Positions 1 through 64,000 of a stretch of 64,000 bases of DNA are shown in pieces. The notes under the pieces were generated by a model. It made no database searches. It had not been told where the DNA came from and saw only the letters and a program-made list of their open reading frames with translations. The DNA is from Parvicella tangerina. Lineage in GTDB: Bacteria > Bacteroidota > Bacteroidia > Flavobacteriales_D > Parvicellaceae. Location: contig NZ_OU015584.1 in NCBI RefSeq assembly GCF_907165195.1, positions 3,916,027 to 3,980,026 on the forward strand, given 5' to 3'. The position numbers were made by a program, and so were the translations under genes. Position 1 is the stretch's first letter; each line of letters starts with the position of its first letter.

Positions 1-367
1 CCCGAAGTGTCGGGACAAGGCTTATCCAACTCCGGAGTCGATCTAGGCGCAAAGACTAAGTGCGGCCAGGTGATCACTGTGTGCTTCCCGGTCTCTTCTC
101 GATACAATGCTCATTTCTTTCGCATCACTCGAAGTGACCTCATTCTCGTTGCTAGGCCAGTTTAGCAATATACGATGAAGATTATAGACTACTCTTCAAC
201 GATGATTTTAAGACTTGTCTAAACCTTCACCAATCTTCTTCTTAGATTAGGTTTAACTACTCATTAACAAAGGTATAGTAGTTTACTTAAACGGTTATTT
301 ATTCGTATAAATCTACGTTTTTATTTGTTTTGATCAAAATGTTCACCTCATTTTGCATTCAAAAAGC
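1..367. other. Non-coding region upstream of the recombinase
   Basis: No convincing coding region lies here. A perfect 12-bp palindrome (TTTTGATCAAAA, 328-339) sits about 30 bp before the recombinase start and could be an operator or part of its promoter; no clear TAnnTTTG box accompanies it. No attC-like core was found on this side, so the array appears to extend only downstream of the recombinase. Confidence 0.5.
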
Positions 368-1498
368 ATGGCTGCTACCCTGACCCTAAGACATATTAGT
401 ATTGACAACGCTCCTTGCATTGGTTTATCTTTTCCGCATCGGCCGGATGTTGTGAAGTGTGTTACCTCCATTCCGAATGTGCAATATGACGATGATTCAC
501 AGCAGTATTACTTATATAATTCGAAAAAGAACCTAAAACTGATTTACGCATATTGTAAGGGGCGTGTTTGGGTATCTGGCGATGATTTCTTTAAGCGTGA
601 CAATCCTAACTTGGGTAGCAATCCGATGGAGGCGGATTTTGAGGTATACAGTTCTGAGACGTATCATCGAAAGGTGCCTGAATCTTACTTAAACAAGTTG
701 AAATTGAAGCGTTATTCTGCGAACACTGCACGTGTGTATTGCGGTATGTTTGAACGCTTTATTAACTATTATTTGGAGATTCCGGTGGATCGGATAGACG
801 AGCGTGATATTGAGGCTTATTTAATAAAGATGGTGGAGGAAGGGCGTTCTCCGTCTTATCAAAACCAGATGATCAATGCGATTAAGTTTTATTACGAGAT
901 TGTATTGGACATGCCGAATCGTTTTTATAAGGTGGATCGGCCGATGGCGGCTAAGAAACTGCCGGAGGTATTGAGCACGGAGGAAGTGGCCACCATGCTG
1001 AAGGGGTGTAAGAATTTGAAGCATCAATGCATTTTATCTTTGTTGTATTCTGCAGGGTTACGCAGGAATGAGTTGTTGAACTTGAAGCTGCAGGATATAT
1101 TGAGTGATCGGATGATGATCAGTGTGAAGAGTGCCAAGGGTAACAAGGATAGGATGACGGTATTGAGTGAGCAGGTTTTGCATAAATTACGGGATTATTA
1201 TAAGGTATATCGACCGAAGGTTTATTTGTTTGAGGGTCCAAATGGTGGGAAATATAGTAGCACTAGTGTGGGCAACATCGTTCGTAAAGCAGCTCAGGCC
1301 GCTGGTATTCAGAAGCGAGTGACTGCTCATACGTTGCGTCATAGTTTTGCGACACACTTATTGGAAGCTGGGACAGATTTGCGCTACATCCAGGTATTAT
1401 TAGGGCATGAAAGCACCAAGACTACTGAGGTTTACACGCAGGTTGCGACAAATTTTGCACAGGGGATAAAAAGTCCGATAGATTCCTTAAATTTGTAG
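368..1498 (+). CDS. Tyrosine recombinase (integron-integrase-like, no IntI insertion)
   Basis: A 376-residue site-specific tyrosine recombinase, presumed to insert and excise the cassettes that follow. The catalytic set is complete: R232 (AGLRRNE), the HxxR pair H321/R324 (AHTLRH), H347 (LLGH) and nucleophile Y356. Residues about 100-195 look like the core-binding SAM-like domain; the first 100 residues are an extra N-terminal domain. R232 to H321 is 89 residues, as in XerD-type enzymes. Canonical IntI enzymes have a further insertion of roughly 30-40 residues there, so this is not a classical IntI. The tail (GIKSPIDSL) does resemble the GVRSPLD tail of IntI1. The ATG at 368 is preferred over a TTG 15 bp upstream. 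The stop codon lies 45 bp before the first CGTT core and the gene points into the array, unlike classical integrons where int diverges from it. Confidence 0.9.
   Translation: MAATLTLRHISIDNAPCIGLSFPHRPDVVKCVTSIPNVQYDDDSQQYYLYNSKKNLKLIYAYCKGRVWVSGDDFFKRDNPNLGSNPMEADFEVYSSETYHRKVPESYLNKLKLKRYSANTARVYCGMFERFINYYLEIPVDRIDERDIEAYLIKMVEEGRSPSYQNQMINAIKFYYEIVLDMPNRFYKVDRPMAAKKLPEVLSTEEVATMLKGCKNLKHQCILSLLYSAGLRRNELLNLKLQDILSDRMMISVKSAKGNKDRMTVLSEQVLHKLRDYYKVYRPKVYLFEGPNGGKYSSTSVGNIVRKAAQAAGIQKRVTAHTLRHSFATHLLEAGTDLRYIQVLLGHESTKTTEVYTQVATNFAQGIKSPIDSLNL
1488..1495 (+). promoter_or_regulatory. Possible cassette promoter -7 box at the recombinase stop codon
   Basis: TAAATTTG matches the Bacteroidota -7 consensus TAnnTTTG and overlaps the last codons of the recombinase. 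A transcript would start just before the primary hairpin site and run into cassette 1, as expected of an integron Pc promoter. No TTTG lies at the ideal -33 spacing (the nearest, 1454-1457, is 30 bp upstream), so the call is weak. Confidence 0.3.
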
Positions 1499-1500
1499 GA

Positions 1501-1551
1501 CACATAATGTATATAACAACCACTAGTGGCTGTTATACATTCGTTGGCAAA
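1501..1551 (+). other. Primary integration site (attI-like hairpin)
   Basis: A near-perfect hairpin centred on CCACTAGTGG (1520-1529), with outer arms at 1506-1519 and 1530-1541 and two mispaired positions, runs directly into the core CGTTGGCAAA (1542-1551). It lacks the long variable loop of the downstream attC-like sites and has no matching YAAC arm, so it is the fixed entry point rather than a cassette end. Its ATAATGTATATAA arm resembles the AACAATGTATATAA arm of several attC sites in the array, tying it to the same recognition system. Confidence 0.7.
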
Positions 1552-1579
1552 CATAAAAATGAAAATATTAAAATAAATT

Positions 1580-2125
1580 ATGAAAAAAACATTATTATTA
1601 ACATCAGTTCTAACAGGATTAACATTTTCTGCTATTTCACAGAACTCTAATTGCGAAGATTCTTTAAATATCTTGCAAAAAAAAATAGACTACTTAGAAC
1701 AAAGAAGTCCTGAATATAAAGCAACTTATTTAGCTAAAACAAGCACATATGAATTACAATTTTTAGACGCAAGCTTTGAGAGTTCAGGAAAATATAAAGT
1801 GAACCTTTTGTTAAAAAATACAGGCGATGATAAAGTCATCATCATTATACCCGAAGATATAGACCTAATAGACGAAAAAGGAAATGGTTATAATTGTACT
1901 GATATTAAATTAGGTAACTCAGAAATAAAATACAGTAGTAGCTGGGGTAAGTGTGCTACAAACACTATTTATACCAACGTACCTACTAAATTATCTTTGA
2001 CATTTGACTCGGCTAATGACATTGACTTTATCGCTATTTGTGTTATTAAATTAGTAATGGACAAACAAGCTTATAATGCACCAAAGCTGACACTTAAATT
2101 AAATAATATTCAGACTAAAAAATAA
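1580..2125 (+). CDS. Secreted protein of unknown function (cassette 1, gene 1)
   Basis: A 181-residue protein with an N-terminal signal peptide ending near AISQ. A short coiled-coil-like stretch (about residues 25-45) is followed by a beta-rich domain from about residue 55. That domain is clearly homologous to the next gene: both share SSGKYxV, NTxYxNVPTKLSL and a C-terminal APKxTLKLN block. The fold resembles periplasmic immunoglobulin-like (DUF4352-type) domains, but I do not recognise a named family. It is the first gene after the primary site and therefore best placed for expression from a recombinase-end promoter. Confidence 0.75.
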   Translation: MKKTLLLTSVLTGLTFSAISQNSNCEDSLNILQKKIDYLEQRSPEYKATYLAKTSTYELQFLDASFESSGKYKVNLLLKNTGDDKVIIIIPEDIDLIDEKGNGYNCTDIKLGNSEIKYSSSWGKCATNTIYTNVPTKLSLTFDSANDIDFIAICVIKLVMDKQAYNAPKLTLKLNNIQTKK

Positions 2126-2138
2126 TCAATATACTAAA

Positions 2139-2600
2139 ATGAAACAATTTATAATACTCACAATTATTGCCATCTTTTTCGTTTCTTGTTCAACAGTAAA
2201 AGAAGTCAGCTCAACAACAAATTTTGAAGTGACTTTTGTTAGTGCAAAAGCAGAATCTTCTGGAAAATATAGAGTTGATTTATTAATAAAAAACCTAGGC
2301 GGTGACAAATTAATCTTTATACAATCTGAAAAAGTAACATTAATAGATAAGGAAGGTGTAAACTATACCTGTTCGGACATAGTGTTAGGTAACTCAAAAC
2401 TGAAATATGATAGTTATTGGGGGAAATGTATAACAAACACTCTTTATTCAAACGTACCGACAAAACTATCTCTTTACTTCGACACGGCAGAAAACATAGA
2501 ATACATCTCAACTTGTGCTATTGAATTAATTCTTGAAAAAAAATCTTTAGATGCTCCTAAAATCACTTTAAAATTAAACGACATTTCAACTGAGAAATAA
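2139..2600 (+). CDS. Lipoprotein paralogous to the preceding gene (cassette 1, gene 2)
   Basis: A 153-residue lipoprotein with lipobox FVSC (Cys at about residue 17). From residue 28 on it aligns along its length with the upstream protein, including the conserved cysteine pair around YTCSDI and WGKCITN. The two genes are 13 bp apart and sit in one cassette, so the duplication predates or accompanied cassette formation. Function unknown; a cell-surface or periplasmic role is likely. Confidence 0.75.
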   Translation: MKQFIILTIIAIFFVSCSTVKEVSSTTNFEVTFVSAKAESSGKYRVDLLIKNLGGDKLIFIQSEKVTLIDKEGVNYTCSDIVLGNSKLKYDSYWGKCITNTLYSNVPTKLSLYFDTAENIEYISTCAIELILEKKSLDAPKITLKLNDISTEK

Positions 2601-2606
2601 TAACGA

Positions 2607-2807
2607 TTTGCCAACAAGGGCTATAGTTAATGTGGGTTTTTGTAGTAAATTAAAGGTTTAGAGCAATAAATTAACACCGCTAAATCTTTGATTTAGCTTT
2701 TAAAAGGAAATTAAGTTAAAAACAAAATACAAAGATTTAGCTACGTGCGGAATTGATAACTATCGCATTTCAATCCCACACTAACCATAGCCAGGTCGTT
2801 GGGCACA
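2607..2807 (+). repeat. attC-like site 1
   Basis: Left arm TTTGCCAAC (2607-2615) is the exact complement of this cassette's own start (GTTGGCAAA, 1543-1551). The main stem pairs GGCTATAGTTAATGTGGG with the segment ending CATAGCC near 2792. Inside, GCTAAATC...GATTTAGC (2679-2697) can fold alone or pair with 2729-2741. Core GTTGGGCACA is at 2798-2807. Confidence 0.85.
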
Positions 2808-2877
2808 ATGTGAACAAAAACTGTAAAACTCATTGAAAATTGTTGAAACCGAAATCTAAAATTTTTAAATTTACGTT

Positions 2878-4077
2878 ATGAATACAATAGTAAGAGAACC
2901 AGTAGTAACGTATAATCAAATAAATTTAAGTTTTGCTAATTACACCAAAGAGCGTAAACTTGAACCTCTTGTAAAATGGGCAGGAGGAAAAGAACAGGAA
3001 CTAAAATATATCATTCCGAATCTTCCTGACTATTTTGAAAATTATTACGAGCCTTTTGTTGGTGGTGGTTCAGTATATACAGCAATCCAAGCAAAGGAAT
3101 ATTTTATAAACGACAAAGCTCACGAATTAATTGATTTGTATAAAATCATAGTTTCGGACGAAAGAGAAATGTTTTTCAATGCGATTGAGGAAATAATTCA
3201 CAATTGGGAAGTTTTAGGAAACATTTCGGAAAAAAATCAGAGTTTTTTTATAAAAATCTATAAAGATTTTGCCTGCGGCAAAATATCTAAAGATATTTTG
3301 TCCAATAAAATCTATGAGTTCATTTTAAAAAACTCTAAAGAATTTAACGGACTTTTTTCCTCATATTTTAATTTTAATATTGAGAATTTCCTAAAAGAAA
3401 TAAAGAAAAATTTAGTTCGTAAAACTTCAAGAATGAAAGTTCTTGAACAAGAAAAAGGAAAATTACCCGATAAAGATATTTTAGACAATATCGAAACTGC
3501 ATTGAAAAGTGCGTTTTATATGCACTTTCGACATATTTACAATTTTCATAAAAAATACGAACTAAACCAAGCCTTTTATACAGCAATATTCTTATTCATC
3601 AGAAATTACGCTTATTCTGGAATGTTTCGTTACAATTCAAAAGGCGAATTTAATGTTCCTTATGGCGGAATTGCTTACAACAAAAAGAACTTTAGAAAGA
3701 AGATAGAATATCTAAAATCAGAACCTTTACAAGAATTGTTATCTAAAACTAATATTGTAAATGCAGATTTTCAAGACTTTTTCAATATTTACGAGCCAAC
3801 TGAAAATGATTTTATTTTTTTAGACCCACCATATGATACAGAATTCAGTACTTATGCTCAAAACGATTTTGTAAAAACCGACCAAAAAAGGCTTGCTGAC
3901 TTTTTAATTAATAACTGTAAAGCAAAATGGATGATGATTATAAAAAATACCGACTTCATTTTTGATTTATACAATCATCCTAACATTAAGATTTCAACGT
4001 TTGACAAAACTTATTTAGTAAGTTTTATGAATAGAAATGATAAAAATGTTGAGCATCTTTTAATTACAAATTATTAA
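2878..4077 (+). CDS. DNA adenine N6-methyltransferase, Dam/D12 class (cassette 2)
   Basis: A 399-residue D12-class N6-adenine methyltransferase. Motifs visible: KWAGGK (residues 33-38), the AdoMet-binding FVGGGS (60-65) and the catalytic DPPY beginning at D316. It is longer than Dam (about 270 residues) because of a long insertion between the AdoMet motif and the catalytic motif, as in many type II restriction-modification methylases. The partner gene starts 8 bp after its stop and looks like a nuclease, so this is most likely the modification half of a cassette-borne type II system. The recognition sequence cannot be read from the protein. Confidence 0.88.
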   Translation: MNTIVREPVVTYNQINLSFANYTKERKLEPLVKWAGGKEQELKYIIPNLPDYFENYYEPFVGGGSVYTAIQAKEYFINDKAHELIDLYKIIVSDEREMFFNAIEEIIHNWEVLGNISEKNQSFFIKIYKDFACGKISKDILSNKIYEFILKNSKEFNGLFSSYFNFNIENFLKEIKKNLVRKTSRMKVLEQEKGKLPDKDILDNIETALKSAFYMHFRHIYNFHKKYELNQAFYTAIFLFIRNYAYSGMFRYNSKGEFNVPYGGIAYNKKNFRKKIEYLKSEPLQELLSKTNIVNADFQDFFNIYEPTENDFIFLDPPYDTEFSTYAQNDFVKTDQKRLADFLINNCKAKWMMIIKNTDFIFDLYNHPNIKISTFDKTYLVSFMNRNDKNVEHLLITNY

Positions 4078-4085
4078 TAATAACA

Positions 4086-4862
4086 ATGGCACACACAGAA
4101 GCACAGATAAGAAGAGCAATAAAACCACTATTAACTGTTTATGGCGAATTAAACACATCAGAAGTTAAAAATTTATTACATACAGTTTTAACTTTTGATG
4201 CTGAAGACAATATAAAATCGAAAACCCGCAATGAAACTCTTATTATTCAACGTATAGGTAATATTGTCGCACATCAAGGGGAAAAAGTGAAAGTTTATGA
4301 TGAAGGCTTTATAGTTGATAAAAATTATAGACCGGCAAAATTTTCTCTTTTAAATCCTATTTCTAATAAAGTCATTCAGCCTAATGAAGTAACGACAATT
4401 AAGGAAAAAACAAAACGGTTTATTGGGCGTAAAGTTGACTGGGAAAAAGTAAGAGACAGAAATAATGAAATAGGAGACCAAGGTGAGGAATTTGTTTTGG
4501 AATTTGAAATTGACCGATTAATAGAAACTTTATCGTTAGAAAGAGCAAAAGCAATGCAAAATGTTCAGCATTTGAGTAGATTGCAAGGAGATGGTTTAGG
4601 TTATGATATTTCCTCAATAAATGATGATGGTTCACCTCGTTATATCGAAGTTAAAACAACAAGTGGTGATTTTAATCAACCATTTTTTATGAGCGAAAAT
4701 GAGAGAAGATTTTTTGAGGAATATGGAGACTCTGCTTTTATTTACCGAGTATATAACTTTGATAAAGAAGCTCGACACGGAAACGTTAAAATTATAAGCA
4801 GTAGTGAATTATTTTCCGATTTTACTTTTGACACAACAACTTGGAAAGTAACACCGAAATAA
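4086..4862 (+). CDS. Restriction-endonuclease-like protein, DUF3883-type (cassette 2)
   Basis: A 258-residue protein. The C-terminal half (about 125-255) has the DUF3883 layout: GDQGEEFVLEFE, then DGLGYDISS and YIEVKTTSG, giving the D...ExK catalytic pattern of PD-(D/E)xK nucleases. The N-terminal 100 residues resemble a DNA-binding winged-helix region. Adjacent and co-directional with the adenine methylase, it is inferred to be the cognate restriction enzyme, although DUF3883 proteins also occur in other defence systems. The stop codon is followed within 6 bp by the cassette-end arm. Confidence 0.75.
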   Translation: MAHTEAQIRRAIKPLLTVYGELNTSEVKNLLHTVLTFDAEDNIKSKTRNETLIIQRIGNIVAHQGEKVKVYDEGFIVDKNYRPAKFSLLNPISNKVIQPNEVTTIKEKTKRFIGRKVDWEKVRDRNNEIGDQGEEFVLEFEIDRLIETLSLERAKAMQNVQHLSRLQGDGLGYDISSINDDGSPRYIEVKTTSGDFNQPFFMSENERRFFEEYGDSAFIYRVYNFDKEARHGNVKIISSSELFSDFTFDTTTWKVTPK

Positions 4863-4867
4863 AACAC

Positions 4868-5002
4868 TGTGCCCAACAATGGCTATAAGTAATTGCTTGT
4901 TCTCGCCTACTTCTGAAAATCCTAGCGGATTTTCAGCTTGGTGTGTACTTGCAAAGTTAAGTGCTAAACCACGCAACTACTCATAGCCGAGACCGTTGTA
5001 TG
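4868..5002 (+). repeat. attC-like site 2
   Basis: Left arm TGTGCCCAAC (4868-4877) complements the cassette 2 start GTTGGGCACA exactly (10 bp). Stem AATGGCTATAAGTAATTGC pairs with GCAACTACTCATAGCC. Right core GTTGTATG is at 4995-5002. Confidence 0.85.
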
Positions 5003-5016
5003 TCATTAAAAACTGA

Positions 5017-5592
5017 ATGTATAAATTTTTAACCTTAATCTTGATTTTAATAGTTTCACCAATTTTAGGTGGAATTTATGGAATATTACACGACCAAATA
5101 ACTTACTCTATTTCGCCTGAATATTATTCGAAATTTAAGTTTATTCAGTTCGGACTTGAAAATTGGGGTTTAGGAGAAAATATTGGAACACTAGCAAATC
5201 CTGAAATTAAACTAGAAAACCCAAGATTTGGTGCGAGTATTGTCGGAACTTTAGCTACGTGGTGGGTTGGTATGATAATCGGAATAATTCTTGGACTTAT
5301 CGGACTGATTCACAAAAATGGAAAGATGATGTTTAAAACGACTATGAAATCGTTTATTCTAACAACTATTATTGCATTATTAACAGGAATTATTGGACTT
5401 GGATACGGGAAATTATTCCTGACCGAAAATAGACCAAATTGGAATTTACCTGAAAACTTGATTGATTATGATAGTTTTATAATGGTTGGTTCAATGCACA
5501 ACTTTAGTTATTTAGGTGGTTTGATTGGTCTAATAGCTGGAATTATATATAGCGTGAGACAAAAAAGGAAAACGCCATACAACAAGGTATAA
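5017..5592 (+). CDS. Integral membrane protein of unknown function (cassette 3)
   Basis: A 191-residue protein with about four transmembrane segments: residues 3-25, 78-100, 110-130 and 158-180. No family recognised. The stop codon lies inside the attC left arm, so the last residues are encoded by the recombination site. Sole gene of its cassette. Confidence 0.65.
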   Translation: MYKFLTLILILIVSPILGGIYGILHDQITYSISPEYYSKFKFIQFGLENWGLGENIGTLANPEIKLENPRFGASIVGTLATWWVGMIIGIILGLIGLIHKNGKMMFKTTMKSFILTTIIALLTGIIGLGYGKLFLTENRPNWNLPENLIDYDSFIMVGSMHNFSYLGGLIGLIAGIIYSVRQKRKTPYNKV

Positions 5593-5775
5593 AAATAATA
5601 AGGGTTAAGTACCAAACCCAAAGTTGGTGCAAATTAACAAAGTCCGCCAAATTTACAATTTGACGGTTAAATGAAAAGAAAGTTAACGGTAAAATTGTAA
5701 ATTTGGCTAAGTGATAAACCGAAAAGTAAGTGCATTTTAATCCCTTACTATTCTTATACTAGACCGTTACCACAC
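5576..5775 (+). repeat. attC-like site 3
   Basis: Left arm CATACAAC (5576-5583) complements the cassette 3 start GTTGTATG (8 bp, the shortest match in the array). The inner hairpin at 5644-5666 (CCGCCAAATT...AATTTGACGG) is followed by a third strand at 5692-5706 that complements it. Right core GTTACCACAC is at 5766-5775. Confidence 0.85.
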
Positions 5776-5789
5776 ATTTAAAAAAACTA

Positions 5790-6434
5790 ATGGCATTACC
5801 TGAACATTCAAAAATAATAAACAAAGTTGCTCGTGGAATTTTCAAAGAATATGGAATTGAGCGTAAAGGACAATCTCGCACTTGGTTGGACGACCAATAT
5901 TGGTACACCACAATTATAGAATTTCAGCCATTTAAAGACAGACAAGGAACGTGTTTGAATGTTGGAATAAATTTTCATTGGTACGAACAGGAATATTTTT
6001 CGTTTGATATTGGAAATCGTGAATCGGATTTTATTGATTTTAAAAGCGAAAAACAGTTTCAATCAGAAATGGAATCTTTGACAGAAAAAGCACTTAAACT
6101 GACTATCGAATTGCGAAAGAAAATGGCTGATTTAAAAAGTGCTGAACAGACTATAATAAATCACAAATTCACAAGCGACAATCTTTGGGGTAATTATCAT
6201 CGAGCAATTATTTGCGGACTGAACAACGAACCAAAAAAATCAGACAAGTATTTTAATGAGATTTTAAAAAACGATTTTGATGCTCCTTGGGCCAAAAAAT
6301 TAAAAGATAGAATATTGGTTTTAAAAACTGACCTAAATAATGTAGCCAAATTTCAAAATAATATCGACAGAATTATTGAGAGAACTCGGAAAGAGAAAAA
6401 ATTAAAAGAAATTGAAATAAAAAACGTGTGGTAA
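5790..6434 (+). CDS. DUF4304-like protein, copy 1 (cassette 4)
   Basis: A 214-residue soluble protein. The N-terminal 110 residues (KGQSRTW, then FQPFKD and NVGINFHW) resemble the DUF4304 pattern of a charged aromatic beta-rich domain of unknown function. The C-terminal third is helical and lysine-rich. Nothing suggests catalysis. The TAA stop overlaps the attC arm GTGTGGTAAC. An identical second copy follows 787 bp downstream. Confidence 0.7.
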   Translation: MALPEHSKIINKVARGIFKEYGIERKGQSRTWLDDQYWYTTIIEFQPFKDRQGTCLNVGINFHWYEQEYFSFDIGNRESDFIDFKSEKQFQSEMESLTEKALKLTIELRKKMADLKSAEQTIINHKFTSDNLWGNYHRAIICGLNNEPKKSDKYFNEILKNDFDAPWAKKLKDRILVLKTDLNNVAKFQNNIDRIIERTRKEKKLKEIEIKNVW

Positions 6435-6562
6435 CAATGTATATAAAAAATAGGCGAAACAGTAATAAATTAAAGGATTTTGGTTCGTATCAAACTTTGT
6501 GCTTAACCGAAAATATAGTGCTTTGTAATCGCCTACTTTTCATATACTAACCGTTACCACAC
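6426..6562 (+). repeat. attC-like site 4
   Basis: Left arm GTGTGGTAAC (6426-6435) exactly complements the cassette start GTTACCACAC. Stem TATATAAAAAATAGGCGA pairs with TCGCCTACTTTTCATATA. The right core GTTACCACAC (6553-6562) belongs to the duplicate. Close relative of sites 5 and 7. Confidence 0.85.
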
Positions 6563-6576
6563 ATTTAAAAAAACTA

Positions 6577-7221
6577 ATGGCATTACCTGAACATTCAAAA
6601 ATAATAAACAAAGTTGCTCGTGGAATTTTCAAAGAATATGGAATTGAGCGTAAAGGACAATCTCGCACTTGGTTGGACGACCAATATTGGTACACCACAA
6701 TTATAGAATTTCAGCCATTTAAAGACAGACAAGGAACGTGTTTGAATGTTGGAATAAATTTTCATTGGTACGAACAGGAATATTTTTCGTTTGATATTGG
6801 AAATCGTGAATCGGATTTTATTGATTTTAAAAGCGAAAAACAGTTTCAATCAGAAATGGAATCTTTGACAGAAAAAGCACTTAAACTGACTATCGAATTG
6901 CGAAAGAAAATGGCTGATTTAAAAAGTGCTGAACAGACTATAATAAATCACAAATTCACAAGCGACAATCTTTGGGGTAATTATCATCGAGCAATTATTT
7001 GCGGACTGAACAACGAACCAAAAAAATCAGACAAGTATTTTAATGAGATTTTAAAAAACGATTTTGATGCTCCTTGGGCCAAAAAATTAAAAGATAGAAT
7101 ATTGGTTTTAAAAACTGACCTAAATAATGTAGCCAAATTTCAAAATAATATCGACAGAATTATTGAGAGAACTCGGAAAGAGAAAAAATTAAAAGAAATT
7201 GAAATAAAAAACGTGTGGTAA
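6577..7221 (+). CDS. DUF4304-like protein, copy 2 (cassette 5)
   Basis: Identical in sequence to the gene at 5790-6434. No divergence is visible, so the duplication is recent or maintained by recombination. Function unknown. Confidence 0.7.
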   Translation: MALPEHSKIINKVARGIFKEYGIERKGQSRTWLDDQYWYTTIIEFQPFKDRQGTCLNVGINFHWYEQEYFSFDIGNRESDFIDFKSEKQFQSEMESLTEKALKLTIELRKKMADLKSAEQTIINHKFTSDNLWGNYHRAIICGLNNEPKKSDKYFNEILKNDFDAPWAKKLKDRILVLKTDLNNVAKFQNNIDRIIERTRKEKKLKEIEIKNVW

Positions 7222-7348
7222 CAATGTATATAAAAAATAGGCGAAACAGTAATAAATTAAAGGATTTTGGTTCGTATCAAACTTTGTGCTTAACCGAAAA
7301 TATAGTGCTTTGTAATCGCCTACTTTTCATATACTAACCGTTATAGCC
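7213..7348 (+). repeat. attC-like site 5
   Basis: Identical to site 4 up to the CGTT. Left arm GTGTGGTAAC is at 7213-7222; the right core GTTATAGCC (7340-7348) belongs to cassette 6. Confidence 0.85.
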
Positions 7349-7388
7349 AATTTCCAGAAGAACGTAAATAAATTACGTTTAAGGTGTT

Positions 7389-7396
7389 TATTTTTG
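7389..7396 (+). promoter_or_regulatory. Possible -7 box of the cassette 6 operon
   Basis: TATTTTTG fits TAnnTTTG and ends 15 bp before the ATG at 7412, so the cassette may carry its own promoter. No TTTG is seen at the -33 distance. Confidence 0.35.
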
Positions 7397-7411
7397 TATA
7401 AAAAGATAGAA

Positions 7412-7933
7412 ATGGATTATAAAAAAGATACATATAAAGAGATCGTAGTTAACTGGGAAAAGGGTTCAGCAATTGAAACGTATGAAGATTTTCAAAACTA
7501 TTGTAAATTACACCCTAAGCCCAATAATTTTAAACAATATGGTTGTGTTGATGAGGGGTTAAAAACATCAGATCAAATTTTCTATCAAATATATGGTGAC
7601 CACCATGTTTACGGTCGAAATACTTTACTATACATAGGGATCTCAAAAGATGTTTTAAGTCGTTTTAGGCATCATTTAAATGGTGTTTTCAAATACGTGA
7701 ATAATAAAAGTATATCAATCGGTCGTGCTGACACCTTTCTTAATAATATGGAGGAAGTTGAATCTATTTTAATCGCAAATCACAAACCTGCTTTCAATAA
7801 AACATTTATACACGATTTGCATGAAGACTCACGTAATATGGACCGTGATGACACAAACAAAATTATCATCATCAATAATGGAAACAACGGAATGCTTAAA
7901 ACCTGTTGTACTAATTACTGGTGGGTGAATTAA
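7412..7933 (+). CDS. GIY-YIG-type nuclease-like protein (cassette 6, gene 1)
   Basis: A 173-residue protein. A diverged GIY-YIG core is visible: FYQIYG in place of the GIY strand, LLYIGISKD around Y74-G76, then the catalytic-helix arginine and histidines in SRFRHHL, and a downstream glutamate in MEEVESILI. The tail is basic and then Trp-rich (NYWWVN). The ATG at 7412 is chosen over a TTG 18 bp upstream, which lies within the putative promoter. The next two genes look functionally linked (UVR motif and DnaB-like ATPase), suggesting a small nuclease complex. The substrate is unknown. Confidence 0.7.
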   Translation: MDYKKDTYKEIVVNWEKGSAIETYEDFQNYCKLHPKPNNFKQYGCVDEGLKTSDQIFYQIYGDHHVYGRNTLLYIGISKDVLSRFRHHLNGVFKYVNNKSISIGRADTFLNNMEEVESILIANHKPAFNKTFIHDLHEDSRNMDRDDTNKIIIINNGNNGMLKTCCTNYWWVN

Positions 7934-7946
7934 AAAATAGATAATT

Positions 7947-8093
7947 ATGAATAAAAAAGAAATTGAAAATAAAATTGCTGAATTGAATAAAAAGAAAGAG
8001 GAAGCAACCAAAAAACAAGATTATCCATATGCAGCATTGATGCGTGATAGAATCAAAGAACTTAACGATCAGTTAAAAGAAAAAACGAAATGA
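7947..8093 (+). CDS. 48-aa UVR-motif protein (cassette 6, gene 2)
   Basis: A small gene between its neighbours, 13 bp after the GIY-YIG gene; its TGA overlaps the ATG of the next gene (ATGA). The whole peptide is one UVR motif: a lysine-rich helix followed by QDYPYAALMRDRIKEL. In UvrB/UvrC this motif mediates their contact. UvrC itself combines a GIY-YIG domain with a UVR motif, so the cassette seems to carry these two modules on separate polypeptides. The tight packing makes a real gene likely. Confidence 0.75.
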   Translation: MNKKEIENKIAELNKKKEEATKKQDYPYAALMRDRIKELNDQLKEKTK

Positions 8094-8860
8094 AGATTGT
8101 AGATTTAATGCTATCTGAAGTAATGTTAATGGAAAAATTGAAAAACAAAGCAGTTAACTCTCTTGCTGACTTTGTTAAGTTCAATTCAAAAGGAATTGTA
8201 TCTATTTGTGGCAGACCATCATCTGGTAAAACAACAATACTTCTTGACACTCTATTGGAAAGAACTCTGCAATACAAAGAGAATTCTTTATTGCTTTATT
8301 CGGACAAACAAACTATCTCAAAACTGATTTCTAAATCTGAATTATTCGCATTAGATGATAATACTGTGTTTGCTTCTCAATATGATAAACCTCAAGACAT
8401 TAAATCAATTATTGAGTCGAGTACGCAAAAATTTGACTCAATTTATATTGATGATTTTGATTCCTTTAATCTCGGATTTTCAGATTCGAACATTGAACTT
8501 GAAGAAGAGTTTTTTTCATCCACTATTTTATCAGAAAACACAAAGATAACACTTGGCTTTTTGAAGGGATTAAGCAAGGACATTAGTGTATTTCTTGTAG
8601 GGAACATTTCAAGACGTCCTGATATAAGAGGCGGTGATCATATACCTAGACTCTCTGATATTGAAAACCCTTTATTGGAAAAAGTTTCTTCAAAAATTCT
8701 TTTATTATACCGCCCTGAAAATTATGGATTTACTTGTGATGAACAAGGCGGTGATATTGATAATACAATCACTATTTTAGTACCAAAGAATAATGAGGGA
8801 AATGTAAATATTAAATTTAAACAGAAAATAAAAGGCTATAACAAAATGTATAGGTCATAG
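8090..8860 (+). CDS. DnaB-like RecA-fold ATPase (cassette 6, gene 3)
   Basis: A 256-residue P-loop ATPase. Walker A is GRPSSGKT (residues 41-48) and Walker B is IYIDDFDS. The segment with RRPD, then PRLSDIENP and LLLYRPENYG follows the C-terminal motor domain of replicative DnaB helicases (RRPD...LSDLR...YR..YY). Only the motor domain is present, without the DnaB N-terminal domain, so it may load or drive the GIY-YIG/UVR pair. The start overlaps the preceding stop. Its last codons are encoded by the attC arm (GGCTATAAC at 8834-8842). Confidence 0.75.
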   Translation: MKIVDLMLSEVMLMEKLKNKAVNSLADFVKFNSKGIVSICGRPSSGKTTILLDTLLERTLQYKENSLLLYSDKQTISKLISKSELFALDDNTVFASQYDKPQDIKSIIESSTQKFDSIYIDDFDSFNLGFSDSNIELEEEFFSSTILSENTKITLGFLKGLSKDISVFLVGNISRRPDIRGGDHIPRLSDIENPLLEKVSSKILLLYRPENYGFTCDEQGGDIDNTITILVPKNNEGNVNIKFKQKIKGYNKMYRS

Positions 8861-8905
8861 CCACCCTTCGGGCTGGCAACGCCCCATACATAGACCGTTA
8901 GCACC
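8834..8905 (+). repeat. attC-like site 6 (short)
   Basis: Left arm GGCTATAAC (8834-8842), inside the end of the ATPase gene, exactly complements the cassette start GTTATAGCC. A 72-bp site: AATGTATAGG pairs with CCCCATACAT and a central GCCACCC/GGGCTGGC hairpin caps it. Right core GTTAGCACC is at 8897-8905. Confidence 0.8.
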
Positions 8906-8915
8906 AATATAAGAA

Positions 8916-9755
8916 ATGAAAAAAATCTATATACTATCAATAGTAATTTTAGTGTTTTCTTGCACAAATAAGAAGACTAATTCTGACAAAAATCATAGTC
9001 CTGAAATTGAACGTGAAGTTGTCGTCTCAGAATTTCAAACCTTAATCGACTCGGCAGATGTTAAAGGTTCAATTCTAATCTATGATTTAAAAGATGATAA
9101 GTACTATTCAAACAATTTTAATTCGGCAAAAAAAGGAAATTTACCAGCTTCAACATATAAAATAACGAATTCAATTATCGCTTTAGAAACAGGAGTAGTA
9201 AAAAGCGACAGCACTCTTTTTAAATGGAACGGAGAAGAAAGAAGATTAAAAATTTGGGAACAAGATATGATTTTTAAGGACGCTTTTCATTATTCCTGTG
9301 TGCCTTGCTATCAAGAAGTGGCAAGAAAAATTGGTGTAAATCGGATGAATAAATATTTAGACAAACTTGACTATGGTAAAATGAAAGTTGATTCGACAAA
9401 TATTGACTTGTTTTGGCTTGAAGGAGAATCTCAAATTAATCAATACCAACAAATAGAGTTTCTGAAGAGATTTTATAATTCTGAATTGCCAATATCCAAA
9501 CGCACAGAAACTATAATGAAAAGAATGATAGTCATAGAAGAAGACGAAACTTATAAACTCAGCGGAAAAACAGGTTGGTCAATAAGAGATGGTAATAACA
9601 ATGGATGGTTTGTTGGGTTTGTCGAAATAAAAGAAAACACATATTTCTTCGCAACAAATGTTGAACCGAACCAAAATTTTAATATGGATTTGTTTCCAAT
9701 GATTAGAAAAGAACTGACTTTCAAAGCTTTGAAGCAATTGAATATAATAAAATAA
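8916..9755 (+). CDS. blaOXA: Class D (OXA-type) beta-lactamase (cassette 7)
   Basis: A 279-residue serine beta-lactamase lipoprotein (lipobox VFSC, Cys16), predicted to hydrolyse beta-lactams at the periplasmic face. Class D motifs: catalytic S79-T-Y-K82, S127-C-V129 and K218-T-G220; the usual YGN is YGK in LDYGKMK, and FWLEGE follows. The sequence closely resembles, from memory, the OXA-347/OXA-209 group found in Bacteroidota; the exact allele needs a database comparison. It is the only gene in its cassette and starts 18 bp after the core, so it depends on upstream transcription. Spectrum cannot be predicted here. Confidence 0.9.
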   Translation: MKKIYILSIVILVFSCTNKKTNSDKNHSPEIEREVVVSEFQTLIDSADVKGSILIYDLKDDKYYSNNFNSAKKGNLPASTYKITNSIIALETGVVKSDSTLFKWNGEERRLKIWEQDMIFKDAFHYSCVPCYQEVARKIGVNRMNKYLDKLDYGKMKVDSTNIDLFWLEGESQINQYQQIEFLKRFYNSELPISKRTETIMKRMIVIEEDETYKLSGKTGWSIRDGNNNGWFVGFVEIKENTYFFATNVEPNQNFNMDLFPMIRKELTFKALKQLNIIK

Positions 9756-9756
9756 A

Positions 9757-9892
9757 GGTGCTAACAATGTATATAAAAAATAGGCGAAACAGTAGTAAAA
9801 TCAATGCTTTTGGCTCGTTTCAAACTTTGTACTTAACCGAAAGTTTGGTGCTTTGTAATCGCCTACTTTTCATATACTAACCGTTATGCACC
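9757..9892 (+). repeat. attC-like site 7
   Basis: Left arm GGTGCTAAC (9757-9765) complements the start GTTAGCACC. The stem is almost identical to sites 4 and 5 while the variable loop has drifted. Right core GTTATGCACC is at 9883-9892. Confidence 0.85.
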
Positions 9893-9913
9893 AATTAGAA
9901 AGAGAGGTAAACT

Positions 9914-10372
9914 ATGATACAAAAGAAAATAAAAGAATTACTGAAAATTGTCAGCGAATTACAAGCAGAATATAAAGAATTTGATAAAAAGTTTACGTTG
10001 GATGGTAGATTGGTTGGAGATTTAGGAGAAGTTCTTGCAATGGCTGAATATAAAATCAGACTGTTTGATAAAGTTGAAAAGAAGTATGATGCAGTTACTG
10101 AATATGACAAAACAGAAGTGCAGATAAAAACAACAATGAAAAATTCAATTTGGTATCCAAGAGACCATCATCCCAAATTATTATTAGCAATTGAAATAAC
10201 TCCAAATGGTGAAATAATTGAATTGTACAACGGAGAGACAAGCCCTTTTATTGACTACATCAAAAATAATCGGACAAGAAATGATAGCTATAATTATTAC
10301 ACAATTACTAAAGGGACATTAATTGAATTGAACAAAAAAGCCGACCCTAACTCAAGAATCAAAAAACGTTAA
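9914..10372 (+). CDS. DUF6998-like protein, possible nuclease fold (cassette 8, gene 1)
   Basis: A 152-residue protein. GRLVGDLGEVLAMAEY, then a YDAVTEYD segment and EVQIKTT, reproduce the DUF6998 pattern. The E...D...QxK spacing is compatible with a PD-(D/E)xK-type fold, but activity is unproven. It overlaps no neighbour and is followed 2 bp later by the uracil-DNA-glycosylase-fold gene, suggesting a DNA-acting pair. Confidence 0.6.
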   Translation: MIQKKIKELLKIVSELQAEYKEFDKKFTLDGRLVGDLGEVLAMAEYKIRLFDKVEKKYDAVTEYDKTEVQIKTTMKNSIWYPRDHHPKLLLAIEITPNGEIIELYNGETSPFIDYIKNNRTRNDSYNYYTITKGTLIELNKKADPNSRIKKR

Positions 10373-10374
10373 TT

Positions 10375-11016
10375 ATGTGTAATAAACTGAAAGATTTTAT
10401 TGAACAATTATCTACTCAAGAAGTCGATTCGGAAAGGGTTTTCAACCAATATCATGAAGACTATAATTTTCCTCATTTTTTTACTACAAAAACGAATTTA
10501 TTGTTGTATTTAACACAAATGAAAGACAAAGAACCTAAAACAGTTTTGATTGGTGAAGCACCTGGAAAAAATGGATGTGCACTTACAGGAATACCTTTTA
10601 CAAGTTTGAATATTATATCAAAACAAAATAGATTTGGATTATTTGGATTTCCAGACAGCCAACCGAAAGAAAATTTGCGAAAAGAAAATACAGCGACAAT
10701 GGTTTGGGAAGTTCTCGAAAATTTAAACTTCTGCCCTTTATTATGGAACGCCTACCCTTTTAATCCTGTAGACCAAGTAACAAAAAAGAATAGAAAACCA
10801 ACAATTAAAGAAATTGAGATTGGTAAACCATTTTTAAAGGAATTGATTAATATTTTTCATATCTCAAATTATGTTGCAGTCGGTAATACTGCAAGTACTT
10901 TTCTTAAAAGCATGGAAATAAATCATTTTTCTGTTCCTCACCCATCATACGGAAACAAGAAGAAATTTTACGATGGACTTAAAAAACTGATTGAAGAAGA
11001 AAATATCTTTTCATAA
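10375..11016 (+). CDS. Uracil-DNA glycosylase superfamily protein (cassette 8, gene 2)
   Basis: A 213-residue protein with the UDG-fold landmarks: LIGEAPGKNGCALTGIPFT (water-activating loop region, about residues 58-76), an LLWNAYPFNP segment, VAVGNTAS, and the C-terminal HPS loop (VPHPSYG, near residue 182). Inferred to bind DNA and excise or recognise a damaged or modified base. Together with the upstream DUF6998-like gene it could form a small DNA-repair or phage-DNA-sensing module; this is inference from context. Confidence 0.75.
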   Translation: MCNKLKDFIEQLSTQEVDSERVFNQYHEDYNFPHFFTTKTNLLLYLTQMKDKEPKTVLIGEAPGKNGCALTGIPFTSLNIISKQNRFGLFGFPDSQPKENLRKENTATMVWEVLENLNFCPLLWNAYPFNPVDQVTKKNRKPTIKEIEIGKPFLKELINIFHISNYVAVGNTASTFLKSMEINHFSVPHPSYGNKKKFYDGLKKLIEEENIFS

Positions 11017-11032
11017 TAAAAACTGTTAGCTT

Positions 11033-11422
11033 ATGAAATATTTAACAATTGTTTTCGGTTTATTTTTGCTTGTTTCCTGCAATCAGAAAGAATTAGATAG
11101 ACTTAAACAGGAAAATTCTGACTTGAAAACAGAACTTGATAGTTTAAAGAACTATGTAAAACAAGAAGCGGAAAAGAAAAATTTTTTAGGGACTTATGTA
11201 AATACAACAAGCGGACTTTATAAAAAATTTGAATTTAAAGGTGAAACCTCTTGTGTAGTGACTGATGGAATTTTCGGAATGCCATTCGCATCCGGTTATG
11301 AAAGAGACGGAAATATAATTCGAATCAGAACCGACAAAAGTGATTTAATGTTGACCATAAAAGACTCTGAAACATTGATTGGAGAAGGTTTTGCCGAAGG
11401 AACATATAAAAAGAGAGAATGA
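11033..11422 (+). CDS. Lipoprotein with coiled coil (cassette 8, gene 3)
   Basis: A 129-residue lipoprotein (lipobox LVSC, Cys16). A heptad coiled coil at about residues 18-45 is followed by a small beta-rich domain of about 80 residues with Gly/Thr turns. Family not recognised. It ends 6 bp before the attC left arm. Confidence 0.65.
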   Translation: MKYLTIVFGLFLLVSCNQKELDRLKQENSDLKTELDSLKNYVKQEAEKKNFLGTYVNTTSGLYKKFEFKGETSCVVTDGIFGMPFASGYERDGNIIRIRTDKSDLMLTIKDSETLIGEGFAEGTYKKRE

Positions 11423-11427
11423 AAATC

Positions 11428-11630
11428 GGTGCATAACACGCGGTCATAAAACATAAGGGGTTCAGTGGGTTACGCAACTTTAGAGCATTTAATCAGCCCC
11501 GCCAAAACTACGTTTTGACGGTTTTGTAAAATGTTTTAAATTCGGTGTCAAAACGTAGTTTTGGCTACTTAGCGGTTAGATACTGAAGTGCATTAAAGCC
11601 CTTACGTTTCATACCGCCACCGTTATGCGG
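11428..11630 (+). repeat. attC-like site 8
   Basis: Left arm GGTGCATAAC (11428-11437) complements the start GTTATGCACC. Outer stem GCGGTCATAAAACATAAGGG pairs with CCCTTACGTTTCATACCGC. Inner hairpin 11499-11521 (CCAAAAC...GTTTTGACGG) has a complementary third strand at 11549-11564. Right core GTTATGCGG is at 11622-11630. Confidence 0.85.
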
Positions 11631-11688
11631 CAGCTTAAAAGACGACACCAAACCAGAAAAATCATCTTGACAACCACCCGACTTTGAA

Positions 11689-12489
11689 CTACGAAGGATG
11701 AAATTTTTCAGGGACAACTTCCAGCATTTCCAAAAAACAGTTTTTCCATTGACTTGGCGACAAACAGACAATTTGAGCATTAAGGTTTAAACCGAATTTT
11801 TCCGAAATTGACCTGACCTGACTTTTTCTGAAAATCGACTTTAAAGCTGTTTTTACAGATAAATCAGGTTTCTGTAACAGACAGGAAATAAATGCTAAGT
11901 ATTTGGCTTTAAACTTAAAATCAAAAAATAACTGTTTTCTTTTAATGTCTAACAGAGCTGACTTGACAGTTGGCGGTGGCAAGAAACTTTCAGGACCTAC
12001 CTCATAGACAAGTTTCAAATCAAAAAAAGTATGATAGAAAACGGTGTATGGATTGTAAAGCTTCCTCGAAAATAACTTTTGTGTAGGTTCTAACTGAAGG
12101 ACAATGGAACCTCCCAGAAAATTTTCAAGACTCTCAAACATCAGGATTTTGAAAATATCGGAAGTAATACCATAAGGAATATTTGACACCACTTTGAAAG
12201 GAAATTTCGGAACTGCAAAATTCCTAAAATCACAACCGACAACTTGAACATTTCGGGCATCAGAAAATAATTTTCGTAAATGTTCAACCAAAGCTGTGTC
12301 GTTTTCAATAGCTACGACATTGTTTGCGATTTTTAATAAATGAACAGTAAGAAACCCTTTACCTGCTCCAATATCTAAAACTGTATCTTGACTGCTTATA
12401 TTTGCTTGTTTTATTGCATTTTGTATTAGCACTTTATCAATAGTAAAGTGCTGACCCGTAAAACGAACGGGCAATTTCTTTTTTGTCAT
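11689..12489 (-). CDS. erm(F): Erm(F) 23S rRNA adenine N6-methyltransferase (cassette 9)
   Basis: A 266-residue rRNA methyltransferase that dimethylates A2058 of 23S rRNA and confers macrolide-lincosamide-streptogramin B resistance. Motifs: VLDIGAGKGF (AdoMet site, about residues 38-47), IENDTAL, and the catalytic NIPYGIT. Length and nearly all residues match my memory of Erm(F) from Bacteroides, with a handful of substitutions. It is the only main gene oriented against the array, so it cannot be read from an upstream cassette promoter and must use its own, probably within 12490-12786. The cassette ends match on both sides (GTTATGCGG/CCGCATAAC), so it is a true cassette rather than a transposon insertion. 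Confidence 0.93.
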   Translation of the reverse strand: MTKKKLPVRFTGQHFTIDKVLIQNAIKQANISSQDTVLDIGAGKGFLTVHLLKIANNVVAIENDTALVEHLRKLFSDARNVQVVGCDFRNFAVPKFPFKVVSNIPYGITSDIFKILMFESLENFLGGSIVLQLEPTQKLFSRKLYNPYTVFYHTFFDLKLVYEVGPESFLPPPTVKSALLDIKRKQLFFDFKFKAKYLAFISCLLQKPDLSVKTALKSIFRKSQVRSISEKFGLNLNAQIVCLSPSQWKNCFLEMLEVVPEKFHPS

Positions 12490-12786
12490 TAGTAACTTCT
12501 TACAGGTGAATACTTGAATTCAAATCGTGGAGAAGTGAATAGACAGTATTACCCGACAGAGCAACTATGACATAGCAATGCCATCAAACATATGACGGCA
12601 CACACAAAGCATAGACTGATTGTCTTGACCTAAAAGATTGATTGGAATTTATTCAGGACTGCCTATCACTTAGATAGAAGTCCAAGGTCTGCTGAAATAC
12701 ATAATTCAAAAATTAAAATTGCTTGACTGCAAATTTAGTAACTTAGCTTGACAAATTAACGAGAAAGAAGAGAAAATGAAAGCCGA
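12490..12786 (-). promoter_or_regulatory. Upstream region of erm(F)
   Basis: A 297-bp stretch with no long gene. On the minus strand, TATGTTTG (12585-12592) fits the -7 consensus about 95 bp before erm(F), though no well-spaced -33 TTTG is present. Just below it an 11-codon reading frame (12549-12584, minus) could act as a leader peptide, but it may be chance. No IS end recognisable to me is present here. Confidence 0.35.
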
Positions 12787-12924
12787 CCGCATAACATCAC
12801 CTATACGCAAGCAGGGGTTTCGTGCTTCGTAGGACAGGAAAGTGGTGTATTTGAAGTTAAGTTCTTCGTAGGAAATTCAGTGGTAAAAATCCCTGCCTGC
12901 GTATAGCTGAGAACCGTTGTGCCT
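12787..12924 (+). repeat. attC-like site 9
   Basis: Left arm CCGCATAAC (12787-12795) complements the start GTTATGCGG. Stem CTATACGCAAGCAGGG pairs with CCCTGCCTGCGTATAG. Right core GTTGTGCCT is at 12916-12924. Confidence 0.85.
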
Positions 12925-12966
12925 CATTGTAAGAGTCACTTTCTGACGTATGAAAAAGATTAAAAA

Positions 12967-13770
12967 ATGATAACGATTCAAGAGCTTTTATATAACCGTG
13001 GACTTGATAAATCAGCTAAAATTAAACTTGTCCGACATAAGGACAGCAGGCGAGATTTATACAATCTTTATCGGACAGACAGAGCCGAATTTTTGGCGTA
13101 TCAAAACTCACAATCAAAAGACGTTTTTAATAGTGTTGACTATATTGTGTCATTTATTGGAGAAGAAGGACTTAAATCACGTTTTATTGGTGTTTATAAA
13201 CTGACAGACAGAAAACAAATTGCATCAGACCATTTTGAATATCAAATGGAAGAAGTCGAAAAAGAATTTGACGATTTAAAAGAACGGGTAATTATCCGTT
13301 GGAAAAATGCAATCTCTTGGCATCAATGGATTAAGAATAAAATGGAAGTAGTTCAAATTCATCCAGGACTTCATTACAAACAATTTACTGACTATTCTGA
13401 CTTTATACTCAACTTTGACGAACTAAAGGAAATTGTAAATAAACAATATAGCGACTGGAAAAAAATGCTTTCAGCAACAAAAGGTATTTACTTAATCAAT
13501 GACACGAAAACTGGAAAACTTTATGTTGGTTCTGCATACGGAGAAGATGGAATTTGGGGAAGATGGTGTAAATACGTTACAACTAACGGACACGGAGACA
13601 ATAAAACTTTGAAAGAACTTATTGTAGACGACCCGACACACGGAAATAATTTTCAGTTTTCAGTTTTAATGTTGTTACCTAGGACAATTACACCTGATGA
13701 AGCCATTAAAAAGGAGCGTTTGTTTAAAAATAAGCTTGGGACTAATTCATTCGGGCTAAACAATAATTGA
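12967..13770 (+). CDS. GIY-YIG nuclease-domain protein (cassette 10)
   Basis: A 267-residue protein. The C-terminal GIY-YIG domain is clear: G173-I-Y175, then LYVGSA, the arginine in GIWGRW, and a conserved glutamate in KKERLFKNKLG. The tail GTNSFGLNNN is typical of GIY-YIG proteins that close with an asparagine-rich turn. The N-terminal 170 residues form an uncharacterised domain with a SFIGEEG segment. Likely a DNA-cleaving protein in defence or repair; family not named. Unrelated by eye to the GIY-YIG protein in cassette 6. Confidence 0.75.
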   Translation: MITIQELLYNRGLDKSAKIKLVRHKDSRRDLYNLYRTDRAEFLAYQNSQSKDVFNSVDYIVSFIGEEGLKSRFIGVYKLTDRKQIASDHFEYQMEEVEKEFDDLKERVIIRWKNAISWHQWIKNKMEVVQIHPGLHYKQFTDYSDFILNFDELKEIVNKQYSDWKKMLSATKGIYLINDTKTGKLYVGSAYGEDGIWGRWCKYVTTNGHGDNKTLKELIVDDPTHGNNFQFSVLMLLPRTITPDEAIKKERLFKNKLGTNSFGLNNN

Positions 13771-13798
13771 CAAATGACATGATACAAAATAACAACGA

Positions 13799-13934
13799 AG
13801 GCACAACACGCGGTATAGTTAATAAGGGTTTCAGCGGTTTTCGAGGCGTAGTAACCCGCTCCAAAATTAGCTGTAAACTGACAGGAAAGATGCACGCAAT
13901 CCCTTACTAACCATACCGCCAACCGTTGTCAGTA
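13799..13934 (+). repeat. attC-like site 10
   Basis: Left arm AGGCACAAC (13799-13807) complements the start GTTGTGCCT. Stem GCGGTATAGTTAATAAGGG pairs with CCCTTACTAACCATACCGC. Right core GTTGTCAGTA is at 13925-13934. Confidence 0.85.
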
Positions 13935-14385
13935 ATAGAACAAAAATTTCAGATTTCTGAGGGATGTCAACCTGCCAGATTTTTCGAGTAAGTTGATTGA
14001 ATTAATTTTTCAAAGTCTTGATCTCGAAGATCTTGAAAATCATGTCGGAGACTGTTTTCGGAAGTCGCAGAGCATCTTCTAAGACTTTGCAAAGTTAGGG
14101 GTTAAAAACCACAAAGTCAAGCGATTGACTTAGATTCAATTAAATTAATCGAAAAATAATTAAGTTGGCAGGCGTTCTTTTCTACGACTCTTAGCAACCC
14201 TAAAAGGTCATAGGAACTCTTGACATCCCTACGAAATGTACCTGAAGCTTTTGAGTTCTACTCCGCAGTTTTTTATGCTGCAAGTTTTATATCTTTAGCA
14301 GAATAAAAAAATACTACTGACAACAATGTCTCAAAAAACATAGCCCAAACCTACCTTACCGTTGCTACGTTTTTTAGACTGATCG
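13926..14385 (+). ncRNA. Gene-less structured cassette 11, copy 1
   Basis: A 460-bp cassette with valid ends (GTTGTCAGTA/TACTGACAAC) but no reading frame longer than about 20 codons. It is built of nested inverted repeats: AGGGATGTCAA (13960-13970) with 14220-14230, CCTGCCA (13971-13977) with 14166-14172, and CAAAGTCTT (14011-14019) with 14081-14089. A second copy at 26187-26646 differs at only two positions by my reading (13960 and 14190), so sequence and structure are conserved without coding. It may encode a structured RNA or act as a mobile promoter or spacer; which strand is transcribed is inferred only from the promoter at 14090-14120. Confidence 0.55.
14090..14120 (-). promoter_or_regulatory. 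Promoter inside gene-less cassette, copy 1
   Basis: On the minus strand TTGAC (14116-14120), an 18-bp gap and TAACTTTG (14090-14097) make a good Bacteroidota promoter. The transcript would start at the base of the 79-nt hairpin 14011-14089 and run left towards cassette 10, opposite to the array. Confidence 0.45.
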
Positions 14386-14394
14386 TTATAGGGC
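14315..14394 (+). repeat. attC-like site 11 (short)
   Basis: Left arm TACTGACAAC (14315-14324) complements the cassette start GTTGTCAGTA. Stem AATGTCTCAAAAAACATAGC pairs with GCTACGTTTTTTAGACT. Right core GTTATAGGGC is at 14385-14394. Confidence 0.85.
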
Positions 14395-14447
14395 ATTTTA
14401 GAGCGACCGAACAAACGACAAACTAACAGGTAGACAAGAACGACAAT

Positions 14448-15695
14448 ATGAAAGCAAAAATTTATCGGGGGACAAAAGAAATTGGTGGAACTTGTGTTGA
14501 GTTAACGGCAGACAATGGTAAAATCCTTTGGGTTGACCTTGGAGCACCACTTGACGACAAAAACCCGAATATTGATTATGCAAATAATAAGTTAGACGCT
14601 TTATTAATTTCTCATCCGCATCAAGACCACTTTGGATTAATGGAAAAAGTGGGGACTGACGTCCCCATTTACATTGGCGAAGTGGCTTTTGATTTTATAA
14701 ATGCAACGAAAATATTTATAGACCTTCCTCTATTAAAAGGAAATTACAAAACAATAAAACCTTGGCAGACTTTTACAATTGCCGACACTTTCAAAATACA
14801 ATCCTTTTTAACCGACCATTCAACACCAGAGTCTTTTTCGTTTATAATTGAAGCGGACGGAAAAAGAGTTTTTTATAGTGGAGACTTTAGAGCGACTGGT
14901 AGAAAAAAAATTGTATTTGACAAAATTGTTGAGGCTCCACCGAAAAATATTGATTTGCTTTTGATTGAAGGAACTATGGTAGAACGAGCAAATCATATTT
15001 ATTTGACGGAAGAAAGTGTTGAGGAAGGGATTTACAACATACTCAAAAATCAAAAAAATGTTTCTTTTTTAATAAGCTCTGCACAAAACATTGACCGTTT
15101 GATTTCAATAATTCGGGCATGCAAAAAAACTGGAAAGAAAGTTGTAATAGATGTTTACACCGCTTGGTTATTGGAAATGTTACACAAGCAGTCGAGCAAT
15201 GTTCCGACTATGGAATGGGATGAAGTAAAAGTCTATAACAAACCAAGTCAAATGGAAAAAATTACTGATAAAACATTTGACGAATTTCGTGCTAAAATTA
15301 AAACAAATTCAGTTGGCGCTTCTGTTTTTCAATCTCCTTCCGATTTTATTTATTTCGTCCGCAATCCGAGTATGCAATTAGTAAATGCGTTAAGAAAACA
15401 TGGGAAAATAAATGTAATATATTCTCAATGGGAGGGTTACTTAAAAGAAGAGTACCAACAATATTTCACAGACAACATCAATGCTCTTAAACAAGATAGT
15501 GACATAGATTTTCATTCAATTCATACAAGTGGGCACGCTGTTGTTCCAGACTTAATGAAATTCGCAAAAGCAATTAATTCAAGTAAAATCACCCCAATTC
15601 ATACCGCATTCCCAGAAATATTTAAAAAGCAGTTTGAAGAAAATGGATTTAATAATATTCAACTTTGGGAAGATGGAATAGAATATCAAATTTAA
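14448..15695 (+). CDS. Metallo-beta-lactamase-fold hydrolase, RNase J-like (cassette 12, gene 1)
   Basis: A 415-residue metal-dependent hydrolase. The zinc motif HPHQDH (about residues 56-61) is followed by DHST (near 124), YSGDF (near 144) and the C-terminal TSGHA...IHT pair typical of the beta-CASP/RNase J and RNA-processing branch. It lacks the C-terminal RNase J domain. It is not a drug-hydrolysing beta-lactamase. The two genes behind it are closely packed (10 and 8 bp gaps), with one predicted to be a nuclease, suggesting one nucleic-acid-processing unit. Confidence 0.75.
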   Translation: MKAKIYRGTKEIGGTCVELTADNGKILWVDLGAPLDDKNPNIDYANNKLDALLISHPHQDHFGLMEKVGTDVPIYIGEVAFDFINATKIFIDLPLLKGNYKTIKPWQTFTIADTFKIQSFLTDHSTPESFSFIIEADGKRVFYSGDFRATGRKKIVFDKIVEAPPKNIDLLLIEGTMVERANHIYLTEESVEEGIYNILKNQKNVSFLISSAQNIDRLISIIRACKKTGKKVVIDVYTAWLLEMLHKQSSNVPTMEWDEVKVYNKPSQMEKITDKTFDEFRAKIKTNSVGASVFQSPSDFIYFVRNPSMQLVNALRKHGKINVIYSQWEGYLKEEYQQYFTDNINALKQDSDIDFHSIHTSGHAVVPDLMKFAKAINSSKITPIHTAFPEIFKKQFEENGFNNIQLWEDGIEYQI

Positions 15696-15705
15696 ACTTG
15701 TAAGT

Positions 15706-16371
15706 ATGTTAGAAGAATTAAAATATTTTAAACTCGCAAAAGAGTTAAATGACGAACATCATGATTTGTTAATTGAAAAAAAACTTCACTTTCGTGGAAA
15801 TAAAAATTCTGTTTCCTTAATCTCACTTGCAAAAGAAACTGCGGAAAAAGGTGTTCCAAATATTAAGGAAAAAGAGAAAGCTGAAAGTATTCTTCATAAT
15901 CAAATAATTTTAGAAGAACCGAAAAGAGATACGCCTGAAAAAGTATTACAAGCTTGGATAATATTAGATGCTATGCGTAATAATGGAAAACTTCCTTTTA
16001 AAGAAAATTTGACGTTTATAACATCTGAATTAGTTTTCGCAAATAAAGAAGAATACCAATTATCAAAACCAAATAGAGATATTAGGAATGACGTTTTGGC
16101 AATAGACAATGACAATAACTTATGCATAATTGAACTTAAATATTCAAGAGTTAATGAAGTTAAAAAACAAACAATAGAATTTGAAAAAGTAGTAAAGAAT
16201 GAGACAGAATTTTTTCATCAACTTGTTCTTTTATACACTAATCAAAAATGGAATGGTAGCATAAGGAAAATTGCAGTTTGGCCAAATACAAAAGGAAAGG
16301 CAAGAACCCAAGAATATGCAGACGTTGAAGAGGTAAATTATTCTCAAAACGGTAATGATTTTTCATTTTAA
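15706..16371 (+). CDS. Putative PD-(D/E)xK nuclease (cassette 12, gene 2)
   Basis: A 221-residue protein of no named family known to me. NDVLAIDNDN followed by CIIELKYS gives a D...ExK motif at about residues 126-146, typical of restriction-like nucleases. The N-terminal 80 residues are helical and charged. Probably cuts nucleic acid with the upstream metallo-hydrolase; this is inference from motif and operon position. Confidence 0.55.
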   Translation: MLEELKYFKLAKELNDEHHDLLIEKKLHFRGNKNSVSLISLAKETAEKGVPNIKEKEKAESILHNQIILEEPKRDTPEKVLQAWIILDAMRNNGKLPFKENLTFITSELVFANKEEYQLSKPNRDIRNDVLAIDNDNNLCIIELKYSRVNEVKKQTIEFEKVVKNETEFFHQLVLLYTNQKWNGSIRKIAVWPNTKGKARTQEYADVEEVNYSQNGNDFSF

Positions 16372-16379
16372 TAGGCAGT

Positions 16380-16790
16380 ATGGAGAACGAAATAAATATA
16401 AACGCTGACTTTCTTACATTCAAAAATCAAATCGTTGAAAAATTTGGCGAACAATATTTTGACCAAGCGGAAATATTTTTTGAGCGTGCAATGGCTCAAG
16501 CAAAACAAGGACTTCTACACAGTGCTATTTCAGATGGTAAATTTGCCTTTGACTTGAGTTATTATTCAAACGACAAATCAGGAATTCAATATCTTATCGG
16601 CTTTCTTTCTCAACTGCATTGCGACCTCGGACAAATCAATCAATCAAAAGCATATTATGAATTGGGTTTAAAACTTCTTGACACCGAGGCGACAGACTAC
16701 GAAGACGACAAAGAAATGTATAGAAAATTAAAGGAACTTATTGACGGTGAAAGCTGGAAGGGAAGCATTGAAAACGACAAAGAAGAATAA
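16380..16790 (+). CDS. Small TPR-like protein (cassette 12, gene 3)
   Basis: A 136-residue all-helical protein. Two to three TPR-like repeats are visible (AEIFFERAMAQAKQG, then the repeat with QINQSKAYYELGLKLL). Likely an adaptor that binds one of the two upstream enzymes. The stop lies 5 bp before the attC arm. Confidence 0.55.
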   Translation: MENEININADFLTFKNQIVEKFGEQYFDQAEIFFERAMAQAKQGLLHSAISDGKFAFDLSYYSNDKSGIQYLIGFLSQLHCDLGQINQSKAYYELGLKLLDTEATDYEDDKEMYRKLKELIDGESWKGSIENDKEE

Positions 16791-16795
16791 AAAAC

Positions 16796-16931
16796 GCCCT
16801 ATAACAGCACCTAAAAAAAATGGCGGGGGAAGTGCGAATATAAACAGTTGTGCAACTAATAAAATTTGGTGGGTATAGACAGTTGAGTGTTCCAAAACCG
16901 CCACTTCTTTTAGCTGCAAACCGTTACCCAC
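16796..16931 (+). repeat. attC-like site 12
   Basis: Left arm GCCCTATAAC (16796-16805) complements the start GTTATAGGGC. Stem CTAAAAAAAATGGCGG pairs with CCGCCACTTCTTTTAG. Right core GTTACCCAC is at 16923-16931. Confidence 0.85.
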
Positions 16932-17031
16932 AAGCTGAAAACCAGCCGCATATTTTAGCACTTTCGGTTTTTCCCAACACATAAATCCAACGCTCTAAAA
17001 ACCAAAAGAGCTAAAACTTTCCCAAAATTCG

Positions 17032-17081
17032 TAATTATGTATTTAAGTATTTGCTTAAATACATAATTAATTATATGTTTG
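17032..17081 (+). promoter_or_regulatory. mer operon promoter and operator
   Basis: A perfect 16-bp inverted repeat (17032-17047 and 17054-17069, six-base centre) overlaps a complete Bacteroidota promoter: TTTG at 17050-17053, 20 bp, TATGTTTG at 17074-17081. The repeat covers the -33 box and most of the spacer, the right place for repression by the ArsR-type regulator encoded 40 bp downstream. So this cassette brings its own metal-regulated promoter. Confidence 0.75.
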
Positions 17082-17121
17082 TACAACAAAGCAAATAACT
17101 TTAATAAAAATATATACACAA

Positions 17122-17493
17122 ATGAAATTAGAAATAACCTGTACAAGAGCGGAAGCCAACCATAAGCAGTTACAAAACTGTATGGAGGCATTGGATAATA
17201 TGGAAGGGAGTTTTCAAAAAATGACAAAACTTTTATCAATTGCAGGAAGCGATGTAAGATTGAGAATTCTTTATTTATTGAATTTAGAAAATGAACTATG
17301 TCCTTGTGATTTAGCAGATATACTAAAAATGAGTGTTCCTGCGATCTCACAACATATACGTAAAATCAAAGATGCAGGAATAATCAATTCAAGACGAGAT
17401 GGTCAAACACTTTATTATTCATTAAATAAAGATGAAACAGAGATATTTAGTAGCATTTTTAAATCTATCGAATTAATTAGAAAAACAGCATAA
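17122..17493 (+). CDS. ArsR-family metal-responsive repressor (cassette 13)
   Basis: A 123-residue winged-helix repressor. GSDVRLRILYLL, then the metal-binding ELCPCDLADIL and the recognition helix region SVPAISQHIRKIKDAG are hallmarks of ArsR/SmtB regulators; an extra N-terminal cysteine (EITC) may complete the site. In Bacteroidota mer operons an ArsR-type protein takes the role of proteobacterial MerR; the downstream merTP and merA genes make Hg(II) the probable inducer. It likely binds the inverted repeat at 17032-17069. Confidence 0.85.
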   Translation: MKLEITCTRAEANHKQLQNCMEALDNMEGSFQKMTKLLSIAGSDVRLRILYLLNLENELCPCDLADILKMSVPAISQHIRKIKDAGIINSRRDGQTLYYSLNKDETEIFSSIFKSIELIRKTA

Positions 17494-17504
17494 TTTATAA
17501 AGAA

Positions 17505-18116
17505 ATGAAAACAGAAAAAACATCAAAAAATGCAGCATACACAGGTTTATTTGCTGCTGTAGCAGCATCATCTTGTTGCATACCACCTGTTATAGCATTA
17601 ATAGCTGGCGTTGGAGGAAGTGCGTCTGCCCTATCTTGGATGGAACCTTTTAGACCCTATTTAATTGGTTTGGCTATTGTAGCAATTGGATATGCTTGGT
17701 ATAATTATTTAAAACCAAAAAACGCTGATGATTGTGGTTGTGAAGTTGATGCAAAACCAAAATGGTTTCAAACAAAAGGATTTTTAGTTGGTATTACTTT
17801 GTTTGCAACTGTTTCAATTGCTTTCCCTTATTATGCTCATATTTTTTATCCTGATAATAAGAAAGAAGTGGTTATAGTCAATCAATCCAATATTCAAACA
17901 TTAAATTTTGATGTTAAAGGGATGACTTGTGCCTCTTGTGAAGAACACGTTAAACACGCAGTTAATGAGTTAGAAGGTATTGTAAATATCAATGCTTCCT
18001 ATGAAAAGGCAAACGCAGAAGTGGAGTTTGATAATACAAAAACGACTAAAGAGGATATAGAAAAAGCAATAAACTCAACAGGATATAAAGTAATTAATAA
18101 AGAAAAAAATGAGTAA
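17505..18116 (+). CDS. merTP: Mercuric transport fusion protein MerTP (cassette 13)
   Basis: A 203-residue membrane protein that imports Hg(II). Residues 1-125 are MerT-like: the first helix carries the C24-C25 pair (SSCCIPP), three transmembrane helices follow, with a DCGCE cysteine pair in a loop near residue 78. Residues 133-200 are a MerP-like heavy-metal-associated domain (GMTCASC). The fusion replaces separate MerT and MerP. It overlaps the start of merA by 8 bp, so the two are translationally coupled. Confidence 0.88.
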   Translation: MKTEKTSKNAAYTGLFAAVAASSCCIPPVIALIAGVGGSASALSWMEPFRPYLIGLAIVAIGYAWYNYLKPKNADDCGCEVDAKPKWFQTKGFLVGITLFATVSIAFPYYAHIFYPDNKKEVVIVNQSNIQTLNFDVKGMTCASCEEHVKHAVNELEGIVNINASYEKANAEVEFDNTKTTKEDIEKAINSTGYKVINKEKNE

Positions 18117-19788
18117 TAAAACAATAAATTTAAACATCAACGGAATGACTTGTTCTGGGTGTTCATCACATATCGAAAAAGATTTAAACGTTAAAGACGG
18201 AATCGTAAATAGTACTGTAAATCACGAAACAGGAAAAGGGAAATTTGTATATGACACCAATAAGTTAAGCAATCAAGATGTTATTAATGCAGTAAACAAT
18301 GTCGGTAATTATTCAGTTATTGAGGATATCGAAAAGGAAGATTGCTGTGTTACAAATGCCAAAGATTATGATGGAAAGAATAAATTCGATTTAATTGTTA
18401 TTGGTGGTGGTTCAGCAGCATTTTCAGCAGCCATAAAAGCGGAAAGCATTGGCTTAACAACATTAATGGTAAATGATGGATTAGATTTTGGTGGCACTTG
18501 TGTCAATGTTGGCTGTGTTCCTTCTAAAAATTTGATTAGAGCTGCCGAAACAGCATATCACGCTACACATTCTAATTTTAAAGGAATTAAACCAAAAGGT
18601 GTTGAAATTGATTTTACTCAAATTATAAAAGACAAGAAAGCAATAGTTGCCACATTACAACAACATAAATATATGGATGTGGTAAGTGATTTCAAAAACT
18701 TAACAATGCTTAAAGGTTGGGCAGAATTTGTAGATAATAAAACCATTCTTGTAGATGGAAAAGACACATACACCGCAACTAACATCATTATAGCAACAGG
18801 AGCAACAACAAACATTCCAAACATTGAAGGACTAAATAAAGTAGGCTACTTAACAAATGTATCTTTATTCGATTTAGAGGAAAAACCAAAAAGCTTGACC
18901 ATAATGGGAGCTGGATATATTGGATTGGAAATTGCAATGGCATATAACCGCTTGGGAGTAAAAGTTCGTATCATAGAATTTACAGATAGACCATTACGTA
19001 GTCAAACCAACGATATTACAGATGTTTTAGAAGCACAAATGATAAGTGAAGGGATTGAAATCCTTCCAAATTTCAGAGCCATTAAATTTGAAAAAGATGG
19101 CGACAACACTATTATTCATTGCAAATGTCCTGATGGCTCTACCACTCAAATAATTGAAGAAGGCCATATTATTGTAGCTACAGGAACAAAACCAAATACA
19201 TCTAAATTAAGTCTTGAAAATATTGACTTAAACCTGACAGAAAAAGGACATATTTTAGTTAACGAAAAAATGGAAACTAATATTTCCAATATTTATGCAG
19301 CAGGTGACGTAACAAACACACCACCTTTTGTTTATACAGCAGCAAAAGAAGGAAGTACAGCAGTAAATAACGCCTTTTCATTATCAAAAAACAGTGTGGA
19401 TTATACATCGTTACCTTGGGTAGTATTTACAGATCCACAAATTGCAGGAGCAGGTATGGACGAAGTAGAAGCCGAAAAATCAGGCATCCCTTTTGAAGTA
19501 TCTAAATTAGATTTAATTCACGTTCCAAGAGCTTTAGCAGCTCAAGATACCAGAGGATTTATAAAGCTAATTCGCAATACGGAAACGGATAAATTAATAG
19601 GTGCAAGAGTAATAGCACCAGAAGGAGGTGAACTCATCCAACAATTAAGTATGGCTATAAAGTTTGGTATAACAGTAAAAGATTTGGCTGAAAGTTTTTA
19701 TCCATACTTGACACTTGGAGAAGGAATCAAATTAGCAGCAATTACGTTTGGAAAAGATGTTTCTAAATTGAGTTGTTGTGCGAGTTAA
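18109..19788 (+). CDS. merA: Mercuric reductase MerA (cassette 13)
   Basis: A 559-residue flavoprotein disulfide reductase that reduces Hg(II) to volatile Hg(0) with NADPH. An N-terminal heavy-metal-associated domain (GMTCSGC, residues about 8-14) is followed by the FAD-binding GGGSAAFSAA, the redox pair C131/C136 (GGTCVNVGC), an NAD(P)H-binding GAGYIGLE, and the C-terminal C556-C557 pair (LSCCAS) that hands the metal to the active site. All signature cysteines are present, so the enzyme should be active. Last gene of a 3.1-kb cassette, the largest in the array. Confidence 0.95.
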   Translation: MSNKTINLNINGMTCSGCSSHIEKDLNVKDGIVNSTVNHETGKGKFVYDTNKLSNQDVINAVNNVGNYSVIEDIEKEDCCVTNAKDYDGKNKFDLIVIGGGSAAFSAAIKAESIGLTTLMVNDGLDFGGTCVNVGCVPSKNLIRAAETAYHATHSNFKGIKPKGVEIDFTQIIKDKKAIVATLQQHKYMDVVSDFKNLTMLKGWAEFVDNKTILVDGKDTYTATNIIIATGATTNIPNIEGLNKVGYLTNVSLFDLEEKPKSLTIMGAGYIGLEIAMAYNRLGVKVRIIEFTDRPLRSQTNDITDVLEAQMISEGIEILPNFRAIKFEKDGDNTIIHCKCPDGSTTQIIEEGHIIVATGTKPNTSKLSLENIDLNLTEKGHILVNEKMETNISNIYAAGDVTNTPPFVYTAAKEGSTAVNNAFSLSKNSVDYTSLPWVVFTDPQIAGAGMDEVEAEKSGIPFEVSKLDLIHVPRALAAQDTRGFIKLIRNTETDKLIGARVIAPEGGELIQQLSMAIKFGITVKDLAESFYPYLTLGEGIKLAAITFGKDVSKLSCCAS

Positions 19789-19929
19789 TCCCTACTAAAA
19801 GCCATACACATTTGCAATTCGCTCAAAGCCACCACGCCATCAAAAATTGCAAAAGAGTATGTCTTGCCAACGCTCAATCCGAACATTTAAGAAAATATCG
19901 GAATTGAAAAGCAGAACGGAATAAAGCCA

Positions 19930-20064
19930 GTGGGTAACAACGTATATAAAAAATAGCAGTTAAGAGCTAAACTAAAAGTTTGGTTCTTTTCTGCTATCTT
20001 TGTTTTCAACTGAAAAATGGCACATACAAATCTGCTACTTTTCATATACAAGACCGTTGGCAAA
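19930..20064 (+). repeat. attC-like site 13
   Basis: Left arm GTGGGTAAC (19930-19938) complements the start GTTACCCAC, 3 kb upstream. Stem TATATAAAAAATAGCAG pairs with CTGCTACTTTTCATATA. Right core GTTGGCAAA is at 20056-20064. The 140 bp between merA and the arm hold nothing recognisable. Confidence 0.85.
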
Positions 20065-20145
20065 CATTTGAAAGAAGCGACCCAGATACAATTAATAAAC
20101 AAACTATAATGCAACTGAGTAACCACAATAAAATACAAATCAATA

Positions 20146-20649
20146 ATGATAAAGATTAACAATATTTATTCGCTTAAAAAATTATCAATAATTGTTTTCA
20201 CTTTTTGTTTATTGACAGCTTGTGAAACATATAAAAATAACACCGAAGAATTTAAGAAGCATTCGGAGCAATTGTTTCACAGTGTTTATGGAGGAAACCT
20301 TTCCGAGATTGACAGTTTAATTAGTGATGATATAGTAGCCAGCTATCCAATTTTTGAACAAATATTTGGCTCAAAGTCAATCCAAGGACGGGAAGCTTAC
20401 AAGAATTTTGCAATTGGATTTAATAAACGTTGGACTGATGCGAAGATAAACATTCACGAGACCATCGCTGAAGATAAATCCGTTGTTCTTGTATGGTCAT
20501 TCAGTGCAAAAAGAATTAAAACAGAGCAAGATACAAGTGAGGTTGAAAAGAATTTATATAGTTGGGATGGTATCACGCTTTATCATTTTAATGAAATGGG
20601 TGAGGTTATATCGGAAACAGGTAAAGAGGGCTCCCCAAAAACCGATTGA
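20146..20649 (+). CDS. SnoaL/NTF2-like lipoprotein (cassette 14)
   Basis: A 167-residue lipoprotein (lipobox LLTAC, Cys near residue 26). The mature part has the SnoaL-like pattern: helix with FHSVYGGNLSEIDSLIS, then AYKNFAIGFNKRW, then strands ending SWDGITLYHFNEMG. Such domains bind small ligands or act as simple enzymes; no substrate can be inferred. Sole gene of its cassette. Confidence 0.7.
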   Translation: MIKINNIYSLKKLSIIVFTFCLLTACETYKNNTEEFKKHSEQLFHSVYGGNLSEIDSLISDDIVASYPIFEQIFGSKSIQGREAYKNFAIGFNKRWTDAKINIHETIAEDKSVVLVWSFSAKRIKTEQDTSEVEKNLYSWDGITLYHFNEMGEVISETGKEGSPKTD

Positions 20650-20751
20650 TAACTTGGAACTTGTTAGTATTGAAAAATGAGTTAAGTATGAAAATATGTT
20701 GGTTAATTTGAATGAGTATCAAAAGTCGCACAGAATAAAGTAAAAAAACGA

Positions 20752-20887
20752 TTTGCCAACAATGTATAACCGCAATTACGGCGGATTCGACTACGTCCGA
20801 ATCCACTCGGAATTGCTAAAGCCTGTGCTAAACCGAAAATTAACGCATATTAACCCGTAACTGACGGTTATACTAACCGTTATCTAC
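20752..20887 (+). repeat. attC-like site 14
   Basis: Left arm TTTGCCAAC (20752-20760) complements the start GTTGGCAAA (the same core barcode as cassette 1). Stem TATAACCGCAATTACGG pairs with CCGTAACTGACGGTTATA. Right core GTTATCTACA starts at 20879. Confidence 0.85.
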
Positions 20888-20893
20888 AATTTG

Positions 20894-21253
20894 ATGAAAC
20901 TAAAAGTAATAATATCAATTATAGCTGTATCAATCTTTGCTTCTTGCAAGGTACATCGGGGGACTACTGCTCATAACCTAATCGCTGAACAAGATGGGGT
21001 AAGGGTATTTTCTCCACATAAAACTCAAATTTCTTGCGACTCGACTTGGCTGCTATTTTCAGTGGATTATACTCCTCCGCAAAATATCATAGTAGAGACG
21101 AACACTGGTGAAATTAAACACGATGACGATTGGGAATCTCGATTTGTTCTTAACATTGACTGTGATGTGAAACAAATAATACTCGATGTTTATCGCTTAA
21201 CGGAAAGCGGTGAAAAAGAAAAAGTGACTCAGCTAGAATTGGGAACAAATTAA
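20894..21253 (+). CDS. Small lipoprotein (cassette 15)
   Basis: A 119-residue lipoprotein (lipobox FASC, Cys near residue 18) with a short beta-rich domain. Family not recognised. The ATG at 20894 is preferred to a TTG directly upstream. Sole gene of its cassette, 14 bp after the core. Confidence 0.6.
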   Translation: MKLKVIISIIAVSIFASCKVHRGTTAHNLIAEQDGVRVFSPHKTQISCDSTWLLFSVDYTPPQNIIVETNTGEIKHDDDWESRFVLNIDCDVKQIILDVYRLTESGEKEKVTQLELGTN

Positions 21254-21254
21254 C

Positions 21255-21456
21255 TGTAGATAACAATGTATAAAATCACATAGGGTTTAGTAACTAAAAA
21301 GAATAATTGGAAACTACCAAGTGTGAACGCCAAACCGCTGGTTTGGCTATTAAACGGATTAAATTAATATCAAAACTCAGCGCTCTGGCTCAGTACTAAA
21401 AACAAAAATCGTAACTTTCCACTACCCTACGTGTTTTATACGAGGCGTTGGCGTCC
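21255..21456 (+). repeat. attC-like site 15
   Basis: Left arm TGTAGATAAC (21255-21264) complements the start GTTATCTACA. Stem TATAAAATCACATAGGGT pairs with ACCCTACGTGTTTTATA. Contains the inner hairpin CCAAACC...GGTTTGG. Right core GTTGGCGTCC is at 21447-21456. Sites 15, 16, 21 and truncated 23 form one family. Confidence 0.85.
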
Positions 21457-21471
21457 ATTAAAAAAAAGTTC

Positions 21472-21945
21472 ATGCAATCAGACAAAGGATTCGCATATAG
21501 TAAAACTCTTAAACTGATTGGAATTGGACTTTTCAGTACTTTTCTTCTGATCGCAATAGTCAATAATCTAATGACGAGTACCGGATTAGTCTTATTACTT
21601 CTTGGGACTTTCTTTCTTGTTGTTTCTTTACTCGGTTCTTTGATTTTTCCTGACACTGAAACAGTTGAAATATCTGAAAACGGAATAATTGTATTTGGTG
21701 CAGACGAACCCATCGAAATAAAAACCGAAGAAATTCTAAGAATTGCTAATCATACAAGTTTTGCCAATCAAAGTTGGAACTCAGTTGACTTCTATAAAAT
21801 TGAAATGAAAAAAAATGCAGTAAATAAAAGTCCTGTATTTTTCAAGGCTAGCTCAGCGGAGTCGCGATCCTTTGTGAAAGCACTAAAGACGAAATGGGTA
21901 AAAAGTAACGGACGCCAACAAGATATAAAATCACATAGGGTTTAG
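21472..21945 (+). CDS. Two-helix membrane protein of unknown function (cassette 16)
   Basis: A 157-residue protein with two transmembrane helices (about residues 12-35 and 40-60) followed by a PH-like cytoplasmic domain of about 90 residues. It resembles short bacterial bPH/membrane sensor proteins, but I cannot name a family. A TTG at 21448 lies in the core itself; the ATG at 21472 is more plausible. The last 12 codons lie inside the attC, so the C-terminus is set by the recombination site. Confidence 0.6.
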   Translation: MQSDKGFAYSKTLKLIGIGLFSTFLLIAIVNNLMTSTGLVLLLLGTFFLVVSLLGSLIFPDTETVEISENGIIVFGADEPIEIKTEEILRIANHTSFANQSWNSVDFYKIEMKKNAVNKSPVFFKASSAESRSFVKALKTKWVKSNGRQQDIKSHRV

Positions 21946-22111
21946 TAACTAAAAAGGATATTTAGAACTAGCCAAGAATGACCGCCAAATCACCGATTTG
22001 GCTTTTGATCAACCAAAAGTTAAAAGCAAAATGCAATGATTTGGCTCAGTACTAAAAACAAAAATCGTAACTTTCCACTACCCTACGTGTTTTATACGAG
22101 GCGTTATCGGC
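21910..22111 (+). repeat. attC-like site 16
   Basis: Left arm GGACGCCAAC (21910-21919) complements the start GTTGGCGTCC. Inner hairpin 21983-22002 (CCAAATC...GATTTGG) has a partial third strand at 22035-22045. Right core GTTATCGGC is at 22103-22111. Confidence 0.85.
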
Positions 22112-22112
22112 A

Positions 22113-22736
22113 ATGCTAACAGACACAACAACAAGAAATATTACAATGAGCAATTTTAAAATATTCAAAGACTGGTTGACACAAGTTTCATTTTTGACTG
22201 ACCAAGACTGCTCATTATTTGAACCTTATTTGAAAACCAAAACTATTAAAGCAAAAGAGCATTTTTTAGTAGAAGGAAAAATATGTAGAGAAACAGGTTT
22301 TCTTAACCAAGGTTGTTTTAGGACTTATTATCTGAATGAAGGAAAAGAAATCAATACACGATTTATTTTTGAACACGAATTTGTAACGGACTATGATAGT
22401 TTTTTGCAAGAAAAACCAAGTAGATATTTTATTCAAGCATTAGAAAATACTGAAATAGTATCATTCAATTTAAAAGCCTTACAAAATGCCTATAATCAAT
22501 CAAAAAATTGGGAACGATTCGGCAGAATAATGGCGGAGCAATCTTATAAAATGACGACCGAGAGGGTTGAAAGTTTTTTATTTTTAGACGGTGAACAACG
22601 CTATCTCGACTTGCTTAATAATCAACCACACCTTTTAGACCGAATACCACTTTATCATATAGCATCATATTTAGGTCTTGAAAGAGAAAGTTTAAGTCGT
22701 TTGCGAAAAAAAATCGTTCATCAGCAGCGATTGTAA
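22113..22736 (+). CDS. Crp/Fnr-family transcriptional regulator (cassette 17, gene 1)
   Basis: A 207-residue regulator with an N-terminal cyclic-nucleotide-binding-type beta-roll (KEHFLVEGKICRETGFLNQG) and a C-terminal winged helix with the recognition region IASYLGLERESLSRLRKK. The effector is unknown; the cyclic-AMP contact residues are not evident. The first ATG (22113) begins 2 bp after the core arm; an internal ATG at 22146 is also possible. It heads a four-gene cassette and may control the three genes behind it, which look like redox or aldehyde-stress functions. Confidence 0.8.
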   Translation: MLTDTTTRNITMSNFKIFKDWLTQVSFLTDQDCSLFEPYLKTKTIKAKEHFLVEGKICRETGFLNQGCFRTYYLNEGKEINTRFIFEHEFVTDYDSFLQEKPSRYFIQALENTEIVSFNLKALQNAYNQSKNWERFGRIMAEQSYKMTTERVESFLFLDGEQRYLDLLNNQPHLLDRIPLYHIASYLGLERESLSRLRKKIVHQQRL

Positions 22737-22805
22737 CATTTATCAATTTTTTACTGCTTCATCTTACTGAATTTTACATCATTATTAATCGTAAAATTTA
22801 AAAAG

Positions 22806-23450
22806 ATGAAAAGAATATTTATTGCAATAAGTGCTATCGCACTTATCAGTGCTTGTAGTACAGTAAACAAAACTGCTATTGTACCCATTACACCAAAATC
22901 GGATTTTGAAGATACCTATACAATTATATGGAACGGTAAAAGCGAAGCATATTTTTATGAGGATGGACAGTATGTTAGAAACGAAACATATGATTACGTA
23001 TTCAATGTGATACAAAAGCGATATGATAAAACTTGGAAATCAATCAAAACATTGCACCGCAACCACCCTAATTACGACTATAGAGGTGGACAACGAAGCC
23101 AAACAATGTATTTTGAAGTTGATTATTCCCTGAATGGTGAAAAACTCACATCCACATTCAACACCTCATTGGGAACTGGGAAAGGCATTTCCGATTTAGA
23201 ATATAGAGAGCAGCTATTAACTATTGATTTGAAGCAGAAGAATCCATATTACAATATCAGCAAATATACCCCCTTTAACAAAATGAAAATTACCCAAAAC
23301 TATAATTACGAAGAAGGATTGCTAACAGAAATAGTAGAACTCTATAAAGAAAAGGATGGAAAAATTACTCCATTCTCAAAAATGAAAGAAACAGCTGTTT
23401 TTTATGTAAAAGGCAAATTAGATAAAGCACCAACATCATTCAAAAAATAA
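22806..23450 (+). CDS. Lipoprotein of unknown function (cassette 17, gene 2)
   Basis: A 214-residue lipoprotein (lipobox ISAC, Cys near residue 17). The mature part is Tyr-, Lys- and Asn-rich and probably beta-stranded. Family not recognised. A 69-bp gap separates it from the regulator; the oxidoreductase follows 4 bp later. Confidence 0.6.
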   Translation: MKRIFIAISAIALISACSTVNKTAIVPITPKSDFEDTYTIIWNGKSEAYFYEDGQYVRNETYDYVFNVIQKRYDKTWKSIKTLHRNHPNYDYRGGQRSQTMYFEVDYSLNGEKLTSTFNTSLGTGKGISDLEYREQLLTIDLKQKNPYYNISKYTPFNKMKITQNYNYEEGLLTEIVELYKEKDGKITPFSKMKETAVFYVKGKLDKAPTSFKK

Positions 23451-23454
23451 CACA

Positions 23455-24033
23455 ATGAAAATATTAATCATTAACGGACACCCTAATACAGAAAGCTTCA
23501 ACTATGCATTGCATAAAGCTTTTAAAAATGGCGTGTTAACAAAAGGCAAACATTCTATTGAAGAAATCAATATTGCCAAACTTAATTTCAATCTTAACTT
23601 GAGTAAAGGTTATAGTTCAGGCATTACAATGGAAACTGATTTGATTAACGCACAAAATAAAATTAAAAATGCAGACCATATTGTTTGGATTTATCCACTT
23701 TGGTGGAGTATGATGCCAACAATAATGAAAGGGTTTATTGACCGAGTTTTTGTTCCTGGATTTGCGTTTAAATATCATCCCAATAGCAGTAAATGGGACA
23801 AGTTATTAAAAGGAAAAACTACCGAAATAATAGCCACTTTGGACACCCCCGTTTTTATATTCAAACTCTTTTTGGGGGAAGGTGGGGTAAAAGTGTTTCG
23901 TAAATCGGTACTTGGTTTTTGTGGTATAAAGACAACAAGAACAACCTATATCGGACCAATTAAACCCTCAACACCAGAACAACGAAAAAATTGGTTGCAA
24001 AAAGTTGAGTTAATGGGTCAATCAAAAAAATAA
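23455..24033 (+). CDS. Flavodoxin-fold NAD(P)H oxidoreductase (cassette 17, gene 3)
   Basis: A 192-residue FMN-dependent quinone reductase-like enzyme (NQO/MdaB/KefF group). ILIINGHPNTESFNYAL is the flavin-phosphate loop, and the segment WIYPLWWSMMPTIMKGFIDR with FKYHP is diagnostic. It is expected to reduce quinones or other electrophiles by two electrons. The neighbouring DJ-1-like gene, 7 bp downstream, supports a role in electrophile detoxification. Confidence 0.85.
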   Translation: MKILIINGHPNTESFNYALHKAFKNGVLTKGKHSIEEINIAKLNFNLNLSKGYSSGITMETDLINAQNKIKNADHIVWIYPLWWSMMPTIMKGFIDRVFVPGFAFKYHPNSSKWDKLLKGKTTEIIATLDTPVFIFKLFLGEGGVKVFRKSVLGFCGIKTTRTTYIGPIKPSTPEQRKNWLQKVELMGQSKK

Positions 24034-24040
24034 ACAACCG

Positions 24041-24739
24041 ATGGAAAAGAAAAAAATATTGGCTGTTGCAACAAATAGCAACAATGCCCTTAATAAAGAA
24101 AAAACAACAGGTCTGTGGTTATCAGAATTAACTCATTTTATAGATGTGGTTATGAAAGCAGGCTATGAAGTTGACATTGCAAGCCCTTCGGGAGGGAAAA
24201 TTCCTTTAGATGTTGCAAGGCACTCATTTGATAAGCAAATGAAAGATAAATCAAATGCAAAATTTATGAATATTCCCCGATTAAAGCAGTCATTAGAAAA
24301 TTCATTAAGCATAAATGAAATTAGCGTTGCTGATTACGAAGCCATTTATTTGACAGGTGGACACGGTGCAATGTTTGATTTTCGACAGTCTGAAGCATTA
24401 CAGAAGAAACTCACAGAATTTCATTCATCAAATAAGGTTCTTTCAGGTGTTTGTCACGGTGTCGCAGGTTTTATTGATACAAGAGACAAAGAAGGTAGTT
24501 TAATTGTGAGGAACAAAAATATCACTGGCTTTTCAAACTTTGAAGACAAATTAGCAGAAGCAATTGAGTACTTACCCTTTTTATTGGAAACTGAATTAAA
24601 AAATATAGGAGCGATTTATCAAAAAAACTTAATCCCATTTACAAGCCGTGTTGAAATAGACGGGAAACTAATAACAGGTCAAAACCCTGCTTCCGCTAAA
24701 GCCGTTGGTAAAGCAGTAGTACGGTTACTAAAAGATTGA
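24041..24739 (+). CDS. DJ-1/PfpI-family protein, Hsp31-like (cassette 17, gene 4)
   Basis: A 232-residue class I glutamine-amidotransferase-fold protein. The nucleophile elbow GVCHG (Cys near residue 147) and the upstream IYLTGGHGAMFDF loop are typical of the Hsp31/glyoxalase III branch, which converts methylglyoxal to lactate or acts as a holdase. IASPSGGKIPLD in the first third also fits. Last gene of cassette 17. Confidence 0.85.
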   Translation: MEKKKILAVATNSNNALNKEKTTGLWLSELTHFIDVVMKAGYEVDIASPSGGKIPLDVARHSFDKQMKDKSNAKFMNIPRLKQSLENSLSINEISVADYEAIYLTGGHGAMFDFRQSEALQKKLTEFHSSNKVLSGVCHGVAGFIDTRDKEGSLIVRNKNITGFSNFEDKLAEAIEYLPFLLETELKNIGAIYQKNLIPFTSRVEIDGKLITGQNPASAKAVGKAVVRLLKD

Positions 24740-24762
24740 CATTGATGTTCAAAAGAAAGAAA

Positions 24763-24957
24763 GCCGATAACAATGGCTATACGTAATGCGGGGTGCAGAG
24801 TAAAATTAAACTTTGTAATTCGTATTACGCCAAAGCTAAGTTTAGTATTTTTAGAATCAAATTAAAACACAAAACTTAGCTTTGGCTTACATTGGTGCTA
24901 GACTGAATGTTTGCAGTTTCAAATCCCGCACTACGCATAGCCGGGTCGTTAGCTGCA
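24763..24957 (+). repeat. attC-like site 17
   Basis: Left arm GCCGATAAC (24763-24771) complements the start GTTATCGGC. Outer stem GGCTATACGTAATGCGGG pairs with CCCGCACTACGCATAGCC. Inner strand 24829-24846 complements 24870-24886. Right core GTTAGCTGCA is at 24948-24957. Confidence 0.85.
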
Positions 24958-24975
24958 ATTTAAAATACTCAACAA

Positions 24976-25491
24976 ATGAAAATATATCTGAGTTTAATTC
25001 TCTCAATAATTCTGCTCCTTTCTTGCACAGCTAAACCAACCAATAACACGACTAATGAAGAGGTTTTACATTTTGACAAAATCATCTTCCACACAACTAT
25101 GTGTTTCGGGACTTGTCCGACTTACCATCTTGAAATTGAAAATAACAAATCATTGCGGTTATATGCTGAACGAGTTTACTCTGAAGATAGTTATGAAACG
25201 GACTCTACCAAAACGGGTTATTTCACAGGCTATGTAACCGACACAACATTCGATAAACTTAACTCTGAACTTGGTCAATTGAATATTGATTCTCTTGAAT
25301 TTCCAGAAGAGTTTTGTTGCGATGGTTCTGTAATTACTATTATTCTTTACTATGACGGTAAACGTAAATATCTTAGTTCAATGTGGCCCCCTGCAGAAGC
25401 AAGCAAGTTAATCGGAGTTCTCTATGAAATATGCCGAAATAGTGATTTAGTGCGAACCGAGGACTATTTTCATATTGAAGACGAAAAATAA
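24976..25491 (+). CDS. DUF6438-like lipoprotein (cassette 18)
   Basis: A 171-residue lipoprotein (lipobox LLSC, Cys near residue 17). The mature region (FHTTMCFGTCPTYHLEI and a later CCDGS) matches the DUF6438 pattern, with four conserved cysteines likely forming disulfides. Function of the family is unknown. Sole gene of its cassette. Confidence 0.7.
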   Translation: MKIYLSLILSIILLLSCTAKPTNNTTNEEVLHFDKIIFHTTMCFGTCPTYHLEIENNKSLRLYAERVYSEDSYETDSTKTGYFTGYVTDTTFDKLNSELGQLNIDSLEFPEEFCCDGSVITIILYYDGKRKYLSSMWPPAEASKLIGVLYEICRNSDLVRTEDYFHIEDEK

Positions 25492-25492
25492 C

Positions 25493-25568
25493 TGCAGCTA
25501 ACAATGAGTAAAAATGCATACCTTACCTAACCAAACCGTAACGCTTTTTACTCAAGGCGTTGTGTAGC
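25493..25568 (+). repeat. attC-like site 18 (short)
   Basis: Left arm TGCAGCTAAC (25493-25502) complements the start GTTAGCTGCA. Stem TGAGTAAAAATGC pairs with GCTTTTTACTCA. Right core GTTGTGTAGC is at 25559-25568. Same family as the intron-split site 22. Confidence 0.85.
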
Positions 25569-25582
25569 ATTAAAAAATCTTT

Positions 25583-26011
25583 ATGAGTGTTTTTAAGTAT
25601 AGCTTTAAGTTCTCGACTTATTCCAATTTACTCAGCGGACTGAAATCCTCAAACGAAAGATTTGAAAATGTATCCGTACTGGACGACTCGATGATTGAAA
25701 GTAATTGCTACTATGTCTATCCTATTGTAAATATGGGAAGAGCTGGAAAATTCAAACTCAAAACCAAGATTAAAGAATTACCGAAAAACCGATCTTACAA
25801 TTATAATATAACTGTAGATGTAAGTCCCTTGGTTTTTGGTTTTTTCCTTACTTTCCTAGCCATATCTGTTCTCGCATACTTTACCATTGGAATAACACTC
25901 ATAATAATTTTAGCAATCGTTACCGCAGGAGTCAGCGCCTTGTTCTTAAGCTCTGTCAAGAACCAAGTGTCCGAACGATTGAAAAAATACGCTACACAAC
26001 AAGGGCTATAA
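25583..26011 (+). CDS. Small membrane protein (cassette 19)
   Basis: A 142-residue protein: an 85-residue soluble N-terminal domain, then two adjacent transmembrane helices (about residues 82-100 and 103-122) and a short basic tail. Family not recognised. The last six residues and stop are encoded by the attC arm (GCTACACAAC). Confidence 0.55.
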   Translation: MSVFKYSFKFSTYSNLLSGLKSSNERFENVSVLDDSMIESNCYYVYPIVNMGRAGKFKLKTKIKELPKNRSYNYNITVDVSPLVFGFFLTFLAISVLAYFTIGITLIIILAIVTAGVSALFLSSVKNQVSERLKKYATQQGL

Positions 26012-26195
26012 AAAATGCGGACAGTTGAACTAATTACTAACTTTACTACTATCAATCGCCAAAGCTCCGCTTTGACGTTTTGTATAAATAAACTAAACAC
26101 AAACCGTAGCTTTGGCTTACACTCGTGCTCAATTGATCCCGAAGCTTCGGGAGCTTCTCAATTCCGCACTTTTCATAGCCAAGACGTTGTCAGTA
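25991..26195 (+). repeat. attC-like site 19
   Basis: Left arm GCTACACAAC (25991-26000) complements the start GTTGTGTAGC. Inner hairpin 26057-26077 (CCAAAGC...GCTTTGACG) has a third strand at 26100-26116. Outer stem GGCTAT pairs with ATAGCC. Right core GTTGTCAGTA is at 26186-26195. Confidence 0.85.
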
Positions 26196-26646
26196 ATAGA
26201 ACAAAAATTTCAGATTTCTGGGGGATGTCAACCTGCCAGATTTTTCGAGTAAGTTGATTGAATTAATTTTTCAAAGTCTTGATCTCGAAGATCTTGAAAA
26301 TCATGTCGGAGACTGTTTTCGGAAGTCGCAGAGCATCTTCTAAGACTTTGCAAAGTTAGGGGTTAAAAACCACAAAGTCAAGCGATTGACTTAGATTCAA
26401 TTAAATTAATCGAAAAATAATTAAGTTGGCAGGCGTTCTTTTCTACGACTGTTAGCAACCCTAAAAGGTCATAGGAACTCTTGACATCCCTACGAAATGT
26501 ACCTGAAGCTTTTGAGTTCTACTCCGCAGTTTTTTATGCTGCAAGTTTTATATCTTTAGCAGAATAAAAAAATACTACTGACAACAATGTCTCAAAAAAC
26601 ATAGCCCAAACCTACCTTACCGTTGCTACGTTTTTTAGACTGATCG
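26187..26646 (+). ncRNA. Gene-less structured cassette 20 (copy 2 of cassette 11)
   Basis: The second copy of the 460-bp non-coding cassette, 12,261 bp downstream of the first. Only two differences were read (26221 and 26451). All nested inverted repeats are kept. The neighbours differ from those of copy 1, so the cassette moved as a unit. Confidence 0.55.
26351..26381 (-). promoter_or_regulatory. Promoter inside gene-less cassette, copy 2
   Basis: Same TTGAC/TAACTTTG pair with 18-bp gap as in copy 1 (26377-26381 and 26351-26358, minus strand), directed leftward. Confidence 0.45.
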
Positions 26647-26655
26647 TTGGGCTCA
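26576..26655 (+). repeat. attC-like site 20 (short)
   Basis: Identical to site 11 up to the CGTT. Left arm TACTGACAAC is at 26576-26585; the right core GTTGGGCTCA (26646-26655) belongs to cassette 21. Confidence 0.85.
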
Positions 26656-26664
26656 ATTCTAAAA

Positions 26665-27237
26665 ATGTCAAGAATTATATTAATACCACTATTATTTCTA
26701 TACGGGTTCGCGTATTCCCAACCCGACTCTGACACTATTGTTCTGTATAAAAATAAATGCGGAGTTTCTATGAAGAAGTGCATTTATCATTTACTGCCGA
26801 TTTATTCTCCTGGCAATTTTGGCTACGTAATAAAGACGAGTCAAGATTCTACCCTATTCTCGAACGAAATTGAAAAGTATAAATACTTGATATTTAAATA
26901 TAAGGACGGTTCAACTATGTTTGAAGCTCCATTGCATTATGGACTTATAATTGGCAATATGAAAACTTATTATAGAAATGGAAATCTTGAGTCTTCTACC
27001 TTCTATGGTCATAATCAAAAGGAGAATGTTATCGATTGGACCGATACTCCTTATCAAATTGGTGAATGGAGTTACTTTAACCGAACGGGAAAGAAAGTTA
27101 AAATCGAAAAATACTTGACTCTATACGACACCGATTCTGACGAAAATTCAAAAAGGTTTTATCGAATCCGAAAAATCATTTATTTGAAGGGAAGCAAGGA
27201 TCCAAAAATTACCCAGCTAGACTTAGGCGAGATATAA
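26665..27237 (+). CDS. Secreted MORN-like protein (cassette 21)
   Basis: A 190-residue exported protein (signal peptide ending near AYSQ). Two MORN/YwqK-type repeats are visible: KTYYRNGNLESSTFYG and GEWSYFNRTGKKVKIEKY. Such repeats are common in Bacteroidota envelope proteins; function unknown. The ATG at 26665 is preferred over a TTG 18 bp upstream. It has distant resemblance to the repeat protein at the right edge of the window. Confidence 0.65.
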   Translation: MSRIILIPLLFLYGFAYSQPDSDTIVLYKNKCGVSMKKCIYHLLPIYSPGNFGYVIKTSQDSTLFSNEIEKYKYLIFKYKDGSTMFEAPLHYGLIIGNMKTYYRNGNLESSTFYGHNQKENVIDWTDTPYQIGEWSYFNRTGKKVKIEKYLTLYDTDSDENSKRFYRIRKIIYLKGSKDPKITQLDLGEI

Positions 27238-27245
27238 AAAATAAC

Positions 27246-27446
27246 TGAGCCCAACATTATATAAAATCACATAGGGTTAAGTAACTTAAAAGGTTATTTG
27301 GAACTAGCCAAGTGTGATCGCCAAACCGCTGGTTTGGCTATTAAACTGATTAAATTAATATCAAAACTCAGCGCTCTGGCTCAGTACTAAAAACAAAAAT
27401 TGTAACTTTCCATTACCCTACGTGTTTTATACGAGGCGTTGGCGGC
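27246..27446 (+). repeat. attC-like site 21
   Basis: Left arm TGAGCCCAAC (27246-27255) complements the start GTTGGGCTCA. The stem and inner CCAAACC...GGTTTGG hairpin are near-identical to site 15. Right core GTTGGCGGC is at 27438-27446. Confidence 0.85.
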
Positions 27447-27462
27447 AACCCAAAAAGGATAA

Positions 27463-28212
27463 TTGAGCAATAGGACATACATAGTGGTTTTTCACGGAGA
27501 ATGGCAAGGACAAAAAATCGTTGACATTGGGGACGACCCTTGCTTTGACAATATACCGACATGGGGAATTTGCCGTCCGACCAACAGAAGATCAGTAAGA
27601 CCAGGGGACACCTTATTTTTCATAGCCAAAATTCAAAGTGACTACTTTCTAAAAGGGTGGTTTAAAGTTGGTGAGAAAATTGACTATCTGACAGCAATGG
27701 AACGCTTTCCAAACAGGCAAAACGTGATAATCTCAAACCAAAAGGCAGATCGACAAAATAGATGGCGATATGGAAAGCTGAAAAAGAAGTATACTGAAAA
27801 ATATGGTGACAAAATTCCCTCATTTCTACTTGACCTAAAGAGTGCGGAAGGCACATTCTACCAAAACCCATTAGACAACCACGAAATCGACAATTGGAAG
27901 TGTCGAAGAATATTTCATTGTCAAAGCAGACAATTTGAGTACTGTATAAATGCTAACTGCTGTTTAAAAAATGGGGAGACATTGGACAATTACAAGAACT
28001 ATATTGTTGCTGACCCAGAGAATTGGGATAATGTCGAGGATTTGAATGTAACTCTTGACGACATTCGTTCCTCGACAGGCTTTAACAGACCTATTCGGAC
28101 ACCGATGAATCAACACAACGTCCAACGATTTGATAATTACAAAGAAAAATTGCTCAATTACCTTGAAAAAAGAAAAAGGGCAGCCGCCAAATCGAGTAGA
28201 CTGCCCCGCTAA
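27463..28212 (+). CDS. Nmad-like hypothetical protein, 3' end altered by an intron (cassette 22)
   Basis: About 249 residues from a TTG start (AAAGGA precedes it). The N-terminal part, WGICRPTNRRSVRPGDTLFFIA and LKGWFKVGEKI, resembles nucleotide-modification-associated (Nmad2-type) domains, a weak recognition. A Cys/His-rich stretch (KCRRIFHC, INANCCL) follows. The group II intron begins in codon 243: the original ending would have been Ala-Ala-Asn-Lys-Glu-stop, formed by the attC arm, but the intron replaces it with seven other residues. Probably still functional. Confidence 0.6.
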   Translation: MSNRTYIVVFHGEWQGQKIVDIGDDPCFDNIPTWGICRPTNRRSVRPGDTLFFIAKIQSDYFLKGWFKVGEKIDYLTAMERFPNRQNVIISNQKADRQNRWRYGKLKKKYTEKYGDKIPSFLLDLKSAEGTFYQNPLDNHEIDNWKCRRIFHCQSRQFEYCINANCCLKNGETLDNYKNYIVADPENWDNVEDLNVTLDDIRSSTGFNRPIRTPMNQHNVQRFDNYKEKLLNYLEKRKRAAAKSSRLPR

Positions 28213-28235
28213 AGACTAGCGGGGTGAGCCTCTCA

Positions 28236-28272
28236 CACCACCCAGCGTACGGATCTCGTACTGGGCGGTTCG
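28236..28272 (-). ncRNA. Group II intron domain V
   Basis: On the minus strand a 34-37-nt hairpin opens with GAACCGCCCAGTACG and closes with CGTACGCTGGGTGGT around a GAGA-like loop, followed by GTGAGAGG and a GC-rich domain VI-like stem (CCCCGCTA/TAGCGGGG). This is the catalytic domain, close to the 3' splice site. Confidence 0.75.
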
Positions 28273-28277
28273 ATAAA

Positions 28278-29549
28278 TCAGCTTTTTACTCGGTGGTAAT
28301 ACTCGACCATACTTTCGTACCTCCTCTTCTTCAATCGCTCTATGGTGATGGTTGTGCGTAGTATAGGGCTTTGGGCTACTGCCCATCCTCCCATTCTCGT
28401 TCTGCTCCATGCGTACGCCATTCCTTGGTCTACTCCTAGCCGTATGAGGTTCTTCCTCTTTCGTTCTAGTTTCTTCCAATCGTGCCATATACAATACCGT
28501 AGTCGGTTGCGTAGCCACTCCTCTACTTTCTTTAATTTGCCTTGGATATTCCCCAACCTAAAGTTATTTATCCAGCCCTGATAGATGAGTTTTATCGCTT
28601 CTATCCGTTCTGACAAACTTCTCGGGTGGGTTTTCTTTGTGGCATATTTTAGCTTCCGTTTTAGGGTGTCCCAACTCTCTTTCTTTACTACCACTTGGTA
28701 TTTGCCTTTTTCTCCCTTTTTGTACTTGGAAACAAAGCCATGTCCTAATATCTTAAAGTTTATGGGGCGTCTTATTCCGCTTTTGGCTCGATTGATAGGT
28801 AACTTTAGTTTATCTCGTAAGTACTGATATACTTCGTTACCTATTTTCCTTGCTTCTGCTTGCGTTTTACAGTAGATACTGAAATCGTCTGCATAGCGGA
28901 TGTATTTTGCGCCTTTACCCTTTAAGTGTTTGTCCAGCTGATCTAGCAGTATATTGGCTAGAAGTGGACTTAGTGGACTGCCTTGTGGTATTCCTTTTCT
29001 ACGCTTATGGAGTCGCCCGTTTATTGCTATCGGGGCTCTTAGCCACTTACGTATTAATTTTAAGGTAGTTTGACATTTTACCTTGTTGTAGATCAGTTGC
29101 AAAACTTGGTAATGAGCTACTTCATCGAAGAACGTTTTCAAGTCTATATCCGCTATGTTTTGGTAGCCCTCGTTTATGTACGCTTGGCTCTTCAACACAG
29201 CTTGTTGTAGATTCTTGTTAGGCCTGAATCCGTAGCTACTTTCCTCAAACGTTGGCTCAAAGTAGTTCGTAAGCACTTGACTTACGGCTTGTTGAAGCAT
29301 CCTGTCTATTACTGTGGGCACACCCAACATCCTTGTTTTACCATTTCCTTTCGGAATTTCTACCCCGCGAATACTTGATGCCACATACTTACCCTCTTGG
29401 ATAGATCTTATCAATGCTTTTCGATGCTTTTGGTCGTATGACCGTAGCTCTTTTACACTCATTTTATCTATCCCTGAACTACCTCCGTTTGAGATGACTT
29501 TCTCTCTTGCTTGGGTGAGATTCCTTGGGTGGAGTACGCTTGCTATCAT
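28278..29549 (-). CDS. ltrA: Group II intron reverse transcriptase/maturase
   Basis: A 423-residue intron-encoded protein. Reverse transcriptase blocks: GIPKG-like EIPKGNGKTRMLGVPTV, YGFRPN, the IADIDLKTFFDEV block, RRKGIPQGSPLSPLLANI and the catalytic YADD. The maturase domain X follows (WLRNRLRYCIWHDWKKLERK). It ends without an endonuclease domain, as in intron classes that insert at hairpins or replication forks. It is a complete reading frame, so the intron may be active. Confidence 0.92.
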   Translation of the reverse strand: MIASVLHPRNLTQAREKVISNGGSSGIDKMSVKELRSYDQKHRKALIRSIQEGKYVASSIRGVEIPKGNGKTRMLGVPTVIDRMLQQAVSQVLTNYFEPTFEESSYGFRPNKNLQQAVLKSQAYINEGYQNIADIDLKTFFDEVAHYQVLQLIYNKVKCQTTLKLIRKWLRAPIAINGRLHKRRKGIPQGSPLSPLLANILLDQLDKHLKGKGAKYIRYADDFSIYCKTQAEARKIGNEVYQYLRDKLKLPINRAKSGIRRPINFKILGHGFVSKYKKGEKGKYQVVVKKESWDTLKRKLKYATKKTHPRSLSERIEAIKLIYQGWINNFRLGNIQGKLKKVEEWLRNRLRYCIWHDWKKLERKRKNLIRLGVDQGMAYAWSRTRMGGWAVAQSPILRTTITIERLKKRRYESMVEYYHRVKS

Positions 29550-30055
29550 TTATTCTTTTTGCCTGATTCTTTAAGTGTAAGCTATATCGCTATTCTTACA
29601 CGAATCGAATCCAATTTATCGTTCGGTCCTTCATTAGGTGTATCTATCCCCAACTACTATGACCTCTGCTGACTTCTCCTCTATGCTAACGCGTAGCTAA
29701 GGAGACCTCCCCCGGTAAGAGCTTTTTCTTCCCGTCAATAACTGCCGCATCTACATAACCAACCTTTTCTTGTGGGCGTTACAATGATGTGCTTGCTTAC
29801 CCAAATTGGCTATGCCTCTGTATGCGGTTCCTGTTCGTCAGTACCGACTTTTGTAGTCCTGCTTCCTTCAGTCCTAGCTTCACAACTAACAACCTTGCAG
29901 CTTACTAATGGTTATAGGAACGACCCTAACCCACAAGGGACTTTAACCCTCTAGAAAAATAACACCCGCTTTTCTTTCGTTTCTAATCAATAATTTGCAT
30001 TATTGATATCAAAAACAAAATTCAAACGGGTGTGTCCTGCTCATGCAGGGCACAC
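29550..30055 (-). other. Group II intron 5' RNA region (domains I-III)
   Basis: About 500 bp between the intron 5' end and the maturase start, with no gene, as expected for the ribozyme's domains I-III. The very 5' end forms a hairpin (GTGTGCCCTGC pairing with GCAGGACACAC on the minus strand). Confidence 0.65.
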
Positions 30056-30126
30056 ACAAAGAGTAAAAATCACAGCCCTAACCTACCAAACCGACACTGC
30101 GCTTTTTACTCAAAGCGTTGGCTACC
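30056..30126 (+). repeat. attC-like site 22, right part
   Basis: The remainder of the intron-split site: GAGTAAAAATCACAGCC with the pairing arm GCTTTTTACTC, then core GTTGGCTACC (30117-30126). The left arm GCCGCCA is at 28183-28189 on the other side of the intron. Confidence 0.8.
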
Positions 30127-30141
30127 ATTCTGAAACAAAAT

Positions 30142-30171
30142 CGTAAATGATGCGTAAATGATGTATATTTG
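30142..30171 (+). promoter_or_regulatory. Toxin-antitoxin promoter with direct-repeat operator
   Basis: Two abutting 11-bp direct repeats CGTAAATGATG (30142-30152, 30153-30163) lead straight into a -7 box TATATTTG (30164-30171), 16 bp before the antitoxin ATG. This is the expected place for autorepression by the ribbon-helix-helix antitoxin. Confidence 0.65.
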
Positions 30172-30187
30172 CACCAAACTCATCATC

Positions 30188-30427
30188 ATGGTACGACAAA
30201 GCATATCATTCACAGAGCCTAATGACAAATGGCTAAAAAAACTAGTAGACTCAAAAGAATACACTAGTAAAAGCGAAATTATTAACGATCTGATAAGACA
30301 AGCAAGACAACAACAATCTAAAATTGATTGGATAATTGCTCGACTTGAGATGGCTGAAAAATCTGGATTTACTTCGGATTCGAAAGCTGACATTTTAGCT
30401 CAGGCAAAGTCTTCTGCAAATGGCTAA
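30188..30427 (+). CDS. parD: ParD-type antitoxin (cassette 23)
   Basis: A 79-residue antitoxin with an N-terminal ribbon-helix-helix DNA-binding domain (RQSISFTEPNDKWLKKLV, then SKSEIINDLIRQ) and a C-terminal acidic toxin-binding tail. An ATG at 30158 lies upstream of the -7 box, so the ATG at 30188 is the real start. It overlaps the toxin gene by 8 bp (ATGGCTAA). Confidence 0.85.
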   Translation: MVRQSISFTEPNDKWLKKLVDSKEYTSKSEIINDLIRQARQQQSKIDWIIARLEMAEKSGFTSDSKADILAQAKSSANG

Positions 30428-30707
30428 ATATAAATTAAGCGAAGTTGCTAAAGAAGACTTGATCAGAATTTACAATTACGGAGCTAAAACATTTGGTGAA
30501 ACTCAGGCGGAAAAGTATTTCAATACATTTTTCGAATATTTTGAGGATATCGCTGATAGGCCATTCTCATTCGAGGCTGTTGATTACATCAAAGCTGGTT
30601 ACCGCAGATGTGTTTGCGGAGTCGACTCAATTTATTACAGAATTAACGAAGGCTCTGTTGAAATCATGACGATTATTGGAAGGCAAGACCTGGAAAGTCT
30701 GAAATAG
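30420..30707 (+). CDS. parE: ParE-type toxin (cassette 23)
   Basis: A 95-residue RelE/ParE-superfamily toxin: KYKLSEVAKEDLIRIYNYG, GYRRCVCGVDSIYYRI and VEIMTIIGRQD follow the ParE pattern; such toxins poison DNA gyrase. Translationally coupled to the antitoxin. As the last cassette it would penalise loss of the array end, in line with toxin-antitoxin cassettes in large chromosomal integrons. Confidence 0.85.
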   Translation: MAKYKLSEVAKEDLIRIYNYGAKTFGETQAEKYFNTFFEYFEDIADRPFSFEAVDYIKAGYRRCVCGVDSIYYRINEGSVEIMTIIGRQDLESLK

Positions 30708-30711
30708 TGAC

Positions 30712-30806
30712 GGTAGCCAACAAGATATAAATCACATAAGGTTAAGTAACTAAAAAGGATAATTGCAACTTCCTAATCGTGATCGTCAAACCAGCGGTTT
30801 GGCTAT
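30712..30806 (+). repeat. attC-like site 23, truncated
   Basis: Left arm GGTAGCCAAC (30712-30721) complements the start GTTGGCTACC, and the left half of the site-15 family follows, up to the inner hairpin (GTTTGGCTATT). The right half and CGTT core are missing, so this is the broken end of the array. Confidence 0.8.
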
Positions 30807-30911
30807 TGTAAGTCTTCAAACAATGTTCACTAATTAGGTTCAAAATTAAGTTATAGATTTAATGATTGTAATAAGTGTTCTTTTCTTCTTTTCATTGTTT
30901 GAAGACTTACA
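30807..30911. repeat. 105-bp element with perfect 19-bp inverted ends
   Basis: TGTAAGTCTTCAAACAATG (30807-30825) is repeated inverted and perfectly at 30893-30911 around a 67-bp AT-rich centre. It sits exactly where the last attC is truncated. It could be a MITE-like insertion, a deletion scar or a large hairpin; no target duplication was identified. Confidence 0.6.
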
Positions 30912-30932
30912 CTCAACAAAGCGTATAGTAAA

Positions 30933-32342
30933 TTGATCAACAATAACCTCAAAATACTGCTCCTTCTCGTAGGTCTTGGCTTGATGATTTTGTTGCTACT
31001 CGACTCCATTGGCTTTGACGGACTATACGGGCAAGATGCGTATGAATACATTCGACAAGCCAGAGAGACTAAATCTGCTCTACTTAACTTTTCAAAGCCA
31101 CAAGACTTTTACTGGGCTCCTGGATACCCAATCGCTCTAGGCTTGCTTGACCTTGCGATCAATAACATGGTGGTTTCAGCTCAATTAATGAGTGTTATCG
31201 TATGGTCTCTAACCCTGTTTGCTTGCTGGAAAGTGCTTACTCTCTTTGAAAGCACCCAGTTTTCATTCGTGATTTGCATCATCGCCAGCGTAGGTTTTTC
31301 CGCTTATTTTTTCAGGATTTGCTTCACAAGCATGTCCGATGGTCTTACTACCCTATTCGTTACCTTGACTTTTTATAAGTTTTTTCAGTTCGAAACAAAA
31401 AGAGAAACAAAATCACTTTATTGGATCATTGTTTTTGCCGCTTTAAGCGTGTTCACGAGATACGCTGCCTTTCCATTAATATTGATTCCTGCGTGCTTTT
31501 CCTTTTGGATCCTCGTAAAACAAAAAGAGTGGAAATTCTTGTTTTTTGGAGGTATAACTACCGTCATTTTTTCAACTCTGTTTGTGTTGTTGAAGGATAC
31601 ATCTCCCAACCAAATTCTTGGCCATTCTATTGTTAAGGACTGGAGTATTGCCAATTACTGGAAGTCTTCCTTTAAGAACGAACAGGGAAACTTGAAATAT
31701 GCTTTGCCAAACATCATATATGCCTTATATCCTTTCGGGCATTTGGGTTTTTTATGGTTGACCATTCCGATATTGCTATTGAATCGGAAGATTTCGCAAA
31801 TCACCAAATATAAATGGGTGTGGATCTCATTAGGAGTTTACTTACTTTTTATAGCCGGAATTCCTTTTCAGAATAAGCGGTTTCTAGTGCTAACCGTTCC
31901 GCTCGTATTTATGGCTTTAATACCTTCAGTTCTAAACCTCATGGCTAGACAAAAAAAACGGATTGTCACCACTGGTTTTTTGGGTATCCTGGTTGCGAAC
32001 CTCATCTTGTCTGTTTACTCTTTTGAAAAAGTATTTTACATCCAGCAACAAGAACAGCGACTATATGCCAAAATTAGCACTTTCGAAATAGAGCGGTTAA
32101 ATACCTTTGAAGTAGATCTGGCTCTTAAACAAAGAGGTTTTAAAGGAGTTTTGATTAACTTGTGGAAAGTCGATTCGGTAGAACCACAACATGGTGATTA
32201 CTTTTTGATTAATTCATCTAAATGGGGTACGCAATGGAATCATCATCAGCTCATGAAGAATGTGAATAAAATACTATCGTTTGAGGGAATCGAGCTGGTT
32301 GAAGAATATGAAAACGGATGGCAACTTTGGCTTTATGAATAA
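30933..32342 (+). CDS. Polytopic membrane glycosyltransferase-like protein
   Basis: A 469-residue protein with about ten transmembrane helices. The first loop (GLYGQDAYEYIRQARE...YWAPGYPIALG) resembles GT39/ArnT-type lipid-linked sugar transferases, with acidic residues as in the catalytic loop. The start is a TTG at 30933; no better ATG lies upstream, and the array boundary is only 20 bp away, so the original 5' end could have been lost. The following gene overlaps its stop and encodes a GT4 glycosyltransferase, suggesting a surface-polysaccharide or glycan function. Confidence 0.7.
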   Translation: MINNNLKILLLLVGLGLMILLLLDSIGFDGLYGQDAYEYIRQARETKSALLNFSKPQDFYWAPGYPIALGLLDLAINNMVVSAQLMSVIVWSLTLFACWKVLTLFESTQFSFVICIIASVGFSAYFFRICFTSMSDGLTTLFVTLTFYKFFQFETKRETKSLYWIIVFAALSVFTRYAAFPLILIPACFSFWILVKQKEWKFLFFGGITTVIFSTLFVLLKDTSPNQILGHSIVKDWSIANYWKSSFKNEQGNLKYALPNIIYALYPFGHLGFLWLTIPILLLNRKISQITKYKWVWISLGVYLLFIAGIPFQNKRFLVLTVPLVFMALIPSVLNLMARQKKRIVTTGFLGILVANLILSVYSFEKVFYIQQQEQRLYAKISTFEIERLNTFEVDLALKQRGFKGVLINLWKVDSVEPQHGDYFLINSSKWGTQWNHHQLMKNVNKILSFEGIELVEEYENGWQLWLYE

Positions 32343-33405
32343 GGAACCGAGTAATCTACTCTTTGTAACTCCTGGCTTTCCAGAGAATGAAGCAGACAGT
32401 ACCTGTATACCTGCTCTTCAGGAGTTTGTTTTAGGTCTGAATAAATTATATCCAGAAATTGACATCACAATTCTTACCCTACATTATCCAGGCGAAAACA
32501 AACATTACAATTGGTATGGAAATAAAATCGTATCGATTGGTGCTAACAACTGCTCTTTTCCTAAAAGACTTTTCTACTGGAAGCAACTGAAATCAATGGT
32601 TAGTCAACTCCACTTGAAGCAAACCTTCGATCTTATTCATACTTTTTGGTTTGATGAAGTGACCTATCTCATGTCTCCATTAGCGCAAAAGCTTAATATA
32701 CCCATGTATTGCACATTTATGGGCCAAGACGCAATTGGTAAAAACAAATATGCTCAACGTATACACCCAAAAAACATCACGTTGGTCGCACTTTCCGCCC
32801 AACACAACAGCGCTATCAAAACTCACTTAAATATCTCTGTAGAAAACATCATTCCTTGGGGCATATCCAAAAGTTCAAAGAAATGTCCAGACAAAGACCT
32901 TGACCTTATTAATATTGGTTCTTTTAACACTATTAAAAACCAGATGGAAGCCCTGGATATAATTTCCAAATCTCTGGACGTCTACCCCGATTTATCCTGT
33001 GTTTTTGTAGGTGATGGACCTGAATTGGGTCGTGTAAAATCGCACGCACATGAACTTGGCATTGAAAAAAACGTAACTTTTACAGGTAAACTCAATCGTG
33101 ATGATATCTTCCTATTATTGGACAGAACCAAAATATTACTGCATTCCAGTAATTATGAGTCTTTTGGGATGATCTTTGCGGAAGCAGTTTATAGTGACAC
33201 CATGATTGTTTCCAGAGAAGTAGGCATTGCAGAAGAGAAGCCTTGGTGGAAAGTGTATGAAAGTACAGAAGCTGCTGCTGAGTTCATCATTGAACTACTG
33301 AAGAATCCAACCTCGCCAACAGACCAGGAAAAGAGCTCGGTTAGTATCGCTAATACTGTAGGTAAATATGTCCAACTTTGGAGCACAAAAAAAGGCCGCC
33401 CGTGA
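32335..33405 (+). CDS. GT4-type glycosyltransferase
   Basis: A 356-residue GT-B fold glycosyltransferase (family 4 type). C-terminal donor-binding half: LINIGSFNTIKNQMEALDI, FVGDGPELG, and the E-x7-E signature in YESFGMIFAEAV. The ATG at 32335 overlaps the stop of the preceding gene and gives a natural LLFVTPGFPENEAD start. Transfers a nucleotide-sugar-derived residue to an unknown acceptor. The 3' end overlaps a terminator for the opposite strand. Confidence 0.85.
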   Translation: MNKEPSNLLFVTPGFPENEADSTCIPALQEFVLGLNKLYPEIDITILTLHYPGENKHYNWYGNKIVSIGANNCSFPKRLFYWKQLKSMVSQLHLKQTFDLIHTFWFDEVTYLMSPLAQKLNIPMYCTFMGQDAIGKNKYAQRIHPKNITLVALSAQHNSAIKTHLNISVENIIPWGISKSSKKCPDKDLDLINIGSFNTIKNQMEALDIISKSLDVYPDLSCVFVGDGPELGRVKSHAHELGIEKNVTFTGKLNRDDIFLLLDRTKILLHSSNYESFGMIFAEAVYSDTMIVSREVGIAEEKPWWKVYESTEAAAEFIIELLKNPTSPTDQEKSSVSIANTVGKYVQLWSTKKGRP

Positions 33406-33420
33406 AACGTTGCGGCCTTC
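33391..33420 (-). terminator. Intrinsic terminator of the 53-aa gene
   Basis: On the minus strand an 8-bp stem (AAGGCCGC/GCGGCCTT) is followed by a run of seven T. It overlaps the last codons of the glycosyltransferase gene on the plus strand. Confidence 0.8.
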
Positions 33421-33470
33421 TAACCAATGAAACAACTCAATAAAACCTTATGGTTGTTATAAAGCCAAAA

Positions 33471-33632
33471 TTAATTCATGCCTAATGATCTCTTCTCAAA
33501 ATCATATTTCTTCTTCAATTGAACGATCAGCCTTGCTTGCTTTACTTTGCTCGCTTTGATCAGCTCTTCTCTCCTTTCACTTTCTAGGATATCCAATATC
33601 TCTAATTGAATTTCCTGAGGCATAGTTTTCAT
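33471..33632 (-). CDS. 53-aa basic helical protein
   Basis: A small gene framed by a textbook promoter (33668-33697) and an intrinsic terminator (33391-33420), which makes it real despite its size. The peptide starts MKTMPQEIQLEILDILESER and continues as a Lys/Arg-rich amphipathic helix. It is probably cytoplasmic and may bind nucleic acid or ribosomes. No family recognised. Confidence 0.7.
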   Translation of the reverse strand: MKTMPQEIQLEILDILESERREELIKASKVKQARLIVQLKKKYDFEKRSLGMN

Positions 33633-33667
33633 AACGATAACAGTGTTTAATTATTGTTATTTGACCA

Positions 33668-33697
33668 CAAAGGTAATGAAAGTCAATTTAAACCAAA
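33668..33697 (-). promoter_or_regulatory. Promoter of the 53-aa gene
   Basis: On the minus strand TTTG (33694-33697), an 18-bp gap and TACCTTTG (33668-33675): a full-consensus Bacteroidota promoter, leaving a leader of about 28 nt. Confidence 0.8.
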
Positions 33698-33944
33698 AAA
33701 CATACCGCCTATTATTTTGTGTAAAAAACAAAATTCGACACAATATACTAGTTTAAGCTGTGTGTTTAATCTAAAAAACCGAAAAACCCCTGTTTATGAA
33801 AATTATATTTTATATATACACCTCTCAGAAACATGTTTTTGTCGATAGTTTGTGTTTTTTAATCTACACTATTCGTAATTTTGTCGTTATAACATCTGGT
33901 TTTTTCATTCTCTTAAAATAATGGGTCACTCCCTAGTAAAAAAC

Positions 33945-33952
33945 TATCTTTG
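33945..33952 (+). promoter_or_regulatory. -7 box upstream of rseP
   Basis: TATCTTTG fits TAnnTTTG, 20 bp before the rseP ATG. No good -33 box. The rest of 33698-33944 is AT-rich with nothing recognisable. Confidence 0.55.
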
Positions 33953-33972
33953 CAGCACTTTAATAAAATGCA

Positions 33973-35295
33973 ATGGAAATCTTAATAAAAGGAGCTCAAT
34001 TACTACTGAGCCTTTCAATACTTATCATACTTCATGAATTGGGGCACTTTCTACCAGCTAAATGGTTTAAAATTCGTGTAGAGAAGTTTTACCTATTCTT
34101 TGATGCTGGATTCTCTCTGTTTAAGATAAAGAAAGGAGAAACAGAATACGGTATTGGCTGGCTTCCTCTTGGAGGTTACGTAAAGATTGCTGGGATGATC
34201 GATGAAAGTCTTGATAATGAACTAGATTCAGAACCACAGCCCTGGGAATTTCGATCAAAACCCGCCTGGCAAAGGCTGATCATAATGGTTGGTGGAGTTG
34301 TTGTAAACCTCATTGTAGGTTTTGTAATCTACATGATGTTGCTTTTTGTTTGGGGACTTGATTACGTGCAACCGGGAAATGTCTATCATGGTTTTGATGC
34401 ATCTCCTGTAATGGAAGAATTAGGTTTTCAAGACGGTGATCAAATTCTCAAAATAGACGGGGAAGTACCGTTTAGTGTCCTTGACGTTAATAAGAAACTC
34501 ATGATTTTTGGTCTTTCTAACATTGAGGTTGAACACCCTGATGGTAGCATTGAGACCATAAATGTTCCCGAAGGAACGGACATGAAACTATTTCTGGCTG
34601 GAGAAAAAGGGTTTACGGAACGATTTGTAGCCAACATTGATTCGGTTGTTGCAGACCGACCTGCTGAAGAGGCGGGCTTCATGAAAGGTGATATACCCAT
34701 TGCCGTAAATAATGAGGCCACACCTTATTGGACCGATTTTACTGAGACCATCCAGCAGCATAAAAAAGAAAAAGTTACCGTATCAGTTCTTCGAGACACT
34801 GACACCCTTGACCTAGTGGTTAAAACTGACGAAGATGGAAAAATTGGTGTCGCTCCAGGTGTTGAACCAGAAGATGTGTATAAGGTTGACCACAAAGACT
34901 ACGGATTCTTTGAAAGTATCGGAAAGGGATTTGGCTATGGTTATAACACCCTTTATGGTTATGTAGCTCAGTTCAAGTTTGTTTTTACTGCCAAGGGGTC
35001 TACTGGTATTGGGGGCTTCGGAGCAATAGGAGGAATGTTTCCTAATGAATGGAATTGGGAATTATTCTGGGAAAGAACAGCGATGATCAGTATTATTCTT
35101 GCCTTCATGAATATTCTTCCCATTCCTGCTTTAGACGGTGGCCATGTTTTATTTTTACTTTATGAAATTATCTCTGGAAAAGCACCTAGCGATAAGTTCC
35201 TGACTCGTGCACAAGTGGTTGGCATGATTATTCTTCTTGGGCTCTTACTTTACGCCAACGGGTTAGATATCTATAGGTGGATAACTGGCGGCTGA
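33973..35295 (+). CDS. rseP: RseP-family site-2 protease
   Basis: A 440-residue intramembrane zinc metalloprotease (M50). The zinc motif H21-E-L-G-H25 lies in the first transmembrane helix, and the third ligand motif (PALDGG) near residue 388. Two periplasmic PDZ-like regions lie between (GDQILKIDGEV, and the segment starting VVADRPAEEAGF). It cleaves membrane-bound anti-sigma factors and signal peptides. It ends one base before the convergent mnmA stop. Confidence 0.93.
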   Translation: MEILIKGAQLLLSLSILIILHELGHFLPAKWFKIRVEKFYLFFDAGFSLFKIKKGETEYGIGWLPLGGYVKIAGMIDESLDNELDSEPQPWEFRSKPAWQRLIIMVGGVVVNLIVGFVIYMMLLFVWGLDYVQPGNVYHGFDASPVMEELGFQDGDQILKIDGEVPFSVLDVNKKLMIFGLSNIEVEHPDGSIETINVPEGTDMKLFLAGEKGFTERFVANIDSVVADRPAEEAGFMKGDIPIAVNNEATPYWTDFTETIQQHKKEKVTVSVLRDTDTLDLVVKTDEDGKIGVAPGVEPEDVYKVDHKDYGFFESIGKGFGYGYNTLYGYVAQFKFVFTAKGSTGIGGFGAIGGMFPNEWNWELFWERTAMISIILAFMNILPIPALDGGHVLFLLYEIISGKAPSDKFLTRAQVVGMIILLGLLLYANGLDIYRWITGG

Positions 35296-36462
35296 TCAAG
35301 CTATGACTCCTGAACCTATTAGTTCACCGTTCTGATACCATGCGGCAAATTGACCTGGTGTAACTCCTCGTTGTTTCTCATCAAAAATAACATACAACCC
35401 TTCGGGCTCCTTGTATAGCGTAAATGGAGATAATGGTTGTCTGTATCTAATTCTTCCCATATAGCTGACCATTTCACCGTCTTTCATCGTCATATCTTCC
35501 CGAACCCAATGAATATCTTCATTCTTGATAAACAACCCCTTTCGATTGAGAGCTTGGTGTTCATCACCCTGTCCCACGTACACAATATTCTCTTTGGTAT
35601 CCGTTTTAACAACAAACAAAGGCAGTGGCTTTCCTCCAACGTTAAGTCCTTTGCGTTGACCAATCGTGAAATAATGTGCACCCTGATGAGTTCCAACAAC
35701 TTCTCCCATCTCTCTTTTGAGGACAAACTCTTTTGTGAGTTCATTCAAACTCTCACTTGAATAGGTAAACTCAGGGAGGTTATCTGGCACTTCAATAATA
35801 TCTCCTTGCTTAGGCTTTAATTGTTGTTGTAAGAATTCTGGCAGCTTTACTTTGCCAATAAAACAAAGGCCTTGCGAGTCTTTTTTTTCTGCTGTATTCA
35901 ATCCTATTTCCTTAGCAATTTTACGCACCTCCGACTTTTGTAAATGCCCAATTGGGAACAGTGCCTTGGATAACTGTTCTTGGTTTAACTGACATAAAAA
36001 ATAGCTTTGGTCTTTACCTCGGTCAGCTCCAGCAATTAACCGATGGACTTTCTTTCCATCCACGTCCATCGTCTCTTTTTGACAGTAATGACCAGTTGCC
36101 ACATAATCCGCGCCTAAAGAGAGTGCTTTATCTAAAAAGATATCAAACTTAACCTCTCTGTTACATAGCACATCTGGGTTTGGTGTTCTTCCAGCAGCAT
36201 ACTCATCAAACATATAATCAACAATGCGCTCCTTATATTCTTTACTAAAATCAATTACTTGAAAAGGAATACCTAGCATTTCTGCCACTTCTAACGCATC
36301 ATTGCTGTCGTCTATCCAAGGGCACTCATCACTGATGATCACGGAGTCATCTACCCAGTTTCTCATGAACAGGGCAATTACTTCGTAACCCTGCTCAATC
36401 AATAAGTGCGCAGCAACACTACTGTCCACACCTCCTGATAAACCAACAACCACTCGTTTCAT
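35296..36462 (-). CDS. mnmA: tRNA-specific 2-thiouridylase MnmA
   Basis: A 388-residue enzyme that thiolates U34 of glutamate, glutamine and lysine tRNAs. PP-loop GLSGGVDSS (7-15), catalytic Cys100 ([11 protein letters not shown]) and its partner Cys200 (SQGLCFIGK) are present, as are the [10 protein letters not shown] and RYRQP C-terminal motifs. Usual length for the family. A -7 box ends 4 nt before the ATG. Confidence 0.96.
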
Positions 36463-36466
36463 GTTA

Positions 36467-36474
36467 CAAAGGTA
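36467..36474 (-). promoter_or_regulatory. -7 box of mnmA
   Basis: TACCTTTG on the minus strand ends four bases before the mnmA ATG, so the message would be leaderless or nearly so. Confidence 0.55.
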
Positions 36475-36485
36475 TTTGATTTCAC

Positions 36486-38177
36486 TTAATCTTCAGCCAA
36501 CACGAAGTATCTCGGGTCATCAATGTCGGTTTCGATAACTCTTTCGAATTTTGGCGAAGATTTTTGAAGAATCTTTTTACAGTCCTCACTCAAGTGTTTC
36601 AGCTTTACTTCCTTGCCAGCTGCTTCATATTTCTCAACCAGATTAAACAATGCCTCAATTCCTGAGTGGTCTGATACACGCGACTCTAAAAAGTCAATCA
36701 CAACTTTATTCGGGTCATTAGCAACATCAAACTTTTCATTAAAGGCTTGAATCGAACCGAAGAATAACGGACCGTATATTTCATAGAGTTTACTCCCGTC
36801 TTCTTGCACAGATTTTCTTGCACGAATTCGCTTTGCATTCTCCCATGAGAACACCAGTGCAGAAACAATAACACCAGCGATTACCGCAATGGCTAAATCG
36901 AAGATAACCGTCAACGCAGAAACCAGCACAATAACAACCGCATCCGATATCGGAATTTTAGGTAAAATCCTAAAACTACTCCAAGCAAATGTTCCGATAA
37001 CCACCATGAACATCACTCCAACCAAAGCAGCAATTGGAACCATTCCAATATATTCCGAAAGAAACAAGATAAAGATCAATAAACCAATTGCCGCAGTGAT
37101 TCCCGAAAGCCTACCTTTTCCGCCTGAATTTACGTTAATCATACTCTGTCCGATCATTGCACAACCTCCCATTCCCCCAAAGAAGCCGTTGACTATGTTG
37201 GCACCACCCTGCGCAATACACTCTCTATTTCCACTTCCTTTTGTTTCAGTCAGCTCATCCACTAATTGAAGCGTCATTAATGACTCGATTAACCCGATCG
37301 CGGCAAGGATAAGCGCATAAGGAAACATGAACCAAAGCGCATCCCAGGTAAATGGAATAGTAGGCACAGAGAACTTTGGTAGTTCTCCCTGTATACCTTT
37401 ACTCTCATGTGTCTCTGCAACATATTCATACAGAACTTGGTCAGACACATCAGTAGTATCTCCATGTATTTTGGTCTTTATCTCATTAAAGTCTTCTGAA
37501 GTCTTAATCGCGTTGACCTTCTTTGTTATCTCTTTAGTCTCAATGAAAGAGTTGACCGTCTGAGTCTGAATCTTTCCGAAAATGACGATGGCCGAAACGA
37601 CCAGAATAGCAACTAATCCAGCAGGCACTTTTTTGGTGAGTTTAGGTAAACCAAACATAATTCCCATGGTCAATGCAACGAGTCCAATCATCACATATAG
37701 GTCCGTTCCTGAAAGGAAACTATCGCCCTCTTTAAACATCCCTATCTGAGACATTCCGATTACTATGGCTAGTCCATTAACAAACCCCATCATTACTGGG
37801 TGAGGTATCAGTCTGACAAACTTCCCTAGTTTAAATACGCCTGCCAAAATTTGGATAAGTCCCATTAGGATTAGCGTAGCAAATAGAAACTGTAGCCCAG
37901 CATTTTCAACTTCTGGAAACTTTTCTCCAGCCTCTTTAATCATTCCAACCATAACAACTGCAAGTGCTCCAGTAGCACCAGATATCATCCCTGGTCGACC
38001 ACCAAAAATTGCCGTAATGATACCGACCATAAAAGCTCCATAAAGACCAATTATGGGGTCAATATTTGCCACAAAAGCAAAAGCCACCGCCTCAGGAACC
38101 AGCGCTAACGCAACGGTGATTCCGGAAAGAATGTCATCTTTTGCATTCTTGGTTCCTTTCTTAATTAACTCTACCAT
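36486..38177 (-). CDS. SulP-family anion transporter with STAS domain
   Basis: A 563-residue SLC26/SulP permease. About 12-14 transmembrane segments are present, with the conserved [12 protein letters not shown] and [12 protein letters not shown] blocks and an early [11 protein letters not shown] signature. The C-terminal STAS domain covers about the last 120 residues. Substrate is probably sulfate or bicarbonate. A TTG at 38198 would lie inside the TACCTTTG promoter box, so the ATG at 38177 is taken. Confidence 0.88.
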
Positions 38178-38195
38178 CTCTTTCTTTAAAGCCGG

Positions 38196-38203
38196 CAAAG
38201 GTA
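38196..38203 (-). promoter_or_regulatory. -7 box of the SulP gene
   Basis: TACCTTTG on the minus strand, 18 bp before the ATG at 38177. It decides between the two candidate starts. Confidence 0.6.
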
Positions 38204-38298
38204 GATATTCTCCATCGGATACCTAATATTTTCACCATCATGTTGGTGTGGATTAGTTTGATTATCAAGTATTTTCGTTAAATTCGAAAAAAGACTCG

Positions 38299-38970
38299 AT
38301 GAAATCGATACTGTTAGTATTACTTATTTTGGCTTTTAGTTTTGCTGGAAATGCCCAATTATCTACCGTAACTGGAGGAAATTTTGGGTTCTCAGCATCT
38401 GGAGGGTTAATTATGAACAAACCTTTTGGCAGTGGACTAGGAGCAAACTTTGGCGTCACCACGAGTTTGTACGAACTCTTCTTTCCTGAAATAAGTTTGG
38501 GTTATAGCTCATCTACTTATGGCGTTGATACGCTGGGTGAAAATCAGCAAAATAAATCCACTTTTCTTGGGCTAGGTCTAAACAATAAAGTTCCTCTTTT
38601 CTCTTTAGCTATGGGAAAAAGCAAACATCAGGAGTGTTGGTACCTTAATCTTAAGCTTCTACTAGATTACCACTATCGATTTAATCTTGGTAGTCAGTCA
38701 AACTTTCCTTTTAAAGCAGCTAATGAGTCTGGCTTAAACCTAGGAATTGGTATCCGGCCTTCATTTAGTGGAGCGGATAAATCAAGAGTTGCGTGGGCTT
38801 TCTTTTATGATGTTTTCTATCATCTGGATCTCAACAAAACCGATCAACCATCAATGGGAACTTCGATCCAACAAAACGGACTTTTCTTCCGGTTAACTGT
38901 TTTGCATTACAAAACGTCTAATATGTTGGGTGGTGGGTCTAAGAAGAAAGCGTATAAGAGGAATTATTAA
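38299..38970 (+). CDS. Outer-membrane beta-barrel-like protein
   Basis: A 223-residue exported protein (signal peptide ending near GNAQ). The mature part has alternating aromatic/hydrophobic strands and Gly/Ser turns typical of small outer-membrane barrels or porin-like proteins. Family not recognised. Its last codons overlap by 4 bp the stop of the convergent phosphatase gene. Confidence 0.6.
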   Translation: MKSILLVLLILAFSFAGNAQLSTVTGGNFGFSASGGLIMNKPFGSGLGANFGVTTSLYELFFPEISLGYSSSTYGVDTLGENQQNKSTFLGLGLNNKVPLFSLAMGKSKHQECWYLNLKLLLDYHYRFNLGSQSNFPFKAANESGLNLGIGIRPSFSGADKSRVAWAFFYDVFYHLDLNKTDQPSMGTSIQQNGLFFRLTVLHYKTSNMLGGGSKKKAYKRNY

Positions 38971-41363
38971 GCCTTAACTCCTATCACACATACGTCATCC
39001 ACCTGTTCATTATCTCCTCTCCATTCTTTGAAGAAAGTAGAAAGCTTTTCTTTCTGGCTTTCCATCTCGAGTGTTCGAATATCTATTAAAAGTCTTTTGA
39101 AAGGTTTATACATGAGCTTTTTATTACGCTCTCCTCCAAATTGATCTGCAAACCCATCTGTAAATATAAAAAGAACATCTTCTGAAAAGAGATCTACCTC
39201 TGTTTGATTAAAGTCAGTCATCCCTTCGTATAGTCCGACAGGCTGTTTGTTTCCTTTAAACTCAATGATCGCCACATCATCTTGAACAACTGTGCTTCTA
39301 TGCTCTTTTTGCTCCGTTGTCAAGTGCTCTGTCTTTCGCATTACCCAGAGCGGGTTGTTTGCACCGCAGTATTTTAGTTTGTTTCCTGCTAGTGAGCACA
39401 GAGCTATATCCATTCCATCCTTAATGCCTTGTCCGCTTCGTGCGAAGGTTTCAATAACAATTTCTCTTGTTTTGTTTAAGATTTTATTAGGCTCCTTTAA
39501 TCCGAACTCGATAACACTCCTATTAAGCGCATTGGAACACACCACGCTTACCATTGCTCCGGGAACTCCATGGCCTGTACAATCAGCAGCAGCAAATAGA
39601 ATTGCATCTCCATATTCCTGCATCCAATAAAAGTCTCCCGAAACAACATCTTTAGGCTGAAAGTAGACAAAACTGTTCCTGAGCTTTTCTTTTAAATCAT
39701 CTAGTGAAGGTAAAATCGCCAACTGCAGGCGTTCTGCATACTTTATACTATCACTGATCTCCTTGTGCGTTTCTTCAAGTTCCTTGTGCTGCTCTTCAAT
39801 ATGACCTTTCTGCCGCTCAACCTCAGACTTCTGCTGGTCAATAACCAGCTTCTGCTTTCGGGTAACCTGAAACCTGTTGTACATGAAAACTCCAAAAACA
39901 GATACCAGTGCGAGCCCAATAAACAAATACCATTTTTGTCTATTCTGATTCTGTACTATTGCCTTTTGTTTTTCTGTCTCTGCCTTTTCGGCTTTTAATG
40001 ACGCTTCTTGGACCGCCTTTTCTTTTTTAAGAACTGCTACCTTTTTCTCTTTATCCTTCAATTCATAAATAGCATCCATTTCTGCTTGATGCGTAATGAG
40101 ATCAGAAGTAAATGAAGAGTCTTTAGAAGAGCTGTATTCTTTTAAGAGCTCATAGGCTTTATTTGAGTTACCCTGAGCGCTACTGACCTCGCTATACAGC
40201 TTTTTGTTTTGAAGATACAACCCAAAGTCATCCCAAGGTTCAACACCGTTATCCACAATTTCGCAATATCCAGCAGCCTGATCGTAGAGTCCCAGACCTT
40301 GATACCCTAGAGCTATATTATTACAGATCACATAATATCCAAGAGTATCGCCATACTCGAGTTTTTTGTTTAATAAGCTTTTACACAGGTCTATTCCTTT
40401 TTGATATTCTCCTTTCTGAATCAGCACACCTCCTATTGAGTTCTCAACCATTAGTGCCTCATTCCATTGTTGAGAGGAGTTGTAAAGATCTTTCGACTTT
40501 GTAAATACCTCTAACGCCTCTTCATCTTTTTCCAAATAATCCAGTATTACTCCTTTTTTATACAAAACAATGGCCTGCTTACTGGGGGGTGCATCTTGCG
40601 TCAAATCAAGCGCTTTATTAATGTACTGCAGCGCAAGGTTATAGTCTTCTAGTTCAATATAAACACCTGCAATATTAGCTAATGCATTTAACTGTAGATC
40701 TTCATTTTGCATTTCCTCTCCGTAATGTAAGGTTTCAAAAAAACGATCGTTAGCTAGGTTGTAAAACCCATTTTTAAAAGAAATATTGGCTAGATTAAAA
40801 TATACTGAGCTTAAAAAATATGACCTGTTGTACATGTCCTCCGTTTCGGATTCAAACCAGAATGCAGCCTGCTTTAAGTAGTGTTCTGCACTATCTAAGT
40901 CATTTAAGTAATAGTACAAGAGCCCAATATTGTTAAACGCATCTCCATAGTTAAGTGTATCATCTAGAGCTTTAAAAACCTCGCCCGCTTTAGAGTAGTA
41001 AAAATATGCCTGTTCTACATCGCCTTTGTAGTCTGCATTCATACCATGCATTGCTAATAAACGACCATAAATACTATCTTCTCCAACGGATTTGGCGTAT
41101 TCTTTTCCTAGTTCGGCAATAGAATCACCTTCGGAGTATTTACCAGCATATATTCTTGAAATAAGCTGGACATTATAAGCAGCTGCTTTACAGGTAGCTG
41201 AGTTGTCCTCATCAATTATATCCTGAGCGAGCTGCAAAACAGAGTCGGGTGCTGAAGCTAAATATTTTTTTATTTCAGTTAGTCTTCCATTACAGGGTTC
41301 TTGGGCAAGCATTGTTAAACCAACCAGTTGAATAACAATTAAAGACAGGGATAAATATTTCAT
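38967..41363 (-). CDS. TPR-SpoIIE serine phosphatase sensor
   Basis: A 798-residue signalling protein. A signal peptide is followed by about seven TPR repeats (residues 60-400), a transmembrane helix near residue 476, a coiled coil and a PP2C/SpoIIE phosphatase domain (about 545-798) with DFYWMQEYGDAILFAAADCTGHGVPGA split by metal-binding aspartates and a closing DDVCVIGVKA. It probably dephosphorylates an anti-sigma antagonist in response to an extracytoplasmic signal. This architecture is common in Bacteroidota. Confidence 0.88.
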   Translation of the reverse strand: MKYLSLSLIVIQLVGLTMLAQEPCNGRLTEIKKYLASAPDSVLQLAQDIIDEDNSATCKAAAYNVQLISRIYAGKYSEGDSIAELGKEYAKSVGEDSIYGRLLAMHGMNADYKGDVEQAYFYYSKAGEVFKALDDTLNYGDAFNNIGLLYYYLNDLDSAEHYLKQAAFWFESETEDMYNRSYFLSSVYFNLANISFKNGFYNLANDRFFETLHYGEEMQNEDLQLNALANIAGVYIELEDYNLALQYINKALDLTQDAPPSKQAIVLYKKGVILDYLEKDEEALEVFTKSKDLYNSSQQWNEALMVENSIGGVLIQKGEYQKGIDLCKSLLNKKLEYGDTLGYYVICNNIALGYQGLGLYDQAAGYCEIVDNGVEPWDDFGLYLQNKKLYSEVSSAQGNSNKAYELLKEYSSSKDSSFTSDLITHQAEMDAIYELKDKEKKVAVLKKEKAVQEASLKAEKAETEKQKAIVQNQNRQKWYLFIGLALVSVFGVFMYNRFQVTRKQKLVIDQQKSEVERQKGHIEEQHKELEETHKEISDSIKYAERLQLAILPSLDDLKEKLRNSFVYFQPKDVVSGDFYWMQEYGDAILFAAADCTGHGVPGAMVSVVCSNALNRSVIEFGLKEPNKILNKTREIVIETFARSGQGIKDGMDIALCSLAGNKLKYCGANNPLWVMRKTEHLTTEQKEHRSTVVQDDVAIIEFKGNKQPVGLYEGMTDFNQTEVDLFSEDVLFIFTDGFADQFGGERNKKLMYKPFKRLLIDIRTLEMESQKEKLSTFFKEWRGDNEQVDDVCVIGVKA

Positions 41364-41387
41364 GGGGTGTTGTTGGGAGTTTAGTTT

Positions 41388-41558
41388 CTAAATTTTGTAT
41401 CCAATTACACACACATCATCAATCTGTTCTTCATGCTTTTTCCACTCTTCAAAGTGCGTAATTAGCTTTTCTTTTTGTTCCTTAAGTGGTAAGTGTTGCA
41501 TCGATAATATAAACTTTCTCGTTTTTGAAGACAGAAGTTTGTATGTGTATGTCATCAT
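41388..41558 (-). pseudogene. Remnant of a second SpoIIE phosphatase (C-terminal end)
   Basis: A 56-codon frame whose product ends KEQKEKLITHFEEWKKHEEQ... and IDDVCVIGYKI, clearly homologous to the last 50 residues of the adjacent phosphatase. Nothing upstream in this frame restores a full gene; it lies between that gene and hutH. Interpreted as the stub of a decayed tandem paralogue. Confidence 0.75.
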
Positions 41559-41613
41559 ATATTGAATTCATGATTTCTTGATTCTTTTCTAAGAAACCAC
41601 AATTTCTTTTTGT

Positions 41614-43101
41614 TTATAGTTTATAAGACTTTACGAATGATATCGCCTTCTCCATAGCTTCATGCATATAGATGTCTTCATCGATAAATGACACCTCATT
41701 TCTAAAGTCATTGTAAATCTTTTTAAGCTTCGGAGATGTCTTTTCAGCTCCTCTAAAATCAAGCGCTTGACAAGCTGTTAGCAACTCAACACCTAGAATC
41801 TTTTCAAGATTTGTGACCACTTCACATAACTTCACTACTGCATTGGCTCCCATCGACACATGGTCTTCCTGTCCTTGTGAAGAGTCAATCGTATCAACTG
41901 AAGCAGGCGTGCAAAGCGTCTTGTTCTTGCTTACTACGGAAGCAATAGCATACTGGGCGATCATGAAACCACTGTTAATTCCTGATTTTGCTACTAAAAA
42001 TGAAGGGAGTTCACGAGTTCCGCCAATAAGTTTATACACTCTTCGTTCACTCATGCTGCCCAACTCTGCCAGAGCAATGCTTAAAAAGTCAGCCTGAAGA
42101 GCCAGTGGTTGCCCATGAAAATTCCCTGCTGAAACAATCATATCATCATCGGGAAAAATGGTTGGGTTGTCCGTCACAGCGTTAATTTCTCGGGTGTAAA
42201 CTTCTTCTGCATTGGCAATAACATCTTTACTTGCTCCATGAACCTGCGGCATACATCTAAACGAATAAGGATCTTGAACATTAACTTTCGGCTGGTCAAT
42301 CAGTTGGCTGCCTGCTAATAGTTCTCTTAACCTTTCTGCCGTTGCTATTTGCCCAGAATGACCTCTTACCTCATGAACTTGAGACGTAAATGGTTCCTTC
42401 CTCCCGTCAAAGGCTTCCAGAGAGAGAGCTCCGATCACGTCTGACAAATCTGATAGTTTTTTTGCCTTGATCAATGCCCAGCAGCCATGCGCACTCATAA
42501 ACTGTGTCCCATTCAACAAAGCCAATCCTTCTTTACTTTTCAGCTTCAACGGACTCCAATTCTTCGTTGCCAAAACTTCTGATGCCTTTTTCTTCTGGCC
42601 TTCATAGTAAACTTCTCCAAGACCTAACAAAGGTAAAGACATGTGTGCCAATGGTGCCAAATCACCAGAAGCTCCCAGAGAACCTTCCTGATAAACAACA
42701 GGAATAATATTATGGTTATAAAAATCAATCAAGCGTTGCACTGTCTCCAAGGCTACTCCGGAATGACCATAGGACAGTCCTTGTATCTTCAGCAACAACA
42801 TTATTTTCACGATTTCGGATGGAACTTCATTTCCCATGCCACAAGCATGTGACTTAACCAGGTTCTCTTGCAACTGGCTCAGCTGATCTTTTGATATTAC
42901 CGTATTACACAGTGAACCAAAACCGGTGTTAATTCCATAAAAGACCTCTTCTCCGCTTTCAATTTTCTGATCAAGATAAGATCTGCATTTATTTATTTTT
43001 TCTTTAGTCTCATCATCCAAGAAAACCTCTGCGTTACTTGATATGATTTTAGCCAATTCATCAATGCCAAGGTTGGCAATTGTAATTTTCACCCGCTCCA
43101 T
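41614..43101 (-). CDS. hutH: Histidine ammonia-lyase
   Basis: A 495-residue member of the aromatic amino acid lyase family, which deaminates histidine to urocanate. The prosthetic MIO group forms from A144-S145-G146 (GSLGASGDLAPL); the catalytic tyrosine lies in FYGINTGFG (near 55). Full length. Histidine specificity is inferred from overall similarity; tyrosine lyase relatives share the motif. The other hut genes are not in this window. Confidence 0.85.
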   Translation of the reverse strand: MERVKITIANLGIDELAKIISSNAEVFLDDETKEKINKCRSYLDQKIESGEEVFYGINTGFGSLCNTVISKDQLSQLQENLVKSHACGMGNEVPSEIVKIMLLLKIQGLSYGHSGVALETVQRLIDFYNHNIIPVVYQEGSLGASGDLAPLAHMSLPLLGLGEVYYEGQKKKASEVLATKNWSPLKLKSKEGLALLNGTQFMSAHGCWALIKAKKLSDLSDVIGALSLEAFDGRKEPFTSQVHEVRGHSGQIATAERLRELLAGSQLIDQPKVNVQDPYSFRCMPQVHGASKDVIANAEEVYTREINAVTDNPTIFPDDDMIVSAGNFHGQPLALQADFLSIALAELGSMSERRVYKLIGGTRELPSFLVAKSGINSGFMIAQYAIASVVSKNKTLCTPASVDTIDSSQGQEDHVSMGANAVVKLCEVVTNLEKILGVELLTACQALDFRGAEKTSPKLKKIYNDFRNEVSFIDEDIYMHEAMEKAISFVKSYKL

Positions 43102-43109
43102 GAATACAA

Positions 43110-44159
43110 CTACTTTATGATTTTAAAACAATGTTTTGAATTATTCATCTCTATTATAGCAAAGTACACGCCATTTGGACTTTCCCTAAGGTCAATCTGA
43201 TCAGCAGTGTAACTCCCAACTTTTTGTCCGTTTAGATTAAACACCTGAACATTTTTAAAACCATTATAATTCACCAATTTGTACACTCCGCTTGTTAGTG
43301 TAGTAGCTACCGCCAACTCATCATGATCTATGGTTTCTACTCCTGATGTGATTTCTAAGAGATATTTAGCCTCTGTGGGTTGAGAGTTTCTAACTACAAC
43401 TCGCATAACTGGTGTCTTCTCCGTATTGGTAAACCATTCATATATGGTTTCCTCTGGTCGATCAATGGTTTGTCCGAACCCAAATTGATCCACATATATC
43501 GTATCCGTTTGAAGTAGTGTTGTTTTGACTCTAATTGTATTAGGGTAGGTAGCGTTGGGTGTTGTAAGTGATCCATAGCCATCTACTACAACTTCTCTCC
43601 TAATCCACTGACCATAGGTTCCTAAATTAGGTACTGAAGCCAGGTAGTAACCAACAGAATTATGGGTCGCCATTCCATCCGTCATCGGAAAAGGGTAAAG
43701 TTGGTCAATCGTGTCGTACTTTACTGAAGCAGGTACTCCATTTATTTTAGCTCCGAACCCTTTTATTTCCAGAGAATTACTGTTGATACCATAGTAGTCA
43801 AAACGCTCTGTAATACTAACCTGCCCCATAACATCCAGATCGGCTCCCTTTTGCGCATAATCAGAGTAGTAATCTGGTTGGGTAAACTGATTATTAAAAT
43901 TCAATTGATAAGCTAAAGGGGTACTTCCTACCGAAACAATTTTCAGGCTATCCACTTGAGAAGAGGTTCCCGATGAATAGTCCCATGAATATGCTGATCC
44001 TGTCAATGTAAAGTCTTCCGTTAATAGGTCTGTTGAGTTTTGATAAATAAAAATATCTCCCGCCTGAGGCATATCACTACTTGATATGGTGATTTGGGCA
44101 TTGTTATTGTGATAAATTGACAAAAGAAAAGTTAAAAGAAGTAGATTCGTGTATCTCAT
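43110..44159 (-). CDS. Secreted protein with type IX sorting domain
   Basis: A 349-residue exported protein (signal peptide ending near NNNAQ). A beta-rich middle part is followed by a C-terminal type IX secretion sorting domain: GVYKLVNYNGFKNVQVFNLNG split by a NGQKVG turn, then PNGVYFAIIE. Middle-domain function unknown. It is 8 bp from hutH. Confidence 0.75.
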   Translation of the reverse strand: MRYTNLLLLTFLLSIYHNNNAQITISSSDMPQAGDIFIYQNSTDLLTEDFTLTGSAYSWDYSSGTSSQVDSLKIVSVGSTPLAYQLNFNNQFTQPDYYSDYAQKGADLDVMGQVSITERFDYYGINSNSLEIKGFGAKINGVPASVKYDTIDQLYPFPMTDGMATHNSVGYYLASVPNLGTYGQWIRREVVVDGYGSLTTPNATYPNTIRVKTTLLQTDTIYVDQFGFGQTIDRPEETIYEWFTNTEKTPVMRVVVRNSQPTEAKYLLEITSGVETIDHDELAVATTLTSGVYKLVNYNGFKNVQVFNLNGQKVGSYTADQIDLRESPNGVYFAIIEMNNSKHCFKIIK

Positions 44160-44210
44160 GTTATAAATTCTGCTTTTTTGTGATTAGCTTTGAGTAATAG
44201 ATTATTAAGT

Positions 44211-44867
44211 ATGCGTATCAAAAGTAGTTTTTTTTTAGTACTTGTTCTAATAAGTTCACTGGTTTACGGGCAGAACCATGATAAAGACTCCATTTATTAT
44301 GAGGGTTTGATCCAGTTTACAGGAGTTGTGGTTTCTAACGATAGTGTTAATCCTGTTCCTTTTGCTCATATTATCGATTTAAGTAGACACTCTGGGACTA
44401 CTTCTGATTTTTTCGGTTACTTCTCTTTTGTGGCGCACAAAGGAGATACCATTCGGTTTACCTCTGTAGGGTACAAAACGTCTTATTTTCATATTCCAGA
44501 CACCCTTTCTGGCAATAAATACAGTCTTATTCACGTGATGCGAATGGATACCATTCTATTGGATGAAGCCGATATTTATCCATGGCCTAACAAAGAGCAG
44601 TTTGCTGAAGCTTTTGTGAATACGAAAATTCCAAATGACGATTATAAGCGTGCAGAAGCGAACTTGAATGATGAAGCGATGGCGGCTTATGCTGAGCAGA
44701 TCCCAATGAACGGCTCAATGAACTTCAATTGGTCGATGCAACAAGTACAAAACAAACTGTATTATGCGGGGCAATTACCTCCTAATAACCTCCTCAACCC
44801 CATTGCATGGGCGAAGTTTATTAAAGCCTGGAAAAATGGAGATTTTAAACGAAAAGAAGACGATTAG
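44211..44867 (+). CDS. Exported protein with carboxypeptidase-like regulatory domain
   Basis: A 218-residue exported protein (signal peptide ending near VYGQ). Residues about 33-110 form the CarboxypepD_reg-like fold (FAHIIDLSRHSGTTSDFFG, FTSVGYKT) common in Bacteroidota envelope proteins. The helical C-terminal region is unassigned. The ATG at 44211 is preferred to an upstream TTG. The gene abuts the stop of the convergent GH16 gene. Confidence 0.7.
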   Translation: MRIKSSFFLVLVLISSLVYGQNHDKDSIYYEGLIQFTGVVVSNDSVNPVPFAHIIDLSRHSGTTSDFFGYFSFVAHKGDTIRFTSVGYKTSYFHIPDTLSGNKYSLIHVMRMDTILLDEADIYPWPNKEQFAEAFVNTKIPNDDYKRAEANLNDEAMAAYAEQIPMNGSMNFNWSMQQVQNKLYYAGQLPPNNLLNPIAWAKFIKAWKNGDFKRKEDD

Positions 44868-45842
44868 CTATTTCGTTTGCTGGTCAGAAAGAACCCAGTA
44901 TTTTACATAATCTACCTCAAACGTACACGGAAAATCATCAGGTCCATCGGGAATTCCTTCGTGCAAGTTTCTTAGCGCCATATTGAGAACCATGTGTCCG
45001 CTTTCCCTTGGCCATCCGTACATTTCTCTTCGCGCCTTGCGTTTTGGATATTTGCAAGTTACTGGACGCCCTGTCCAGGTTCTATACTTTAACTTTCTCT
45101 CCATCAGCTCATCATCCAAATAAATCAAGATTTCCTGTTCTGTAAAATAGCACGTAACGGTGTGCCACTCATCCAGGTCTTTTCTCTTTTCATGCGAAGG
45201 ACAAAAATTGTCTTTATTGGAGCCGTCATTTTCGTAATCGTAATGAACATTGGTTGTGAAGTCCCATTTGTTTTTCTTGTAAAAAACCTCAAAAATATCG
45301 AACTCATTCCACTTGCTGCCTCCAGCGGTTGGTCCATCTCCACTGTAGAGCCAAAAGGCAGGCCACATCGCATCCATGGCATCCATTCTAAACCTGATTT
45401 CATATTTTCCCTCACCAAAATCATTTTGTTTGGTCCAAATATTTGAGCTGGAATATTCATACACTCGCAAATTCATCGCACTATCTTCCATTACCTTGTC
45501 TTTCGGTTCCCAGTCGACTTGTTTTCTTGTTTTTTTCCCTTTTTGAATGCTAATTTTTAAAGTGCCATTAGAAACCTCAAGATTGTCAGGATCTAAGGTG
45601 TTAATTTGTTTCTCACTTCCATTAATCGAAGACCCTTGCTTCCACGGAATGAGCATCCATACGTCTTTGTTGATGTGCTTACCGTTAAATTCATCTTTAA
45701 ATTTTAGGACATACCGCGTATCAACACAAGGCTCCATTTGGAATGGTTCAATCTTAAAATAATCGCACAAACCATTACATTGAGAATGCACTTGAATGGC
45801 CATCAAACAAAAACAGAAAAGAATAAATATTAAGCGCCACAT
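44868..45842 (-). CDS. GH16 family glycoside hydrolase
   Basis: A 324-residue secreted endo-beta-glucanase-like enzyme (signal peptide ending near VHSQ). The catalytic motif E180-F-D182-I-F-E185 (WNEFDIFEVF) is complete, preceded by MWPAFWLYSGD. GH16 members cleave laminarin, agar, carrageenan or related beta-glycans; the substrate cannot be told from sequence alone. The TonB-dependent receptor next door, in divergent orientation, may be related. Confidence 0.87.
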   Translation of the reverse strand: MWRLIFILFCFCLMAIQVHSQCNGLCDYFKIEPFQMEPCVDTRYVLKFKDEFNGKHINKDVWMLIPWKQGSSINGSEKQINTLDPDNLEVSNGTLKISIQKGKKTRKQVDWEPKDKVMEDSAMNLRVYEYSSSNIWTKQNDFGEGKYEIRFRMDAMDAMWPAFWLYSGDGPTAGGSKWNEFDIFEVFYKKNKWDFTTNVHYDYENDGSNKDNFCPSHEKRKDLDEWHTVTCYFTEQEILIYLDDELMERKLKYRTWTGRPVTCKYPKRKARREMYGWPRESGHMVLNMALRNLHEGIPDGPDDFPCTFEVDYVKYWVLSDQQTK

Positions 45843-45942
45843 ACTCTCTTAGATAGACAACGAATATATAAATAAGTTTATCAATGTTTTCGGAACAACA
45901 CTAATTCCACAACTTTTCCGTTATTTGTACTCCATTTCAAGG

Positions 45943-48612
45943 ATGTTGAAGGGTATACTGACGATCATATCAATTTTCTTTTTTCAGTTGGTATTTTTTA
46001 CGCAATCTGCTACACTCACAGGTACCGTAAGAAATGACAAGGGGTATTATGTGAGTGATGCCAACGTTTCTATTGCCAACACCAAAAAAGGAACAACTAC
46101 CGATGAAAAAGGTCGCTTTTCGCTAGAGGTTCCAGCTGGCGAACAACTTAAAGTGGTGGTTTCCTCAGCCGAATATGATACCCATACCGAGTTCGTTACG
46201 TTAGAGGAAGGGTCTACAGAAGACTTGATCGTAATCCTCATGACCAGAATGCTGCGCCCTTTTGATGCTACGGCAAAAGACCCGGGTACTTCAGGAATGA
46301 ACTACTATAAGCCTGTTGGCGCTCAAAACATTCCTACACCCATTCCAAATATTGAAAGTCAGTTAAGGTTTTCGCAGGTAGGAGTAACTCAAAACAATGA
46401 GCTATCTGCAGGTTATAACGTAAGGGGAGGAAACTTTGATGAGAACCTCATCTATTTAAACGGTATAGAAATCTACAGGCCATTTTTAGCTCGTTCTGGT
46501 CAGCAAGAAGGAATGAGCTTCATCAACCCCTACATGGTAGATAATATTCTCTTCTCAGCAGGAGGTTTTGACGCCAGATATGGAGATAAACTCTCATCCG
46601 TTTTAGATGTTTCATACAAAGACCCTCGAGAATTTGCTGCTACTACTGTTGCCAGCTTTCTTGGAGCGAATGTTTTCGTTCAGGACAAACCCTCTGTTCG
46701 GCTTAATTATTTGCTAGGGGCACGTTACCAGACTAATGCCTACCTCTTCGGTGCATTAGATACTAAAGGTGATTATAAGCCCGCCTTTCTCGACCTGCAA
46801 GGGATGGTCAATTATCATATTAACGAAAATACCCGATTAACGCTTTTTGGAACTTATGCGGATAACAAGTATCGTATTGTTCCTGAGAATCGAGAAACCA
46901 ATTGGGGAAGTATCAATGAAGCGCTTCGGTTTACTGTCTATTATGAAGGGCAAGAAGTTACTCAATTTCGCACTGCCATGGGTGCTGCTTCTATTGAAAA
47001 CAGACCAAATGATCACCTCAAACTTTACTTCACAACTTCTATGTTTAGGACCGTGGAATCTGAAAACTTTGACATATTAGGTGAGTATCGATTAGATGAG
47101 CTCGAAAGAGATATTGGGAGTGATGATTTTGGTGAAGTTGCCTATACAAGAGGGGTTGGGGGGTTCTTAGAACACGCGAGAAATGATCTGGATGCTTTTG
47201 TAGCAAATGGCTACCACAGAGGGGTTTTGGATTGGGGAGAAGATCATAAAAACCGATTGCAGTGGGGAGTTAAATATCAACATGAAATCACCAACGATAA
47301 GATCAGCGAGTGGTATATGCTGGATTCGGCCCGTTTCAATGCGCCTCATCCTTCCGATTCAGTGGGATACGTAGACCCCAGTGCTCAACCCTATCAAGAA
47401 CTTCACCTTAGTTATTCGTTAAAATCTTCCAATAGTGTTTCGAGTAATCGCGTTACCGGGTTTATTCAAAACAGAAAAGGCTGGGAGATCAAAACCAAAC
47501 GTCAGTTTGCAGACTCCTTGATTGATGGAGACTCCACAATAGTTTGGGTAGACACCACCTTTGAAACAAGTCAATACGTGAATGCTACAATAGGTGTACG
47601 GGCACATTATTGGGATTTTAATGATCAAACGGTTATCTCTCCTCGAGCAAGCATTAATTATCGTCCAGCACTGTTTTTCAACCACAATAACGAAATGTAT
47701 AGAAGGAATGTGACGTTCCGTTTTGCCACAGGCTTCTATTACCAACCACCATTTTATCGTGAAATCAGAAACCTGAATGGTGAAATCAATCCTGAAATAA
47801 GAGCTCAACAATCGATTCATTTTGTCTTTGGCACGGATTATACCTTCTTCATGTGGGATAGGAGGTTCAAATTTACTGGAGAGGCCTATTACAAACACTT
47901 ATCAGATATTATTCCCTACGAAATAGACAATGTAAGAATTCGCTATTATGGAGAAAATAATGCTAAGGGATACGCAACTGGTTTGGACTTCAAATTGAAT
48001 GGGCAGTTTGTAAAAGGCATTGAATCCTATGCTTCCTTATCCTTTTTAAGAACGCAAGAGGATATTCTAGATGACTTTTACTATAATTACTACAATTCTG
48101 ATGATGAGTTAATCGTTCCAGGCTATACCGTAAATAATACTCCAGTAGATTCAGAGCGCATTGAACCAGGTTATATCCCAAGACCTACTGACCAATTTTT
48201 AAACTTCTCCTTGTTCTTCCAGGATAAAATGCCTGAGGAGTGGAACACAGCAAAAATCAAATGGAGTACGTTTAAGGTTAACTTAAACCTAATGTTTGGT
48301 TCAAGGCTGCCTTATGGTCCTCCGGGTGACGCTCGTTACAATGATACGATCAGGGGTACTTTCTTCAGACGGGTGGATATTGGGTTTAGTAAGGATATTA
48401 TTGGTTCGATGACAGATCGTACGAAATTTAGTGAAAAGTCTATCCTGAATCACATTGATAAAATGTGGGTTTCGCTTGAGGTGTTCAACTTACTAGACAT
48501 AGAAAACACGACCAATTATAATTGGATCACCGATGTGTCTGGCAGAAGATATTCCATACCCAATACACTGACCACAAGGAGGATTAACTTGAAATTGGTC
48601 ATACAGTTTTAG
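45943..48612 (+). CDS. TonB-dependent receptor with carboxypeptidase-like N-terminus
   Basis: An 889-residue outer-membrane receptor. A signal peptide is followed by a CarboxypepD_reg-like domain (about 25-105), a plug (AGYNVRGGNFDENLIYLNG, YGDKLSSVLDV) and a 22-strand barrel closing with LKLVIQF. It imports an unknown ligand with energy from TonB. The ATG at 45943 is preferred to a TTG 18 bp upstream. No SusD partner is adjacent, so a classical polysaccharide utilisation locus is not supported. Confidence 0.88.
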   Translation: MLKGILTIISIFFFQLVFFTQSATLTGTVRNDKGYYVSDANVSIANTKKGTTTDEKGRFSLEVPAGEQLKVVVSSAEYDTHTEFVTLEEGSTEDLIVILMTRMLRPFDATAKDPGTSGMNYYKPVGAQNIPTPIPNIESQLRFSQVGVTQNNELSAGYNVRGGNFDENLIYLNGIEIYRPFLARSGQQEGMSFINPYMVDNILFSAGGFDARYGDKLSSVLDVSYKDPREFAATTVASFLGANVFVQDKPSVRLNYLLGARYQTNAYLFGALDTKGDYKPAFLDLQGMVNYHINENTRLTLFGTYADNKYRIVPENRETNWGSINEALRFTVYYEGQEVTQFRTAMGAASIENRPNDHLKLYFTTSMFRTVESENFDILGEYRLDELERDIGSDDFGEVAYTRGVGGFLEHARNDLDAFVANGYHRGVLDWGEDHKNRLQWGVKYQHEITNDKISEWYMLDSARFNAPHPSDSVGYVDPSAQPYQELHLSYSLKSSNSVSSNRVTGFIQNRKGWEIKTKRQFADSLIDGDSTIVWVDTTFETSQYVNATIGVRAHYWDFNDQTVISPRASINYRPALFFNHNNEMYRRNVTFRFATGFYYQPPFYREIRNLNGEINPEIRAQQSIHFVFGTDYTFFMWDRRFKFTGEAYYKHLSDIIPYEIDNVRIRYYGENNAKGYATGLDFKLNGQFVKGIESYASLSFLRTQEDILDDFYYNYYNSDDELIVPGYTVNNTPVDSERIEPGYIPRPTDQFLNFSLFFQDKMPEEWNTAKIKWSTFKVNLNLMFGSRLPYGPPGDARYNDTIRGTFFRRVDIGFSKDIIGSMTDRTKFSEKSILNHIDKMWVSLEVFNLLDIENTTNYNWITDVSGRRYSIPNTLTTRRINLKLVIQF

Positions 48613-48638
48613 CCCCTCACTTGATAAGCAAGGGGCTA
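48610..48638. terminator. Hairpin between convergent genes
   Basis: TAGCCCCT (48610-48617) and AGGGGCTA (48631-48638) form an 8-bp stem at the end of the TonB receptor gene. No U-tract follows on either strand, so terminator function is weakly supported. Confidence 0.4.
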
Positions 48639-48651
48639 ACTGTTCTTAAAC

Positions 48652-49845
48652 CTATTTCTTAAGCGCTAGTTGATACGATAAGAAACTATTTTCTGTATGA
48701 GCTATTTGAAGTTGTAACTGTGTTAGTTCTTGTAAAAGCAGTTCAAGGTTGAGGTTGTTTAAGGGTAACTTTTCAGTGTCAATAACCATCGCTTTTTGAG
48801 TTGGAGCAACGGTTTTCAAAACAACATTATACGCTGAGATGGCCTTGAGAAGGCTTTCTTTGCTCCATTCATCACTAGATGATTCAAATAACTCATGCAC
48901 CAATTTCATTTCCTTGGGCTTAGTAAGTATCAAGGAAGAGTAGCTTTCTCCTTCTTTCATCGTGTGCCCTTCGATTTTTTGAACAAGGTGTTTCTTAATT
49001 TCTTCCACCTTTTGGTCAAGTGCAGTTGTAGCCTTTCTCACCTCCAAGACCTCTTCTGCATTGGAGACTTCTGCATAGAATGCTTCATTAATCGATTTAA
49101 TGTTCTGTTCATTATGTTCAACGTAGGCATAGGCATTTTGATAGCTTTCTTGCATATTTTTACTATAGCCCAGGTTATACATTCCGTAGAGTAATCCTCC
49201 CGTGGCCATCAATAAGACCGTATTTACAGTGGTTTGAAACTTCTGATCTGGTCTTCTGATGCGGGTAACAAAATATAATGGTGTATATCCAAAAACAAAT
49301 AAGGTTAATCCAGATAACATTAATAGGTTGGCATACGGCCAATGCATTAACTTAAATAAAATTCCTAATGAGGTTGTCATACCCAACAGCAATCCAAAAG
49401 AGAAGACAATCTTATCGGTTATCGATTCATCATCTCTAAATTTAAGCGCAATCATCAGCGGTAAAAATAGGAGAGCAAATAGGACAACTCCCAACACAAT
49501 CATAATTCCAGCCCCAGGTAAGTGCAGCGTTTTTAGTGTGGCTCCAGCTAAGGTTAAAATAGCGGAGGCTAATCCTGATATATAAAGTGATTTTTTCATG
49601 GTATAATAATCTTTAAACTTTAACAACAATTCTGTTTCGTCCTGAATCTCTCGAAGACTTTCTTTGAAAAATCTAGGCAATATGTATTCATAGAACTTGT
49701 AAAAGTCCCCGTTTTCGGGCATTTCATGCTCAATGACACAACATATATGATCCAATAAATCGTATCGAACTTCTTCGGTTTTAATTCCCTTGGCATATAT
49801 ATCATCAAGAATAAAATCTATCTGATCATCGGTTATTTTATGCAT
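48652..49845 (-). CDS. Membrane protein partner of a PadR regulator
   Basis: A 397-residue protein: an N-terminal cytoplasmic helical region (about 1-80), about six transmembrane helices (about 85-240) in a duplicated LHLPGAG/MHWPYAN pattern, and a C-terminal coiled-coil periplasmic or cytoplasmic region. PadR plus this type of membrane protein is a recurring pair. It overlaps the regulator by 8 bp. Function unknown. Confidence 0.65.
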   Translation of the reverse strand: MHKITDDQIDFILDDIYAKGIKTEEVRYDLLDHICCVIEHEMPENGDFYKFYEYILPRFFKESLREIQDETELLLKFKDYYTMKKSLYISGLASAILTLAGATLKTLHLPGAGIMIVLGVVLFALLFLPLMIALKFRDDESITDKIVFSFGLLLGMTTSLGILFKLMHWPYANLLMLSGLTLFVFGYTPLYFVTRIRRPDQKFQTTVNTVLLMATGGLLYGMYNLGYSKNMQESYQNAYAYVEHNEQNIKSINEAFYAEVSNAEEVLEVRKATTALDQKVEEIKKHLVQKIEGHTMKEGESYSSLILTKPKEMKLVHELFESSSDEWSKESLLKAISAYNVVLKTVAPTQKAMVIDTEKLPLNNLNLELLLQELTQLQLQIAHTENSFLSYQLALKK

Positions 49846-50182
49846 TGTTTATTCCGCCTTTCAGATCCAATAAAAATTTCATAGTGTTAATAAAATCAGC
49901 AAACTCGTTTACACGTTCATCTGCCATTACTTTTCCTTCTTCTGTGAGGGAATAATATTTTCGTACGCGTTTTCCAATATATTCCTTCTCGGTTTTCAAT
50001 TGACCCTGCTTCTCTAGAGAGTGCAACGTAGGATACAAAGCACCTTCTGTGATTTGAATTTTTTCATCTGTTAATTCTTTCACTCGTTGCGTGATCTCAT
50101 ATCCGTACATTCTACCTTGCTCTTTGAGAAGGTTCAGTACAATTGTTTTTAGGGTTCCTTTAATAAGTTCTGATGAATACAT
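49838..50182 (-). CDS. PadR-family transcriptional regulator
   Basis: A 114-residue winged-helix regulator: YGYEITQRVKEL, ITEGALYPTLHSLEKQG and RKYYSLTEEGK are diagnostic of PadR. The ATG at 50182 (MYSSEL) is taken rather than one 75 bp upstream because a complete promoter lies in between. It probably represses its own two-gene operon through the inverted repeat in that promoter. Confidence 0.88.
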   Translation of the reverse strand: MYSSELIKGTLKTIVLNLLKEQGRMYGYEITQRVKELTDEKIQITEGALYPTLHSLEKQGQLKTEKEYIGKRVRKYYSLTEEGKVMADERVNEFADFINTMKFLLDLKGGINNA

Positions 50183-50186
50183 ATGA

Positions 50187-50219
50187 CAAATATACATTAG
50201 AATCTTATGTATTTCCAAA
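50187..50219 (-). promoter_or_regulatory. Promoter and putative PadR operator
   Basis: On the minus strand TTTG (50216-50219), a 21-bp gap and TATATTTG (50187-50194). An inverted repeat ATACAT...ATGTAT (50192-50212) fills the spacer, resembling the ATGT/ACAT dyads bound by PadR proteins. The -7 box ends 4 nt from the ATG, so the message may be leaderless. Confidence 0.65.
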
Positions 50220-50246
50220 TTTATACCTAAGAAAATTAGGTATAAA
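50220..50246. repeat. Perfect 11-bp inverted repeat upstream of padR-like gene
   Basis: TTTATACCTAA, GAAAA, TTAGGTATAAA. It lies just upstream of the -33 box and could be a second operator, or a weak terminator hairpin. Confidence 0.5.
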
Positions 50247-50280
50247 AACTTAATCAACTGATTATTAGATTATTAAAAAC

Positions 50281-50310
50281 AAAAAAGGCGACTAATACTA
50301 GCCGCCTCTA
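50281..50310 (-). terminator. Intrinsic terminator of the large type IX substrate gene
   Basis: On the minus strand GGCGGCTAGT and AGTCGCC pair around a short loop and are followed by six T, 26 bp after the stop codon of the gene at 50336-53104. Confidence 0.75.
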
Positions 50311-50335
50311 CTTGCATATTATGTTTAATAAATCC

Positions 50336-53104
50336 TTACTGCTTGTTAATTTTGATTGTTGCAGTACTCTTTTCTCCTGAAAGATCAACTACGTACATAC
50401 CAGCTGATAGCCTTGACAAATCGAGTTGATTCAACCCTTGATTCAACCATCCCGAAGACACCAACCTTCCTTCCAGAGAAATGATGAAGAACTCGACTTG
50501 TTCATTCACTTCTATCATAAGTAAGTCCTCAACGTTCGTTGGATAAGCATTAATTGCGAGGTCATTCTCAACAATTCCAACACTTGATGTGATCGTTACT
50601 ACGCTTGTTTCTTCACATCCGTTCGCATCCGTCACCACTACAGTGTAAGTTCCTCCAGAAATATTGGTAAGGTCTTCTGTCGTTGCTCCATTATCCCAAT
50701 TGTATGAATAGGCAGGGGTTCCTCCAGTAACTGTTAGATCAATGCTTCCATCGTTTCCGTTTGTTTCCATGACATGCGTTTCCGAGAGCACAAGAGCATC
50801 AGGCTCAATAATTGAAATGGTATCAGAAGCCACCCAACCAAGAGAGTCTGTTACAGTAACATAATATGTCCCTGGTCCAACGCTGTTAATGGTGTCATTT
50901 GTACCGCCATTATCCCATACATATTGAATTGTACCGTTTCCACCAGTCGTGGTAGCTTGTAATATAGCATTTGCATCACCATGACAAAGAACTCCTTGAG
51001 TTTCAGAAATAACCACTTCAGGATAATCAGGTGTTACGAACTCAAAAACTGAAACCGTTCCACTAACTTCATTGGAAACAATGATCAGGTTTTGCCCATT
51101 AGGACTCAACGAGTCAGGTACAAATTTAATGTCTTCTGGACCAAGATCTAGTGCAGCAGAATCTGTAGCAAGTTCAGCAAAATCTCTTCTGTTTACGTAA
51201 GCTCTATACTGCGGGGACATTGGGTTTGAAACATCATATACCATTACCCCACCAACTCTTTCCAAGCCAATGAAAGCGTAAGTAACTCCATCAACTTCTC
51301 CAATAGTTATTGCTTCGGGTTCTGGTCCTTTGTCATCACTTCTATTTTTAAAGGCACCTGCGTTCTCATCGTTAGTCGCATTAAAGTTGGTATCTAAAAT
51401 AGCATAAGTGATTTGTTCAAACTCATCTCCAGAATCATAAACAAGATTACCGTTCGCATCAAGTATAGAAAATGAACGTGCTCCATACGAATACAGTTCT
51501 TCAAATTCTCCATCGTGATCCCAATCGCCTTTTGAAATGGTCACTTTTAATCTTCCAAGAGAGTCCTGATCTTGCAAATTTGCTGCATTTGGGAACATCA
51601 TAGCATCTAAGGTGATGTCTTCAATTCTTTCCTCCTCAGAATAGGCACCATAATCTCTGGCATCACCTTCATTGGCAATAAACATATAATTCGTTCCTCC
51701 AATGTTTGCACACTTTAATGCATCTGGTTGATACATTCCCTTCACTGGCCAATTGTTAATATTCACATCATCGGCTTTATTACTGGCATCAATACCATTT
51801 CCTGCAGCCATGTGATCTTTATAACCAAGACCTTTTATTTCTACAACTTGTGCAGTCTGAAGGTCAATTTTAGCTAATGCGTTATTTTCCTGCAATGAAA
51901 CCCAGGCAAACATATTATCTTTATCGACACCTACGTACTCAGGCTCAAGGTCTTGTTCAACGGTTTGAAATCCATTATTTCCATAAATGTTAACGCTCTC
52001 ATCCAAGAAAGACAGCATTACATTATCAAAAGCCAAGTAATCAGATGCACCGTTTTGCTCAGCAAGCAGCCTTAACCTTACATGAGAAGAGCCTCCAGGA
52101 ACTGGAATAGCCACTTTAGTCCAGGAAGTGTCTTTATCCAGGTTCACGTAATTATTCACCATGTCCCAAGTCGTTCCATTGTTATACTCAACAACATAAC
52201 CCAAACTATCTGAAGCATCTAGTCCTACACTGTAGTATTCAAAAGAAAGTACTGCAGCTGGTCTCCCAGTTAAATCAACTGGGTCAAAGTCTATGGTATG
52301 TTGAAAAGCACCTCCACCATTTGCATTGTCAAGGTCTTGCCCACCAAAGAAGTAGTTTCCATGTGCCTGTGTTTCAATACTACTTGTAAATTCTTGAACT
52401 ACTCCCCAAACATCTTCACTTCCACTTACAGAAGAATCTCCTTCTGTGTTATATAGAGCTGGGGTTACCGTATAGTTCCAGTTATCAATTGCTGATGATT
52501 CAAAACTTTGTCGATGGCTTTCCCAGTTTGAAAAGTTTGCTGTGGCAACATCTGATGCAGACAAAGCAGCTATCGGATTAGTTGCAATATCAATGATCGA
52601 TACTGAGCCAATCGGATCAACGGTATAATCATCAGAAGGTTCTCCCTCATTTGCGACAACTAATTTTGTGCCGTCTGGTGAGATCGTAATCATATCTGGC
52701 AATGCTCCAACAGTTAACTGATTAACAAAAGCTCCCGTAGTGTCAAAGAAGACCACTTCGCCATCCAACTGCTTATTTGTATTCTCAATGGCAGCGGCAA
52801 TGTATTGATCAAATACCACTAAACTATTGATTCCTCCACCATAAGGAGAACAATCTATGGTATTGATCAAAGTAAGCGTTGTTGGATCAGAGGCATCCAG
52901 CACCTCAATCGCATTTCCAGTTGCATTGGTAAAGTAAATACGATGATTTGTAGGTTCGTAATAAACAATTTCTGCGGCACTACCATCAAATACATTGGTA
53001 TGATAACTACCGAGATGTTGCAGGTCAAAAGATTGGGCATTAGCGCTTAGTAAAGCTGCTGAAAGACCCAGAAAAAGTAAAGGTTTTTTCATTTTTTTCG
53101 TCAT
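50336..53104 (-). CDS. Choice-of-anchor I secreted protein with type IX sorting domain
   Basis: A 922-residue exported protein. After the signal peptide (ending near ANAQ) comes a beta-propeller-like choice-of-anchor I/alkaline-phosphatase-like region (residues about 25-175 and 360-690) interrupted by a jelly-roll-like insert (about 190-355). Two SprB-type repeats follow (VTDSLGW, VTDANGCEETS) and then a type IX sorting domain (LSRLSAGMYVVDL). It is destined for the cell surface or medium. Calcium-binding aspartate-rich turns are plentiful. Enzymatic activity uncertain. Confidence 0.85.
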   Translation of the reverse strand: MTKKMKKPLLFLGLSAALLSANAQSFDLQHLGSYHTNVFDGSAAEIVYYEPTNHRIYFTNATGNAIEVLDASDPTTLTLINTIDCSPYGGGINSLVVFDQYIAAAIENTNKQLDGEVVFFDTTGAFVNQLTVGALPDMITISPDGTKLVVANEGEPSDDYTVDPIGSVSIIDIATNPIAALSASDVATANFSNWESHRQSFESSAIDNWNYTVTPALYNTEGDSSVSGSEDVWGVVQEFTSSIETQAHGNYFFGGQDLDNANGGGAFQHTIDFDPVDLTGRPAAVLSFEYYSVGLDASDSLGYVVEYNNGTTWDMVNNYVNLDKDTSWTKVAIPVPGGSSHVRLRLLAEQNGASDYLAFDNVMLSFLDESVNIYGNNGFQTVEQDLEPEYVGVDKDNMFAWVSLQENNALAKIDLQTAQVVEIKGLGYKDHMAAGNGIDASNKADDVNINNWPVKGMYQPDALKCANIGGTNYMFIANEGDARDYGAYSEEERIEDITLDAMMFPNAANLQDQDSLGRLKVTISKGDWDHDGEFEELYSYGARSFSILDANGNLVYDSGDEFEQITYAILDTNFNATNDENAGAFKNRSDDKGPEPEAITIGEVDGVTYAFIGLERVGGVMVYDVSNPMSPQYRAYVNRRDFAELATDSAALDLGPEDIKFVPDSLSPNGQNLIIVSNEVSGTVSVFEFVTPDYPEVVISETQGVLCHGDANAILQATTTGGNGTIQYVWDNGGTNDTINSVGPGTYYVTVTDSLGWVASDTISIIEPDALVLSETHVMETNGNDGSIDLTVTGGTPAYSYNWDNGATTEDLTNISGGTYTVVVTDANGCEETSVVTITSSVGIVENDLAINAYPTNVEDLLMIEVNEQVEFFIISLEGRLVSSGWLNQGLNQLDLSRLSAGMYVVDLSGEKSTATIKINKQ

Positions 53105-53239
53105 TAATTTTCGGTGAAATTAATGGCGGCAGTTATGCTCGATGTGAATGAAGTGTTACGATTTTTTAACCGGTGTGAAAAGTTTTTTTAAAGCGCTTCC
53201 TTTCGGGGATATAGGAAAGCCATTATAGAACTCAGAGTT

Positions 53240-54394
53240 TTATTTATAGGCTGGCTTGTACTCTACTTTTTCTATCTCGATTTTCGCAATGATCTCTTTC
53301 ATGATTTCAGAAGTTCCAGCAAAAATTGGAATCACTCTAACATCTCGATACAGTCTGGCTATGGGATATTCTTCCATGAAACCATAACCTCCAAACATTT
53401 GTAAGCAGTCGTAGACAACATCGTTCAAGAGGTCAGAAGTCTTTAGTTTTAGCATCGAGCATTCTTTAACTACAAAGTCTCCTTGAGCAAACCTTGCGCT
53501 AGTTACATATACAAATTGTTTCCATGCCTCAATTTCAGTTGCAATATCAGCAACTTTATGTCTAAGTACCTGAAATTTATTAATCGACCTTCCAAAAGCC
53601 TCTCTTTCAGAAATGTATTGTAAAGTAAGGTCATACGCACACTGCATTGCACCAATAGAAATCTGAGAAACCGTTAAGCGCTCCGTTTGAAGACTTTCCA
53701 TCATGTAGTAAAATCCTTTCCCCTCCTCTCCTAACAAATTCTCTACGGGTACCTTAACATTATCAAATGAAATCTCTGCAGTGTCCGAAGAACGGAGGCC
53801 CATTTTATCCAGCTTACTCGTGGTAACGCCCTCCATTTCGTTATCAATCACCAGCAATGAAATGCCAGTTTCTGTTTTCACAGCGGCTACAATATAGTCT
53901 CCATAATGGGCGTTCGTGATAAACGTTTTACTGCCATTAACAATGTAATAATCTCCTTCTTTAACGGCTGTTGTTCTAATGTTCTTCAAATCTGAACCGG
54001 CAAAAGGTTCTGTCATCGCCAATGCACCAATAAGATCACCTGATGCGCTTGGTACCAGATACTTTTGTTTTAATGCTTCAGAACCTCCTTTATTCAAGTA
54101 GTTCATCGCTAGGTAAACATGGCTTGCCACCATCGTTGCAAATCCCAGCGCACCTGATTTTCCAATTTCTTCTAACAATACGCAGGTGTACATAAAATCA
54201 GTTCCCATACCTCCATATTGTTCTGGAGTATCCAGCCCTAAAAAGCCCATTTCTCCCATTTTTTTCATCACGGTTCGGTCTATTTGACCTTCCTCTTCCC
54301 AATCGTTGGTATAAGGGAGCACTTCTTGCTTTAAAAAATCTTGAATTGAAGCTCTAAACAGCTCGTGTTCTTCTGTAAAGAATAGACTTGACAT
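53240..54394 (-). CDS. Acyl-CoA dehydrogenase
   Basis: A 384-residue FAD-dependent acyl-CoA dehydrogenase catalysing the first step of beta-oxidation or branched-chain acid breakdown. LAMTEPFAGSD and the C-terminal FGGYGFMEEYPIARLYRD plus FAGTSEIM are the family signatures; the catalytic base should lie in this last motif (GTSE). Chain-length preference unknown. Confidence 0.92.
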   Translation of the reverse strand: MSSLFFTEEHELFRASIQDFLKQEVLPYTNDWEEEGQIDRTVMKKMGEMGFLGLDTPEQYGGMGTDFMYTCVLLEEIGKSGALGFATMVASHVYLAMNYLNKGGSEALKQKYLVPSASGDLIGALAMTEPFAGSDLKNIRTTAVKEGDYYIVNGSKTFITNAHYGDYIVAAVKTETGISLLVIDNEMEGVTTSKLDKMGLRSSDTAEISFDNVKVPVENLLGEEGKGFYYMMESLQTERLTVSQISIGAMQCAYDLTLQYISEREAFGRSINKFQVLRHKVADIATEIEAWKQFVYVTSARFAQGDFVVKECSMLKLKTSDLLNDVVYDCLQMFGGYGFMEEYPIARLYRDVRVIPIFAGTSEIMKEIIAKIEIEKVEYKPAYK

Positions 54395-54396
54395 AA

Positions 54397-54618
54397 TTAC
54401 TTCTTTTTCTTTTTTGTGGGAGGTTGTTTGGCATATTTTTCCATTCGTTTCCTAACGCCTCTTCTAAATAGGAACATTCCCCAGGCAAGACCTACAATCA
54501 GGAAAAGGTATTTAGTAGAATTCCATCCATCCTGAAATAAGTAGACAATCACAGCAATAGTAAGTAGTGATGCTACGATTAACCAAAAGCGCTCTAGATA
54601 TAGATGAAATTTACTCAT
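54397..54618 (-). CDS. Small two-helix membrane protein
   Basis: A 73-residue protein with two transmembrane helices (about residues 9-28 and 34-52) and a Lys-rich tail. It overlaps the lptC stop by 8 bp and precedes the acyl-CoA dehydrogenase by 2 bp. Unknown function; conserved small proteins in this position are common in the group but unnamed. Confidence 0.65.
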   Translation of the reverse strand: MSKFHLYLERFWLIVASLLTIAVIVYLFQDGWNSTKYLFLIVGLAWGMFLFRRGVRKRMEKYAKQPPTKKKKK

Positions 54619-55201
54619 TGTTATTCATGTTCTTTTCAAGTGCATTTTCCTCCATATTATAAACTCCGTTATTGATGTTATGCACTTTATATTTAGTAAA
54701 ATTACTATTACTATGTAAACCTACTCCTGAAATGGTTCCTTTTGGTGAAGATACGACTACTTTTTCATGCGTGTATACGCTATCTTTCTTAAAATCCACA
54801 TGAAGTAGTTCTGTATTTAACTCTTCATCCTTATTATTGATGAAAACCACATCATCTTTCACCTTAATGAATTCTTTGTTCGAGTACATCTCACCGTAAT
54901 TTGCTGTTAACACAGACTCTACTTCTCCAATAGAATCGTAGAACGTCACTTTCATTCCTGTAGGACATTCTAAGCGCATTTCGTTCTCCTCCATTAAGTA
55001 TCGATGCATTAGCGGACTTTCGAGTTTGATTTGAGCTTCTCCTTGGTCTGAAAAATACATGGTGACTCCTTCACTCGTTTCCAGCGGACCGTCATACGTG
55101 TGCGATACCTCTTGGATCTCCTTATCGGTATTACCACAAGACAAAAACATTCCGACTGCCATAGCAGCAACCGGAATGTTCCTCCATTTTATTATGTTAA
55201 T
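54611..55201 (-). CDS. lptC: LPS export protein LptC
   Basis: A lipoprotein (lipobox FLSC) with the LptC beta-jellyroll pattern (TYDGPLETSEGVTMYFSDQG, and a later segment with ANYGEMYSNKE). It bridges the LptB2FG transporter and LptA. From the first ATG (55162) the signal peptide would be only 8 residues, too short. The frame stays open upstream, giving a proper basic-hydrophobic signal (IKWRNIPVAAMAVGMFLSC), so an ATT start near 55201 or another non-ATG start is likely. Confidence 0.78.
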   Translation of the reverse strand: MNIIKWRNIPVAAMAVGMFLSCGNTDKEIQEVSHTYDGPLETSEGVTMYFSDQGEAQIKLESPLMHRYLMEENEMRLECPTGMKVTFYDSIGEVESVLTANYGEMYSNKEFIKVKDDVVFINNKDEELNTELLHVDFKKDSVYTHEKVVVSSPKGTISGVGLHSNSNFTKYKVHNINNGVYNMEENALEKNMNNNE

Positions 55202-55205
55202 CGAA

Positions 55206-56513
55206 TTAACCGTTTGTTCTAAGTTTAACTTTTCTTCCCCAACAAGGAACTTCGACAGAATCTCCTGCTTTTAAATCCTTTATAAAAGCTTCTGATGTTG
55301 TCATCAATCCATTCTCAATGCTGCTTATCCAAGACGAAGAAACACAACTTCCCGCCTCCTCTGCTAAATCTAGCGCATAACTGTAGATGGCCGATCTCTC
55401 AAGTTTGTTGTTAGCACAAGATCCTGCACTCTGTGCTACAGCCTGCGCTTGGATGTATTTTGCCTGACATCCACTTACTTTACTGGCATAATTGTACGCA
55501 TTCTTATAAGATCCTTTATTTAGATAAATCTGTGCAAGTCTCTCATTTGCCTTAGTTCTATTTTCTTCTGATAATTCATCAAACTCAAGTGCCTGCAAAT
55601 AATAATCTAGTGCTTCCGAATAGTCCTTTGATCCATATTTAGTATTACCAAGATCCATTTTAGACTTATGAGTTGGACGAGCTTTATCAATCAATATTGC
55701 TAATTCTAACAAATAGGGATCATTACACTCCATATCGTTCAACTTTCCAAGTACTTCTTCTGCCAAATCAATGTCTTCTGGTGCAGCGTCTGTTTTCTTC
55801 TTATAGATTGGTAATAAGATCTCACAGCTTGCACAAGGAACAATATAGCTCTCTAGAGTTTGAAGAGTCGTCTTCCAGTTTTGAGCTTCCCCTGAATTAC
55901 CAGCGGCTTCATTCTGTTCCAACTTATCATTAGAGATTTTCTCTAGTTTCTCATAAATTTCCATCATTTGTCCGCAGTCGATCAATTTTGCACCTACCAT
56001 AAAGTACGCTGCTCTGAAGTAATAAACTACATCGTACGATTCAATATTTTCATCTGGTGTATTTTCAAAAGCCTTCTGGAAGTACTCAAAAGCCACATTG
56101 TAACGATGGGTTTCATCCATCATGTTGTCATGTGCTCTTTTCATTTGCAATTCTGGACACTCTGCATAGTTTTTGAACCACAAATCGTAGATCAGGTTCA
56201 ACGAGTCCATTTTATTTTTGAAGTCCTCGCTATTCTTATCTGTGATAGCTTGAGCCATTTTCTTATAGATATACTTACCATTATCGTATAGCAATGGTTT
56301 GTATTGTGGACAGATCTCTTGAGCCTTCCACCACTCTTTTGATGCATCCTTGAAGTTTTCTTGTTTTAAAAACTCTGTATACAAAGAAACTGCCTGTCGG
56401 CACCCAGCTTCATTACCATTGTAATTTGGTTCTTCCTGCTCAATACATTCTACCTGTGCCTGACCTACTAAGGTCATTGCGGCTAGCGTTACTATTGTAA
56501 AAAACTTTTTCAT
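55206..56513 (-). CDS. Exported TPR protein
   Basis: A 435-residue exported protein (signal peptide ending near GQAQ). TPR-type helical repeats run through it (NYAECPELQMKR, the segment with YFQKAFENTPDE, and the C-terminal KDYSEALDYYLQALEFDELS). It is probably a periplasmic or envelope adaptor. It sits 4 bp or less from lptC and 25 bp after the outer-membrane protein gene. Confidence 0.75.
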   Translation of the reverse strand: MKKFFTIVTLAAMTLVGQAQVECIEQEEPNYNGNEAGCRQAVSLYTEFLKQENFKDASKEWWKAQEICPQYKPLLYDNGKYIYKKMAQAITDKNSEDFKNKMDSLNLIYDLWFKNYAECPELQMKRAHDNMMDETHRYNVAFEYFQKAFENTPDENIESYDVVYYFRAAYFMVGAKLIDCGQMMEIYEKLEKISNDKLEQNEAAGNSGEAQNWKTTLQTLESYIVPCASCEILLPIYKKKTDAAPEDIDLAEEVLGKLNDMECNDPYLLELAILIDKARPTHKSKMDLGNTKYGSKDYSEALDYYLQALEFDELSEENRTKANERLAQIYLNKGSYKNAYNYASKVSGCQAKYIQAQAVAQSAGSCANNKLERSAIYSYALDLAEEAGSCVSSSWISSIENGLMTTSEAFIKDLKAGDSVEVPCWGRKVKLRTNG

Positions 56514-56538
56514 TTTTTATCGTTTACTTTCTAGTTAA

Positions 56539-57897
56539 TTAATCATAAAGTCGTTTCCAAAACCACCTATCATACTTCGCATTTGGTGAAAGAGATAGCC
56601 CTACATTGAATTTTAAATAGTTATCTTCTATCAACCCGTTTTCTGTGGTTCCAAGTTTCCCGAGTTCAAATCCTAAACTCAGTGAACTTGTTGATGTTGA
56701 ACTCAACATCGGCATAGTTATACCAAAAGCTATGCCATACTGTTTCAAATGAATGTCATTACTGCGATAAGGCGTATATCCATAATGGAATCCCAGCTGG
56801 TAAGAACTTAATTGAATTGCGTGAACATCCTTAAAGTTCATTCCTTTTTTGGGAAGAATATTTACTCCAAAAGCAAACTTTTGCATTTGAGCGAGTTCCT
56901 CATAAGCAGTCTCTGTAGAATCAAAGTACTCGTAATAATTCTGGAAATCAGCCATTTCAAACTGAGCAGTTAGTGTTACTCGTTCTTTTAAGGTTACCGC
57001 ACCACCAATGGCGAATGATTTAGGAAGTTTGATATGACCTCGGTTATCCGTGTAGAAATTCGTTGTATCACTTACCTCTTCCTCTTGAATATTATTGAGG
57101 GTGTAAGTGTATGCAAAGAAATCCTGATAAGCTCTAACCTGATTTCCTAAGTTTGCAGTTAATCCAATTTGGTAACTGATGTTTTTGTTGATCCTTTCGT
57201 AATAATGTAGGCCATAGTCCATTGAAAAACCTCTGATCAACAGTTTATTCTTCACATGAGAGTTGTAAAAAGTAGCATCCTGAAATTCAATTTTTCTATC
57301 ACGTTGAATGGTTCCAAACAAAAACGAAGCGTTCACGCCAATTGAAAGTCGAATACTATCACCTCTATTTATCAATTGCTGTCCCGCACCTATAAATAAG
57401 CGATTTACACTACCCATTCCAGCGTAATTATAGGTAATTGTATCTCCCTCGTTTGGATCAAATTCATTAATATCATAACCTGTTGTTGAATAGGGCATTA
57501 AACCAAAAACCACTCCCGTTTTCTTAGCAACGGGTAGCAAGAGGGCAAAATTTCTAAGCGCAACCGTTGTTTGATTATAGGTGCCTTTATCTGATTTCAT
57601 GAAACTCGCCTTCCCCATTACTCCACAATCAAATACAGGCGTATGTTTCAATACACTTGCATAGGTAGCAGGATTAGATACATTTATATGGTGAAATTCC
57701 GCTAATCTCACTTGAGTAAGGTCACCTTCTTTGGCAAGCGCAACACTTGAACCTCCTAAACCAATGTAAGGAGATGTGATCATGGGTACTTGCTCACCAA
57801 TGCCAAATCTGGTATAAGGAGAACTGTTTTGATCCTGACCAAAATAGGTCATCGTCCATAAAACAGTAAAGAAAGTGAGTATATTACGATTTAACAT
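56539..57897 (-). CDS. Outer-membrane beta-barrel protein
   Basis: A 452-residue exported protein with signal peptide and a FadL/porin-like barrel pattern (YTRFGIGEQ near the N-terminus, GGSSVALA, and LGFHYGYTPYR towards the end). Conserved in Bacteroidota next to coaX and lptC-like genes. The ATG at 57897 overlaps the coaX stop by 14 bp; an earlier ATG (57915) would lie deeper inside coaX. Confidence 0.72.
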   Translation of the reverse strand: MLNRNILTFFTVLWTMTYFGQDQNSSPYTRFGIGEQVPMITSPYIGLGGSSVALAKEGDLTQVRLAEFHHINVSNPATYASVLKHTPVFDCGVMGKASFMKSDKGTYNQTTVALRNFALLLPVAKKTGVVFGLMPYSTTGYDINEFDPNEGDTITYNYAGMGSVNRLFIGAGQQLINRGDSIRLSIGVNASFLFGTIQRDRKIEFQDATFYNSHVKNKLLIRGFSMDYGLHYYERINKNISYQIGLTANLGNQVRAYQDFFAYTYTLNNIQEEEVSDTTNFYTDNRGHIKLPKSFAIGGAVTLKERVTLTAQFEMADFQNYYEYFDSTETAYEELAQMQKFAFGVNILPKKGMNFKDVHAIQLSSYQLGFHYGYTPYRSNDIHLKQYGIAFGITMPMLSSTSTSSLSLGFELGKLGTTENGLIEDNYLKFNVGLSLSPNAKYDRWFWKRLYD

Positions 57898-58618
57898 TAT
57901 GGTCCAAAATTTCATTTAATCCTCTTAGCGTTAGCCAGCGGTCTGCAAAGATGCTATTTTTTTGTGAAAATTCCATGTTTTGCAATACTTCCATGTCACC
58001 ACCCGTAATGATTATCTTAAGATTTTCAAATCGTTGCTCAAGATGCATTATTGTTGATTCAATCTCATTATTCATCCCCATGTAACAACCTGAATGAATT
58101 GAAGTTAATGTATCTACACCCATACTCACTGGTTCAATTTCATCTGGCTTCACTAACGGTAATTTATCCGTAAAAGTGTGTAAAGCTTCGAACCTCATAT
58201 TTAGTCCAGGAGAAATGACACCTCCAATATATTCATTTGAACTATTCAAAACATCAAACTTTAAGCAAGTGCCAGCATCAATTATTAAACAGTTCGTTTC
58301 ATTGAATAAATGGTAGGCTCCTACTGCGTTTGCCAAGCGATCTTTCCCTAAAGTTTCAGGTGTTTTATAATTGTTGACAATTGGCAGAGGTGTATGTTGA
58401 TCCAGTACAATAGGATGTTCAGTTTGAGCTATCACAAACTTTGTTAAATCTTCATTCGCAACGGAAGAAATGATGGTGTGATCAACCTGATGCGAGTGAA
58501 TTGCACGCTTAATTTCCTCTTTTTCGTTTTCCGATATGGTCACCTTGACAAGTTGATTATTCTCGAACCACGCCATTTTTATTTTAGTGTTCCCAATATC
58601 TACAATTCGGTGCATCAT
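57884..58618 (-). CDS. coaX: Type III pantothenate kinase
   Basis: A 244-residue ASKHA-fold kinase that phosphorylates pantothenate in coenzyme A synthesis. VDIGNTKIKMAWF (phosphate-1), IIDAGTCLKFD (phosphate-2, catalytic Asp) and GGVISPGLNMRFEAL are the CoaX motifs. Usual length. It overlaps the preceding secreted-protein gene by 4 bp (operon). Confidence 0.93.
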   Translation of the reverse strand: MMHRIVDIGNTKIKMAWFENNQLVKVTISENEKEEIKRAIHSHQVDHTIISSVANEDLTKFVIAQTEHPIVLDQHTPLPIVNNYKTPETLGKDRLANAVGAYHLFNETNCLIIDAGTCLKFDVLNSSNEYIGGVISPGLNMRFEALHTFTDKLPLVKPDEIEPVSMGVDTLTSIHSGCYMGMNNEIESTIMHLEQRFENLKIIITGGDMEVLQNMEFSQKNSIFADRWLTLRGLNEILDHNVKS

Positions 58619-59583
58619 TGTTGATGATAATTACCTAGTTTCTCCTGCATAAATCTAAGTAAATAAGGGTAGAACCTAAAACTACTTGATTTGGCAAATT
58701 CCACGAAATATTCTTCTCCTGTTTCGCATGGATCAATCGTAGCGTCTAACATGAATTTCTTTCCATTGCTGGCCAAAAGTAATTTACTATGATAGTTTAA
58801 CGTGTCTCCACCAGAGCAGTATAGATCATAGATTACACTGATTTCGCCAATCGTATCCCTATCTATATCCGTCAATTCAATGGATGGTAAAGAAAAACTT
58901 GCTTTCGGAGTTTCTTCGCATTCACCAAAGACATCTGTAAACTTTCTGATAAGTTTTAACTCATCATCAACCCGTAAAAAATGGTAGAAATACAGGTATT
59001 TTTTGTAAGTCGATAGCGAATCTGAAAGTGATTTAAAAATAAGTTCACTTCGAACCACAACGTTATCTCCTATTTTATCTTTCCACTGGTAGGCATCAAT
59101 CAAATCTCCCCAAACAATAGTGGTATCCAGCTTTTCTCGAAACGGATAGAAATCGAGTTGCAGAAGCGCATTAGGACTAGGATCATAATACAGTCGTTGT
59201 CTTTTTTCTACATTTCTTTTCACGCGTACTTCAAAAATGAAATCTTGAGGAGGTAATTCAGAATTCTTAGCTTGATCACTTAACGCAACAAAATCCTCGG
59301 GAAAGTTAAAATGATTCCATTCATCCGCATTTTTAATCAAAGACAACGCATACTGTTTTTTTTCTGTAGTGTCGTAAACAATGATACTTACGGACTTACT
59401 GCTAGATGACCAGGCATCTCTAATCGAAAAATAATTATCTACGTCCAGCGATAGTTGCCAAGTGCTCTCCGTTGTTTTGTTTTGTCCTGAAGCAACACCA
59501 CAAAAAGCAAATTCTAGCAGAACGATAAATACTAAAGGGTTTCTGATAAAATTAAACGAGATTAATTCTCTTGTACAATTCAT
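58615..59583 (-). CDS. Exported protein of unknown function
   Basis: A 322-residue exported protein (signal peptide ending near VASGQ) with a beta-rich domain (TWQLSLDVDNYFSI...). No family recognised. The ATG at 59583 is chosen; one at 59658 would overlap the response-regulator gene by more than 100 bp, while this start overlaps by 32 bp. Confidence 0.65.
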   Translation of the reverse strand: MNCTRELISFNFIRNPLVFIVLLEFAFCGVASGQNKTTESTWQLSLDVDNYFSIRDAWSSSSKSVSIIVYDTTEKKQYALSLIKNADEWNHFNFPEDFVALSDQAKNSELPPQDFIFEVRVKRNVEKRQRLYYDPSPNALLQLDFYPFREKLDTTIVWGDLIDAYQWKDKIGDNVVVRSELIFKSLSDSLSTYKKYLYFYHFLRVDDELKLIRKFTDVFGECEETPKASFSLPSIELTDIDRDTIGEISVIYDLYCSGGDTLNYHSKLLLASNGKKFMLDATIDPCETGEEYFVEFAKSSSFRFYPYLLRFMQEKLGNYHQQ

Positions 59584-60304
59584 CTTTATAGGATCCACCA
59601 ATTGGAATAATCTTTTTGTTGTCCTCAAGAATGATGTTTGGTGCTTCAATTTGCGCAATCTTATCTAATCTAACAATATAAGAACGATGAACACGCAAGA
59701 AATGCTCTGAAGGCATTTTCTCTTCAATATCTTTCATTGTGCTATGGATCGTGTATCTCGCTGAAGCTGCATTGATCACAACATAATCTTTTAAGGCCTC
59801 GATAAAGTAGATATCTTTTGTGTTCAACTTGATCAATCTGGATTTACTCTTTACAAAAATGAAATCCGTTGAGTCTTTATTCTCAACTACACTGTAGAGC
59901 ATATCTCTTTCCTTGAGAACTTCAAGTTCCTTACCGTGCTTATACAAAGCCATTTCAATAGAAGTATGCAAGTCTATCTCTTTAAATGGTTTGATAATGT
60001 ATGCATAAGGTTCAGTTACTTTTGCCTTCGAAAGCGTATTCTCATCAGCGTATGCTGTCAAGAAAATAATAGGAATATTATACTTTTCTTTTATTTCCGC
60101 AGAGGCTTCGATACCTGTAATATCACCTTTTAACATGATATCCATCAAAATGATATCGGGGTTTTTCTCTCCCGCCAGTTCTATTGCTTTTTCTCCAGTA
60201 GCAGCAGCTCCAACAACATTATAGCCTAGTTTTTTCAAACTATACTGAATGTCCTTTGAAACAATACTTTCATCTTCAACAACTAAAACATTTATCTTGC
60301 TCAT
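59552..60304 (-). CDS. LytTR-family response regulator
   Basis: A 250-residue regulator. A receiver domain (1-125, phosphoacceptor D55 in ILMDIMLKG, K near 108) is followed by a LytTR DNA-binding domain (about 145-250: LIKLNTKDIYFIEALKDY, HSTMKDIEEKM, FLRVHRSYIV). It lies 27 bp after the histidine kinase and is its likely partner. Confidence 0.92.
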   Translation of the reverse strand: MSKINVLVVEDESIVSKDIQYSLKKLGYNVVGAAATGEKAIELAGEKNPDIILMDIMLKGDITGIEASAEIKEKYNIPIIFLTAYADENTLSKAKVTEPYAYIIKPFKEIDLHTSIEMALYKHGKELEVLKERDMLYSVVENKDSTDFIFVKSKSRLIKLNTKDIYFIEALKDYVVINAASARYTIHSTMKDIEEKMPSEHFLRVHRSYIVRLDKIAQIEAPNIILEDNKKIIPIGGSYKDELYKRINLV

Positions 60305-60331
60305 GCCTTTCTAGTTAAGGGGTAATATAAA

Positions 60332-62920
60332 TCAATCAGATTGGTTCATTTTCTCAAAGGTAAGTAAATATTTGGTTCCTTCTTTGCTTTTCAACTCCAA
60401 AGTACCATCCAATTGATCTGTCAATGTTTGAACTAATTGGAGTCCTAAAGAATTTGTTTCATCAATTCTAAAGTCCTTTGGGAGCCCTATTCCATTATCT
60501 TCTACATGGATAAAAATGACATTATCACGTTCATGAATTCGGACTTCTAATTCTGGATTATCAATACCCACAAAAGCATATTTCATGGCATTGGTCAGTA
60601 GCTCATTCAATATTAATCCGCAAGGAATGGCTTGATCTAAGTTAAGGTTAACTGCTCCCAGATCTGTTTTTAACATGACATCCTTATCCGGTAGCAAAAA
60701 GGTATGAACCACATTGTTAATCAAGTTATTCAGATAGTCTGAAAAATTTACTTGAGAAAAATCTTTAGATCGATAGAGACTCTCGTGAATAAAAGACATC
60801 GATTTTACCCTGTTTTGGGATTCTCTCAGAATATAGAGGGTATTTTTATCCTTGACATAAGAAGACTGGAGGTTTAAGATGCTTGATATCACTTGCAAAT
60901 TGTTCTTTACTCGGTGATGGACTTCTTTCAATAAAACTTCTTTTTCTTGCAACGATTTAGTAATCTCTATTTCTGCCTCTTTTTTATCCGTAATATCCAT
61001 TGCCATCAAAGCAATATCGTAAGCAGATTTACCCTCTACTGTTATGGGACTTAAAAAAGTCTCTATCCAAACCTCATTACTTTTAAGGCTCTTGAGAATT
61101 CCTTCAAATTGTGTAGGATAGCCTTTTGTAGCTTTCTCATAATACTCCTGAAGACCTTCTTTAACCTGATCACTGACGGAATTAATCAAAATATCCATAA
61201 AATTCATCCCTATCTTGAGTGTGATACCTAAGTGATGCTGTATAAACTCTTCTAGTTTAGTATTAAAAGCAGTGAGATTATACTTACTATCCAAGGTACA
61301 CATGATCACATCAGATTTATTCTCAAAAATAGATTCTAAGTGTGATGTTTGTTGAACGATCAACTCCTGATATTCTTTTTCTTGCGTAATATCTCTAATA
61401 ATATCTCTACTACCTACATATTTATCCCCCTCATAAATAGCCGTACTGGATAAGTTAACATGTTTTACGCGTTCGCCATTTTTAACTCTAAACTCAACAT
61501 TGACAATGCTACCCTTTTGTCTGAATTCCTTACTTCTTTCTTTGACATAATCGAGATCATCATCATGCACAAAATCAAATAATTGCTTACCTATACAATT
61601 GGAGCTATTAAAGAGTTTTTTTGCAGCATTATTCAGGTCCAGAATCTTATTGTTATTATCTACAATAACCAATGCATCGCCAAGGTTCACGAAAAGATCA
61701 CGATATTTTTTCTCGCTTTTAATGAGTTCTTCTTCTGCCTTTTTCAAATCGGTTATATCTCTTGATATCCCCATATATCCTATGTGATCACCTTTTTTAT
61801 TTCTCATCACGGCACAAGACAAGAAACAAGTGAACTCTGAACCATCTTTTCTTTTATTGGTTACCTCACCAATATAAAACCCATCCGTTGATAAAGATTG
61901 GGAAATATTTTGAAACTCCTCTTTGTTCGCATATATGTCTGCAGCATTAAGGGTTAAAAATTCTTCCCTAGAATACTTAAAAGCATAACAAGCTGAAGGA
62001 CTCACTTCTGTAATGTTATTTTCTAAATCAGACGAAATGATAGTATCAATAGAACTATTAAAAACACTTTTACTGATTTCCTGAGAGGTTTCTAGTTTTC
62101 GCTGAGTTTCTTTATGTTTTTCAATTTCTTGTTCTAACAGTATATTGGCTTCACTCGCTAGATTTGCTCTCAATTGCTCTTTTGCAAGATCTTCTTGCAA
62201 CTGGTAGTCTGAGACAATCGTAGTCGTAATTTGTTGATCATGATATTTTGTTTCAAAAGATTCTAGAACGAATTTATGCCAATTATTATTCTTTGATTTT
62301 CTTGAAACAATAATAAATTTCCCTTTTTCAGGATGAGTAATATGTTCTTCAATTTTCTCACGATCCTGTTCTGAAAAAAAAGACGCAATGTGCTTGCCTC
62401 TGTACGAAGTAACATCTTCTTCCTCATTCAACTCCTGAAAACTTCTATTAGTGCCAATTATTACACCATTCAGATGAATTACAATGCCATCAGGTAACTG
62501 ATTATAGATGGCTTCGTAAGTCTCCATTGACTCATTAAGTTCTTTCTCTTTAGAAATGTCTTTAACTGAAACTAGAATGAAATCTTCATCACCAAATTGT
62601 ATTAAAGAAAACTCGAAAGAAGCGTCAAAAGTGTTATTCTGAGTTAACCTTACTTTTTGCTGATAGGCATATCCTTGCTCTTTCCGGATTAACTTCTTAA
62701 AGTTTACAATAGTAATTTGATCCACGTGATTACCAAAATCACAGGTTGAGACTTCATAAAATGGCTTTGCAATTACTTCTGATCGATCTTTTAATCGAAA
62801 AACTTCCAAGGATTTAGGATTAACATCCACTATTTCTAATGTTGTACTATCCAATAAAAAATATGCATAACCAGAAAATTCGAAGAAATTCTGAAAATAT
62901 TTAATCAACTCAGCCTTCAA
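60332..62920 (-). CDS. Multi-PAS histidine kinase (HisKA_2 type)
   Basis: An 862-residue cytoplasmic sensor kinase. Four to five PAS domains (for example EIVDVNPKSLEVF, NITEVSPSACYAFKYSREEF and IVDNNNKILDLNNAAKKLF) and a coiled coil precede the HisKA_2 dimerisation helix EVHHRVKNNLQVISSILNLQ (phosphorylated His) and an HATPase_c domain (ELLTNAMKYAF, VEDNGIGLP). No membrane segment is visible, so ligands or redox state are probably sensed in the cytoplasm. Paired with the LytTR regulator downstream. Confidence 0.9.
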   Translation of the reverse strand: MKAELIKYFQNFFEFSGYAYFLLDSTTLEIVDVNPKSLEVFRLKDRSEVIAKPFYEVSTCDFGNHVDQITIVNFKKLIRKEQGYAYQQKVRLTQNNTFDASFEFSLIQFGDEDFILVSVKDISKEKELNESMETYEAIYNQLPDGIVIHLNGVIIGTNRSFQELNEEEDVTSYRGKHIASFFSEQDREKIEEHITHPEKGKFIIVSRKSKNNNWHKFVLESFETKYHDQQITTTIVSDYQLQEDLAKEQLRANLASEANILLEQEIEKHKETQRKLETSQEISKSVFNSSIDTIISSDLENNITEVSPSACYAFKYSREEFLTLNAADIYANKEEFQNISQSLSTDGFYIGEVTNKRKDGSEFTCFLSCAVMRNKKGDHIGYMGISRDITDLKKAEEELIKSEKKYRDLFVNLGDALVIVDNNNKILDLNNAAKKLFNSSNCIGKQLFDFVHDDDLDYVKERSKEFRQKGSIVNVEFRVKNGERVKHVNLSSTAIYEGDKYVGSRDIIRDITQEKEYQELIVQQTSHLESIFENKSDVIMCTLDSKYNLTAFNTKLEEFIQHHLGITLKIGMNFMDILINSVSDQVKEGLQEYYEKATKGYPTQFEGILKSLKSNEVWIETFLSPITVEGKSAYDIALMAMDITDKKEAEIEITKSLQEKEVLLKEVHHRVKNNLQVISSILNLQSSYVKDKNTLYILRESQNRVKSMSFIHESLYRSKDFSQVNFSDYLNNLINNVVHTFLLPDKDVMLKTDLGAVNLNLDQAIPCGLILNELLTNAMKYAFVGIDNPELEVRIHERDNVIFIHVEDNGIGLPKDFRIDETNSLGLQLVQTLTDQLDGTLELKSKEGTKYLLTFEKMNQSD

Positions 62921-64000
62921 TTTTTTTGATCTTTACCCCGTTGATTTTATATTCTTCACCGCGCTTGTAAACAATTTGAATACTAATGGTACCATCTTCA
63001 TTGTACTTGGTCCACTCACCATCTTTGAGACCTGCATCATACTTACCTTCCCAATAAATCTTTCCATTCGGGTAGTAATATTTATGTTTTCCGATAGCAA
63101 GTCCATTGATGTATTCACCTTTAAAGGCTAAAGTTCCATCTTTATATTTATATATCCAAATGCCGTGCCTTACATCATCTCGGTACTCTCCTTCTTCTGT
63201 ATGATCGTTCACACTGTAGAACCATTTACCATCTTGGATACCATCAATATACTCTCCGCTTGTTAAAACATTACCCAGCGTATCATACTCCACCACTAAA
63301 CCATCTTCCTTACCTTTTCTATACCCCTCTTCTCTTTTAACTTGTCCGTTAGAATACCACCAGGTCCAGGTACCGTGGGGAGCTCCATTTAAATATTTTC
63401 CTTTCTGCTGAATATCTCCATTCTTAAAGTAAAACTTCCATTCGTTGACTTTGATTCCATTCAGGTAATCTCCTTCGGCCTTGAGTTCTCCAGTTGGATA
63501 ATAATATTTCCATGAACCTGTTCTTGCTCCAGCAGTATCCAGCATTCCCTCAGCTAACTTCTGATCATCTTTGTATTGGTAGGATGAAATGAGCGTTCCA
63601 GTACTATCATATTCTCGAAAGATACCTTGCTTCATGTCATTATTGTAACCTCCAACCAACATACTACCATCTGGTCTCACTTCTTTTTCAAGTTCAAAGA
63701 ACACCACTTCTTCACTCTCCGTATCTAGAGAACCAAACTCATATTTTTCAAGGGTTTTGAGGGCTCCTTTCTTTGTATATTCTTTTACAATTCCATTCAG
63801 CTCTCCGTGAAGAAACTCTCCTTCCCACTTCAATTCTCCGTTATCGTAATACTCCTTCCAAAGACCATTTTTCTTTCCATTTTCATCAAAACGATTAATC
63901 ACTTCTTCATTTCTTAAAAAACCTGAAGTATATTCTCTAATGGTGATCAATCGACCCGTTGAATCATACTCGTAAGCCATTCCCTCCAACTTATCGTCTA
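62910..64000 (-). CDS. MORN/YwqK-type repeat protein, 5' part outside the window
   Basis: At least 359 residues of a tandem-repeat protein made of about ten MORN/YwqK antitoxin-like units (NGxxxWxGxYxxGxKDGxW, e.g. GKWFYSVNDHTEEGEYRDD). The frame stays open to the window edge, so the start is missing. Such proteins are common in Bacteroidota and probably act in the periplasm or on the surface. It overlaps the histidine kinase by 11 bp. Confidence 0.8.
   Translation of the reverse strand, partial: DDKLEGMAYEYDSTGRLITIREYTSGFLRNEEVINRFDENGKKNGLWKEYYDNGELKWEGEFLHGELNGIVKEYTKKGALKTLEKYEFGSLDTESEEVVFFELEKEVRPDGSMLVGGYNNDMKQGIFREYDSTGTLISSYQYKDDQKLAEGMLDTAGARTGSWKYYYPTGELKAEGDYLNGIKVNEWKFYFKNGDIQQKGKYLNGAPHGTWTWWYSNGQVKREEGYRKGKEDGLVVEYDTLGNVLTSGEYIDGIQDGKWFYSVNDHTEEGEYRDDVRHGIWIYKYKDGTLAFKGEYINGLAIGKHKYYYPNGKIYWEGKYDAGLKDGEWTKYNEDGTISIQIVYKRGEEYKINGVKIKKIEG

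What the first reader, a model, noticed from the sequence alone, without database searches (positions are those of the whole stretch)
368..30806. Integron-like array of 23 cassettes run by a recombinase that is not a canonical IntI
Each of 23 consecutive units begins after a CGTT core and ends with an arm complementary to its own start, followed by a stem-loop and the next CGTT. That is cassette/attC logic, read directly from the sequence. But the recombinase has XerD-like spacing (R232-H321 is 89 residues), lacks the IntI insertion, and is co-directional with the array. Classical integrons have a divergent intI and an unstructured attI. Inference: a separate, Bacteroidota-specific integron lineage.
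Basis: partly seen in the sequence, partly recalled or inferred. Interest (0 to 1): 0.95.

Follow-up and report, generated by a model that had tools for sequence, protein, structure and literature searches.

The report
Distributed integron with hairpin docking sites
Behind a recombinase that falls outside the known integron integrases, this bacterial chromosome carries 23 gene cassettes in a row, and the same kind of DNA hairpin marks seven more cassette-bearing spots around the chromosome, so one enzyme likely moves genes between many docking sites.

Summary
Confirmed and extended. 23 units follow the recombinase; in all 22 testable units the start is complementary to that unit's own end (0 of 10000 permutations). 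The recombinase lacks the IntI-specific insertion (R-H 89 residues; integron integrases here 127-136), scores below the integron-integrase cut-off, and lies outside a fully supported IntI clade; sisterhood to IntI is not excluded. Sites differ from canonical attC: instead of bulged bases they carry A.C mismatches on the top strand (G.T wobbles on the bottom strand), often 5 positions apart. The insertion point is a covarying hairpin just before the first GTT (22 of 26 close-clade loci). A covariance model of that hairpin finds eight copies in this chromosome, seven without an adjacent recombinase; each is followed by a unit closing on itself, three by the same 460-bp cassette. Twelve of 12 genomes chosen for the recombinase have such hairpins (1 to 18 each); 2 of 12 chosen without a close relative give one weak hit each. 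In three single-contig genomes 19 of 20 platforms run against GC skew, placing bottom strands on the inferred lagging-strand template. I read this as an integron-like system that IntI-based surveys miss. Recombination itself is inferred.

The parts
368..1498 (+). XerA-like tyrosine recombinase, 376 aa, with a ~100-aa N-terminal extension; candidate cassette recombinase
   Evidence: NCBIfam NF040815 217.6 bits (cut-off 220), TIGR02249 204.6 (cut-off 265) in two stretches; R232, H321, R324, Y356 invariant in a 30-sequence alignment; outside the IntI clade
1503..1542 (+). attI-type docking hairpin (platform P1) ending 5 nt before the first GTT
   Evidence: 22 of 26 close-clade loci have it, arms covary 146 of 152 WC cells in the 19 longest; model R1 best hit of the genome, but this copy is one of its 21 training sequences
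1543..2797 (+). cassette 1 (attC-like site 2613-2800)
   Evidence: own-end closure 9 nt
2798..4994 (+). cassette 2: D12-class DNA adenine methyltransferase and NOV_C-domain protein (site 4875-4997)
   Evidence: closure 10 nt; Pfam
4995..5765 (+). cassette 3 (site 5581-5768)
   Evidence: closure 8 nt
5766..6552 (+). cassette 4 (site 6433-6555)
   Evidence: closure 10 nt; 787 of 787 identical to cassette 5
6553..7339 (+). cassette 5, identical copy of cassette 4 (site 7220-7342)
   Evidence: closure 10 nt
7340..8896 (+). cassette 6 (short site 8840-8899)
   Evidence: closure 9 nt
8897..9882 (+). cassette 7: penicillin-binding/transpeptidase-domain protein (site 9763-9885)
   Evidence: closure 9 nt; Pfam PF00905
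9883..11621 (+). cassette 8: DUF6998 and UDG-superfamily proteins (site 11435-11624)
   Evidence: closure 10 nt
11622..12915 (+). cassette 9: rRNA adenine dimethylase family gene on the - strand (site 12793-12918)
   Evidence: closure 9 nt; Pfam PF00398
12916..13924 (+). cassette 10 (site 13805-13927)
   Evidence: closure 9 nt
13925..14384 (+). cassette 11: 460-bp cassette holding no complete ORF of 60 aa or more; also first cassette of platforms P2, P3 and P5 (site 14322-14387)
   Evidence: closure 10 nt; ORF list; 100% copy at C1:188775-189234, 458/460 copies
14385..16922 (+). cassette 12: metallo-beta-lactamase-fold hydrolase and two further ORFs (site 16803-16925)
   Evidence: closure 10 nt; Pfam
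16923..20055 (+). cassette 13: ArsR-type regulator, MerT-HMA, HMA + pyridine-nucleotide-disulphide oxidoreductase (site 19936-20058)
   Evidence: closure 9 nt; Pfam
20056..20878 (+). cassette 14 (site 20758-20881)
   Evidence: closure 9 nt
20879..21446 (+). cassette 15 (site 21262-21449)
   Evidence: closure 10 nt
21447..22102 (+). cassette 16 (site 21917-22105)
   Evidence: closure 10 nt
22103..24947 (+). cassette 17: cNMP-binding regulator, flavodoxin-fold and DJ-1/PfpI proteins (site 24769-24950)
   Evidence: closure 9 nt; Pfam
24948..25558 (+). cassette 18 (short site 25500-25561)
   Evidence: closure 10 nt
25559..26185 (+). cassette 19 (site 25998-26188)
   Evidence: closure 10 nt
26186..26645 (+). 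cassette 20: second copy of cassette 11 (site 26583-26648)
   Evidence: 458 of 460 identical
26646..27437 (+). cassette 21 (site 27253-27440)
   Evidence: closure 10 nt
27438..30116 (+). cassette 22, its site split by a group II intron; 3' part of the site at 30056-30119
   Evidence: remaining left arm complementary to the unit's start over 7 nt
28190..30055 (-). group II intron with reverse transcriptase/maturase (28278-29549), inserted in the R'' box on the bottom strand at TTGT/T (boundary ambiguous by one base)
   Evidence: Rfam RF02001, RF01998; TIGR04416 349.8 bits; boundaries
30117..30806 (+). cassette 23: ParD/ParE-type pair; its terminal site (from 30719) is truncated
   Evidence: closure 10 nt; Pfam

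Best explanation
This is likely an integron-like gene-capture system in which one XerA-like tyrosine recombinase (368-1498) would move circular gene cassettes between folded attC-like hairpins and hairpin attI-type docking sites placed at eight points of the same chromosome. Shown from sequence: cassette boundaries at C/GTT, with each testable cassette's start complementary to its own end; a conserved covarying hairpin a few nt before the first GTT of each platform; satellites without an adjacent recombinase, each followed by a closing unit; one 460-bp cassette in first position at three satellites. Inferred: the recombinase binds the folded bottom strands, which are better paired because top-strand A.C mismatches are G.T wobbles there and which sit on the lagging-strand template; it cuts before GTT, releases cassettes as circles and inserts them at the hairpins, in cis and in trans. 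The wobbles would take over the strand-marking role that extrahelical bases, read by the extra IntI helix, have in canonical integrons.
For: Closure 22 of 22, 0 of 10000 permutations. Chain of 21 against none longer than 1 in the control. Bottom strand more stable 21 of 21 stems. R-H spacing is bimodal in 194 aligned relatives: 84-102 in 123, 127-136 in 66, five partial. IntI one clade 100, close clade one clade 99. 18 of 19 close-clade loci with sequence have a cassette downstream; 0 of 33 loci of relatives from other phyla have a chain of two or more. A.C at stem positions 7 (49 of 88 sites) and 12 (52 of 88), detector blind to A.C; IntI sites have one-sided bulges, few A.C and never two in a site; non-redundant set of 33: 53 A.C, 2 C.A. 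attI hairpin: 22 of 26 score 12 or more, 16 score 16 or more; 146 of 152 WC cells against exchange mean 62.7, max 90; covariation score 0.520 against 0.128; IntI controls 2 of 63 and 7 of 116 at 12, none at 16. Eight platforms in this genome, each followed by a unit closing with 9-10 nt. 12 of 12 recombinase genomes against 2 of 12 others with weak hits. 19 of 20 platforms against GC skew. No IntI-type gene among this genome's other hits. Intron in R'' at TTGT/T, the target described for group IIC-attC introns (PMC7923331).
Against: No recombination, binding or circular cassette has been observed. The tree does not resolve the relation to IntI. Three of 26 close-clade loci have no hairpin or one no better than shuffles (L041, L257, L258) and a fourth (L202) scores only 8; L251 has a hairpin but no cassette in 2.6 kb, and in L245 the first one detected is 10 kb away. 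8 of 23 wider loci with at least 3 kb downstream show no cassette. Only 15 of 33 non-redundant sites have two A.C exactly 5 apart. In attI hairpins A.C outnumbers C.A 10 to 1, but 5 G.T or T.G pairs lean the other way. Cassette sharing between species is thin: one pair at 89% over 795 bp among co-directional loci; cassette 11 was found in none of 294 other genomes beyond short matches, with two candidates scored per genome. P6's first site has a truncated 3' arm. Origin and terminus are inferred from sampled GC skew; samples around P7 disagree in sign, and dnaA lies at 462 kb.
Confidence: 0.83

Rival explanations
1. The arrays are ordinary attC arrays whose cassettes are moved by host XerC/XerD or by a canonical IntI elsewhere, and the adjacent recombinase is a passenger.
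For: A XerD gene is present in this genome (L002, TIGR02225 336.4 bits over cut-off 329.6). Sites follow the R''/R' closure logic of attC.
Against: None of this genome's other recombinase hits is of IntI type: those fetched have spacings of 89-102, and the two longest score 46-47 bits in TIGR02249 (one weak hit was not fetched). Xer-like hits turned up in 40 of 40 relatives searched, but attI hairpins track the special recombinase: 12 of 12 against 2 of 12 with weak hits. The sites lack canonical extrahelical bases. In 15 of 19 close-clade loci the array starts within 70 nt of the recombinase.
Confidence: 0.08
2. The recombinase lineage is the sister or source of IntI: one origin of cassette capture, with IntI later gaining the extra helix and extrahelical bases, or this lineage losing them.
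For: An AU test does not reject close clade plus IntI as one clade (p 0.595; the constrained tree even scored higher). Site logic is shared: closure at GTT, bottom-strand polarity.
Against: The quick tree places archaeal XerA-like and proteobacterial Xer-like rows without arrays between them, but with modest support.
Confidence: 0.45
3. The palindrome before the first GTT is a double-stranded inverted binding site or a transcription terminator, not a folded recombination site.
For: Perfect palindromes would also serve two protomers on duplex DNA, and canonical attI is used double-stranded (PMC8946536, passages read).
Against: No T-run follows it in the window. It occurs at seven places without an adjacent recombinase gene, each time against a cassette start. 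Imperfect pairs are A.C 10 times and C.A once in 43 distinct hairpins, which favours bottom-strand folding over a symmetric duplex site, though 5 G.T or T.G pairs do not.
Confidence: 0.35
4. The satellites are relics of past whole-integron duplications that lost the recombinase gene and are no longer used.
For: P1 and P6 share sequence upstream of the hairpin that resembles the recombinase's last codons; P3, P5 and P7 share upstream sequence.
Against: Satellites P2, P3 and P5 have the same cassette in first position at 99.6-100% identity to cassette 11, which suggests recent use.
Confidence: 0.2

Closest known systems
Integrons with IntI (sedentary chromosomal integrons, class 1 integrons)
   Same: Cassette arrays, GTT core, start/own-end complementarity, bottom strand the more stable hairpin, ORFs mostly in array direction, toxin-antitoxin and resistance-type cassettes
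   Different: Recombinase outside the IntI clade and without its extra domain; G.T wobbles in place of extrahelical bases; attI is a hairpin; many attI sites per chromosome; bottom strand on the inferred lagging-strand template, where sedentary integrons prefer the leading one (PMC11023631, passages read)
Treponema integrons
   Same: Integrase transcribed towards attI, same direction as cassettes (PMC3607928, passages read)
   Different: Those carry IntI; in the passages read, the attI of one species is described as a short R-like segment, not a hairpin
CALINs (attC clusters lacking IntI)
   Same: Recombinase-less cassette arrays elsewhere in the chromosome
   Different: Each satellite here has its own attI-type hairpin matching that of the recombinase locus
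XerA / NF040815 tyrosine recombinases, XerC, XerD
   Same: Best-scoring family (217.6 bits) and R-H spacing of the Xer type
   Different: Just below the NF040815 cut-off (217.6 against 220), extra N-terminal domain (0 of 61 rows of other groups have it), cassette arrays adjacent
Integron-like subgroup of tyrosine recombinases (Smyshlyaev et al., PMC8138268)
   Same: That subgroup is said to hold members in which the IntI insertion is not fully conserved (passages read), so insertion-less kin of IntI were already noticed
   Different: The passages read call the insertion essential for integron function and describe no cassette arrays or docking sites for members without it
Group IIC-attC introns
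   Same: Intron antisense to the cassettes in R'' at TTGT/T (PMC7923331, passages read)
   Different: Host site is of the wobble type; the intron's class was not tested here

Membership tests
Integron (IntI-type) | Recombinase with the IntI-specific additional domain | tested here: not met
   R-H spacing 89 against 127-136 in IntI rows; TIGR02249 204.6 bits against cut-off 265, split in two stretches
Integron (IntI-type) | Recombinase inside the IntI clade | tested here: not met
   18 IntI rows form one side of a branch (support 100), 16 close rows another (99); sister relation not excluded
Integron (IntI-type) | attC sites with R''/R' boxes, cassette start complementary to own R'' | tested here: met
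   22 of 22 testable units
Integron (IntI-type) | Extrahelical bases on one arm of the folded bottom strand | tested here: not met
   Close clade bulges 26 and 37 on the two arms in 89 sites; IntI sites 58 against 1 in 32
Integron (IntI-type) | Bottom strand folds better than top | tested here: met
   21 of 21 stem-only, 19 of 21 full
Integron (IntI-type) | attI next to the recombinase, used as duplex | tested here: inconclusive
   A site is next to the recombinase but is a conserved hairpin; duplex or folded use not testable here
Integron (IntI-type) | Site-specific excision and integration of circular cassettes | not testable with these tools
   Needs bench assays
Integron (IntI-type) | Cassette promoter Pc | not tested
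   No promoter analysis was done
XerC/XerD (dif recombinases) | Scores above TIGR02224/TIGR02225 cut-offs, groups with Xer | tested here: not met
   XerD 192 against 329.6 and XerC 174.4 against 335.15 bits; 8 of 9 rows labelled Xer lie together on another branch
XerA (NF040815) | Score above cut-off 220 | tested here: inconclusive
   217.6 for the window protein, 229.7 for relative L072, 196-210 for L060, L124 and L053
Group IIC-attC intron | Insertion in attC bottom strand at TTGT/T, antisense to cassettes | tested here: met
   Boundaries, ambiguous by one base; rule from PMC7923331 (passages)
Group IIC-attC intron | Intron-encoded protein in the IIC-attC clade | not tested
   Only TIGR04416 and Rfam D1D4 matches obtained

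The most novel reading that the evidence does not exclude
A distributed, hairpin-to-hairpin integron: one Xer-type recombinase without the IntI helix exchanges cassettes among up to some 18 folded attI platforms per chromosome, both partners recombining as lagging-strand hairpins whose strand identity is written in paired G.T wobbles, possibly evolved independently of IntI.
Probability: 0.4. Interest if true: 0.97.

Novelty: new variant of a known kind. Interest (0 to 1): 0.92.

Why it matters
The additional domain is described as essential for integron function, and its presence is how integrons are searched for (PMC8138268, PMC2426708, PMC9668308; passages read). Bacteroidota are listed among phyla with integrons (PMC8618304, passages), but IntegronFinder 2.0 names one complete integron in Bacteroidetes proper, Salinibacter ruber M1 (PMC9024848, passages read). 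A lineage that captures cassettes without that domain would mean that a large reservoir of mobile genes has been overlooked: 26 of 396 class-level genomes sampled, this one included, have a close recombinase. It also makes two open questions testable: how a recombinase tells the two strands of a hairpin apart without extrahelical bases, and whether attI can work as a folded site. Many platforms per chromosome would give a cell several independently placed cassette rows instead of one.

Tried and rejected

My idea that the N-terminal extension is HARP-like was never tested and is not claimed.

AU test for separation from IntI: not rejected, so 'independent origin' was dropped from the main claim (on 91 of the 97 rows; six long-branch or odd rows, L005, L140, L103, L158, L064 and L068, were left out by me). 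The 97 rows themselves were my choice from the fetched recombinases.

ORF-direction counts in GC-rich IntI arrays (13 same, 27 opposite) were judged uninformative: spurious long antisense ORFs.

Search for cassette exchange between species: one 89% pair among co-directional loci (L060, L250) and a 67% stretch of 569 bp between window cassette 13 and L250; the other cross-locus matches are the same places fetched twice or viral-collection and IntI-type contigs. Cassette 11 in 295 class genomes: this genome plus five with short chance-like matches; that search scored two candidates per genome and missed three further copies in this genome.

The hairpin scan with simple scores failed for L041, L257 and L258. 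In one search, 30 of 32 loci had a hairpin and 20 closed; two of the 32 (L361, L362) came from the genomes without a close relative, one of them closing by only 8 nt. That leaves 19 of 30 closing with 9-10 nt within 1.5 kb; random GTTs in the same loci closed in 31 of 697, a rate that includes real arrays.

The array walker found no full cassette at P6 because its site lacks the 3' arm; the 10-nt closure there is.

Literature searches for a described system of this kind. Nothing in the listings or the passages read describes it; no paper was read whole, and the library lacks preprints and most subscription journals, so this is not proof of absence.

Full report
What is in the window. A 376-aa tyrosine recombinase (ATG 368, stop 1498) is followed 44 nt later by the first of 23 consecutive units ending near 30806. 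Each unit starts with GTT and ends with a box complementary to its own start, then a hairpin, then CGTT of the next unit. For the 22 units where both ends are present, 8-10 nt match contiguously (mean 9.5); the next unit's start matches by 4.2 on average; 0 of 10000 permutations reach the observed sum. An automatic chain detector finds 21 linked units in the array and no chain above length 1 in 33-64 kb of the same window. This register is what a crossover between C and GTT leaves behind in integron arrays (established knowledge of attC sites). The 21 complete sites fall into length classes of 60-66, 123-126 and 182-191 nt.

The exceptions are informative. Unit 22's site is split by a group II intron on the minus strand (Rfam RF02001 and RF01998; reverse transcriptase/maturase TIGR04416). 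Its boundaries, 28190-30055 and ambiguous by one base, put the insertion in the R'' box, bottom strand, between TTTGT and TGGCGG. Group IIC-attC introns are described as inserting in attC bottom strands at R'', consensus TTGT/T, antisense to cassettes (PMC7923331, passages read). An unrelated element thus seems to treat this site as an attC bottom strand. Unit 23's site is truncated.

The recombinase. Its best NCBIfam match is NF040815 (XerA type, 217.6 bits, cut-off 220); the integron-integrase model TIGR02249 scores 204.6 against a cut-off of 265, in two pieces, whereas three IntI proteins from fetched loci score 455-495 in one piece. Across 194 aligned relatives, the residues between the catalytic arginine and histidine number 84-102 in 123 and 127-136 in 66, with five partial reads; the window has 89. 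In a tree of 97 rows that I chose, with sparsely filled columns dropped, 18 IntI rows are one side of a branch (support 100), the 16 close rows another (99), and 8 of 9 XerC/XerD-type rows lie together elsewhere. An AU test does not reject IntI plus the close clade as sisters (p 0.595). So it is not an IntI, but whether cassette capture arose once or twice is open. A conserved N-terminal domain is present in 16 of 16 close and 14 of 20 wider Bacteroidota rows and in 0 of 61 others. The host genome (one contig, 3.98 Mb) has ten other tyrosine-recombinase hits; those fetched have spacings of 89-102, and two with open frames over 400 aa score only 46-47 bits in TIGR02249. One weak hit was not fetched. 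None of those examined is of IntI type.

The sites differ from canonical attC. With scoring blind to A.C pairs, 88 close-clade sites have an A on the 5' arm opposite a C on the 3' arm at stem position 7 (49) and 12 (52), most often 5 apart; C.A is rare. In a non-redundant set of 33 sites there are 53 A.C and 2 C.A; 31 sites have at least one and 15 have two exactly 5 apart. Arrays beside IntI show 5'-arm bulges (58, against 1 on the other arm, in 32 sites) and a few A.C but never two in one site. On the bottom strand A.C becomes a G.T wobble, so that strand folds better: 21 of 21 for stems, 19 of 21 for whole sites in the window. In canonical integrons two extrahelical bases mark the strand, and the second is contacted by the extra helix alpha-I2 of IntI (PMC3053210, passages read). 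Here both the extra domain and the one-sided bulges are missing together; that the wobbles took over their role is my inference.

The docking site. Directly before the first GTT lies a palindrome, in 22 of 26 close-clade loci with hairpin score 12 or more; in the 19 with at least 8 pairs, arms pair with their own partner in 146 of 152 cells against 62.7 (max 90) when exchanged between loci. The covariation score of the 21-row alignment is 0.520 against 0.128 for shuffles and 0.024-0.174 for slid registers. Regions beside IntI genes give 2 of 63 and 7 of 116 at the same cut-off, none at 16 or more, where the close clade has 16 of 26. Among 43 distinct hairpins the imperfect pairs include A.C 10 times and C.A once, the same strand polarity as in the cassette sites; 5 G.T or T.G pairs go the other way. 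Canonical attI is recombined as duplex (PMC8946536, passages read).

One chromosome, eight platforms. Cassette 11 (460 bp) has a 100% copy at 188.8 kb, and what precedes that copy is another such hairpin. A covariance model built from 21 hairpins, one of them from this genome, finds eight matches in the genome at E up to 10: P1 in the window and P2-P8 at 189.2, 1342.3, 1525.1, 1725.3, 2125.6, 1883.0 and 190.8 kb. All eight are followed by a unit that closes on its own start with 9-10 nt. Cassette 11 is the first cassette at P2, P3 and P5 (460/460 and 458/460). P6's first site has lost its 3' arm. P2-P8 have no recombinase hit within 50 kb, so movement there, if it happens, is in trans.

The pattern is general. 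The 12 genomes I chose from the 25 others with a close recombinase all have hairpin matches, 103 listed; 7 of these are the same palindrome read on the other strand in G312, leaving 96, 1 to 18 per genome. Only 150 candidates per genome were scored, so this is likely a lower bound, and some of the weakest may be chance. Twelve class members picked because they had no close recombinase give two weak matches, E 0.093 and 0.443. Of 30 loci fetched from the first set, 19 close with 9-10 nt within 1.5 kb; eleven of these 19 are not the recombinase locus (my comparison). Close recombinases (E up to 1e-85) occur in 26 of 396 genomes sampled from the class, this one included. Of 19 close-clade loci with at least 1.2 kb downstream, 18 have a cassette; L251 does not, and in L245 the first one detected is 10 kb away. 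Of 23 wider loci with at least 3 kb (one of them not Bacteroidota), 15 have at least one and 10 at least two. Thirty-three loci of relatives from other phyla, 30 with spacings of 87-98 and three partial or untyped (L082, L091, L105), have no chain of two; their stretches are 5-21 kb.

Orientation. GC skew sampled in 20-kb pieces is mostly positive from 0 to about 2.0 Mb and mostly negative from there to 3.98 Mb, so the origin is inferred near the contig ends; dnaA lies at 462 kb. By arm, all eight platforms run against it, which places array bottom strands on the lagging-strand template; the samples around P7 disagree in sign. In two further single-contig genomes, 6 of 7 and 5 of 5 platforms do the same (several of those are model matches without a checked cassette, one with E 0.36). 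19 of 20 has a two-sided binomial p of about 4e-5 (my arithmetic). Sedentary integrons are reported to prefer the opposite arrangement (PMC11023631, passages read).

Mechanism, with its status. Shown: anatomy, boundaries, polarity, conservation, multiplicity, repeated copies. Inferred: the recombinase recognises the folded bottom strands during lagging-strand synthesis, cuts before GTT, releases circles and inserts them at attI hairpins at P1 or any satellite. Untested: expression, promoters, activity.

Place among known things. It works like an integron; it fails three tested features of the IntI-type integron (additional domain, clade, extrahelical bases). Co-directional integrase and recombinase-less clusters are known separately (Treponema, CALINs), and insertion-less members of an 'integron-like' recombinase subgroup have been noted (PMC8138268, passages read). 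I call it a new variant of a known kind. Surveys using IntI-domain filters would not report it (PMC2426708, PMC9668308, passages read), and IntegronFinder 2.0 names a single complete integron in Bacteroidetes proper (PMC9024848, passages read). NCBI's own title for NF040815 includes 'integron integrase', so the protein name is not new; the array, sites and platforms are what I found no description of.

Host.

Noticed in passing
L124 726-9957 (12 cassettes) and L120, L123, L132, L133, L140, L150, L158: Insertion-less recombinases on viral-collection contigs border arrays whose site polarity is the mirror image: 22 of 22 cassette ORFs run against the site polarity, against 12 of 120 in the co-directional group (L132 and L133 share their cassettes). 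Possibly a second architecture of the same system.
   Followed up: partly
13925-14384 and 26186-26645, plus genome 188.8 kb, 1342 kb and 1725 kb: A 460-bp cassette without a complete ORF of 60 aa or more has five copies in this genome and sits first at three platforms; it may carry a promoter or an RNA.
   Followed up: partly
2613-30119, sites: Site lengths cluster at about 60, 123 and 188 nt here and in relatives, steps of some 63-65 nt, as if terminal loops were built from one or two added modules.
   Followed up: no
16923-20055: A 3.1-kb cassette carries a mercury-type set (ArsR-family regulator, MerT-HMA, HMA plus pyridine-nucleotide-disulphide oxidoreductase), the largest intact cassette of this array.
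   Followed up: partly
8916-9755 and 11689-12489 (-): Cassettes with a penicillin-binding/transpeptidase-domain protein and an rRNA adenine dimethylase family protein; resemblance to class D beta-lactamase and to Erm is recalled, not tested.
   Followed up: no
30795-30825 and 30893-30923: A 31-nt inverted repeat (84%) sits where the last site is truncated, perhaps the scar of an insertion.
   Followed up: no
genome 1342.2-1342.4, 1725.2-1725.4 and 1883.0 kb: Platforms P3, P5 and P7 share sequence upstream of the hairpin, so the docking site itself seems to have been copied around the chromosome by an unknown route.
   Followed up: no
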